DNA from: an uncultured Bacteroidota bacterium
Lineage (GTDB): Bacteria; Bacteroidota; Bacteroidia; Chitinophagales; Saprospiraceae
Assembly (NCBI GenBank): GCA_903933805.1
Contig: CAIZLM010000289.1
Location: forward strand, 1-39,003
Length of the DNA stretch: 39,003 bases
Direction of reading: 5' to 3'
The notes under the pieces are model-generated. The model saw only the letters and a list, made by a program, of their open reading frames with translations. It had not been told where the DNA came from and did no database searches. Of the stretch, positions 1 through 39,003 are shown piece by piece. Every line of letters begins with the position of its first letter. Position 1 is the stretch's first letter. The position numbers and the translations under genes are program-made.

Positions 1-1
1 C

Positions 2-1882
2 AGTACTTTGTATGGGCTTGTAGATGGGTATTATGCCTTCAATAAGTCCACCGGGAAAGAAAAACGCTTGGCGACCGGGCCATCGTCTCCGGTGGTGGAT
101 GTGGCTTTTTGCCCATATTCTGTAGAGATGAAAAGCGTTGTTGACCCGGGCATAAATTTGCCGTGTACGGAGATGAATTTCACGTACACCTTGGTGAATA
201 GCAGCGAAGCTACGATGCCAGGTGTCGTGTTCCGGCACACGTTGCCAACAGGCTTTCATTTGAAAAGTGTACTGCAAAATTCATTTGGTGGGACGTTGGA
301 TACCCTGAGTATGCCGGGTAGTTTGCTGATGAATAACCTTACGCTGACGCCCGGTGTTCGACAACTGATGGTGAAAATGTCTGTTGACGATATCCCCAAA
401 GGCCGGTACAACAGCCAAGCGGTGCTGGAAAACCTGCCCCAAACATTTGGTGCCATCTGCCGCTCAGACAATACCCAAGAGCCTGGTTTTGAAGACAGTA
501 CAGCTTTTATCGTCAACAGATTTGAGGAGGATAGCCTGAAATTTACCTGGCTGATTTGCCATGGAGAAAGTTTATTGCTTGAAACGGCCTTGTACGGCAA
601 CAACATTCAATGGAATACAGGCTCCGCTGCCCGGAACCTCTTGGTTACAAAGGGCGGATTTTACAGTTTTGTTGCTGGTAGCACCTGTGAACAAATCGCC
701 GTTCGTCACGAGGTAACCTCTGCATCATGCCCCTTTACCATTGCGGTCTCTCACATCATTGAACCGGACACATCATTTGCTTGCAGTGACGTAGTTTTTC
801 GTTTTGTGCTCAACAACGACTCCGGGGAGCCCCGAAAAATGCTTGCTTTGGTTGATACGCTGCCGCCCGGGTTTTCATTTGTTGATATTCTGCGCAATCC
901 TTTTGGTGGTATGTTGAAACCCAACCTTCCAACGTCTGTTTTTTATTTAGAGGGAATGACACTGGATTTGGGAAAAGATACCCTTGAAATACTGGTGCAT
1001 GCTGGGGATGTGCCACCGGGAAGCTATAAAAACCGGGCGGTCCTTGCTGGACTGCCAGTGCTAATGGGCCCCATCAGGCTGTCTGACAATCCCGGCACAT
1101 TTGCCATGGACAGTACGGCCTTCACCATTGAAAGTACCTGGTCCGGCACCGTTTTTCGGTCAGAAACTATCTGTGAAAACACGGAAATTGTTCTAAATGC
1201 CGGATTATTGGGAAAAAACTACCGCTGGGACAATGGATCAACTGCGCCAATGCTTGTTGTGGATGCGCCAGGGGTGTACCAACTCAGCCTTTTCGACGGT
1301 TGTGAACCTGCACAGGTATATTGGAATGTTGTGCCAGGACCGTCCATCGAGGTTGATGTCCCGCTCGAGCCCTTGCAAGTACACCAAGGCATGGGGGTAT
1401 CATTGTTTCCACTGATTAAAAACCTGGGAGACAGCCTTATCATTCAGTGGACTGACCCATTGGACAACTCCTTGTCATGTGATCATTGCCTAAGTCCATG
1501 GGCAGTTCCTTTAGAAAGTACGGTGTATGGTATAAAAGTTCAAAATGAGGTTTGTTTTGATACCGCCAACATCACGGTGGAGGTAGATCAACATCGCAGG
1601 GTGTACGCACCCAACGTTTTTTCGCCCAATGGAGATGGTCAAAACGACGAATTTTCACTACAAAGCCCTGATTACGCCAGAATTATACGTTTTAATATAT
1701 TTGATCGGTGGGGGAATATAGTATTTCAAACCACCAACACCGTACTTCAAGAGCATCCGAATTGGGATGGATTGTACCAAAGCAGCCCCTTATCTGCCGG
1801 TGTGTATGTTTGGTTGGCAACAATAGAATTTGTGGATGGACAACAGCAAGTATTTTCAGGAGATGTGACGTTGATTCGCTGA
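2..1882 (+). CDS. T9SS type B surface protein, C-terminal part (5' cut by window edge)
   Basis: The reading frame is open to the first base, so only the C-terminal part (about 626 residues) is present and the true start lies upstream. Two similar modules of about 200 residues follow each other. Each has a DUF11-like beta-sandwich stretch (compare PGVVFRHTLPTGFHLKSV with MLALVDTLPPGFSFVDI, each followed by N.FGG.L) and then a short Ig-like stretch with W.TGS/W.NGS. The last ~90 residues, from VYAPNVFSPNGDGQNDEF through DRWGNIVFQ to SAGVYVWLATIEF, are the gliding-motility-associated C-terminal domain (CHU_C type), the known T9SS type B sorting signal. The protein is therefore predicted to be exported across the outer membrane and held at or released from the surface, probably as an adhesin. 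The substrate is unknown. The domain call is very secure; the adhesin role is inference. Confidence 0.88.
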   Translation, partial: STLYGLVDGYYAFNKSTGKEKRLATGPSSPVVDVAFCPYSVEMKSVVDPGINLPCTEMNFTYTLVNSSEATMPGVVFRHTLPTGFHLKSVLQNSFGGTLDTLSMPGSLLMNNLTLTPGVRQLMVKMSVDDIPKGRYNSQAVLENLPQTFGAICRSDNTQEPGFEDSTAFIVNRFEEDSLKFTWLICHGESLLLETALYGNNIQWNTGSAARNLLVTKGGFYSFVAGSTCEQIAVRHEVTSASCPFTIAVSHIIEPDTSFACSDVVFRFVLNNDSGEPRKMLALVDTLPPGFSFVDILRNPFGGMLKPNLPTSVFYLEGMTLDLGKDTLEILVHAGDVPPGSYKNRAVLAGLPVLMGPIRLSDNPGTFAMDSTAFTIESTWSGTVFRSETICENTEIVLNAGLLGKNYRWDNGSTAPMLVVDAPGVYQLSLFDGCEPAQVYWNVVPGPSIEVDVPLEPLQVHQGMGVSLFPLIKNLGDSLIIQWTDPLDNSLSCDHCLSPWAVPLESTVYGIKVQNEVCFDTANITVEVDQHRRVYAPNVFSPNGDGQNDEFSLQSPDYARIIRFNIFDRWGNIVFQTTNTVLQEHPNWDGLYQSSPLSAGVYVWLATIEFVDGQQQVFSGDVTLIR

Positions 1883-1970
1883 ACCGAAACGCCAGCGAAT
1901 GTTGCCCGGCATATTTATGGGATGATTTTTGGCGGACAACAGCGTGAAATGGGGGTGTTGTGGCCGTTGA

Positions 1971-1985
1971 CCACCGACCAGTTAC
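1971..1985. repeat. Possible terminus remnant of the palindromic repeat family
   Basis: CCACCGACCAGTTAC matches the right end of the full-length palindromic repeats (CCACCTAACCAGTTAC) with one substitution and one missing base. No matching left terminus is recognisable nearby. It lies between the T9SS type B gene and the susD terminator. It could be a degenerate end or chance. Confidence 0.3.
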
Positions 1986-2016
1986 GATGGCCAGCGACTT
2001 GAAAAAATGCAAAAGA

Positions 2017-2045
2017 GGCCGTCTCACAATACTTGTGAGACGGCC
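2017..2045 (-). terminator. Intrinsic terminator of the susC-susD operon
   Basis: A perfect 13-bp stem (GGCCGTCTCACAA / TTGTGAGACGGCC) closes a 3-nt loop. Read on the minus strand it is followed by TCTTTTGCATTTTTTC, a broken U-tract. It lies 34 bp beyond the susD stop codon, so it ends the minus-strand operon; the plus-strand side has no U-tract. Confidence 0.85.
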
Positions 2046-2079
2046 CCGTCAATACTTAATCAGTGACAAAAAACAAAGA

Positions 2080-3606
2080 CTAGCGGTAGCCTGGGTTCTG
2101 TTCCAGATTCGGGTTAACAGCCAAAGCTGATGCCGGAATGGGGAAAAGAAGACGTTCTGTGCCGGAAGTAGCAGGTTTTTCCTGGAAAGGAGCAAGGAAC
2201 TTGCCAAAACGGATCAGGTCCGTGCGGCGGTTGCCTTCCCAGTAGAACTCGCGGCCCCTTTCTGCCAACAAGTTGTCGGCATTCAAAGAACCCAGCGCAG
2301 AAGCGCCGCGCTTGCTGCGAACCTGGTTGACGATCGTCAATGCTGAACCAGCATCGCCGTTGCGCAACTGTGCTTCTGCTTTCATCAGGAGTACATCAGC
2401 GTAGCGGATATACACATAGTCGTTGTTGGCATTGTCACCGCCGATGTAGTCGATGGGGTACTTGATAACGCGGATACCGGTTACCTCCAGGTTGTTGCCC
2501 GTTTCTACAGCCGCAACTTCGCGGGTAAAGGCGAGTTTGTTCCCTTTGCGGTCATCGAGTTCAGCGCCATTTTGGTCCACTTGTTGTCCGATCAAGAAGC
2601 CTGCGTTGATGCCGGAAACATCCGTCATACCAGCATAAGAAGACTTTTTGCGAACGTCAGAAGCTTCAAAAGAGTCATAGAAATCGCTGAGGGTAGCAAA
2701 ACCGTTCCAGCCGGAAGGGTTTTGGTTGTAGTGCAGGGTACACATCCAACGTGAACGCACGTTACCGCTGCTTGAACCACCTACGTTTTCAGCTGTCCAG
2801 ATATTTTCTGAAGAGACCTGGTCGTTGTTGGGTGCAAAGTTATCAAAGTAGTTGTCGTCCAAGCTGTACTGGTTGGTACCGGTGATTTGGTCAGCCAAGG
2901 CAATTACTTGGTCCATGTCAGCTTTCGGGAACGAAGGGTTTGCACGATCGGCAAACGTACCTTTGTTCAAGTAAGCGCGCATCAACAGACCTTTTGCGGC
3001 ATTTTTGTTGGCGCGGTTTGCAGGTCCATCGGGCAGATCGCCGATGATGGCATTCAGTTCGCTGATCACGAAATCCAGCGCTTCAGCGCCTTTCAACACG
3101 TTTGGTGCATTGAGCAGGTTTTCACCTGGTTGGCGGTAAGGAACCTGGTTCCAGCCATCAGCCACCGAATACATGATAAACGCACGTAGGTATCGAGCTT
3201 CAGCTTTTTGTTGTGCGGAAGCGTTGAAATTCAACAGGTTGGTCGTAGAAAACACTACTTGCAGGAGCTCATTGAAAGTTGCTGACAAGAAAGCGTGATC
3301 GGCCGTCCAGGTATGGTTGTGCATAACACGCCAGATACCATTGTCGTCCCAGTCACCACCACGGGTCGGTCCGAGTGTTTCATCGGTGGTGTGCTGCTCA
3401 GCTGCCCAGAAGCGGGACTGATCTTGGAATGGGCCGCGAAGACCATCGTAGCAGCCTTTTAGCAGGGCATTTACGTCGGTGTTGGCGTTGAGGTATTCCT
3501 CTGCCGTTGATTTAGTGAGATCCTCATTGAGTGATTCTTCCAAATCAGTGCAGGAAAAGAAACCTGCAGATAGAAGAAGCATGAGGGAAACTGCTTTAAA
3601 CTTCAT
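2080..3606 (-). CDS. SusD/RagB-family outer-membrane lipoprotein
   Basis: 508 residues, the usual SusD length. The N-terminus is a lipoprotein signal (LLLSAGFFSC, lipidated Cys19). The C-terminal third has the family hallmarks: YVYIRYADVLLMKAEAQLRNG, then VNQVRSKRGA, and EFYWEGNRRTDLIRFGKF before the closing PIPASALAVNPNLEQNPGY. SusD proteins cap the SusC channel and bind the ligand, usually a glycan or peptide. It follows susC by 18 bp and is clearly co-transcribed, with a strong terminator after it. No glycoside hydrolase, sulfatase or peptidase is adjacent, so the substrate cannot be named. The start ATG is the first Met and gives a good signal peptide. Confidence 0.95.
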   Translation of the reverse strand: MKFKAVSLMLLLSAGFFSCTDLEESLNEDLTKSTAEEYLNANTDVNALLKGCYDGLRGPFQDQSRFWAAEQHTTDETLGPTRGGDWDDNGIWRVMHNHTWTADHAFLSATFNELLQVVFSTTNLLNFNASAQQKAEARYLRAFIMYSVADGWNQVPYRQPGENLLNAPNVLKGAEALDFVISELNAIIGDLPDGPANRANKNAAKGLLMRAYLNKGTFADRANPSFPKADMDQVIALADQITGTNQYSLDDNYFDNFAPNNDQVSSENIWTAENVGGSSSGNVRSRWMCTLHYNQNPSGWNGFATLSDFYDSFEASDVRKKSSYAGMTDVSGINAGFLIGQQVDQNGAELDDRKGNKLAFTREVAAVETGNNLEVTGIRVIKYPIDYIGGDNANNDYVYIRYADVLLMKAEAQLRNGDAGSALTIVNQVRSKRGASALGSLNADNLLAERGREFYWEGNRRTDLIRFGKFLAPFQEKPATSGTERLLFPIPASALAVNPNLEQNPGYR

Positions 3607-3624
3607 GTTGTAGTAGTTTTTTTG

Positions 3625-6597
3625 TTAGAAAGAGAAGTTTGCGCCAAGGATCAAGGTGCGGGCTGATGGGTAAGGGATGTATTCGATACCGGCAGAAGGA
3701 AGACCGTCTTTCACGTTGACCGTGTTTACTTCAGGGTCGAAACCTGAGTAGTTGGTGAACACCAGCAAGTTAGAACCTTGGAAGTAGATAGTGGCATTTT
3801 TAACAGATTTGCCGATGTTGCCAAAGTTGTAGGCAAGTCTGGCGTTGGCCAATTTCAAGTAATCACCACTTTCAAGGTAGCGTGAAGAACCTTTGATGGC
3901 GTTGGCCGTAGATTCCAAAACAGAACCACCGACTAGGTTGGCATCAATGTTACGGGTACCGAGGTTGGTGATGGGCAACACAGACATTTTAGTGTTGTTG
4001 AAAATCTTGTAGCCATAAGCGCCATTGAAGTTCAGGTCCAACGTCAGTTTGTCGTAGTTGAGGGTCGTTGAAACGCCCACCAACATATCTGGGTTTGGAT
4101 CGCCTACGAAAGCAAGCTCTTCGTCGTTGGTGTAAATGCTTTGTCCGTTCTCATTGATACCTTCAAATTGACGGAGGTAGAAAGAGTTCAGCGGTTGGCC
4201 ATTGGCGAGGAGTTGGCTGGTAGCACCTGTGCTGCCTTGACCGAACAATTCACCGTAGAAAATAGCTGGGCCATTGTAGTCGTTCAACTGGTTTTTCTGA
4301 AGTGTAAGGATTGCACCTACATTCCAGTTGAATTTACCTTTGTCGGCCACCAGAGCATTCAAGGCAATCTCAACACCGGAGTTGGTTACGTTTCCTGGAA
4401 GATTGATCCAGTAGAAACCAGCTGGTGCAGGTTGAATGGTTGGGAATTGGAACAACAGGTCTTCTGTTTTCTTGGTGAAATAGTCAACCGTACCGTAGAT
4501 TTTGTTGTTCATGAAACCGAAATCAACACCTACGTTGAGGGTTGTGCTCGTTTCCCATTTCAAATCTGGGTTGGCCACGTTTTCAAGGGCAATGGTGCCT
4601 TGGCCGAAACCATAGCGGTCTTGTGATGCACCTGCAGGGAACTCAGAGTTGCCTGTTTGGCCCCAGCTTGCGCGGAGTTTCAGGTTGTCAAAAGGACCAT
4701 CTTCCAGGAAGCTTTCTTTGTTGATATTCCAAGCTGCACCGATGGCAGGGAAGTAGCCATACTTGTTGTTTATACCAAATTTGCTAGATCCGTCTGCACG
4801 AACTGTCGCATTCAAGAGGTACTTGTCTTTGATGTTCAACAGACCACGTACAAAATAAGACTGCAGGTAGGAGTTGGGATCAGCAAAAGAGTAGGTGTTG
4901 CGGGTACCTTGTGTGGTATTTTGCAGGATGTTGGTGTAGTCAAAATTGTCAATCAGGAAGTTTCTGCCTGAAACGCCGAAACCATTCGTTGAGCGGTTTT
5001 GGTACTCATAACCTGCCGTAGCATTCAAGCTGACATCAGAGCCAAAAGTGGTCAGATAGTTCAACGTGTGGGTCAGAATTTGGTTGGTTTGTTTCAACTG
5101 AGTGATACCGCCCAAGCCACCGGCTTCTTGGTCATTTTTTTGGATTCCCTGAATGTTAATCCAGTTGGCCAATTGGGTTCTGCGATCACCCACACCATGG
5201 TACACACTGTACTCAAATTTGTACGTGAGGTTGTCGGTGAGTTTGTAAGAAGGCGCGATGCTGGCCAATACGTCCACCGTGTTTACTTTGTCGCCATATG
5301 CGTCAATCAGTGCCACTGGATTGATTGACGTACTGCCGAACTGCGGTGTGATGACGGGAGTACCGTCTTCGTTGTACATCGGGTGTGTAGGGTTCCACTG
5401 CAGCGCAGCAGCAATGAGACTGCCTTGGAAGCCAGAGTTGGTGGCTACTGAAGGGGCATTTTCTTTGTTTTGAGCCGTAATAACACCAAAATCCAAGCCC
5501 AGCTTTTTGCTTTCGAGGAATTTGTAGCTGCCACGAATGTTGGCACTGACCCGGCGGTAATCGTTGCCTTTCAGGATACCATCTTGTTTCTGGTAGCCGA
5601 GGCCGATACGGTAGTTGCCGGCATCGCTGCCACCACTGATCGTAACACTGTGGTTTTGAACCAAGCCGGTTCTCAGAATTTCATCCATTGCATCAACACT
5701 GGCACCGTAGTTGCCGGTGGTAAGGCCGTAGCTGGTCAGCGCAGCGCGGTACTCGTCACCAGAAAGAACGTCGTACTTTTTCAGGATAGAACTTCCACCA
5801 ACATACGTGTTGAAATCGATGGAAGGCGCACCTGTTTTTGCGCGTTTCGTGGTGATGAGGATAACGCCATTGGCGCCACGTGAGCCGTAGATGGCCGTAG
5901 CAGAGGCGTCTTTCAAAACCTCAATCGACTCCACGTCACCCGGATTCAGGTAGTTCAGCGGGTTGGAACTCGCTGTAGAACCCAAGCCTCCTGCGTTAGC
6001 GCCAGGCTTCGTAGAAGAACCGGGCTGCTGGATTCCGTCCACCACATAGAGTGGCTGGTTTCCAGAACGGATGGAAGAGTTACCCCGGATTCTCACCGTG
6101 GTAGCGCCGCCAGGCTGTCCGCTGTTGTTCAACACCTGAACACCGGCAACTTTACCCTGGATCAACTGATCAGGAGCTGTTACCAAGCCTTTGTTGAAAT
6201 TCTTCTCGCTTACAGAGCCAACAGAGCCCGTTAAGTCCGATTTTTTGGCCACGCCATAGCCGATAACGACTACTTCGTCCAGAACGGAGCCTGGCTTTAG
6301 CGCGACATCAACCACGTTGGAAGCGCCAAGCGTGATTACTTGCTCGGTGTAACCCGTGTAAGCAACCCGGATTTGGGTAGAACCAGTTGGAACGTCGATG
6401 GTAAACTTGCCGTCAACGTCTGTAGATGCACCGCGCGTAGTGCCTACAACCGATACAGAAGCGCCGATAAGACCTTCACCGGTATCTGCGTCGGTGACCT
6501 TGCCCTTAACAGCGCGTTGTGCCAAAGCGAAGTTGCTGGCCAGCATCAAAAATGCCAGAAGCAAACCGCATTTGGAAAAGGTGTGCAAAAACTTCAT
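3625..6597 (-). CDS. SusC/RagA-family TonB-dependent outer-membrane transporter
   Basis: 990 residues. A signal peptide ends about ALA26-Q. A CarboxypepD_reg-like beta-sandwich follows (residues ~28-110, GKVTDADTGEGLIGASVSVV to VAYTGY), then the SusC plug with VLDEVVVIGYG, LIQGKVAGVQV, VRIRGNSS, PLYVVDG and the SusC signature SIEVLKDASATAIYGSRGANGV. The rest is a beta-barrel ending in aromatic F (NFSF). Energised by TonB-ExbBD, it imports a bulky ligand handed over by the SusD lipoprotein encoded 18 bp downstream. There are no enzymes in this small operon, so it is an orphan SusCD pair of unknown substrate. The start ATG is followed by a good signal peptide, and no in-frame upstream alternative looks better. 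Confidence 0.96.
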   Translation of the reverse strand: MKFLHTFSKCGLLLAFLMLASNFALAQRAVKGKVTDADTGEGLIGASVSVVGTTRGASTDVDGKFTIDVPTGSTQIRVAYTGYTEQVITLGASNVVDVALKPGSVLDEVVVIGYGVAKKSDLTGSVGSVSEKNFNKGLVTAPDQLIQGKVAGVQVLNNSGQPGGATTVRIRGNSSIRSGNQPLYVVDGIQQPGSSTKPGANAGGLGSTASSNPLNYLNPGDVESIEVLKDASATAIYGSRGANGVILITTKRAKTGAPSIDFNTYVGGSSILKKYDVLSGDEYRAALTSYGLTTGNYGASVDAMDEILRTGLVQNHSVTISGGSDAGNYRIGLGYQKQDGILKGNDYRRVSANIRGSYKFLESKKLGLDFGVITAQNKENAPSVATNSGFQGSLIAAALQWNPTHPMYNEDGTPVITPQFGSTSINPVALIDAYGDKVNTVDVLASIAPSYKLTDNLTYKFEYSVYHGVGDRRTQLANWINIQGIQKNDQEAGGLGGITQLKQTNQILTHTLNYLTTFGSDVSLNATAGYEYQNRSTNGFGVSGRNFLIDNFDYTNILQNTTQGTRNTYSFADPNSYLQSYFVRGLLNIKDKYLLNATVRADGSSKFGINNKYGYFPAIGAAWNINKESFLEDGPFDNLKLRASWGQTGNSEFPAGASQDRYGFGQGTIALENVANPDLKWETSTTLNVGVDFGFMNNKIYGTVDYFTKKTEDLLFQFPTIQPAPAGFYWINLPGNVTNSGVEIALNALVADKGKFNWNVGAILTLQKNQLNDYNGPAIFYGELFGQGSTGATSQLLANGQPLNSFYLRQFEGINENGQSIYTNDEELAFVGDPNPDMLVGVSTTLNYDKLTLDLNFNGAYGYKIFNNTKMSVLPITNLGTRNIDANLVGGSVLESTANAIKGSSRYLESGDYLKLANARLAYNFGNIGKSVKNATIYFQGSNLLVFTNYSGFDPEVNTVNVKDGLPSAGIEYIPYPSARTLILGANFSF

Positions 6598-6966
6598 ACG
6601 ATAATGAGTTTAGTTTAGTGAAAAAAATATAGAATCCACACAGTGTGAAAGCCGCATCAATGGGTAAGCATTTGTCAGTCCTTAAATGTTATTTTTTTCC
6701 AAATGTTCAGAACATTAAGAAATTTTTTGGCTGCAATTGATCTCTTCAGAAAATCTGGGTGTGTGGTGGACACTAAGGCGGGGCTAAGGTACTATTTCGT
6801 TGGAAATACCAGCAAACACTTTTTTGTAATTTTTTACAATGCCCATTAACCCAAATAAGATTGCTTTTTTTAAATTAACACATTCATTTACAATTAGTTA
6901 ATATCAAAATTTCAACGGTTTGCAATTTTGTCTTACCCAAAACTTACTTTTGCACTTTTAAAAATT
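6598..6966. other. Divergent intergenic region between susC and aguA
   Basis: About 370 bp, A/T-rich, separating divergent genes. On the plus-strand side there is a plausible promoter (6919-6952). For the minus-strand susC I find no clean TAnnTTTG element. A small imperfect inverted repeat (CACACAGTGTG, near 6637-6647) lies 40-50 bp upstream of susC. No ORF, riboswitch or terminator is recognisable. Confidence 0.5.
6919..6952 (+). promoter_or_regulatory. Bacteroidota-type promoter for aguAB
   Basis: TTTG at 6919-6922 and TACTTTTG at 6945-6952 match the -33 and -7 (TAnnTTTG) elements of Bacteroidota housekeeping promoters, with 22 bp between them. Transcription would start near 6958, leaving a leader of only about 9 nt before the ATG at 6967, which also argues for that start over the upstream TTG at 6928. 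Confidence 0.55.
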
Positions 6967-8007
6967 ATGGAAAACATACACGCCACACCTGTCAGGAGAC
7001 TGCCGGCAGAATGGGAAAAACAATCTTTGGTCCAATTAACCTTTCCCCACGAAGGCACTGATTGGGCCGATTCGCTCGAAATCGTGTTGCCTTGTTTTGT
7101 TCAGATTGCTGAAACCATCAGCCAATTTCAAAAGGTGCTCATCGTATGTAGAAATGCCGCTGAAACCAGGGCTTTAATCACGAACGGCAACGCGGTCAAT
7201 ATTTTATACGAAGAGATTCCCTCCAATGATACATGGGCCCGCGATCATGGGGGTATTGCTGTATGGGAAGATGAAAAACCGGTATTATTTGACTTTGTGT
7301 TCAATGGCTGGGGCTTAAAATTTCCGTCCGACAAAGACAATCTCATCACAAGTAGGCTTTACGACAAAGGACACCTGAAAGCTGAATACCGTCATGGGGG
7401 GATGGTTTTAGAAGGTGGCGGTATCGAAAGTGATGGCCAAGGGACCTTGCTTACCACATCGGAATGCCTGTGTTCGCCCAACCGCAATCCGCACTGGTCT
7501 TCCATCGAAATTGAAACATTGCTGAAGGATATATTTGGCCTTCAACGGGTACTTTGGCTGCACCATGGTTATTTGGCCGGCGATGATACAGATTCTCATA
7601 TTGACACCCTTGCGAGGTTTTGTGCTGTTGATACCATTGCGTATGTTCAATGCCCCGATGCTGAAGATGAGCATTTTGAAGCACTCCAACAAATGGAGCA
7701 AGAGCTCCAACAGTTTACCACATCCAATGGCAAACCTTATCGACTGGTGCCGCTCCCGTGGCCAGAAGCCTGTTATGACGCGGAAGGAAACCGATTGCCG
7801 GCTACCTATGCCAATTTTCTGATCATCAACGGCGCAGTTCTCCTGCCGACGTATGGCGTACCACAAGATGAAGCAGCCATTGCAGTGTGCCAAGGATTGT
7901 TTCCAGACCGAGAGATCATTGGAATAAATTGCCGATCACTCATCGAACAACACGGATCACTGCACTGTGTCACCATGCAGTACCCAATAGGCTTTTTGTA
8001 CAGCTAG
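6967..8007 (+). CDS. aguA: Agmatine deiminase
   Basis: 346 residues, normal for the peptidyl-arginine/agmatine deiminase family. It converts agmatine to N-carbamoylputrescine and ammonia. Visible family motifs are NDTWARDHGGI (Asp92), MVLEGGGIESDGQGTLLTT (Glu149), SHIDTLARF (His211, Asp213) and the C-terminal nucleophile in GSLHCVTMQYP (Cys334). I chose ATG 6967 because an upstream in-frame TTG at 6928 would overlap the predicted promoter -7 box. The next gene, 29 bp downstream, encodes the enzyme for the following step, so the two form a putrescine-forming operon. The protein has no signal peptide and is expected to be cytoplasmic. Confidence 0.94.
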   Translation: MENIHATPVRRLPAEWEKQSLVQLTFPHEGTDWADSLEIVLPCFVQIAETISQFQKVLIVCRNAAETRALITNGNAVNILYEEIPSNDTWARDHGGIAVWEDEKPVLFDFVFNGWGLKFPSDKDNLITSRLYDKGHLKAEYRHGGMVLEGGGIESDGQGTLLTTSECLCSPNRNPHWSSIEIETLLKDIFGLQRVLWLHHGYLAGDDTDSHIDTLARFCAVDTIAYVQCPDAEDEHFEALQQMEQELQQFTTSNGKPYRLVPLPWPEACYDAEGNRLPATYANFLIINGAVLLPTYGVPQDEAAIAVCQGLFPDREIIGINCRSLIEQHGSLHCVTMQYPIGFLYS

Positions 8008-8036
8008 TTTTTGAACATGAATTTATCTCCAACGTT

Positions 8037-8930
8037 ATGTCAACATTAAAAATTGGTTTTGTTCAGCAACAATGTTCCACTGAAAAATTGGACAATGTCC
8101 AAAAATCCTTGGATGGCATTGCTGCTTGTGCCGCAAATGGCGCACAACTGGTAATATTACAGGAATTGCACACCGGAATATACTTCTGCCAGGCAGAGGA
8201 AGCCGCGATGTTCGATTTGGCTGAGCCCATCCCCGGTGCGGATACGCAAATTTTTGCCGAGGCGGCCAAAAAATACGGCGTGGTATTGGTCACATCCTTG
8301 TTTGAAAAACGTGCTCCAGGGTTGTACCACAACACAGCGGTTGTTTTTGAAAAAGATGGTTCTATGGCGGGTAAATACCGAAAAATGCACATTCCAGATG
8401 ATCCAGCGTATTACGAAAAATTCTATTTCACGCCGGGTGATTTGGGATTTGTGCCGATTCATACTTCTGTGGGTAAGTTGGGTGTTATGGTTTGTTGGGA
8501 TCAGTGGTACCCGGAGGCGGCCCGTTTAATGGCGCTTGCCGGCGCTGAACTGTTGATTTATCCGACCGCCATTGGTTGGGCAAGCGCTGATGCTGACGCA
8601 GAAAAACTACGCCAGCACGATGCCTGGTTTACCGTTCAACGCGGTCATGCGGTGGCCAATGCACTTCCGGTAATCACCGTCAATCGGGTAGGCGTGGAGC
8701 CGGATTGGACAGGCGTTACCGGCGGCATTGAATTTTGGGGCCAAAGCTTTGTCGCAGGCCAGCAAGGGGAAATATTGCACCGCTCCAGCGCACATTTGGA
8801 AGAAAATGTGGTCGTTGAAATTGACATGCAGCGAACGGAGGCCGTTCGGAGGAATTGGCCTTTTTTCCGGGATAGGAGAATTGATCATTACCAGGGATTG
8901 ACCAAAAGGTACCTGGATGCAGAGCATTGA
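8037..8930 (+). CDS. aguB: N-carbamoylputrescine amidase (nitrilase superfamily)
   Basis: 297 residues. It hydrolyses N-carbamoylputrescine to putrescine, CO2 and ammonia, completing the arginine-decarboxylase route after AguA. The nitrilase catalytic triad is visible: Glu43 (LQELHTGIYF), Lys116 (GKYRKMHIPDDP) and Cys153 (MVCWDQWYPEAARLMAL). IYPTAIGW and the C-terminal FFRDRRIDHY are typical of this subfamily. ATG 8037 follows the aguA stop by 29 bp; earlier in-frame codons overlap aguA and encode nothing family-like. The stop codon abuts the stop of the converging gene with no gap. Specificity is supported by the neighbour as well as the motifs. Confidence 0.94.
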   Translation: MSTLKIGFVQQQCSTEKLDNVQKSLDGIAACAANGAQLVILQELHTGIYFCQAEEAAMFDLAEPIPGADTQIFAEAAKKYGVVLVTSLFEKRAPGLYHNTAVVFEKDGSMAGKYRKMHIPDDPAYYEKFYFTPGDLGFVPIHTSVGKLGVMVCWDQWYPEAARLMALAGAELLIYPTAIGWASADADAEKLRQHDAWFTVQRGHAVANALPVITVNRVGVEPDWTGVTGGIEFWGQSFVAGQQGEILHRSSAHLEENVVVEIDMQRTEAVRRNWPFFRDRRIDHYQGLTKRYLDAEH

Positions 8931-9515
8931 CTATCCCACCAGCCGTTTCACCCTTCCATGCACCATGGCATCCAATACTTGGTAAACAACAAGTGGCTTT
9001 TGGGTACGCCAAAAAACATCGTTGTAATCCTCGCCAAAATGCATGTAGTGCTCTAGCCGAGCCCCTTGCATTTCTTCCATGACGTGCTGCCGGGTGTTGA
9101 TACAGGCGATCCAACCATCGTCTTCGTGTACCTCTTCCGCCCATTCCGCGTAATAATCATCGTCGGAACTGTGGAAGTTGAGGACATTGTCGCAAAAAAG
9201 CGCAAATTTAAAGATCTCCGCTTTGTACATGGGGTCAATGACCGTACGTTTTAGGTGCATGATGTCGTTGTGCAGGGCATCATTCCACTCGCCAATCAAT
9301 TCTATCAGGGCAAAATGATCGTCATAATCAACAAACAGCACTTTACAGTATAGGGTAGAAGAACCAAAACTATCCCATTGGGGGTGTAGGTAATAATTGT
9401 ACAACTGATGGTTAAAATGAAATTCACTGTACTCGCGCCCGTAAAATGGCGATCGTTCATCTTCTTCCGCAACATAATGGTCGCGCCAAAGATAGTGTGG
9501 TTCAAGCTGATGCAT
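8931..9515 (-). CDS. Uncharacterised acidic/aromatic protein
   Basis: 194 residues, unrecognised. No signal peptide, no membrane segment, and no Walker or metal motif. It is rich in Asp/Glu, Tyr, His and Trp, for example the clusters HSSDDDYYAEWAEEVHEDD and PFYGREYSEFHFNHQLYNYY. It looks like a compact cytoplasmic alpha/beta protein. Its stop codon is directly adjacent to the aguB stop (convergent, 0 bp), and it diverges from the NadR-like kinase 54 bp away, with a plausible own promoter between. Real coding is supported by length, clean start, composition, and the fact that it fills the gap between two known genes without overlap. Function unknown. Confidence 0.75.
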   Translation of the reverse strand: MHQLEPHYLWRDHYVAEEDERSPFYGREYSEFHFNHQLYNYYLHPQWDSFGSSTLYCKVLFVDYDDHFALIELIGEWNDALHNDIMHLKRTVIDPMYKAEIFKFALFCDNVLNFHSSDDDYYAEWAEEVHEDDGWIACINTRQHVMEEMQGARLEHYMHFGEDYNDVFWRTQKPLVVYQVLDAMVHGRVKRLVG

Positions 9516-9540
9516 GGATAGTCCCTTTCAAATGAGGGTG

Positions 9541-9548
9541 CAAAATTA
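9541..9548 (-). promoter_or_regulatory. Putative -7 element for the uncharacterised gene
   Basis: CAAAATTA on the plus strand reads TAATTTTG on the minus strand, an exact TAnnTTTG match, 25 bp before the start codon at 9515. A CAAA at 9573-9576 could be the -33 box, but the spacing (24 bp) is a little long. Confidence 0.4.
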
Positions 9549-9569
9549 CCCATTCTCTGACCAATACCC

Positions 9570-10088
9570 ATGCAAAAAATGCCGCTGAAAATTATTTTAA
9601 CAGGTCCGGAATCTTCCGGTAAAACAACTTTGGCTAAGCTTTTGGCCAATACACTGGATACGAACTTGGTCCCCGAGTTTTCCAGGCCATATTTGGAGTT
9701 TTTAGGCAGACCTTACCATTATGATGACCTGAACACCATTTTGAAGGGGCAATCCAATTGGGAATTATGGCACGCACAACAGTGTACGAAACAGGTGATG
9801 GTTTGTGATACGGATTGGACGGTCATCCGAATTTGGGAACAATTTCGTTACGGTACCGTGCTTTTTACTCAAAATCAAGTGATAGAGCCCCATACGCACT
9901 ATTTTTTGTGTGCTCCTGATATGCCTTGGCAACCGGATCCGCTGCGTGAAAATCCAGCTGAACGAGCACTATTGTTTGAGATGTACTTGCATTTGCTTAC
10001 AGCATTACAGGCAAATTTTACCATACTTCAGGGAAATGAATTACAGCGATTGGCAGTTGCATTGGAAATAATTCAAAAATTATATTGA
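9570..10088 (+). CDS. NadR-like ribosylnicotinamide kinase / AAA_28-family ATPase
   Basis: 172 residues. A P-loop lies at the very N-terminus (LTGPESSGKTTLAKLL, Walker A about residues 12-20). It is followed by LVPEFSRPYLEF, VMVCDTDWTVIRIW and the lid-like FLCAPDMPWQPDPLRENPAE, the pattern of the kinase domain of NadR and stand-alone nicotinamide riboside kinases, which phosphorylate nicotinamide riboside to NMN. The NMN adenylyltransferase domain of bifunctional NadR is absent. Two starts are possible, ATG 9570 and ATG 9579; the second gives MPLKIILTGPESS and is equally credible. The stop lies 5 bp before the TPP aptamer, so read-through into the riboswitch leader is possible. The kinase fold is secure, the substrate less so. 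Confidence 0.8.
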   Translation: MQKMPLKIILTGPESSGKTTLAKLLANTLDTNLVPEFSRPYLEFLGRPYHYDDLNTILKGQSNWELWHAQQCTKQVMVCDTDWTVIRIWEQFRYGTVLFTQNQVIEPHTHYFLCAPDMPWQPDPLRENPAERALLFEMYLHLLTALQANFTILQGNELQRLAVALEIIQKLY

Positions 10089-10093
10089 CCTTT

Positions 10094-10261
10094 GTCTCAC
10101 TCATTGGGGTGCTGGTAGGGAGGTGGTGAAGTGGTAGTTTTCCTGTGCGCAGTATTGGCTTTTAAGACCAGCGTTCAGGCACTATTGTTTCGAAACAACC
10201 TGCTCGGCTGAGATCAAACCCATCGAACTTGGCCGGGTAATGCCGGCTAAGAAACGGAGAC
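10094..10261 (+). promoter_or_regulatory. TPP riboswitch (THI element)
   Basis: All core aptamer motifs are present in order: GGGGTGC (10106-10112), CTGAGA (10208-10213), ACCC (10218-10221), CGAACTT (10224-10230) and CCGGGTAATGCCGG (10233-10246), then TAAGAAAC. P2 forms from GGGGT/ACCC, P4 from CTT/AAG, P5 from CCGG/CCGG, and an outer P1 from GTCTC (10094-10098)/GAGAC (10257-10261). The P3 region is unusually long, about 90 nt. A weak promoter (TTG at 10062, GACCTTTG at 10087-10094) would start transcription just before the aptamer. THI elements before outer-membrane receptor genes are known in Bacteroidota and mark thiamin uptake, which fits the gene downstream. Confidence 0.93.
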
Positions 10262-10263
10262 GG

Positions 10264-10303
10264 GTAGTGGCATCACTACGTTCACAGAGGCCCCTTCTGT
10301 GAA
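10264..10303 (+). promoter_or_regulatory. Two hairpins after the TPP aptamer (possible expression platform)
   Basis: GTAGTG-GCAT-CACTAC (10264-10279) is followed at once by TTCACAGA/TCTGTGAA with a 7-nt loop (10281-10303). Neither is followed by a U-tract, so simple intrinsic termination here is not supported. They may be part of the switching region or just leader structure. Confidence 0.4.
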
Positions 10304-10320
10304 TGGATGTTTCACACTTA

Positions 10321-10483
10321 GTAACTGGTTAGCTTGGTCGCGTCTGAGACGAAAAAGCGGCCATTTTTTGCCAGACGAAGCGGATTTTTGTAGGCCGTAG
10401 CAGCGCTACGTTCAAAAAAATCTGCGAAGTATGGCGGAAAATGGGCCTTTTTGGGCCAGACAGCGTGCCACCTAACCAGTTAC
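10321..10483 (+). repeat. Palindromic interspersed repeat, full copy 1 (163 bp)
   Basis: Bounded by a perfect 12-bp inverted repeat, GTAACTGGTTAG (10321-10332) and CTAACCAGTTAC (10472-10483). Its two halves are complementary almost throughout: the apex is GTAGC-AGC-GCTAC (10398-10410), flanked by GCGGATTTTTG / CAAAAAAATCTGC and by GGCCATTTT / AAAATGGGCC. The transcript could fold into a single ~75-bp imperfect hairpin. It is roughly 85-90 % identical by eye to the copy at 33518-33678. It lies between the TPP riboswitch and the receptor start codon, ending 21 nt before the ATG. No transposase lies nearby. Confidence 0.9.
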
Positions 10484-10504
10484 CACACTTATTCTATTGT
10501 TGCA

Positions 10505-12799
10505 ATGACGAACGTCATGGATTTTCGGGCTCTAGCCCTGTTTTTTTTCCTTCCCTATTGCTTATACGCCCAACAGACCGATTCCTCCAGGGTTGCATCA
10601 ACCCAGGAGACACGGTTGCAAGAAGTGGTAGTCCAGGCCACCCGAGTTGGGCAAAAAAGCCCTGTTCCCCACAATAATTTGCTTTCGGCGAAAATAAACC
10701 AGATACTTCAGGCACAGGATGTACCCCAGTTGTTGTCGGCAATCCCTTCTGTGGTGGAAAGTTCAGACGCGGGTACGGGCATCGGTTATACAGGACTTCG
10801 GATCAGGGGGAGCGATCCCACCCGAGTCAATGTGACCATCAATGGTGTGCCACTCAATGATGCAGAAAGCCAGGGCGTTTATTGGGTTAATCTGCCTGAT
10901 TTGGCCGCTTCTGCGGCTGAAATTCAGGTTCAGCGGGGGGTGGGTACCAGTAGCAATGGCGCGGGCGCTTTTGGCGCTACAGTAAACATTGATCTTTCAA
11001 AGGTGTCGCCCGATCCCGCTGCCAGTATCACCAGCACCGCGGGCGCTTTCAATACCCGAAAATTTTCTGCCCAAATGAATTCAGGTCTGCTCAACGGGAA
11101 ATGGGCGTTTTCAGGCAGGGTATCACGCATCAATTCGGATGGATACATAGACAGGGCTTCCGCTGCATTGGGCTCCATGCACTTGTCAGCAGCATTTATT
11201 GGTGAAAAACAAACAGCCCAGGTGCACTTGCTGTCAGGGCACGAAAAAACCTATCAAGCATGGAATGGAACCCCGGCACAATTTATGGACGATGAGGCGC
11301 TCAGAACATTTAACACCGCTGGGATGGAACGGCCACTTCAGCCTTATGATCAAGAAGTAGATGATTATTCCCAGCGGCACCTCTTGCTGCACTACAAGCG
11401 TATGCTGACACCGTACGTTATGTTGCAATTGAATGGCCATTACACGCGGGGAGCTGGCTACTACGAACAGTATAAAGCTGGCGAAGATTATACCGACTAC
11501 GGACTTTCTCCCTGGGTCATAGGGGATACGACCATTCCTACCACAGACCTAATCCGCCGCCGTTGGCTCGACAATGACTTTTATGGCGGGACATTTGTTT
11601 TGCGCTGGCAACCTGAAAATGATGGCCAAACCAGCATATTGTTGGGTGGCGCCATCAGCCGATATGATGGCGATCATTTTGGAGAAATTATTTGGTCTGA
11701 AAATCCACTGGGAGCGCCAAAGGGGTTTCGTTACTATGAAAACAAGGCAAAAAAACACGATGCCAACATATATCTAAAGGCAGAAAAAAAGTTTTCAGAA
11801 CACTTTAATGCCTTTGTGGATGTGCAGGGTAGGGCGGTTGCTTACCAATTTACCGGATTCAACAACGATTTGACACCGGCCGACCAGTTGGTAAAAGATT
11901 TTTTCTTCAATCCAAAAATGGGTGCCACCTACGCTTGGTCCAAGGCGTGGATGACGTATGCGTATGTCGGTATCGCCCACCGTGAGCCCAACAGAGATGA
12001 TTACACACAGTCTAGTCCAAGTTCCAGACCCCAAGCAGAAAGGCTGTTGGACACGGAATGGGGGGTTAGATTTGAAGGCCGCCATACAACCGCTTCCGCC
12101 AATTTTTTTCTTATGAATTATCGGGACCAGCTGGTGCTCGACGGTAGCATAAACGATGTTGGCGCGTATATCCGGACCAATGTTCCGGTTAGCCATCGGG
12201 CAGGACTTGAATTGGAGGCATCTTCAACACTGGGTGCGTTGTTTTCCGTTGCCGGGAACCTGACGATCAGCCAAAATAAAATCCAGCAATTCACCGAATA
12301 TCGCGACAACTGGGATACGAACCAGCAGGAAATCGTGTTGTACCGCAACCGTAATTTGGCTTTTTCGCCCTCCGTTACGTCACGTGTAGAAGCCTCTTGT
12401 TTGTTGTGGCAAAATTTTGGGAGAAGCCCGAAGGAACATAAAAAACCGAATGGTCAGGTAACAGCGACGATTTCAGGAAAATATGTTGGGAAGCAGTTTT
12501 TGGACAACACGTCCAATGACCTAGCGTCCCTTCCGGCGTATTTTGTCAGTGATATTCGGGTAAATGTTGGGGGGATCCGTGTCCTGGGAAACCAAATGAG
12601 CCTGATTATCACCCTCAACAACTGGTTAAATGCCCGTTATTCTTCCAATGGCTGGGTTTATCGCTATGTATCTGCCGGTTACGATGCTCGTCCGGATGAT
12701 CCATACACGCAATTAGAAGGCGGCGCTGTGTACCATCAGGCAGGTTTTTTTCCGCAGGCCGGCAGGCATTGGATGGCCAGTATTCGGATGGACTTTTGA
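10505..12799 (+). CDS. TonB-dependent outer-membrane receptor, predicted thiamin/thiamin-precursor transporter
   Basis: 764 residues from ATG 10505. The signal peptide is MDFRALALFFFLPYCLYA-QQ. The TonB-box/plug region has LQEVVVQATR, IPSVVESSDAGTGIGYTGLRIRG, VTINGVPLNDAESQGVYWVNLPD and the plug end IQVQRGVGTSSNGAGAFGATVNI. A 22-strand-type barrel ends in the aromatic MASIRMDF. It lacks the SusC CarboxypepD_reg extension and has no SusD partner. The upstream TPP riboswitch is the main reason to assign thiamin or a related compound as ligand; the sequence alone would only say siderophore/vitamin-type receptor. An in-frame TTG at 10451 lies inside the palindromic repeat and is rejected. A second ATG at 10517 is an equally good start for the signal peptide. 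Confidence 0.9.
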   Translation: MTNVMDFRALALFFFLPYCLYAQQTDSSRVASTQETRLQEVVVQATRVGQKSPVPHNNLLSAKINQILQAQDVPQLLSAIPSVVESSDAGTGIGYTGLRIRGSDPTRVNVTINGVPLNDAESQGVYWVNLPDLAASAAEIQVQRGVGTSSNGAGAFGATVNIDLSKVSPDPAASITSTAGAFNTRKFSAQMNSGLLNGKWAFSGRVSRINSDGYIDRASAALGSMHLSAAFIGEKQTAQVHLLSGHEKTYQAWNGTPAQFMDDEALRTFNTAGMERPLQPYDQEVDDYSQRHLLLHYKRMLTPYVMLQLNGHYTRGAGYYEQYKAGEDYTDYGLSPWVIGDTTIPTTDLIRRRWLDNDFYGGTFVLRWQPENDGQTSILLGGAISRYDGDHFGEIIWSENPLGAPKGFRYYENKAKKHDANIYLKAEKKFSEHFNAFVDVQGRAVAYQFTGFNNDLTPADQLVKDFFFNPKMGATYAWSKAWMTYAYVGIAHREPNRDDYTQSSPSSRPQAERLLDTEWGVRFEGRHTTASANFFLMNYRDQLVLDGSINDVGAYIRTNVPVSHRAGLELEASSTLGALFSVAGNLTISQNKIQQFTEYRDNWDTNQQEIVLYRNRNLAFSPSVTSRVEASCLLWQNFGRSPKEHKKPNGQVTATISGKYVGKQFLDNTSNDLASLPAYFVSDIRVNVGGIRVLGNQMSLIITLNNWLNARYSSNGWVYRYVSAGYDARPDDPYTQLEGGAVYHQAGFFPQAGRHWMASIRMDF

Positions 12800-12844
12800 G
12801 AAAACAGGAGCGATATTTGATCGTAGATACTGTCATGGACGATT

Positions 12845-12876
12845 AAATCCCGAGCAGCTCCGGCTGTTCGGGATTT
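12845..12876 (+). terminator. Intrinsic terminator of the thiamin-receptor gene
   Basis: A 14-bp stem with one G-U pair (AAATCCCGAGCAGC / GCTGTTCGGGATTT) closes a TCCG tetraloop, then TTTTCATT. It lies 45 bp after the receptor stop. The convergent tRNA has its own terminator further right. Confidence 0.85.
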
Positions 12877-12990
12877 TCATTATATAAACAATTAGGAGCG
12901 CCCCGTCATTACAAGACACTCCTAGGGTAAATCAATGCCTTTTTATTCGAACCATGTTATTGGTTTCATGGTTGTAAAACTGTTGAATAT

Positions 12991-13031
12991 CAAAAAAATA
13001 AGCCATTTCACAGCGTTGCTTGCGAAGTGGC
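12991..13031 (-). terminator. Intrinsic terminator after tRNA-Leu
   Basis: On the minus strand GCCACTTC / GAAATGGC (8 bp, one G-U pair) is followed by TTATTTTTTTG. It starts 16 bp beyond the tRNA 3' end, so it terminates the tRNA transcript, possibly together with the upstream coiled-coil gene. Confidence 0.7.
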
Positions 13032-13046
13032 CTATTGTGTAATAAG

Positions 13047-13131
13047 TGCCCGGAACAGGACTTGAACCTGCACGACCTTTAAGGGTCAAGGGATTTTAAG
13101 TCCCTCGTGTCTACCGTTTCACCATCCGGGC
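13047..13131 (-). tRNA. tRNA-Leu (anticodon UAA)
   Basis: The 85-nt class II tRNA has acceptor GCCCGGA pairing with TCCGGGC plus discriminator A. The anticodon arm is AGGGA-CTTAAAA-TCCCT, with anticodon TAA at the loop centre. A long variable arm follows, then GGTTCAAGTCC as the T-arm. CCA is not encoded. It lies 30 bp downstream of, and on the same strand as, the coiled-coil gene. Confidence 0.96.
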
Positions 13132-13161
13132 TGCTGCGCAAAGGTAACGGTATTGTGTCTG

Positions 13162-16100
13162 TTATTCTTTCTTCTTTGACTTTTCTATTGATTCTTTTAA
13201 TTTTTTTAATTCTTCTGCGGCACTTTTTACGTCAGCAATAAGCTGTGTAAGTTTTTGATTTTCAGTTATTTGTGCCTGTTTAGCAGCGTCTATTTTTTTG
13301 TTTTCCCCGTTGATAATTTCTGCGGCGTCACTTTTGGCTTTGCCTATTTCAGCGGCGGTTTGGTTTTTTATTTCTGCGATGGCTTTGGTTTCGTTGTCTC
13401 TCGTTTGAGCGATAGCAGAAGCGGCTTCTTGACGCACTTTTTGGACGCCATCAGCGGCTTCTTTTTGAGCGGATCCGATTTCATCTATGGATTTTTTTCG
13501 GGCATCTGCGGTTTCTGCGGCATATTGTTGGCGTTTTTCATCGGCTTCTTTTCGAGCGTTTGCCACCTCTGTTGCCGCTGCTGCCCGCATATCGGCGACA
13601 TCTTTGCGTGCGCGATCCTGTGCTTCCACCACCTCTTTTGCGAGTGCTGCTTTTTTGTCGTCGGATTCCCTTTTGGCCAGTGCGATGGCTTCCAGTGCTT
13701 GCTGTTTGGCGGTGGCCACTTCTTTGGCACTGGATTCGCGGGTAGCGGCTATTTGTATTGCGGCTTCCTCCTTGGTTTTTCCGATGGCTTCTGCGCTGGC
13801 TTGTTTTTCGCGGGCGGAGTTTTCGCGGGCTGTTTTCACGTCATTGGCAGCTTGTTGGTTGGCGGCGGCAATTTCGCTGGCTGCTTTTTGTCGGGCATCG
13901 GCTACGTCGGTTGCGAGTTTTTGTCGGGTGTTGGCGCTGTTTTCGCGGGCGATGCGTACGCTATCAGCTTCGGCTGTTTTCACGGCCAGAATAGCTTGGC
14001 TGCTTTGTCGTTTGGCCTCTGCGGCAGCGTTTGCTGCTTCTTGTTGAGCGCGAACGGCAGCTTCACGGGCGGCAGCCACGTCATTGGCGGCTTTTTCCCT
14101 TGCTGCGGCGATTTCTGCGGCTGCTTTTTCGCGAGAAGCGATGACTTCAGCAGCGGAGGCCGTTACGGTTTCCACCTGTTTTTTCTTGGCTTCAACGACG
14201 GCAGCGGCAGCTTCTGCCTGTATTTGTTTGATTTTTTCTTCAGCGGTTTGTTTCGAAGTTGAAACCTCCCCAGCGTACTGTTTTTGTACTTCACTGGCTT
14301 TGGCATTGGCTTCCAGCACCCTTGTGCGGGCTTCTTCCTGGGCTTTGGCGACTTCCTGCGCACTGCGTTCGCGGGCAGCTTTAACGGCTTCGGCGCTTTC
14401 CATTTTTATGAGTTCCTCCTGTGCTTTTACGGCTGCGATAGACTTGGCCAATTCAGCTTGAATGCGGGAGATTTCTTCTTCACCTTTTTTACGGGAGGCT
14501 GCTACTTCCACGGCAATAGAGTCACGCTGAGACTTGGAACGGTCTTGCGATTGAGCAATGACTTTAGCGGCTTCGTCCTGCACTTGCTGCACGTTTTGAG
14601 CCGCTTTTTGCTTGCTTTCGACCACCTGTTTGGAGATCTCTTGTTTATCAGCTTCGGCTTTTTTTTGTTGGTCGGCCACCTCCGTTCGGATACGGCCGAT
14701 CTCTTCGGAAGCTCGTTTGCGAGCATCTGCGACTTCTGTTGCAGATGCTTCTTTTTGCTTGGCAGCATTTTCTCGCAACTCCACCAGTTCATTGGATGTA
14801 TTTTGTTGCAACAAGGCTTTTTCTTCCGCTGCTTTTCGCCTGCTTTCTGCCAGGTCTGTGGCCAGCTTTTGTCTTTCTAGGACAATGTTTTCACGGGTTT
14901 TGGCTACTTCATTGGCAGCTTCTTCCCGTACCTGGAGTATTTGTTCCGCGGCTGTTTTTTTGCTTTCTACAACATCCTGAGCTGTTTTGGTGGATTCCAG
15001 TTTGGCCATGGATCTTGCTTCTGAGACGATACGAGCATTTTCTTCTCGGATTCGTTTGAGCTCTTCGTCGGCATTAGCCCGTGCAGAAGACACTTCGTCA
15101 CTGTATTGGAGTTTGGCATTTTCCAGTTTTTCTTTGACGGCTGCGACTTCTTTGGCCGCGGCCTCACGAGCCTTCTGCACTTCTTCTGAGGAGGCAACAC
15201 GGGCGCGCTGAATCTCTTCACCTGCTTGACGTCGTGCATCTTCTACATTGGTATTGATTTTGGTAACCGCAGAATCGGCCTTTGATTTGCTTTGCGACAC
15301 GTATGCCTGTGCTTCGGCCTTCGCTTTTTCAATTTCGACAAGGCTACTTTTACGGGATTCAAGTACCTCGTTGTTAAACTCCATTTTTTTGTTGTTGGCT
15401 GCTTCTCTGGCAGCTGCGACCTCCTGTAATATTTGCGCTTTTATCGCATCTGCCCGATCGCGCTCGGCTTTTATTTCACCGCGGAGTTTTTCTTTGACTT
15501 TTTCTAGGTCTGATCGCAAGGCGGTGACTTCGCTGTCGCTGGATGTCCCTCCGGTTACGGCGGCGCCACCAGATGAAGGTTTTGTGGCTGTTCCAGGTTT
15601 TCCGCCGGCGCCTGTGGGTGTTCCGGGCGTGGATGCAGTGCTTTCGGGTTTGGTTACGGCTGCACCGGGAGAATCAACCACGGATCCTTTTTCCAAGATA
15701 TTGTAAAAGCAAGTTGCCAGCGATTTGAATTCAGATTGCCGGTCTGCATTGATGGTGAATTTAAATTTCTGCCTGTCAACGAAGTTGATAAAATTGATGC
15801 CAATAACATTGGAGGCAGAAAGCCACTGCATGGCTTCTAAGTCAAGTCGTAAGTTGTTGCGGTGGGTTGGTACGGCCCCAGGCATTAACTCATCCATGCC
15901 GGTAAATTTGTATGCCTTTTCTTTTCCGGAAGCATCTACAAAAACAACTTGATCATCTTGGTTAAATTCAATGCCACCTTGCGATACAAATTTTGCGAAA
16001 ACACCTTTTTCATTCGCAAAAAATTCAATAAAATAGGTGTATCCCCCGCGAACAACAACGGCCAATTGACTCGTATTGGCAATCTGTACGCCGGATATTT

Positions 16101-16206
16101 TTTTATTTTCTTTGATATTTTTGGCGCAATCTTGGGCGGTTGCAAAGCCCGGAATGAGCAATATGGGCAGCAAAATGGGGAGTAAAAGTCTGTAGAGAAG
16201 CTGCAT
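13162..16206 (-). CDS. Exported giant alanine-rich coiled-coil protein
   Basis: 1014 residues from ATG 16206, which opens a clear signal peptide (LLLPILLPILLIPGFATA-Q). Upstream in-frame codons would bury it behind 55 unlikely residues. Residues ~25-172 form a compact beta-rich domain I do not recognise (VVVRGGYTYFIEFFANEKG, two Cys at 27 and 166). Residues ~175-222 are a Pro/Thr/Gly/Ser linker. Residues ~224-1005 are one nearly unbroken charged, Ala-rich helix made largely of 11-residue units such as EEIQRARVASS, EEVQKAREAAA, AAEIAAAREKA and ANDVAAAREAA (hendecad coiled coil). There is no membrane anchor, lipobox or T9SS tail, so a periplasmic rod or spacer is the likely state. The tRNA gene follows in the same direction. 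Function unknown. Confidence 0.88.
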   Translation of the reverse strand: MQLLYRLLLPILLPILLIPGFATAQDCAKNIKENKKISGVQIANTSQLAVVVRGGYTYFIEFFANEKGVFAKFVSQGGIEFNQDDQVVFVDASGKEKAYKFTGMDELMPGAVPTHRNNLRLDLEAMQWLSASNVIGINFINFVDRQKFKFTINADRQSEFKSLATCFYNILEKGSVVDSPGAAVTKPESTASTPGTPTGAGGKPGTATKPSSGGAAVTGGTSSDSEVTALRSDLEKVKEKLRGEIKAERDRADAIKAQILQEVAAAREAANNKKMEFNNEVLESRKSSLVEIEKAKAEAQAYVSQSKSKADSAVTKINTNVEDARRQAGEEIQRARVASSEEVQKAREAAAKEVAAVKEKLENAKLQYSDEVSSARANADEELKRIREENARIVSEARSMAKLESTKTAQDVVESKKTAAEQILQVREEAANEVAKTRENIVLERQKLATDLAESRRKAAEEKALLQQNTSNELVELRENAAKQKEASATEVADARKRASEEIGRIRTEVADQQKKAEADKQEISKQVVESKQKAAQNVQQVQDEAAKVIAQSQDRSKSQRDSIAVEVAASRKKGEEEISRIQAELAKSIAAVKAQEELIKMESAEAVKAARERSAQEVAKAQEEARTRVLEANAKASEVQKQYAGEVSTSKQTAEEKIKQIQAEAAAAVVEAKKKQVETVTASAAEVIASREKAAAEIAAAREKAANDVAAAREAAVRAQQEAANAAAEAKRQSSQAILAVKTAEADSVRIARENSANTRQKLATDVADARQKAASEIAAANQQAANDVKTARENSAREKQASAEAIGKTKEEAAIQIAATRESSAKEVATAKQQALEAIALAKRESDDKKAALAKEVVEAQDRARKDVADMRAAAATEVANARKEADEKRQQYAAETADARKKSIDEIGSAQKEAADGVQKVRQEAASAIAQTRDNETKAIAEIKNQTAAEIGKAKSDAAEIINGENKKIDAAKQAQITENQKLTQLIADVKSAAEELKKLKESIEKSKKKE

Positions 16207-16281
16207 AAATCGAGTTGTATGGTAGAGATTGATGTTAATTGGTACGGACTTGTCGCGGCAAAATAGCAACTTTTTCGTCAC

Positions 16282-16289
16282 CAAACATA
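16282..16289 (-). promoter_or_regulatory. Putative -7 element for the coiled-coil gene
   Basis: CAAACATA on the plus strand is TATGTTTG on the minus strand, an exact TAnnTTTG match, 75 bp before the start codon. No -33 box is seen at the usual distance. Confidence 0.35.
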
Positions 16290-16460
16290 AGATGCTGCCA
16301 ACTTGTATTGCGTTGCCCGAATAATCATTAAAAAAAAACGGGTACAGCCAAATTTTTTTGGTGGTGAACACCGCTTTGGATTGTTTTTTATTGAAATTGG
16401 ACAGTATCTTTTCATTTTATTTGCGCTAAAAGCGCGACTTTGCGGCCTAGTTCAAAAAAC

Positions 16461-17654
16461 ATGATACAAATATATTTAAAGCCCGGCAAAGAGGTTCCTG
16501 TACTCCGTTTTCATCCCTGGATTTTTAGCGGTGCCATTTCACATGTTGAAGGAAATCCTGAAGACGGCGATGTGGTAGAGGTGCGTGACCGAAAAGGGGC
16601 ACTGCTCGGCGTTGGTCATTTTCACTACGGAAGTATAACGGTTCGATTGTTGAGTTTTGGTCCAGCCGATCTGCACGATGGGCTGTTTTGGACCCAAAAA
16701 ATTCAGAACGCACTCGATGTTCGCGCCTTGTTGTTTGACCCTTTTTCTGAGGGTCGCACATTTCGCCTTCTTCACGGGGAGGGTGATGGACTTTCGGGGT
16801 TGATTGTAGATATCTATGGCGACTCTGCTGTAGTGCAGTGCCACAGCATTGGTATGTACCGCCAAAAGGAAATGGTTGTTGCCGCCTTGCGCAATGTTTT
16901 CGGCGCGCACTTGAAAGCAGTCTATGATAAAAGTGCAGAGGCATTGCCCCTCAAATTTGCTGAAAAAATGAACAACGGCTATCTTTGGACTGCGGATTCT
17001 TTTGTTGTTGAGGGCCCTCAAATTGTTGTTGAAAATGGGGCGAAATTCCACGTAGATTGGCAAAAAGGTCAGAAAACAGGTTTTTTTCTGGACCAACGCG
17101 ACAACCGTCAGCTCTTATCACAATACGCAAAAGATAAAACAGTCCTCAACGCTTTCTGCTACACCGGTGGTTTTTCCTGTTATGCCTTGAAAGCGGGCGC
17201 TAAACTGGTACATTCTGTCGATGTTTCAGCGAAAGCCATGGATACATGTGCAGAAAATGTCCTGCTGAATTTACCGTATCCCGGTGAACATGTGGGCTAT
17301 ACGGAGGATGTATTGCAGTTTCTAAAAAACACAGAACACCAATATCAAGTGATGGTCATTGATCCCCCGGCTTATGCTAAGAGTATGGAAAAACGCCACA
17401 ATGCGGTTCAGGGCTACAAACGTCTCAATGTAGCGGCGATGAATAAGTTGGCGCATGGAGGGGTCTTGTTTACTTTTTCTTGCTCACAGGTGGTTGACCG
17501 TGATTTGTTTTATCACACCATCGCGGCCGCTGCCATGGAAGTTGGTAGGCCGGTTCGGGTACTGCACCACCTCACCCAAGGAGCCGACCACCCGGTCAGC
17601 TTGTTTCATCCGGAGGGGTCGTACCTGAAAGGCTTGGTATTGAAACTTGATTAA
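16461..17654 (+). CDS. rlmI: 23S rRNA (cytosine-C5)-methyltransferase, RlmI family
   Basis: 397 residues. The N-terminal PUA-like domain (IYLKPGKEVPVLRFHPWIFSGAI, GDVVEVRDRKGALLG) precedes a central RlmI-type stretch (LLHGEGDGLSGLIVDIYGD, GQKTGFFLDQRDNR). The class I SAM domain has motif I VLNAFCYTGGFSCYAL, VDVSAKAM, motif IV VIDPPAYAKS and the catalytic Cys341 in FTFSCSQVV. RlmI methylates C1962 of 23S rRNA in E. coli; the exact base here is inferred. ATG 16461 is chosen over an upstream in-frame TTG at 16440. The gene is divergent from the coiled-coil gene (254 bp between) and followed by a short derivative of the palindromic repeat. Confidence 0.9.
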   Translation: MIQIYLKPGKEVPVLRFHPWIFSGAISHVEGNPEDGDVVEVRDRKGALLGVGHFHYGSITVRLLSFGPADLHDGLFWTQKIQNALDVRALLFDPFSEGRTFRLLHGEGDGLSGLIVDIYGDSAVVQCHSIGMYRQKEMVVAALRNVFGAHLKAVYDKSAEALPLKFAEKMNNGYLWTADSFVVEGPQIVVENGAKFHVDWQKGQKTGFFLDQRDNRQLLSQYAKDKTVLNAFCYTGGFSCYALKAGAKLVHSVDVSAKAMDTCAENVLLNLPYPGEHVGYTEDVLQFLKNTEHQYQVMVIDPPAYAKSMEKRHNAVQGYKRLNVAAMNKLAHGGVLFTFSCSQVVDRDLFYHTIAAAAMEVGRPVRVLHHLTQGADHPVSLFHPEGSYLKGLVLKLD

Positions 17655-17663
17655 ACAGGTATG

Positions 17664-17729
17664 GTACTTGTTTTTTTTGTAATAAAGCAGGTAATTGCGT
17701 CGGAGACAGCGTGCCACCTAACAAGTTAC
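17664..17729. repeat. Short, internally deleted relative of the palindromic repeat (66 bp)
   Basis: The right 25 bp (17705-17729) match the right end of copy 1 at 24 of 25 positions, through AGCGTGCCACCTAAC. On the left, GTACTTGTT (17664-17672) is complementary to the terminal AACAAGTTAC apart from one missing base. The interior is not shared with the long copies. It ends 32 nt before the ATG of the dienelactone-hydrolase-family gene. Confidence 0.6.
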
Positions 17730-17761
17730 CCAAAATAATAGATTCTTTTCAAGCAATAATT

Positions 17762-18604
17762 ATGAAAAACAGCATTTTTATTCTCGTGCTTTTTCTTTCC
17801 GCATGTCAATATGCAGATCCAGTTTCCGACTTGGCTATGTGCCACAGTTCGGGTGATGCAGTTGCTGCTTTTTCCATGTTTGCAAGCGACAAAAATTTTC
17901 AGCTTGCGCACCCATCACCCACGCCCGTAGAAGGTACATTTGATGGTAAAATGATTGAATTTCCGGTTGATGGTGGCGCCATTGGAAAGGGTTATTTGGT
18001 AGAGAACGCAAAAAAAACCAACAAATATCTTTTGCTTTTTCATGAGTGGTGGGGTCTCAATGGCAACATAAAAAATGAAGCATCTTTGTGGAGCAAAGAA
18101 TTGGGAGTCAATGTATTGGCCATTGATCTTTACGATGGAAAAATAGCCACCAATGCCGAAGATGCCGGAAAAATGATGCAGGCAAATTCCGCAACTCGAT
18201 CAAAAAATATCATCCTAGGCGCTTCCAATTATTTGGGTGACAATGTTACCCTCGCTACCATGGGCTGGTGTTTTGGTGGCGGGTGGGCTTTTCAAGCAGC
18301 CCTGTTGCTTCACGACAAAACAAAAGCCTGCATCATGTATTACGGAATGCCGGAAAAAGACGTTGAAAAATTGAAATCGCTGGAAGCAGACGTCCTGATG
18401 ATTCACGCTTCTCAAGACCAATGGATTACCAACAATGTTGTTGCTGCTTTTGAGGCAAATATGAAATTAGCAGGCAAAAAATTGACGGTAAATCGCTATG
18501 ACGCGGATCATGCGTTCGCAAACCCCAGCAACCCACACTACAACGAAGCCAACGCTAAAGCCGCTCGGGCAGCCGCAAAAGCTTTCCTGAAAAAAAGATC
18601 CTGA
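17762..18604 (+). CDS. Dienelactone hydrolase family lipoprotein
   Basis: 280 residues. The lipobox is VLFLSAC (Cys15), so the protein should be membrane-anchored outside the cytoplasm. The alpha/beta-hydrolase fold has LLFHEWWGLNGNI, VLAIDLYDGK and the nucleophile elbow MGWCFGGGWA with Cys170. Asp219 (HASQDQWI) and His250 (YDADHAFANP) complete the Cys-Asp-His triad of the DLH family. Known family members hydrolyse dienelactones or other esters; the substrate here is unknown. ATG 17762 gives the lipoprotein signal, and the in-frame sequence upstream overlaps the repeat end. Its immediate neighbours (methyltransferase, MFS) do not point to a pathway. Confidence 0.88.
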   Translation: MKNSIFILVLFLSACQYADPVSDLAMCHSSGDAVAAFSMFASDKNFQLAHPSPTPVEGTFDGKMIEFPVDGGAIGKGYLVENAKKTNKYLLLFHEWWGLNGNIKNEASLWSKELGVNVLAIDLYDGKIATNAEDAGKMMQANSATRSKNIILGASNYLGDNVTLATMGWCFGGGWAFQAALLLHDKTKACIMYYGMPEKDVEKLKSLEADVLMIHASQDQWITNNVVAAFEANMKLAGKKLTVNRYDADHAFANPSNPHYNEANAKAARAAAKAFLKKRS

Positions 18605-18769
18605 TCGGGTCGTTTTTAAATGGCATCATGTAAACGGTTTGGAAACAGGTTACATACAGTAGGGTAGTTGGTTCGCATACTCCTCCCGAAAGCAATGGGA
18701 ACTGCTGACGCCCTGCGCTTAGCGCTCGACAAACTTAAAATACTTGCTAATTAATTTATATATAAAATT

Positions 18770-20005
18770 ATGCTCCCATCTAATGAAACAAAACTGCTGA
18801 ACGCCGCCGTAATCGTTGCTGCGTTGGGCTATTTTGTAGATATTTATGATTTACTCTTATTCGGATTCGTACGGGTCAAAAGTCTGACGGATCTGGGTTT
18901 TTCTGGTCAAGATTTGACAGATAAGGGGCTTTCGCTGCAGAACTGGCAAATGTTTGGCATGCTGGTGGGTGGGATTTTATGGGGTGTGTTGGGCGATAAA
19001 AAAGGACGCGTCAAGGTGTTGTATTTTTCCATTGCGTTGTACTCCATTGCCAATATTCTCAATGGATTTGCCACGGGTTATACAGATTATGCTTTTTTTC
19101 GTTTTCTGGCGGGCATTGGTTTGGCGGGAGAGTTGGGTGCCGGCATCACGCTTGTCGCGGAAGTGTTGCCCAAGGCAAAACGCGGTTTGGGAACCATGTT
19201 GGTGGCTACCATTGGATTAACGGGGGCGCTTTTGGCCTGGGTTATTGAGCATTATTTCCACTGGCGCACGTGTTTTTTCATAGGTGGCGGATTGGGGTTG
19301 TTGCTCTTGGTATTGAGGATCAGCGTTTCGGAATCAGGTATTTATCAGCAGGTCAAAACAAATACGGGAATTAGTAAGGGCAATTTTTTTGCGTTGTTTA
19401 CCAATTGGGACCGTTTTTCGCGTTTTTTGCGTTGTATTTTTATTGGCACCTCCACTTGGTTCGTGGTAGGCGTCTTGGTTTTCTTTGCACCAGAATTTGG
19501 CAGAGCAAAAGGGTTGGATGGGATTTTGGCGAGCAATGCCATCGCCATTTGTTACATAGGGCTCATATTCGGTGATTTGACGTCTGGATTACTGAGCCAA
19601 TGGTTGCGTAGCCGCATCAAGGTGATGGCGATTTTTTTAGCGCTTGATGTGCTGGCAGTGTTGGCCTATTTATCACTGTCGTTTTCCAAGCCTGAATATT
19701 TTTATGCCTGTCATTTTATATTGGGTTTTTCGGTTGGTTTTTGGGTTATTTTCGTGACCATTGGCGCCGAGCAGTTTGGGACGAACCTTCGTTCTACGGT
19801 TGCTACCTCTGTTCCCAATTTTGCGCGCGGGATGCAAGTACCCATCAATGAATCATTCAAGTACCTGAAAAGTCCCGCTGTTACCGGCAGTGTGATCACT
19901 GCGGGCTATCTAGTAGGATCCGTTTGTTTGGCTGTTGCTTTCATGGCACTTTGGGGTATGAAAGAAACCTTCGACCGAGAAATGGATTATGTGGAACATA
20001 TATGA
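18770..20005 (+). CDS. MFS transporter (metabolite permease type)
   Basis: 411 residues with about 12 hydrophobic segments. The signature loop between helices 2 and 3 is present (GVLGDKKGRVKVLYFS), as is the helix 4 region FRFLAGIGLAGELGAGITLVAEVLP, typical of the sugar/organic-acid permease branch of the major facilitator superfamily. The N-terminus carries GYFVDIYDLLLFGFVRV, with Asp residues inside helix 1 as in proton-coupled members. ATG 18770 follows an A/T-rich stretch. The substrate cannot be told from sequence, and the gene stands alone between a lipoprotein gene and the PLD/nuclease cassette. Confidence 0.88.
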   Translation: MLPSNETKLLNAAVIVAALGYFVDIYDLLLFGFVRVKSLTDLGFSGQDLTDKGLSLQNWQMFGMLVGGILWGVLGDKKGRVKVLYFSIALYSIANILNGFATGYTDYAFFRFLAGIGLAGELGAGITLVAEVLPKAKRGLGTMLVATIGLTGALLAWVIEHYFHWRTCFFIGGGLGLLLLVLRISVSESGIYQQVKTNTGISKGNFFALFTNWDRFSRFLRCIFIGTSTWFVVGVLVFFAPEFGRAKGLDGILASNAIAICYIGLIFGDLTSGLLSQWLRSRIKVMAIFLALDVLAVLAYLSLSFSKPEYFYACHFILGFSVGFWVIFVTIGAEQFGTNLRSTVATSVPNFARGMQVPINESFKYLKSPAVTGSVITAGYLVGSVCLAVAFMALWGMKETFDREMDYVEHI

Positions 20006-20100
20006 CAGGCGTTAACTTACCAATGTTCCAGCATACATGAACCAATCGCGAGAAACAACGCTATTGCCTAAATAATGGGGTAATATTCACCTTGTTTAAT

Positions 20101-21765
20101 ATGATTATGCGCAAGAGAAAGGTAAACAACAAATTAAGTGTTCAGGCAATATCCGGAACCCATGTGGTATTGTTGGGCATTGATTTACCGGAAGACAAGT
20201 GCCCGGGTCTATTGGGCTTTGCCATTCGTCGCTTCGACGTAACAGAAGGCGAGACTTACTGGCTAAAGGGCTACAAGACCTTTGAAAGTGTAGAGCCCAA
20301 CCCGGCGGAAGGCGTTCAATATGCCACGAGGCTCCATCCCATTCAAGGTTTTACGTGGTCTGACTTCTCTGCCAAGCCTGGCTACCAGTACCGTTATGAA
20401 GTTGTCGCATTGCGCGGTGCGCCGGACAATCCAATCGAGGCCGAACGCGTCATTGTAGCGATTAAAACAGAAAGTAGCGTCCTCACAAAGCAGAAGCACA
20501 GCATACATTTCAACCGTGGGGCGGCGGCTTCACAGGAATATACGCGTAGATTTGGCAATAAATCGCCTCAAAAAGTGGGGCCAGCAGCGTATGAATGGCT
20601 GTCTCGCGGTTTGGCGGAAGCGATTACAGCTTTTATAGCAAGGGCGATCGGATTGGGCTGGGGTTTGAGGGTTTGTGCGTATGAATTTCGCGAACAGCAC
20701 GTTTTACAGGCGCTTTTTGACGCAAAAATGCGTGGAGCTGATGTGCAAATTTTATACCATGCCCGAAACGATAGCACCAAAATTGGCAATGAAAAGGCCA
20801 TCCAACAATTCAATTTGTCGGAAATCGCCCATGGAAGAAATGCTCCTAGCCTTTCTTTGTCCCACAATAAAACATTGGTCCTGACGAAAAAAGGCAAAGC
20901 CCAAGCTGTACTAACCGGCTCTACCAATTTGAGCGACGGTGGTATTTACGGACACAGCAATGTGGCCCATATTTGTGAAGACAAAACGGTTGCCTCAAAA
21001 TACTTATGGTGGTGGGATGAACTCAAGCATAACAGACCAATAGCAGAATTGGCCCCATTGTTAACGCTTGCAACCCCCTTGCCGCCCATGCCTGAAAAGC
21101 CAGGCATTACCCCTGTTTTCAGTCCGAGAAGAGATCTTTCGGCGCTGGAATGGTACGCTGAGCAAGCTAAAAAGACCTCCGGGGGGCTTTTTATGACTTT
21201 TGCTTTTGGTATGCATCCGGCTTTTCAGGACGCTTACCTTGATGGCAACGCCACCCTGCGGTATGCTTTGATGGAAAAAATGAGTGGCCCCACCAAAACA
21301 CCCGCTCAACGCATCGCCAATGAAAATGCGATCATCAAGCTTCGGAAGTTAGAGGCCAATAAATTTGCCATCGGCGCTCAAATAGAGGAGGGTGATTTCG
21401 GTCAGTGGCTCTCCGAGAGTTTGTCCGGATTAAATGTGCATGTAAAATACTTGCACACCAAGTATATGTTGATAGATCCACTGGGCCCAAACCCTTTGGT
21501 GGTGACGGGTTCTGCTAATTTTAGTGAAGCATCTACGGTAAAAAATGACGAAAATATGCTCATAATACGGGGAGATACCAGGGTTGCGGACATTTATCTA
21601 GGGGAATTTATGCGCATGTATCGTCACTTCGCTTTTCGCGATTGGTTGGCTTCAAAACCTGCTGGTATTGCCACAGTTGCGCATTTAGACGAGCGCGATG
21701 TTTGGTGGAAGCGCTATTTCGGCGATTCTTTTGAGTCTCGTCAACGTGCCTACTTTGCAGGATAG
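20101..21765 (+). CDS. Phospholipase D-like protein with N-terminal Fn3-like region
   Basis: 554 residues from ATG 20101 (ATG 20107 is also possible; the TTG at 20092 is rejected). Residues ~10-125 look like a fibronectin-III-like domain (LLGFAIRRFDV, YQYRYEVVAL). Two PLD modules follow. The first has SHNKTLVLT with His255 and Lys257, then LTGSTNLSDGG; the usual Asp of HxKxxxxD is Thr here. The second is intact: YLHTKYMLID (His452, Lys454, Asp459) and VTGSANFSEAS. PLD-fold enzymes cleave phosphodiesters in lipids or nucleic acids. There is no signal peptide, so it is expected to be cytoplasmic. A nuclease-like gene follows after 68 bp, which favours a nucleic-acid target, but this is inference. 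Confidence 0.88.
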   Translation: MIMRKRKVNNKLSVQAISGTHVVLLGIDLPEDKCPGLLGFAIRRFDVTEGETYWLKGYKTFESVEPNPAEGVQYATRLHPIQGFTWSDFSAKPGYQYRYEVVALRGAPDNPIEAERVIVAIKTESSVLTKQKHSIHFNRGAAASQEYTRRFGNKSPQKVGPAAYEWLSRGLAEAITAFIARAIGLGWGLRVCAYEFREQHVLQALFDAKMRGADVQILYHARNDSTKIGNEKAIQQFNLSEIAHGRNAPSLSLSHNKTLVLTKKGKAQAVLTGSTNLSDGGIYGHSNVAHICEDKTVASKYLWWWDELKHNRPIAELAPLLTLATPLPPMPEKPGITPVFSPRRDLSALEWYAEQAKKTSGGLFMTFAFGMHPAFQDAYLDGNATLRYALMEKMSGPTKTPAQRIANENAIIKLRKLEANKFAIGAQIEEGDFGQWLSESLSGLNVHVKYLHTKYMLIDPLGPNPLVVTGSANFSEASTVKNDENMLIIRGDTRVADIYLGEFMRMYRHFAFRDWLASKPAGIATVAHLDERDVWWKRYFGDSFESRQRAYFAG

Positions 21766-21786
21766 AGCCGGGCGCATTTTTTAAAC

Positions 21787-21813
21787 GTAACACGTTACTT
21801 CGAAACAAGTTAC
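21787..21813. repeat. Repeat-terminus-like motifs before the SNase-like gene
   Basis: AACACGTTAC and AACAAGTTAC occur 5 bp apart (21789-21798 and 21804-21813). The second is identical to the right terminus of the short element at 17720-17729. The block ends 20 nt before the ATG at 21834. The long interior is absent, so it is either a terminal relic or an independent motif. Confidence 0.35.
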
Positions 21814-21833
21814 ACAATAAAATTCTTCAAGAC

Positions 21834-22811
21834 ATGGCAACGGGTAAAGCATTGTGGGTGGCCAATGGTGGGCTCAAAATGGGTTCTGCAAAACTAGGAC
21901 TTCATGGCAACAAAACTGGTTCCATCAAACAGAATGTCCACGATGGCGATACCTCCAATGTGATTTTAGACCGCAATTTGGGGGTTCGTTTGCTGGGTAT
22001 TGACACACCGGAAATTAGTTTTGAATTCCCGGGCTCCCGCACATTTATTGCATTGTCCAGTACAAAATGGGACGTGCTATTTACTTCAGGTGCGTGGAAA
22101 CAGGGTTTAATGCTAGATACAGGTTTGTTGCGTGATTTAGAGCAACGCATCGGAAATGGCATCGGCGTAGCAAAAAACCATGCAGATCACGCCGAGGCAG
22201 CCCAGCAGTCACTGGAAACAATCATGGAAGCGGATCTGCTCGAGAGTGGCAAACCCAAAGAAGAATTTAGGCAATTCATGGCTTTTGCACACGAATTTCT
22301 GGACAGTTACGGGCGCCTACTTTGCTACTTGAACAGTGATTCGGAGAATTATCCTGATCCGCCCATTGCCAGTGCTATCAAGCGATGGAGCTACAACGAA
22401 CGACAACTGATGTCAGGCTGGGCCGTTCCCTATTTCATTTGGCCCAATGTGCAGCCTTTTTTGAACCAGCAACCTTTCAACCGCAACCATGTATCGCCTG
22501 AGGGATTTTGGTCGCGGATAAAAAGTTCCTCAAAATTAAATACCGCTAGGGCGGCGGTTGCTTTGGCCCGTTCTCAGGGGATTGGTGTTTTTAATCCCAT
22601 TAATCCTTTGCGGGTAATGCCCTTTGAACTGCGTTTTATCAGCCGAAAAAAAGGTCCAGAACGCTATGTCATCAATCTACAGGACATTGGGGGGAACCAA
22701 TTGCTGAATCCTGCACAGTATTACACCATTGCGAATCCAGAAGACAGGCTCCATATTCCACCCGAATACCTGCCTATTTTTCTGGCTTTTGGCTGGAAGG
22801 TAGGCAGGTAA
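21834..22811 (+). CDS. Staphylococcal-nuclease-like (TNase/SNc) protein
   Basis: 325 residues. The thermonuclease signature is clear: VHDGDTSNVILDRNLGVRLL followed by GIDTPE, with Arg52, Asp57 and Glu60 matching the SNase active-site Arg/Glu. FLDSYGRLLCYL supplies the second Arg (Arg161), and YNERQLMSGWA matches the family's post-active-site helix. The distance between the Glu and the second Arg (about 100 residues, compared with 44 in S. aureus nuclease) shows an insertion of ~55 residues. A C-terminal extension of ~90 residues is unrecognised. There is no signal peptide, unlike secreted thermonucleases. It follows the PLD-like gene by 68 bp on the same strand and is probably co-transcribed. 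Confidence 0.82.
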   Translation: MATGKALWVANGGLKMGSAKLGLHGNKTGSIKQNVHDGDTSNVILDRNLGVRLLGIDTPEISFEFPGSRTFIALSSTKWDVLFTSGAWKQGLMLDTGLLRDLEQRIGNGIGVAKNHADHAEAAQQSLETIMEADLLESGKPKEEFRQFMAFAHEFLDSYGRLLCYLNSDSENYPDPPIASAIKRWSYNERQLMSGWAVPYFIWPNVQPFLNQQPFNRNHVSPEGFWSRIKSSSKLNTARAAVALARSQGIGVFNPINPLRVMPFELRFISRKKGPERYVINLQDIGGNQLLNPAQYYTIANPEDRLHIPPEYLPIFLAFGWKVGR

Positions 22812-22875
22812 GAAGGCGTTAGACTGTGATTAAAGTGATTTTGATGAATTGATTGATTGCAAATATTTGATTTTA

Positions 22876-22960
22876 GTAACTGGGAGGTGGTCGAGTCCTT
22901 CAAGCATTGATGATAATTGCATCTGTAAGCCTAATATATAATACCACGCTGACCAGTTAC
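22876..22960. repeat. Short relative of the palindromic repeat (85 bp)
   Basis: Left terminus GTAACTGGGAGGTGGTCGAG and right terminus CCACGCTGACCAGTTAC; the outer 8 bp are perfect inverted repeats. The left side resembles the truncated copy at the window's right edge (GTAACTGATTGGCGTGGTCG). The interior differs from the long copies. It sits just after the SNase-like gene and directly beside a strong hairpin. Confidence 0.6.
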
Positions 22961-23006
22961 AATACCAATGGGGCGTTTGACATCTTGTCAGCGCCCCATT
23001 GGTATT
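22961..23006. terminator. Long hairpin between convergent genes, probable bidirectional terminator
   Basis: A perfect 15-bp stem (AATACCAATGGGGCG / CGCCCCATTGGTATT) has an inner TGACA/TGTCA extension. It lies between the convergent SNase-like gene and the PUL's last GH16 gene, 20 bp past the GH16 stop. Neither side has a long U-tract, so termination is likely but not certain. Confidence 0.6.
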
Positions 23007-23026
23007 ATAGGTTGTTGGCACTGGTA

Positions 23027-24247
23027 TTATTGAAATACCCGCACATAGTCCACGACCATGTTTTGTGGAAACGGGGTTGAATTGTCGGGGTCTCCTGGAA
23101 AATCACCGCCAACAGCGACATTGAAAACGAAGAAGAAATTCTTGTTGAAAGGATAGCTCGCACCGTTTAGAGAAGCTGGAGTTATGGTTTGGTACACCAC
23201 ATCATCCACCAAAAATTCAATTTTATCGACCACCCATTTCAAGGAAAACACATGAAATTCATCTTGAAAATTGGCGGTTCCATCCAGATATTTCGGAACA
23301 CTCGTAAATTGGTGTTGGCTTACAGTAGCCCCATAGTGTACGGTACCGACAATACGATTGGGCAGGCTTCCGGCGAGTTCCATAATGTCAATCTCACCGC
23401 AAGCAGGCCAGCCCACGGCATCAATATTGGAGCCCAACATCCAAAGAGCAGGCCACAATCCCTTGCCTTCTGGCAGTGCGGCCCGAATATCAATTCTACC
23501 AAACTTGAACTGCTTTTTGCCCTTTGTCACCAAACGGGACGAAGTGTAATCGCTTGGCCCGAAATTTTGCTTTTTAGCGGTAATGACCAAGTTTCCATTC
23601 ACGATGGAAGTATTGTCGTTCCGGTAATACTGCAATTCATTGTTGCCCCATCCGCAATTGCTTGGACATCCATTGCCCGTTTCAAATGTCCATACGGAAG
23701 TATTTAAGGTGTCGGCGTTGAATTCATCGGACCATACGAGGTTGTAACCGGGGTAGGTTGTAGGTGTCGTATAGCCACCTGTTGGAATGATCAAACCAAC
23801 CGTGTTGTCATCGTCGTCTTCGATGGTAATGGTCGCAATATCTTGTGTCAATTTGACATTGATAGGGTTGTATAATTTTATCTGAAACGCTTCTTTGGCT
23901 TCCTTGGCTTCATCGGCAACAATCTTGATCTGGATGGTTTTTTGTGTTTCTCCGGCTGCAAAAATCAATTGACCAATGGTCAATACCTGAAAATCACCAT
24001 CTGCAATCGCAGTTGCGGAAACACCTGCAAACCGGACAACCGCATTGGTTTTGTTGTCTCCGTTGAGCGTGACGGTCAGTTCTACCATTTGGTCAATATC
24101 ACCCTCCTGAACCGTCAGATCAGATACCGTGATAGTCGGTAAATTTACATTTCCAGGGGTGCCATCATCTTCTTTTATACAGCCAAGGTATATCGTAGAA
24201 ACAGTGCAAAAGATGAGGAATAATGCAAAAAAATGCGGCTTTTTCAT
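23027..24247 (-). CDS. GH16 endo-beta-glucanase (laminarinase type) lipoprotein with Calx-beta domain
   Basis: 406 residues from ATG 24247; a longer in-frame start would run into the preceding gene. The lipobox is IYLGC (Cys23). A Calx-beta-like domain spans residues ~38-148 (ITVSDLTVQEGD to ATITIEDDDD). The GH16 domain, ~168-406, starts YNLVWSDEFNADTLNTSVW. The catalytic ExDxxE motif is CGEIDIMEL (nucleophile Glu285, Asp287, acid/base Glu290), and the domain ends MVVDYVRVFQ. The GH16 family includes endo-beta-1,3- and 1,3-1,4-glucanases, and this motif spacing is of the laminarinase type. Last gene of the PUL, 38 bp after the other GH16. The anchor suggests outer-membrane display to cut polymer before import. 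Confidence 0.92.
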   Translation of the reverse strand: MKKPHFFALFLIFCTVSTIYLGCIKEDDGTPGNVNLPTITVSDLTVQEGDIDQMVELTVTLNGDNKTNAVVRFAGVSATAIADGDFQVLTIGQLIFAAGETQKTIQIKIVADEAKEAKEAFQIKLYNPINVKLTQDIATITIEDDDDNTVGLIIPTGGYTTPTTYPGYNLVWSDEFNADTLNTSVWTFETGNGCPSNCGWGNNELQYYRNDNTSIVNGNLVITAKKQNFGPSDYTSSRLVTKGKKQFKFGRIDIRAALPEGKGLWPALWMLGSNIDAVGWPACGEIDIMELAGSLPNRIVGTVHYGATVSQHQFTSVPKYLDGTANFQDEFHVFSLKWVVDKIEFLVDDVVYQTITPASLNGASYPFNKNFFFVFNVAVGGDFPGDPDNSTPFPQNMVVDYVRVFQ

Positions 24248-24285
24248 ATTTTTCAGTTGTTGATAAGTCGTGAATTCAAGTTTTT

Positions 24286-25116
24286 TCACTGGAAAACTCT
24301 GACATAGTCCACCAGCATTTTTTGAGGCCAAACAGCGGTGTCAACGCCCATTTTACCGCCCCAGTTTCCGCCGGCAGCGATGTTCATCAGCAAGTGAAAC
24401 GGTTGGTCAAATGGCCAGGCGTCAGGCCCTTCGTGTCGGTTTTGAAAGGTTAAATACCGTTGGCCGTCAAACAAAAAATCCATTTTTTCGGCAGTCCATT
24501 CAATGCTATAAAGGTGAAAAGAGGTACTCAGTGTTTTGGATTGTCGGCCTGATGTTACCTGTGTCCCCTGTATGTGGTTAAAAAATTTGGTATGAACCGA
24601 GCCAAAAATACTGTCTGGTAAATAGCCAACATTTTCCATGATGTCTATTTCGCCACTTCTTGGCCAACCACCATAAGCCCAATCTGTGGGAAGCATCCAA
24701 ATAGCGGGCCAAACACCCCGACCACTGGGCAATTTCGCCCGTATTTCTATGCGTCCGTATTTCCAGTCGCCCTTGTGTTTGCTGACAATTCTGGCGGAAG
24801 AATAGGCATGGTTACCCATTTTTTCTTGGTGTGCTTCAATCACCAGATGGCCTTCTTCCACCCGAGCATTTTCTGGTCTATGGGCCGTGTAATACTGTAG
24901 TTCATTGTTGCCCCATCCGCAATTGGCGGGGCATCCATCGCCCACATCGTAGCCCCATTTGGTGCTGTCAGGCAAGCCAGTGTAGCTGAACTCTTCCGAC
25001 CAAACCATGTTGTGGAATGCACTTCCAGTTCCGACAGTCTTGGCAGAGAAACAACTGCTTTCAACCAGTAAAGTCAATAATATCAGCCCATGATATGGTG
25101 AAAATAATTGTTTCAT
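24286..25116 (-). CDS. GH16 endo-beta-glucanase (laminarinase type)
   Basis: 276 residues, essentially one GH16 catalytic domain. FHNMVWSEEFSYTGLPDSTKW begins the domain, ARIVSKHKGDWKYGRIEIRAKLP and GVWPAIWMLP follow, and the catalytic motif is SGEIDIMEN (Glu156, Asp158, Glu161). It ends MLVDYVRVFQ, like its neighbour. The signal sequence has a Cys at 22 (LVESSC) that may be lipidated, although the lipobox is not canonical. It shares the disulfide-like CPxNCGWGNNELQYY stretch with the downstream GH16, so the two probably arose by duplication, with the Calx-beta domain present in only one. It sits 18 bp after the PKD lipoprotein gene in the PUL operon. Confidence 0.92.
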   Translation of the reverse strand: MKQLFSPYHGLILLTLLVESSCFSAKTVGTGSAFHNMVWSEEFSYTGLPDSTKWGYDVGDGCPANCGWGNNELQYYTAHRPENARVEEGHLVIEAHQEKMGNHAYSSARIVSKHKGDWKYGRIEIRAKLPSGRGVWPAIWMLPTDWAYGGWPRSGEIDIMENVGYLPDSIFGSVHTKFFNHIQGTQVTSGRQSKTLSTSFHLYSIEWTAEKMDFLFDGQRYLTFQNRHEGPDAWPFDQPFHLLMNIAAGGNWGGKMGVDTAVWPQKMLVDYVRVFQ

Positions 25117-25134
25117 AGTATCTTAAAATGAATG

Positions 25135-25968
25135 TTATTGAGGAACAAATTTGAGTTCAAACCAACCTTCTGCCTTGGGCGTTCCGTTTTGTTCTCTTTG
25201 ACGGCCACGCACCACCAACTCTGTTTGAGTAAGTTTCACGACATCCAGTAAGTTGTCACAATCCCAGACACCCATAAACTGATCGTCGGACAGTACTATT
25301 TGGTCGCGCCCGCTAATACCCGTTCCCTCCCGGAATACAAAACTACTTTTCCCTGGATCATACGCTTCTGCTTGATATCCATTCCATGGGTTGACGGAAG
25401 CACCGTTGTTTTTATTTTGAAAAACCAGGTTTTCAAAAGTAAAGCAAAAACCATCGTCGTATTGAGGCGCCTGAAGGCCATCAACCGTTGAGGTGAACCA
25501 CGAATAGTCATCGTACGTAGGTCCCACTTTAACAGCGCCGGCATCGTGTGTGAGTGTCCAGCATTTACCTTGCGGCGTACAGTCGCCTGTCAGCAAAGCC
25601 AGTTTTGGACTGCAAACAAGCGGCGCATTGCGCAATACGATTATTTTTTTTGAGGCTGAAGGCGTACCACTGCCATCTGTTTTTGACACAAAAAGCGTGA
25701 TGGTGTAATCCCCGGCTTTGTTGTAAAATACGGTGTCAATGACTTTGTTGGAGGTGTTGGGACTCCCGCCTGGCAGGTTCCACAAACGCTGAAAATTACC
25801 TTCGGATAGATCCTTGATAACGACCCGATTTGAATCCCCTGCGACCATTTCGATGCTAAATACTGGTGTATCCGGTGTTGGGGGCAATTGAAAATCGTCG
25901 TCGCGTTCTGGTTTGCAGCCGACGGTTAATAGGCCTAAAAAAGCTATAAAAAGGAGTATTCTGTTCAT
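25135..25968 (-). CDS. PKD-domain surface lipoprotein, probable glycan-binding PUL component
   Basis: 277 residues from ATG 25968; the upstream in-frame Met would overlap susD. The lipobox is LLTVGC (Cys18). Residues ~35-125 form a PKD-like domain (FSIEMVAGDSNRVVIKDLS, NKAGDYTITLFVSKTDGSG). The C-terminal half (130-277, CWTLTHDAGAVKVGP, DDYSWFTSTVDGL, LVVRGRQREQNGTPKAEGWF) is rich in aromatic residues and resembles the lipid-anchored glycan-binding proteins placed after susD in many PULs (the SusE/F or SGBP position). A binding role is inferred from position and architecture. It is 53 bp after susD and 18 bp before GH16. Confidence 0.8.
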   Translation of the reverse strand: MNRILLFIAFLGLLTVGCKPERDDDFQLPPTPDTPVFSIEMVAGDSNRVVIKDLSEGNFQRLWNLPGGSPNTSNKVIDTVFYNKAGDYTITLFVSKTDGSGTPSASKKIIVLRNAPLVCSPKLALLTGDCTPQGKCWTLTHDAGAVKVGPTYDDYSWFTSTVDGLQAPQYDDGFCFTFENLVFQNKNNGASVNPWNGYQAEAYDPGKSSFVFREGTGISGRDQIVLSDDQFMGVWDCDNLLDVVKLTQTELVVRGRQREQNGTPKAEGWFELKFVPQ

Positions 25969-26021
25969 TTTAATGAATTGAAGGATGCACAAGTGGTTGC
26001 GTTCATTGATCCAAGACTTAC

Positions 26022-27515
26022 TCAATAGCCCGGGTTTTGGGATATTGCACCATTTGTCGCCAATATTTGTGATTGTGGAATGGGAAATAATTCATGTGTT
26101 CCCGCTACAAATCCGAGGTTACCCAGTACTGTTGCGGCCTGTTTGGTACGCACCAAATCGAAAAACCGGTGCGCTTCCAGTCCGAGTTCTATACGACGTT
26201 CGCGATAAATGGCGTCCAACAAGGCTGTCCCAGTGGCTGAAATAGGCGGAATGGCAACACGGGAACGCACCTTGTTGAGCGAAATTTTGGCGGCAGTTTC
26301 GTCACCCGTGCGGTAGGCTGCTTCCGCGTGCATCAACAGCACGTCTGAGTAGCGTATCACCCGATCGTTGGAGCCCCCGTTTGGGTTTGGATCGCCAAAT
26401 GGCGCGTCTTCGCTTCTGTTGTTAAAATATTTTTTGGGGTAATACAGGGAGGGTAAGTCGCCAGTTGCCGCAAGGGTGAATATTCCCCGGTCGCCCATGG
26501 CATCTCCCACGCGGAATACGGTAGATTTGAGACGTGGGTCTTCGAAGCCTTCTTTAAAAAATTCGTCCACAAAATTTTGAGTGGGCAGGTTAAATCCATA
26601 ACCAGCAAATTGGCCCCGGGCACGCTGGAATACATTGGTAAAACTGCCTTCGTTTGAATTGTTTTTACCCCAGTTGCCCCCCGAAGCATTCATATACTGA
26701 ATTTCAAACACAGATTCCGCATTGTTCTCCCCATATAGGGTGAAGATATCTGCGTAGTTTTCTGTCAATTGATATTCATTGGAAGTGACGATGCTTTCGG
26801 CTGTTGTTCTGGCTTCGGCCCATTTTTCCCGCCACAGGTATGTTTTTACAAGAAGGGCCTGGGCGGCACCCTGCGTAATCCGGCCGAGATCGCTTTCCGC
26901 GTAAGCACTGCGTTTCCACAAATCGCGGGATGCTTCGGTCAGGTCCTTTTCGATCAAATCCCAAATGGCAGAGGCGGTTGCTCGTGGAATGTTATACTCT
27001 GAAGGCGCCAATACGTGGTCGGCAAGTGGTACACCGCCGAACATTATCACCAAATTGTAGTAATTCCAAGCTCGGATAAATTTTGCTTCACCCAAGATAC
27101 GGGCTTTTAATTTTTCATCCATGACGATGCCCGGAACTTTTTCAAGTACTACATTGGCCCGGTAGATGCCCTCATAGTCAGCACTCCACTCAGATTCCAA
27201 TAAATCGGTGTTGGTTGGTCCCTTAAAAGTTTCCAACTGCAACAGGGTGTTGACGTCGTTGTCGCCCGAGCCACCTTTTACAGCATCGTCAGACATGATG
27301 TCGCCCCAAAACCACCGAAAATGTCCCGATGGTGATATCTGAAATTGAAGGGTTGCGTACACAGCATTTACCCCAGCAACAGCGTCGTCCGCTGTTCTGT
27401 AAAAGTTCTCTTCTGTGATGCCAACGATAGGCTTTTTTTCTAAAAAGTCTTTTTGACACGCCGAAAAGGCGATAAAAAAGGACAAACAAATTTTCAATAT
27501 TGCATTCTTTTTCAT
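26022..27515 (-). CDS. SusD/RagB-family glycan-binding lipoprotein of the GH16 PUL
   Basis: 497 residues. The signal and lipobox are SFFIAFSAC (Cys20). SusD hallmarks are DFLEKKPIVGITEENFYRTADD near the N-terminus, RVIRYSDVLLMHAEAAYRTGD, LNKVRSRVAIPP and YRERRIELGLEAHRFFDLVR, and the closing FPIPQSQILATNGAISQNPGY. It should pair with the SusC of this locus, but that gene ends 2.9 kb upstream and two T9SS cargo genes lie between, an atypical order. The gap to the preceding gene is 13 bp, so it is still within one operon. It likely binds beta-glucan oligosaccharides, judging by the two GH16 enzymes downstream. Confidence 0.94.
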   Translation of the reverse strand: MKKNAILKICLSFFIAFSACQKDFLEKKPIVGITEENFYRTADDAVAGVNAVYATLQFQISPSGHFRWFWGDIMSDDAVKGGSGDNDVNTLLQLETFKGPTNTDLLESEWSADYEGIYRANVVLEKVPGIVMDEKLKARILGEAKFIRAWNYYNLVIMFGGVPLADHVLAPSEYNIPRATASAIWDLIEKDLTEASRDLWKRSAYAESDLGRITQGAAQALLVKTYLWREKWAEARTTAESIVTSNEYQLTENYADIFTLYGENNAESVFEIQYMNASGGNWGKNNSNEGSFTNVFQRARGQFAGYGFNLPTQNFVDEFFKEGFEDPRLKSTVFRVGDAMGDRGIFTLAATGDLPSLYYPKKYFNNRSEDAPFGDPNPNGGSNDRVIRYSDVLLMHAEAAYRTGDETAAKISLNKVRSRVAIPPISATGTALLDAIYRERRIELGLEAHRFFDLVRTKQAATVLGNLGFVAGTHELFPIPQSQILATNGAISQNPGY

Positions 27516-27528
27516 GCTGACTTGACTT

Positions 27529-28722
27529 TTATTCTTTTATCAATAGAATGGTGCGTGGTTGTGCATTGAATATTTTCAACCAATAGATTCCCGCTGGAAT
27601 ATTCGTAAAATCTTGATTTTGCAGGTCATTGCCGGCGAAAAACAGTGTTCCTGATGTATTTAGCAGCTCAAAATACGCTTCCTCCGTGTTTTGTTCTAGG
27701 TAAATATGCGATGAAAAGGGATTGGGAAATACGCGGCCAATGGTTGGTTGCTTCGGTGCTGTCGCACCAACGATATTCCCGGTCTCCGGCCCGCGTACAC
27801 ACAGGAGGTTGATAGATTTTGATTTCACATCGTGGGTTGTGATACCAAATCTGGTATCCAAATACCAAGCTTGAACTGTTTGGTTGGGAAGGCTGGTGGA
27901 AGACCAGTATTTTTTCAGTCCAATGGCGCTGAAAAACAAGGTGTTTATGGACGGATTGACCAAGTTTTCATCATTTAGGGACTGTAGCTCTTTGATATTG
28001 GGCAGCCGCCAGTCACTTTTACCTGCCAGTGACAAATTTTCTGCATATTGCAGTGATTGTTCCCAAGTTAGGGTGTCGTTGAGTGGCACCTTTTGCCAGA
28101 CCAACCCAGTCAATTGATCTGTGATGGTATTATTTCCATGGTCTATAAAATGGGGTATAGCAGCGGTTGGTGCATAAATGTCCCGCACAGCCCTTACGTG
28201 AAACCTTTTTGTTCCACCTGCACTGATTGTTTCTAATTTTTGGTGGTTCCCGATTCCCCCTCCGGCGTTGGTAACCCATATTTTGGTGTTGTCATTGGCC
28301 TGGCGGTTGCTTGTCCACCAATATTCGGCATTGGTAGGAGCGAAAACGGTCAAATTCAAGGCTGGATTGGAATAATTATGGTTTAAAATACAGAAAGCTT
28401 CGTGCGCATTGGGTAGCCGCCAATCGGAATAGCCGCCCAGTGTGAGGGTATCGCAATAGTTGAGCGCATTTTCGATGGTCATTTCACCACCATCGGTTTG
28501 CTGCCACATCAGTCCGGTGACAGTATCTGTCACGCTTCCGTTGCCATTGATAAGGAAGTAGGGTGTAAAGATGTTGTAGTCAGCGTCTTCACCTTGGGAA
28601 GCGGTGAAATTGCTTGTTTGGCCGGTATCAGGCAATCTAAGCATGGTTTTGACCACGTTTTGACCAAAAGTCAAAACGGATGGCAAACAAAACAATGCAA
28701 AAGAGAGGATAGTTTTTTTCAT
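27529..28722 (-). CDS. DUF1566 (Lcl) double-domain protein with T9SS type A tail
   Basis: 397 residues. The signal peptide is FALFCLPSVLTFG-Q. Two copies of the DUF1566/Lcl fold follow: GLMWQQTDGGEMTIENALNY ... GGYSDWRLPNAHEAFCILN ... YWWTSNRQ, then GLVWQKVPLNDTLTWEQSL ... LAGKSDWRLPNIKELQSL ... KKYWSSTS. The C-terminus (GRVFPNPFSSHIYLEQ to IPAGIYWLKIF) is a T9SS type A sorting domain, so the protein should be carried across the outer membrane. The fold is C-type-lectin-like, and some relatives bind collagen or glycans; ligand binding here is inference. It lies 16 bp after the YHYH gene and 13 bp before susD. Confidence 0.88.
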   Translation of the reverse strand: MKKTILSFALFCLPSVLTFGQNVVKTMLRLPDTGQTSNFTASQGEDADYNIFTPYFLINGNGSVTDTVTGLMWQQTDGGEMTIENALNYCDTLTLGGYSDWRLPNAHEAFCILNHNYSNPALNLTVFAPTNAEYWWTSNRQANDNTKIWVTNAGGGIGNHQKLETISAGGTKRFHVRAVRDIYAPTAAIPHFIDHGNNTITDQLTGLVWQKVPLNDTLTWEQSLQYAENLSLAGKSDWRLPNIKELQSLNDENLVNPSINTLFFSAIGLKKYWSSTSLPNQTVQAWYLDTRFGITTHDVKSKSINLLCVRGPETGNIVGATAPKQPTIGRVFPNPFSSHIYLEQNTEEAYFELLNTSGTLFFAGNDLQNQDFTNIPAGIYWLKIFNAQPRTILLIKE

Positions 28723-28738
28723 GCGAATTTGTGGCCTA

Positions 28739-30346
28739 CTACAGCACGATGATTTTTTTCGTTACCAATTGATTCGACAGTTGAATTTTTACAAAATACG
28801 GCCCTTTTGCCAAGTGGTTTATGTCCAATTTTGGTGTGTAATGATCTGTTTGATACACCTTTTTGCCTTTTAAATTATACAAGGATATTGCTAGAATATC
28901 ATTTGGCAGCACGGCGTCTGATAACTGTATAGAAATTCCGTCATTGGCCGGATTGGGAAACACCAAGAGTTGGCTATCATCTACTTCAGCATCGAATGTA
29001 GCCGTGGGCACATCGCATTGGGCAAAGCCATTGTATATTTGGGTGGTGGTACCCCCGGGGTTCACAAAATTGAAGGTGTAAACCCCGGCTTGTGTCCAAC
29101 TGTATTGCAGTGTGTACGTTTGGCCTGATTTCGTGTAGGTAAGGGTGTATCCGAAAGGCCCGTTTGACTGGCAATCGGTGATGACAGCTCCCTGCAACGG
29201 TGTTCCCGCTGGCCTTATTGGATTCGCATGCGCCTGTGGGATTATCTGTAAGGTATTGTCTTCTGTTACTTTTCCAACCATGTTCCCAATCATGTAGGGT
29301 GCCGTGCTTGTCCCGTGGTAGTGATAGACGCCATCGTCGCCATAGTGGCCGTGGTTGGCATCCAGTGCGATCATAGTTGCTCCATCAGGTTCCAGGCTGC
29401 CATACACAGCGAATCCATCCAGTGCAAAAGCGATGGGCAATATGGCGGGGGTTACATCGTCCAAAAATAACGGCGCAGTATGATAGTGATAATCATCTGC
29501 TCGGCCACAGTGCCCGCCATAATTGTCCAATTGGCCGTCCAAAAGTGCATCAACACCGGTATTGGTAAAGGGGTTGAAGATGGGAACGCCGTTTGCCGCA
29601 ATTGCAATGGCCCCGCGGAGGAAGTGTTGGGGGCTGACAGGCACTGGTGTTGCGGCGATCATGGGGTTGAGCGGTATTGGCCAAGCATTGTTGCCAATAT
29701 AACACTGTGGGATGGGCACTTGTTGCTGCCAACCGGTAATCCCCGTCATCATTTGATGGCTGGGAATCCCCTTGGATTCAACATAAAAATAGGTGTCGTC
29801 CCAAAAGGTATGCACCTTCGGTTTAAAGGGCTCAAAAGCAGCATCAACAAACGCTGGATCCGTCACCACCAATGCCTGTTGAATGTCTGTTTTGAAGCTG
29901 TACAAGGCAGAGACAAGCAACAAACTGATTGCTACGAGCAGGTGTTTTTGTTGGCGCTTGGCGATCAACCAATAAAAGGCCAAAGACACAATTACCATGA
30001 AAAATCCTAAAAACCAACTTTCTCCAATTGCTGTAGGCAACCCAACGCCTTGCTTGACCAGTTGCTGAATGCTGTTAGGATTATTCAGTTGCTCGAGTTT
30101 TGCAACATTTTCACGCACAATAGCCTGGTCTTGCGTGGAAAAAGCAGCGATGGGGTATTGCGCAATCTTGTGGGCAGGATCTTCTAAAAAAACATTTCCA
30201 TTCTTAAACATTAGGAAGGAAGCTTCTATGGTTTGGTTTTCCTTGGCTATGTTCCAATGTTTGAGGGGGACACGATCCTGGCTGAATCCGTGGGCAAAGC
30301 CTATTTGGCAGAACAAGCAACAGAAAACGGGCAGAAATATTTTCAT
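28739..30346 (-). CDS. YHYH-domain protein with internal membrane segments and T9SS type A tail
   Basis: 535 residues from ATG 30346; the longer in-frame start lacks a signal peptide at its front. The signal is VFCCLFCQIGFA-H. Residues ~111-128 (WFLGFFMVIVSLAFYWLI) and ~136-151 (LLVAISLLLVSALYSF) look like two membrane helices. The YHYH domain follows, with DDYHYHTAPLF (286-289) and GVYHYHGT (341-344) plus FALDGFAVYG. The last ~75 residues (LLVFPNPANDGISIQL to AKGPYFVKIQL) are a T9SS type A sorting domain. YHYH proteins have no settled function; the His/Tyr clusters suggest metal binding. It is 92 bp after susC and 16 bp before the DUF1566 gene, so part of the PUL operon. Confidence 0.85.
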   Translation of the reverse strand: MKIFLPVFCCLFCQIGFAHGFSQDRVPLKHWNIAKENQTIEASFLMFKNGNVFLEDPAHKIAQYPIAAFSTQDQAIVRENVAKLEQLNNPNSIQQLVKQGVGLPTAIGESWFLGFFMVIVSLAFYWLIAKRQQKHLLVAISLLLVSALYSFKTDIQQALVVTDPAFVDAAFEPFKPKVHTFWDDTYFYVESKGIPSHQMMTGITGWQQQVPIPQCYIGNNAWPIPLNPMIAATPVPVSPQHFLRGAIAIAANGVPIFNPFTNTGVDALLDGQLDNYGGHCGRADDYHYHTAPLFLDDVTPAILPIAFALDGFAVYGSLEPDGATMIALDANHGHYGDDGVYHYHGTSTAPYMIGNMVGKVTEDNTLQIIPQAHANPIRPAGTPLQGAVITDCQSNGPFGYTLTYTKSGQTYTLQYSWTQAGVYTFNFVNPGGTTTQIYNGFAQCDVPTATFDAEVDDSQLLVFPNPANDGISIQLSDAVLPNDILAISLYNLKGKKVYQTDHYTPKLDINHLAKGPYFVKIQLSNQLVTKKIIVL

Positions 30347-30438
30347 GACAAAAGTAGGATTTAGACTTTCATGAACCAATGTGTGGCAAACAGCCAATTT
30401 TTCCTGGGTCAATGGAAGCAGGAAAGCACATTTTTCAT

Positions 30439-33400
30439 TTAAAAAGTAAGGCTTACCCCTCCCATGATTGTTCTTGCTTGCGGATAGAAACCCCGGTCAA
30501 TACCAACTTCTAGGCTGCCACCAATATTACCGATTTCAGGATCGAGGCCGGAGTACTTGGTTAGCGTAAGTAGGTTTTGAGCAGTCACATAGATTTTCAT
30601 TTTCTCAAAATGGGCTTTTTTAAGCCATTTTGAAGGTAAATTATAGCCCAGTTGAACAGTTTTTAGGCGCAAATACGACCCGTCTTCGACAAAACGGTCA
30701 GACACTCGGGCATTCTGATTGGGATCTGTCAGGCTGACGCGTGGCTCCGAATTGGACGTTCCCGGACCTGTCCATCGCGCAAGTGCAGCAGCAGGCCGAT
30801 TGACGTAGGTGAAATCATAGCGAATGGTATTGAGGTAAATGTCATTGCCTTGTGATCCTTGTAGGAAGATATTCAATTCCAGTCCTTTCCACTCAAAATC
30901 GGTGTTGAATCCGTACGTGAACCGGGGTGTAGGGTTTCCAATGTACGTACGGTCGTTGGCATCAATGGTACCGTTGCCGTCAATATCTTTAAAGCGAATG
31001 TCACCGGGTACTGTTTCATTGCTTTGAAAGGCTGCCGACGCCACTTCTTCCGGTGTTTGAAATATTCCGTCTGTTACATACCCGAAGAAAGATGCAACGG
31101 GTTGTCCAACGTCTGTTTTGGAGGCATTGGCATTCGCAGATTGTACATAGCCGGAATACACAGGTTCACCGCCCCGTCCCAAACTGGTGACCGTACTTTT
31201 TACAAAGGCAATGTTACCGCCAATGGTGAAATGCACGGGGTGGTCAAAATTTCTGTAATTGAGGGAAAGTTCAAGCCCACGATTCTCTGCCGTTGCAACG
31301 TTTTGAATGGGTGCAGCAGTACCTGCCACCAGAGGAATGGGGGCAGCGTACAGCATATCAGATGTTTTTTTGATGTAGTAATCAGTGGTAAAATTGAAGC
31401 GGCCATCGAGCAATTCCATGTCCAGGCCGATATCTGTCTGGGTACTGGTTTCCCATTTCAAATCTGGGTTGGCTGCGCTGAGGGCTACACTGCCGTTTGT
31501 AATGTTTTCGTTGGGACCAAACGTATAGTTTTGCCCATTGTACACCACGGTGGTGAAACTGTAGTCGCCGATTTTATCATTGCCATTTTGGCCCCAACTG
31601 GCGCGTAATTTGAAAAAATTGATGGCTTTAACCTTCCAAAAATCTTCATGACTGGCGATCCAGCCTGCTGAAAAGGAGGGAAAGTAGCCGAAACGGTTGT
31701 TTTTTCCGAAACGGGAGGAGCCGTCGGCACGGAAAGTAGCGGAAAGTAAGTAGGTGTTTTTTAGTTCATAATTGGCTTTTCCAAACCAGGAGAGCAGCGA
31801 GGATTCACTGGCGTACTGGTAGGCACTTTGGGATGCAATAGGATCAATGGTGTTGGAGATATAGGCATCTTTAGGATCATTCGATGGCAAGTTGGTGTTG
31901 GCTCCGCCGTTTGCGTCAAATCGGTTGTTGAGGGCTGTTGTGCCGGCAATGAGGGTAAGGGCGTTGTTGTCGTTGAATTTTTTATCCCAGGTAAGTACAT
32001 TCTCCATCTGCCAGTTTCGCCAGTTGTTGTTGGCTACGCCCACACTGTTGACAAGGTTTTTTTCTGCTGCGGGGGCTTCACTGAGCGAGGCAATGTTGCT
32101 TAGGTCAAAACGTGGATTGAAATTACGCTGCACCGCGAAGGTGGCATCCAAACTGTACGCGCTGTGAAAAGTCAAGTTTTTCGCCAATTTTATATCTGCG
32201 TAAACGCTTCCTACCAAACGGTTACTACGCCAGGTACTGTGGGTTTGTTCAATGCCATTGACTGGGTTTGCGATGTCGGTACTGGTATAATTTGAATAGG
32301 CAAAGGTGCCGTCGGCTTTGCGAACGGGCGTGATGGGGTCCATATTCAGGGCCCGGATGATGGGGGAGTTGTACTGATTGTTTTCCGAAAGGCCTTGGCG
32401 TTCAAGCCAAGTAAAGCCGAGGTTGTTGCCGATGGTCAACCAAGGTTTCAGATCGTGTGTGCCATTAAGTCGTACGGTGGCGCGTTGAAAATTGGCTTTA
32501 TCCCCACCCACAATGCCATCCTGGGTAAAATAATTACCAGAAAGCGTGTAGGCTGAATGTTCACCGCCGCCCGTAAAGGTGAGCTGATGACTTGCAATGG
32601 GCGCGTGCTGAAATATGGCTTCTTGCCAGTCTGTTCCTGCTCCCAGGTATTCAGGATTGGCAAATTCAGGCAATGGTGTTTTCCCAGCTGCCAGGTAAGC
32701 TTCGTTTTGCAGCACGGCATACTCGCGGGCATCTAGCAGGTCAAGAAGTCTGCCCGGGCGTTGAATACCGAAGTAAGCATCATAACTGATTTTGCCGGAT
32801 TGATTGCGCTTGCCGCCTTTGGTGGTGATTAGGACCACCCCGTTTGCACCGCGGGATCCGTAAATAGCCGACGAAGCGGCATCTTTCAACACGTTGATGG
32901 TTTCAATGTCATTGGGATTGAGAAAATCCAGGCCATCCACCGGAATACCATCCACAATATACAATGGATCGCTGTTGTTGATGGTTCCGACACCTCTAAC
33001 TCTCACTGTTAGACCGCTGCCGGGCGACCCCGAAACTTGCGCAACTTGTACCCCGGCTGTACGGCCTTGCAGGGCTTGTTCTACCCGCAAAATGGGGCGT
33101 TCAGCAATTTCAGCTGCAGCAACCGTAGAAACACTACCACTGATACTCGATCTTTTTTGGCTGCCATAACCCGTAACCACCACTTCACTGAGCTGTGACG
33201 CGTTTTCCAACAGTATTACATCAATTTTTCTGCGGTTACCCACCTCAATTGATTGAGTGGTAAATCCGGTGTAGGAAAAAACCAATACTGTCTGCTCATT
33301 TGGGACCTTGATGCTAAAGTTGCCATCAATATCGGTGACAGTACCTGAATTTGTTCCCTTCAAAATGATGGAAACACCAATGGCAGGTTCGCCGCTCGCA

Positions 33401-33486
33401 TCAAGCGACACGGTGCCTACGACGTTGACTTGTGCGTGAAGGGTGATAAACAAGGTTAAAAACAGCGTAGAAAATAGAAATCGCAT
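30439..33486 (-). CDS. SusC/RagA-family TonB-dependent transporter of the GH16 PUL
   Basis: 1015 residues. The signal peptide is LFLTLFITLHA-Q. A CarboxypepD_reg-like domain (VVGTVSLDASGEPAIGVSII to FSYTGF) precedes the plug with LSEVVVTGYGSQKRSSISGS, ALQGRTAGVQV, DPLYIVDGIPVDG and the SusC signature INVLKDAASSAIYGSRGANG. The barrel ends in GGVSLTF. First gene of the seven-gene minus-strand PUL, it would import beta-glucan oligosaccharides released by the GH16 enzymes. A full copy of the palindromic repeat ends 31 nt upstream of the start codon, where promoter or leader would be. Unlike most PULs, susD is not the next gene. Confidence 0.96.
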   Translation of the reverse strand: MRFLFSTLFLTLFITLHAQVNVVGTVSLDASGEPAIGVSIILKGTNSGTVTDIDGNFSIKVPNEQTVLVFSYTGFTTQSIEVGNRRKIDVILLENASQLSEVVVTGYGSQKRSSISGSVSTVAAAEIAERPILRVEQALQGRTAGVQVAQVSGSPGSGLTVRVRGVGTINNSDPLYIVDGIPVDGLDFLNPNDIETINVLKDAASSAIYGSRGANGVVLITTKGGKRNQSGKISYDAYFGIQRPGRLLDLLDAREYAVLQNEAYLAAGKTPLPEFANPEYLGAGTDWQEAIFQHAPIASHQLTFTGGGEHSAYTLSGNYFTQDGIVGGDKANFQRATVRLNGTHDLKPWLTIGNNLGFTWLERQGLSENNQYNSPIIRALNMDPITPVRKADGTFAYSNYTSTDIANPVNGIEQTHSTWRSNRLVGSVYADIKLAKNLTFHSAYSLDATFAVQRNFNPRFDLSNIASLSEAPAAEKNLVNSVGVANNNWRNWQMENVLTWDKKFNDNNALTLIAGTTALNNRFDANGGANTNLPSNDPKDAYISNTIDPIASQSAYQYASESSLLSWFGKANYELKNTYLLSATFRADGSSRFGKNNRFGYFPSFSAGWIASHEDFWKVKAINFFKLRASWGQNGNDKIGDYSFTTVVYNGQNYTFGPNENITNGSVALSAANPDLKWETSTQTDIGLDMELLDGRFNFTTDYYIKKTSDMLYAAPIPLVAGTAAPIQNVATAENRGLELSLNYRNFDHPVHFTIGGNIAFVKSTVTSLGRGGEPVYSGYVQSANANASKTDVGQPVASFFGYVTDGIFQTPEEVASAAFQSNETVPGDIRFKDIDGNGTIDANDRTYIGNPTPRFTYGFNTDFEWKGLELNIFLQGSQGNDIYLNTIRYDFTYVNRPAAALARWTGPGTSNSEPRVSLTDPNQNARVSDRFVEDGSYLRLKTVQLGYNLPSKWLKKAHFEKMKIYVTAQNLLTLTKYSGLDPEIGNIGGSLEVGIDRGFYPQARTIMGGVSLTF

Positions 33487-33517
33487 GGTGTGATGTTTGA
33501 CATTCTAAAGAATAAAG

Positions 33518-33678
33518 GCAACTGGTTAGGCGGTCGTGTCTGAGACAAAAAAGAGGCCATTTTTTGCCAGACGAAGTGGATTTTACAGGCTGTAGCAGCG
33601 CTACGGTCAAAAAAATCTGCTAAGTATAGCGAAATTGGGCCATTTTGAGCCAGACAGCCTACCACCTAACCAGTTACG
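33518..33678 (+). repeat. Palindromic interspersed repeat, full copy 2 (161 bp)
   Basis: Same family as 10321-10483 and in the same plus-strand orientation. The left end GCAACTGGTTAG (first-pair T to C) and right end CTAACCAGTTAC form the terminal inverted repeat. The apex GTAGC-AGC-GCTAC is identical to copy 1, and the interior is complementary arm to arm (GGATTTT / AAAAAAATCTGC, GGCCATTTTTTGCC / GCGAAATTGGGCC). Differences from copy 1 are scattered single bases plus small indels. It lies just upstream of the minus-strand susC. Confidence 0.9.
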
Positions 33679-33689
33679 AATAAAGACTG

Positions 33690-33747
33690 CTTCGAACGGC
33701 CCGACACAAGTCCACGAAATATGGAATATCTTCAGGCCATTCGAAGC
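33690..33747 (-). terminator. Stem-loop after the module-repeat T9SS gene, weak terminator candidate
   Basis: GCTTCGAA (33690-33697) pairs with TTCGAAGC (33740-33747), backed by GGCC/GGCC, around a ~32-nt loop. On the minus strand it starts 24 bp after the stop of the 33772-35823 gene and is followed by AGTCTTTATTC. The loop is long and the U-tract poor. Confidence 0.45.
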
Positions 33748-33771
33748 AAACAGCGACTATTGAACAATAGA

Positions 33772-35823
33772 TTACTTCACCAATTTACGGGTAAAAAACC
33801 GATTGCCCTCTTGTACCGTCACAAAATACAAACCATCTTTCAAGCCTGACGTTTCCAGTGTGTACGAAACGACAGCATTTGAAACGGTCCACTGTTTTAC
33901 AATTTGGCCAACTGTATTCGTGAGTGTGATCATTCGGTCCTCCACCATGGTATTTCCAAACGCTAACACCGTTGAACCAAGTTGGGTAGGATTGCCTAAA
34001 AGACTGAAGACTTGTGAATCTTCAACTGGCGCAAAGGTAGCGGTTACACAATCCGTGTTGTTTGAGCAAGTACCGAAACAAGTAGCAATGGTCGTATTAG
34101 ATTGTACCGCTGGCAAAAATCGGTCGTTGTAATTGTTGGCATCGCCACAAGGTAGCCCGGCAAGATTTTCTTTGCAACTGTAATCGGGGCATGGACCGTT
34201 GGCAAAGGTGTAATGAGAAGAGAATCCTTTTTTTCGGGGTACTACCACTTCATAAACGCCATCAGCGTTGTTGTCCTGCATTTTGTAGTTACCGCCTGGC
34301 ACATCAAAGTTGCCACCGCCAGCAAGCCAAACGCCCTCCGGATTGGGTACATTGCCGTTCATACCAAGTTTGAAGGTCAATTTCACCTCCTCACCACAGG
34401 CATAACAACTGTTGAAACAGAACGTTGGCAGTGCAGCATCAGCACTCACCAACAAAAGTCGGTTGACAAACTGCCCCGAAGGATCCCGTTTGGTGCACTC
34501 TTCAGTCCCGATAAACATTTCCTGGGCAGCCCAATTGTCTAGGGTAATTTTGTATTCGTAGGACCCATTGGGTACCACGATACTGCCCTCCCAAATACCA
34601 TCAAAGTTGGCATCGCTGAGTGGATTGGCATCGCCTGACCAGTTGTTGAAGGAACCACTGACGTACACTTTGTCAAAATTCGGAGCGTAATTGTTCATGT
34701 CAACTTTAAAATCAACCGTCCTAATTTGTGGTGCACCACTACTTTTTACCACAATGTTGTCGAAATACGACGTAACGTCTGTTCCGGTGCCGGAATTTCC
34801 GAAATCGTAAAACAAAACAATGCGCGTATAGGCCCCGGAGGCAGCTTCAAATGGCGGTTCCAGTGATGGCAAACTGGAATCAAAACACAACTCTTCCCAT
34901 TCGCCAGTCTTGGTATTGGACAGCTTCTGGATCCAGTTTGGTTTACCTGACAGTGAGCCTTCCAGTTTCAAGGCTAAGTTACCGATGTGGTCCATGTGTA
35001 CTTGAACACAAACCTGACCACCGCTGCCGAAATCGACAGGGGCTGTTGGGTTTGGATTTGAAAATGCGCCGGCCCATACTTCTGACACGCCTGGCTTGAC
35101 ATACTGAACCACCTTCGCGCTGGTGTTGGCGCCTGTTGGGTTGGGGTTGTTAATAATTTGAGTCAGCGTACCATCCTGCGCACTGCCAAAATATTGAAAG
35201 TCTGTTCCCGTGGCGGGTGTTTCAAAATCCAGAATGGATGTGGTTACTGAACTGTTTGGCTGTGTCGTAATATCGTCAAAGTAGTACGTTTTTTCTGTTC
35301 CAGTTCCAGCGGTGCCAAAATCAAAAAACAGCGTAACGCGTGCATAAATATGACCGACAGCGGTAGTGAAAGGTGCTTCAATGGATGGAATACTGGCATC
35401 AAATGTCAATTCTTCCCATTCATTTACCTTGGTATTGGCGACCGTGGTTACCCAGTTGTCGCCGCCATTGATGGCGCCTTCCAGTTTTAATGTCACTGAA
35501 CCGATGTGATCCATGTGTACTTTAATCGAAACTTTTCCGTTTCCGGCCATGTCAACAACAGCCGTGGGATTGGGATTTGAAAAACAGCCTGCCCATACTT
35601 CAGCGACGGCTGGTTTGATGTACTTGCCCACTTTACTACTGGTGTTGATACCAGTGGGGTTGGGATTGGCAATTACTTCATTGGTGGTACCATCCAAGCT
35701 ACTCCCAAAATATTGGAAAACAGTACTGGTGGCTGGAGATTCAAAGTCAAGTACTGTCGTTTGTGCAAAAGAGTGTACTACGGCAAATACCAAGAGGATG
35801 AAAGAGGATAACAGATGTTTCAT
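33772..35823 (-). CDS. T9SS-secreted multi-domain protein with duplicated putative carbohydrate-binding modules
   Basis: 683 residues from ATG 35823 (a TTG two codons upstream is rejected). The signal peptide is LVFAVVHSFA-Q. Two ~175-residue modules are near duplicates: each begins LDFE(S/T)PAT..FQYFGS..DG, contains VWAG.FSNPNPTA and HMDHIG, and ends with a (Y)YFD(D/N)I strand, like jelly-roll binding modules. A CBM20/48-like segment follows (VYVSGSFNNWSGDANPLSD, GSYEYKITLDNW), then a Cys-rich related segment (VWLAGGGNFDVPGG, YTFANGPCPDYSC). The C-terminal ~80 residues (LKDGLYFVTVQEGNRFFTRKL) are a T9SS type A tail. It has no recognisable catalytic domain. Adjacent to the PUL and divergent from its probable regulator, it likely binds the same glucan at the surface. 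Confidence 0.85.
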   Translation of the reverse strand: MKHLLSSFILLVFAVVHSFAQTTVLDFESPATSTVFQYFGSSLDGTTNEVIANPNPTGINTSSKVGKYIKPAVAEVWAGCFSNPNPTAVVDMAGNGKVSIKVHMDHIGSVTLKLEGAINGGDNWVTTVANTKVNEWEELTFDASIPSIEAPFTTAVGHIYARVTLFFDFGTAGTGTEKTYYFDDITTQPNSSVTTSILDFETPATGTDFQYFGSAQDGTLTQIINNPNPTGANTSAKVVQYVKPGVSEVWAGAFSNPNPTAPVDFGSGGQVCVQVHMDHIGNLALKLEGSLSGKPNWIQKLSNTKTGEWEELCFDSSLPSLEPPFEAASGAYTRIVLFYDFGNSGTGTDVTSYFDNIVVKSSGAPQIRTVDFKVDMNNYAPNFDKVYVSGSFNNWSGDANPLSDANFDGIWEGSIVVPNGSYEYKITLDNWAAQEMFIGTEECTKRDPSGQFVNRLLLVSADAALPTFCFNSCYACGEEVKLTFKLGMNGNVPNPEGVWLAGGGNFDVPGGNYKMQDNNADGVYEVVVPRKKGFSSHYTFANGPCPDYSCKENLAGLPCGDANNYNDRFLPAVQSNTTIATCFGTCSNNTDCVTATFAPVEDSQVFSLLGNPTQLGSTVLAFGNTMVEDRMITLTNTVGQIVKQWTVSNAVVSYTLETSGLKDGLYFVTVQEGNRFFTRKLVK

Positions 35824-36042
35824 GTTCAATACAATTTTTATTTTTAAAATAAAATTTCAAAAATTACCTTTTTAGACGCTCAAAGGTGCTGTTAAAACGC
35901 GTTCCTTGTATATAATATCACCACAGTTCCACTACGGCAAACTATTTTTTCAGTACTTCAACACCACTCAAACTACTTTTTTACTACTCAAAAACACATT
36001 GTATATTCGCGTCGATATATTTCGCTTCATGATCATGTCCAA

Positions 36043-38967
36043 ATGAACAATCGAAAAAAAAAATCATACATTAGGTTATTTGTTGCGATGCTTGCTTGTT
36101 TTCACGTGGGTGAATTGGTGGCTCAAGGCATAAATCTAGGTATTCCACCTGTTTGGAATTATTCGAAAAAAAAGTACCAAGCGGGTACACAAAATTGGGA
36201 TGCTGCGCAAGACAGTCGAGGGGTGTTGTATTTTGCCAACAATGAGGGGCTCTTACAATATGATGGCAATACTTGGAAATGTTATCCGGTTGCCAATAAC
36301 ACGGTCGTTCGATCGGTGTCCATTGACCCTTTGGGCAGAATTTTTGTCGGAGCCCAAAGCGAACTGGGGTATTTTCTTCCAGATGAGCGAGGGGTGCTTC
36401 AATACCACTCTTTGTTGGGCTTGCTGCCGGTTGATAAACGCAATTTTGAAGATGTCTGGGATGTACAGTTTGAGGGTGGTGATGTTTTTTTTCGAACCAA
36501 TCGTGTCGTATTCCAGTATTCAGGTGTCGGCATGCAGGTACATGAGCCTGGCGGAGATTTGACTGCTATGTTTGCCACATCGCGCGGTTTGTTTTTGCAG
36601 CAAAATTTCTCCAATCTGTTGCGCTTTGAGGGAGGCGCTTTCAGAACGGCTTTGCAACTGCCTCAGTTGAAGAGTGCGCTCACGGGTTCTGTTGGCTGGC
36701 TGGGGGATTCTATTCTTTTTACGTCCCTCAAAAACGGTTTTTTTTACTTGTCGGGCAATACTTCTGGACTTTGGAAAACCCCACAAGATGTACTTTTTCA
36801 CGAAAAAAGAATTTATTCCGCCGCCCTTTTACCCAACCACCAATTGGCATTGGGTACTTCGCTGAATGGGGTAATCGTATTGGACCAATCACGTCGGATA
36901 GCCCACCATCTCACCCAAAAAAGTGGGCTTCAGAACAACAATATTTTGTGCACCTTCGCTGACGGCGCCGGAAATTTATGGCTTGGCCTCGACAGTGGTA
37001 TCGACTGTGTGGTGTTGGATGCTCCTTTCAGCAGTGTCATTCCGGATGGAGAATTACAGGGTACCGGCTACTCTGCTGCTGTTTTTAAGGGCCAGCTTTA
37101 TTTAGGGGTGTCCAACGGGGTTTATCAGGCGCCGTGGAAACCATTTTATGATTCAGATAACAATCCAATTTTTCACAAGCTGAAGGCGACGGACGGTCAA
37201 GTTTGGGATCTGCAAGTGTTGGATGATATCTTATTATTGGGCCATCATGAAGGGGCGTTTTCGATCAACGAAACGGGAAACCAACTGCTATCAGCAGAGC
37301 CTGGAGCTTGGACTTTTGTGCGATTAACCGACGGTTATCTCTTGGGCGGGACGTATAACGGACTGGTGTTGTACAAAAAATCAGGTGGAAAATGGGTTTT
37401 TGACCAAAAACTAAGTGGGCTCAACGAGTCATGTCGAATCATGGTAAAGGACCCCGATGGTTCGGTGTGGGTGGCACATCCTTACCGTGGACTTTATCGG
37501 ATAGAATGGTCACAGGCACAAAAAACCGGACTAAAGGCGACCTTTTACAATGCCCAGAATGGGCTCCCTTCGGATCTCAATAACTTGGTCTTTGAAATTG
37601 CTGGAAAGGTGGTGATCACAACGGAAAAAGGGGTGATGCGCTTCGACAGTAAACGATCAATATTCGTTCCGGATGCTGATTTTAACCGTCTTTTTGGTGA
37701 AATTGGCCGTATTCGCCACCTTCAGGAAGATAAGGCCGGGAATATTTGGTATGTGGCAGAAAAGGAGGTCGGGGTGCTTCAGGTTCATGATTTTGGCTTG
37801 TCCAAAGAAGTCCAGAAACGTGTTTATCCTGAACTTGCAGAAAAATTGGTCGGTGGGTTTGAGTTCATTTATCCAATTGACGAACAAAATATCTTATTCG
37901 GGGCTGAACAAGGATTCATGGTTTTCAACGCAGCCGCAACATCGCCAACGGACACGGTATTAAAGGTCGTTTTGAACAATGTAACAGCCAGCGGTACGCG
38001 TGATTCTATGTTGTTTGGTGGCTGGTTTGTACATGGAAGTGATTTGTCGATGCAACAAAACAAAGACGATATCCCCCAATTGGATGCGGGTATGAACAAC
38101 CTGCGGTGCTCGTTTTCAGCGACCGATTACAAATCGCCAGACTTTTTACAATATAGGGTAAAACTGGAGGGGTTAGACCGAGATTGGTCGGATTGGACCA
38201 GTGAAACTGTCCGGATTTTTACCAACCTGAGTCCCGGTCAATACTCGTTTCAAGTGCAAGCTCGTCGTAAAGACGGACTCGAAAGCAAGATAGCTTCTTT
38301 CTCGTTTGTTGTTTGTCCGCCATGGTATAAAAGTGTACTCGCTTTGATATTGTATGCGCTAGTTTTTGTCGGCTTTTTTGCCGGTTTTTTACTGCGACAA
38401 CAACAAAAATTTGAAAGTGAAAAAGAAAAACTTACCAAAGTTCACCAGCAAGCGGTAGCACAACAACAGCGAGAGGTGGAGCAATCAAAGGCGGCAGTAA
38501 CAGAAATTCAAAACGAAAAATTGGAAGCAGAAATTCGTTACAACAACCAAGAATTGGCCATGGCTACCATGCACCTGGTGCAAAAAGGTGAAATACTCCT
38601 TACGGTACAAGAAAACCTCAATAAAATATTCGAAAAGTCTGCTGACACAGCTGTAAAAAAAGAAATCCAACAATTGCTCAACTTACTCAATTTTGACACG
38701 CAATTGGACGAGGATTGGCAGCAGTTTGCTTTCCATTTTGATCAGGTGCACGTTGATTTTCTAAAAAGGCTCCGAGAACAATACACCCAATTGGGTATCA
38801 ACGATCAGAAATTATGCGCGTATCTGCGCATGAACCTGACCACCAAAGAAATTGCTCCGCTGATGAATATTTCCGTCCGGGGAGTCGAGGCAAGCAGGTA
38901 TCGCCTGCGAAAAAAGCTCGATCTCCCCAACGACGCCAATCTGACAGATTTTATGATGCGGATATAA
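36043..38967 (+). CDS. Transmembrane one-component regulator: periplasmic propeller, Y_Y_Y domain, LuxR-type HTH
   Basis: 974 residues. The signal peptide is LFVAMLACFHVGELVA-Q. Residues ~30-680 are beta-propeller repeats of the two-component-regulator type (ILCTFADGAGNLWLGLDSGI, VKDPDGSVWVAHPYRGLYRI, QEDKAGNIWYVAEKEVG). A Y_Y_Y domain follows (~690-763, YRVKLEGLDRDWSDWTSE, LSPGQYSFQVQAR). One membrane helix is near 764-785 (LALILYALVFVGFFAGFLL), then a coiled coil. The C-terminus (~924-974) is a LuxR/GerE-like HTH (MNLTTKEIAPLMNISVRGVEASRYRLRKKL). There is no histidine-kinase domain, so ligand sensing would be coupled directly to DNA binding. Divergent from the glucan locus, it is the natural candidate for its control. 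Confidence 0.9.
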   Translation: MNNRKKKSYIRLFVAMLACFHVGELVAQGINLGIPPVWNYSKKKYQAGTQNWDAAQDSRGVLYFANNEGLLQYDGNTWKCYPVANNTVVRSVSIDPLGRIFVGAQSELGYFLPDERGVLQYHSLLGLLPVDKRNFEDVWDVQFEGGDVFFRTNRVVFQYSGVGMQVHEPGGDLTAMFATSRGLFLQQNFSNLLRFEGGAFRTALQLPQLKSALTGSVGWLGDSILFTSLKNGFFYLSGNTSGLWKTPQDVLFHEKRIYSAALLPNHQLALGTSLNGVIVLDQSRRIAHHLTQKSGLQNNNILCTFADGAGNLWLGLDSGIDCVVLDAPFSSVIPDGELQGTGYSAAVFKGQLYLGVSNGVYQAPWKPFYDSDNNPIFHKLKATDGQVWDLQVLDDILLLGHHEGAFSINETGNQLLSAEPGAWTFVRLTDGYLLGGTYNGLVLYKKSGGKWVFDQKLSGLNESCRIMVKDPDGSVWVAHPYRGLYRIEWSQAQKTGLKATFYNAQNGLPSDLNNLVFEIAGKVVITTEKGVMRFDSKRSIFVPDADFNRLFGEIGRIRHLQEDKAGNIWYVAEKEVGVLQVHDFGLSKEVQKRVYPELAEKLVGGFEFIYPIDEQNILFGAEQGFMVFNAAATSPTDTVLKVVLNNVTASGTRDSMLFGGWFVHGSDLSMQQNKDDIPQLDAGMNNLRCSFSATDYKSPDFLQYRVKLEGLDRDWSDWTSETVRIFTNLSPGQYSFQVQARRKDGLESKIASFSFVVCPPWYKSVLALILYALVFVGFFAGFLLRQQQKFESEKEKLTKVHQQAVAQQQREVEQSKAAVTEIQNEKLEAEIRYNNQELAMATMHLVQKGEILLTVQENLNKIFEKSADTAVKKEIQQLLNLLNFDTQLDEDWQQFAFHFDQVHVDFLKRLREQYTQLGINDQKLCAYLRMNLTTKEIAPLMNISVRGVEASRYRLRKKLDLPNDANLTDFMMRI

Positions 38968-38975
38968 AAAAAGAA

Positions 38976-39003
38976 GTAACTGATTGGCGTGGTCGCGTCT
39001 GAG
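38976..39003. repeat. Palindromic interspersed repeat, copy 3 (cut by window end)
   Basis: The first 28 bp match the left end of copy 1: GTAACTG, then GGTCGCGTCTGAG identical to the copy 1 interior. It begins 8 bp after the regulator's stop codon and runs off the window. Confidence 0.75.

Follow-up and report, generated by a model that had tools for sequence, protein, structure and literature searches.

The window analyzed here, a 39,003-nt stretch of DNA from an uncultured Saprospiraceae bacterium, holds two full-length copies of a hairpin element on the + strand: copy 1, of 163 bp (10321..10483), and copy 2, of 160 bp (33518..33677), the first bases of which are GCAACTGG. Both are flanked by perfect 8-bp target-site duplications, CACACTTA at copy 1 (10313..10320, identical to 10484..10491) and GAATAAAG at copy 2 (33510..33517 and 33678..33685). 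The terminal inverted repeats of copy 1 occupy 10321..10332 on the + strand, reading GTAACTGGTTAG, and 10472..10483 on the - strand. Covariance model R1 placed a conserved hairpin core on the + strand at 10347..10458 in copy 1 (108.7 bits) and at 33543..33652 in copy 2 (91.5 bits), and folds were much more stable than those of shuffled sequences for copy 1 as DNA (z -8.8) and for copy 2 as RNA (z -8.3). Copy 1 has a TPP-riboswitch-like leader on one side and a TonB receptor gene on the other. Synteny around it was not kept in 18 related loci, where the PAD and CN-hydrolase neighbors were present and the two genes flanking copy 1 were not found. None of the elements in the window matched Rfam at gathering score, and copy 1 had no match up to E 0.1; matches to plant and animal miRNA families fell far below gathering and were taken as generic hairpin matches.

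A sequence-only reading had described these palindromes as a scattered family, either MITE-like or REP-like. Both full palindromes that it named are real, with copy 2 ending at 33677 rather than at 33678, and parts of the two copies match at 82-92%; their alignment does not fail outside the apex and the ends. The third copy proposed at 38976 is also genuine, although only its first 28 bases are left (38976..39003, + strand) because the contig ends inside the element. As for the two shorter relatives (17664..17729 and 22876..22960), their right ends are recognizable with 1 mismatch, but they are otherwise degenerate.

The family extends far beyond the window. At up to 1 mismatch, GTAACTGGTTAG occurred 589+563 times in the 4.21-Mb genome compared with 15+16 times for the same pattern read backwards, which excludes chance. 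When GTAACTGGTTAG/CTAACCAGTTAC ends were paired with up to 2 mismatches per end in a sampled 827 kb (19.7% of the genome, 82% coding), 111 short, non-coding elements with terminal inverted repeats were obtained, mostly 77-80 or 159-165 bp in length and making up 1.6% of the sampled sequence. The 53 short forms, of ~78 bp and without the inner hairpin, were about as frequent as the 58 long ones. Since 111 elements lie in one fifth of the genome, we estimate ~560 copies in total, rather than the few that would count against a mobile family. Exact 8-bp duplications flanked 35 of the 111 elements (0.38 expected) and duplications with ≤2 mismatches 69 of them (4.5 expected), as anticipated for MITEs; exact duplications were likewise present at 15/30 loci in another count. 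Nearly all elements were intergenic (98, with 12 at stretch edges and 1 overlapping a called ORF). Their orientation relative to tandem genes was unbiased over the 827 kb (22 same, 31 opposite, p=0.27), an earlier skew in the first 429 kb (19 opposite vs 8 same) having faded. The original observation is confirmed and is far larger than first stated.

An IS66-type element with GTAACTGGTTAG ends, an exact 8-bp duplication (TTTTCAGA) and a PF03050 match was found in a congeneric genome (L117, genome G009), so the palindromes share both their ends and their duplication length with an autonomous transposon of this type. A further candidate in G056 (L133) carries both GTAACTGGTTAG-type ends 1050 bp apart, and in G016, G020 and G042 single GTAACTGGTTAG-type ends were followed by the same IS-like sequence. 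Other IS66 ends also had palindromic counterparts: GTAAAAACTTAG (L112, G007) matched palindromes in G003 and G012, and GTAACTATCCAG (L033, own genome) matched a palindrome in G012. The candidate helpers match DDE_Tnp_IS66, DUF6444 and zf-IS66. The transposase with the same termini that had been suggested as a check was thus located in a congener but not in the source assembly, whose contigs break at repeats and whose 3 PF03050 hits have other ends or are partial. A helper protein search (E≤1e-20) gave matches in 7/42 genomes and missed G014, G003, G012, G008 and G023, all of which carry palindromes. Two other transposase types were set aside as helpers: DDE_Tnp_ISL3 had no match in the own genome, and the 3 DDE_Tnp_1 matches there all lacked these ends.

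The likeness to IS66-type elements covers only about 13 terminal bases, and a search of ten autonomous IS loci did not detect the conserved core (best E 0.43), so the body does not appear to be a deleted parental transposon. With no IS-derived body, we describe the elements as MITE-like in action, a variant of the kind, instead of as ordinary MITEs; a lost parental IS could still have been the source of the body. The interpretation offered by the sequence-only reading is therefore partly supported: its MITE-like half is borne out by hundreds of copies, 8-bp duplications and the congeneric IS66-type element with the same ends, whereas its REP/RAYT half is not.

What could not be seen from the window alone is that elements with unrelated ends, both within this family and in other families of the class, have the core in common. 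R1 core matches were obtained in 31/42 genomes of the genus and 44/150 of the family (own genome counted in each), and in 13/295 of the class with the own genome, that is, 12/294 others; 62 control loci not labelled Saprospiraceae (700 kb) gave 0 matches at E≤1. A core from another family was identical to that of the window genome at 68/84 positions, with a score of 80 compared with a shuffle maximum of 29. Plain alignment of the core was weak for G015 and G043, whose scores were reached by 12/300 and 14/300 shuffles, and marginal for G020 (1/300). Neither viral contigs, searched with 2 exact patterns, nor plasmids and phages, each given a distant search, yielded a match.

In other genomes of the genus, family and class, the ~110-nt core is carried by ~160-bp elements with ends of several unrelated classes, as compared on representatives. 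Nearly all the representatives examined form palindromes that extend as far as transposon-like ends; the exceptions include L258, with a palindrome spanning 118 bases, and L307, for which ends were not found. The GAGCATGTT-type palindromes (L242, L246-L253, L256, L257) had equal 3-mers on both flanks in 8/11 cases once 4 of the 15 listed pairings, chance ones from L252 and L253, are left out, and these duplications are three-base TNA. Outside the family, GAGGCTG-type elements had equal flanks in 5/8 cases, L307 being the ninth locus. Equal 3-base flanks were seen in 1/3 elements of the GAAGTTGTTTGAG class, 0/8 of the GACTTGTTGCGG class and 0/7 of the AAGTACC class. Three IS loci, with ends GAACGTGTTCGGGAATTT adjoined by TTA and TAA (L272, G046), TAGACTTGTTCGGAAAT (L269, G043) and TAGACTTCTTGCGAAAG (L271, G020), are of a type that we take to be IS5/IS1031; because their ends are similar but not equal to the palindrome ends GAGCATGTTSGGGA and GACTTGTTGCGG, the IS5-like assignment is a lead only. 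As judged from these sequences, the core is common to many related bacteria, though the ends that would confer mobility belong to different transposon types.

The core itself shows a conserved pairing and a preferred strand. Changes on both sides were observed in 28/32 core pairs, and 92.9% of cells in the core alignment were paired compared with 69.1% after shuffling and 50-58% when slid. Covarying pairs are expected of a structured ncRNA, although copying between palindrome arms could give the same signal, the case for such copying being 11 paired double changes vs 3.4 expected (unpaired, 4 vs 2.1). The RNA fold was more stable on one fixed strand in 34/34 and 14/14 representatives, the strand-specific structure also expected of an ncRNA, but these 48/48 are not 48 independent events, as some of the asymmetry sites are shared through common descent. 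The strand call was reproduced in 25/25 of the loci given to a model that used sequence only, and in 25/25 by plain alignment, one of them by a single point. Arm mismatches were A-G in 178 cases vs C-T in 21, while G-T exceeded A-C in only 23/34 representatives, with 5 ties; 12/13 consensus mismatches were purine-purine or G-T. The internal loops CAGACGAGGC and CGAAGTATGG recurred in 33/47 and 20/47, compared with 5 and 0 on the other strand. Among 75 resident copies, by contrast, single-side changes were symmetric (G-T 96 vs A-C 108, p=0.44). Given this lack of strand bias, the target of selection appears to be the spreading lineage rather than single resident copies. Because element orientation is unbiased, an RNA role is drawn from the fold and the mismatch asymmetry, and on these modelled structures the core would most likely work as a folded RNA or possibly as single-stranded DNA.

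These data bear on several other explanations. Were the elements ordinary IS66-derived MITEs, their bodies would be neutral and their likeness across species would reflect common descent and horizontal spread, with no selected core. Resident copies do evolve symmetrically, and the abundance of 78-bp forms without the inner hairpin makes the inner part seem dispensable for transposition. This reading is nevertheless unlikely, given that the ends were replaced while the core was kept, that the pairing covaries over 28 lineages, that strand asymmetry is near-universal in the representatives and that the ten autonomous IS loci are without the core. Stability on one strand and the recurrent internal loops would also suit a host ncRNA gene captured repeatedly by various transposon ends, in the way that SINEs captured tRNA or 7SL RNA. 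We regard such an origin as improbable, since almost every representative is a palindrome out to its transposon-like ends, no end-less single-copy locus was noticed incidentally and the core has no Rfam match at gathering score.

The elements are very stable and lie next to genes, copy 1 between its riboswitch-like leader and receptor gene, so the host might instead retain them as mRNA hairpins that serve as terminators or RNase III sites, as with Correia/NEMIS or ERIC. Against this, orientation is unbiased, the nearest gene end is 3' in 54 cases and 5' in 42, no terminator-like site was found around copy 1 (9900-10700) and resident copies mutate symmetrically, which together make a host role of this kind very improbable. 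Being intergenic, palindromic and present in many copies, the elements also recall REP/BIME palindromes, which are mobilized by a RAYT (Y1) transposase. REP/RAYT elements are not known to make a target duplication, whereas exact 8-bp duplications are present here and the terminal inverted repeats are held in common with a DDE-type IS66 element, indicating DDE-type transposition; we have set this reading aside because of the duplications and give it almost no credence.

The explanation that we favor, and think probable, is that the elements are non-autonomous DNA transposons, helped by IS66, with a lineage-selected core that changes its ends. A DDE transposase of the IS66 type, provided in trans, would recognize the GTAACTGGTTAG terminal inverted repeats and insert the element into mostly intergenic DNA, making the 8-bp duplication. 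The ~160-bp body, which does not look like that of a deleted IS, carries the ~110-nt hairpin core, a module on elements of near-constant length. The core lineage may persist by swapping ends in register, and hence its helper transposase; if one arm of the hairpin were copied onto its partner, a single new end would become a pair. As one folded strand, the core could help the element to spread or to tolerate its host. We thus read the hairpin element family as a long-lived parasite that switches transposases. A bolder version, which we hold tentatively and at somewhat less than even chances, is a single ancient Bacteroidia hairpin replicator with neither its own transposase nor fixed ends, in which a strand-specific folded core is kept and the ends are exchanged. 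Such a replicator would trade ends in register among IS66-type (8-bp), IS5-like (3-bp TNA) and other transposase families, and would be a DNA-level bacterial counterpart of SINEs, its spread aided by the core as RNA or single-stranded DNA.

Bacterial MITEs are usually viewed as short-lived by-products of one IS. If the core does persist longer than its ends in different genera and families, then small repeats of bacteria could form enduring lineages that have a selected function of their own and are able to switch helper transposases. The core is also something definite that can be tested: a hairpin of ~110 nt in which internal loops recur and one strand is favored. In addition, a family at ~560 copies breaks assemblies, and the window itself stops within a copy.

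Cardinium, the host of one comparable element, belongs to the Bacteroidota. A full-text literature search found no published description of the hairpin elements described here. The Cardinium element is an IS982-derived MITE that spread in the bacterial genome and is probably maintained by its parental IS (PMC9769881); it came from one defective parental IS, and the abstract of that study gives no core across transposase families. REP palindromes, in the account of PMC3733652, are high-copy palindromic repeats of 20-40 bp, unlike the ~160-bp elements here with their terminal inverted repeats and 8-bp target duplications. For the IS66 family, PMC11946415 gives an 8-bp target duplication and a terminal start of GTAAGCG. 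The elements here share the 8-bp duplication and begin with GTAA, but their ends read GTAACTGG; the ends of L117, L112 and L033 likewise diverge from GTAAGCG after GTAA, and L031 has GTAAGCC. Also unlike IS66, the palindromes are gene-less and, beyond the terminal bases in common, do not look like internal deletions. Prokaryotic MITEs such as Correia, ERIC, QMITE and Chunjie are summarized in PMC10969869 as short, high-copy elements of AT-rich intergenic regions, thought to be IS-derived, with terminal inverted repeats, target duplications and predicted stable stem-loop transcripts. In contrast with the MITEs of that summary, the elements described here have one hairpin core under unrelated ends and target duplications, an interior more conserved than the ends, and one strand that is consistently the more stable.

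The two full copies of the element in the window, at 10321-10483 (copy 1) and 33518-33677 (copy 2), align in three blocks at 82-92% and fold far above dinucleotide shuffles (z -8.8 for copy 1 as DNA and -8.3 for copy 2 as RNA), confirming the related palindromes of the sequence-only reading. A check for target-site duplications found exact 8-bp repeats flanking both (CACACTTA and GAATAAAG). The third copy at 38976 was also borne out, with 28 bases (38976-39003) present before the contig end cuts off the rest, and the two short relatives in the window are degenerate. Copy 1 is inserted between a TPP-riboswitch-like leader (10095-10270, plus strand; 38.5 bits, under the gathering score of 54.3) and a downstream TonB-plug receptor ORF with a Plug domain, giving the order aptamer, hairpin, gene. 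A tRNA gene lies at 13047-13131 on the minus strand (Rfam match).

Genome-wide, the element is abundant. Across the 4.21-Mb assembly (336 contigs, the window being contig C289), the terminal sequence GTAACTGGTTAG had 302+295 exact matches compared to 1+1 for the pattern read backwards; with up to one mismatch, these numbers were 589+563 and 15+16. The window and 40 further stretches (827,014 bases, 19.7% of the assembly), a non-random sample since contigs were picked by length and known matches, contained 111 paired elements in two size groups. The 58 long ones are mostly 159-165 bp and the 53 short ones mostly 77-80 bp; ~85 bases of the interior are missing from the 78-bp form. Scaled up, this sample corresponds to ~565 elements, or 1.6% of the sequence. 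Contig C2 starts with a copy, and the window, C6, C13, C19 and C21 end inside copies, indicating that the element breaks the assembly. Tandem copies 7-8 bp apart were observed at loci L096:9684-9934, L098:12997-13327 and L099:10950-11282 and on contig C37 of genome G000 (1145-1478), as if new copies had entered the duplicated target of an older one.

Flanking 8-mers were identical in 35 of the 111 elements (0.38 expected from flank shuffling) and had at most two differences in 69 (4.5 expected); among the first 30 loci retrieved, 15 had an exact 8-bp duplication. By the ORF calls of a basic in-house gene finder, which put 82% of the sequence as coding, 98 elements were intergenic, 12 lay at stretch edges and one overlapped a called ORF. 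No significant orientation preference was detected for the 53 orientable elements among 55 between tandem genes (22 with, 31 against, p=0.27).

The ends point to a transposase. In genome G009, an IS66-type element (L117:585-3714) has ends GTAACTGGTTAGCCT, which are those of the window palindromes, and an exact 8-bp duplication, TTTTCAGA. A second transposase gene, presumably IS1-like, is present twice inside it, as 187-aa transposase-like frames on either side of the IS66-type element's own. L112 of G007 has ends GTAAAAACTTAG, which palindromes of G003 and G012 match, and an exact 8-bp duplication. The window genome itself has three IS66-type (PF03050) matches, including L033, which spans 1441 bp and whose perfect ends, GTAACTATCCAGCCGCCT, match a G012 palindrome (L064), and L031, with ends GTAAGCCTCCCAC and an exact 8-bp duplication; no IS66-type element with the ends of the window palindromes was found in this assembly. 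DDE_Tnp_IS66, DUF6444 and zf-IS66 Pfam domains were present in all four proteins scanned, zf-IS66 being above cut-off only in L117. At E<=1e-20, the 464-aa L033 protein matched 7 of 42 genus genomes, its own included, and had no match in G014, G003, G012, G008 or G023. Taken together, the best reading of the window elements is that an IS66-type transposase would mobilise them in trans.

BLAST with the element matched 7 of 40 genomes (own included); in the other genomes, matches were mostly 68-80% identical and frequently confined to the element interior. Among the loci read, the middle was shared, and the same ends were present in G014 but not in the others. A covariance model of this ~110-nt folded core, built from 27 cores, matched 31 of 42 genus genomes (E<=1e-4), 44 of 150 sampled family genomes (E<=1e-6; 36 of 112 genera) and 13 of 295 class genomes, the own genome being counted each time and the other 12 in the class lying outside the family and order. 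Many of these genomes are fragmented, E-values from this home-built model are rough, and copy numbers from these searches are lower bounds. The names of family and class are inferred from the nearest named orthologs of one window protein, at ~70% identity, which belong to MAGs mostly carrying a Saprospiraceae label; the window's own record may be missing from that comparison. The model gave no match at E<=1 in 700 kb from 62 loci without a Saprospiraceae label and one (E 0.48) in 204 kb from 18 loci mostly so labelled or from near kin. Plain alignment supported homology for most representatives (beyond the own genome, mostly one best match per genome): 22 of 25 exceeded all 300 shuffles, G020 was marginal (one shuffle reached its score), and G015 and G043 were weak (12 and 14). 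The core of G431, from another family, is identical to the own-genome consensus at 68 of 84 positions.

Core-bearing elements measure 158-165 bp in the measured end classes, yet their ends are unlike. Leaving out loci truncated by contig ends, GTAA...TTAC ends had exact 8-bp duplications in 4/7 elements (G014) and 3/5 (G003/G012), and GAGCATGTT-type ends had 3-bp TNA duplications in 8/11. Equal 3-mers flanked 0/8 elements with GACTTGTTGCGG ends (flanks mostly TA), 0/7 with AAGTACC ends, 1/3 with GAAGTTGTTTGAG ends and, outside the family, 5/8 of the GAGGCTG/GAAACTG type (160-164 bp; the ends of a ninth were not found). The genus also has DDE_Tnp_1 elements whose ends resemble some of these classes. 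Hairpins at L126:1501-1674 (G021; 174 bp, apex region GGTGCAGCGCACC) and L139 (G048) have GTAACTGGTTAG ends and a different interior, and appear to be a second hairpin module on these ends. Mini-palindromes of 45 bp occur at L128:563-607 (G048) and L130:1468-1512 (G006); their ends are of the GTAACTGGTTAG type and their apex is GCGCTGCC.

The core fold is conserved and strand-specific. In the core alignment (28 lineages), 28 of 32 pairs had changes on both sides, and 92.9% of cells were paired, compared to 69.1% after shuffling and 50-58% after sliding. With the core strand assigned by homology, RNA energy was lower on one constant strand in 34/34 own and congeneric representatives (mean 17 kcal/mol) and 14/14 from other genera and families; DNA energy agreed in 33/34 of the former. 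A sequence-only model and plain alignment each picked this strand in 25/25 loci, the latter once by a single point. Arm mismatches on the stable strand were mostly purine-purine and G-T: A-G exceeded C-T (178 vs 21; higher in 31/34 representatives, 3 ties) and G-T exceeded A-C (145 vs 75; higher in 23/34, 5 ties), although these counts share ancestry. The internal-loop sequence CAGACGAGGC (<=3 mismatches) occurred on the stable strand in 33 of 47 cases, 27 in register, and on the other in 5; CGAAGTATGG (<=2 mismatches) occurred in 20 and 0.

Since single-side changes among own-genome copies were symmetric (G-T 96 vs A-C 108, p=0.44) and the consensus has purine-purine or G-T at 12 of its 13 mismatches, we conclude that the structure is probably selected in the spreading lineage and not in individual copies; the same pattern would be expected of an RNA acting in trans. 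Among the 65 of 75 own-genome copies that agree with the consensus at 90% or more, paired double changes exceeded expectation (11 vs 3.4; unpaired, 4 vs 2.1), which allows that arm-to-arm copying could change both ends together.

A full-text literature search, with most subscription papers outside its reach, found no published description of these elements. One published account gives IS66 repeats beginning GTAAGCG and 8-bp duplications (PMC11946415); of that start, the palindromes have only GTAA. The window element works like a MITE and, on the best reading, would be mobilised here by an IS66-type transposase. The duplications and copy number uphold the earlier MITE-like claim, whereas a MITE body usually derives from its parental IS and this one, as far as tested, does not, the core being absent from ten autonomous IS loci (best E 0.43). 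The new part is a common strand-specific core with exchanged ends.
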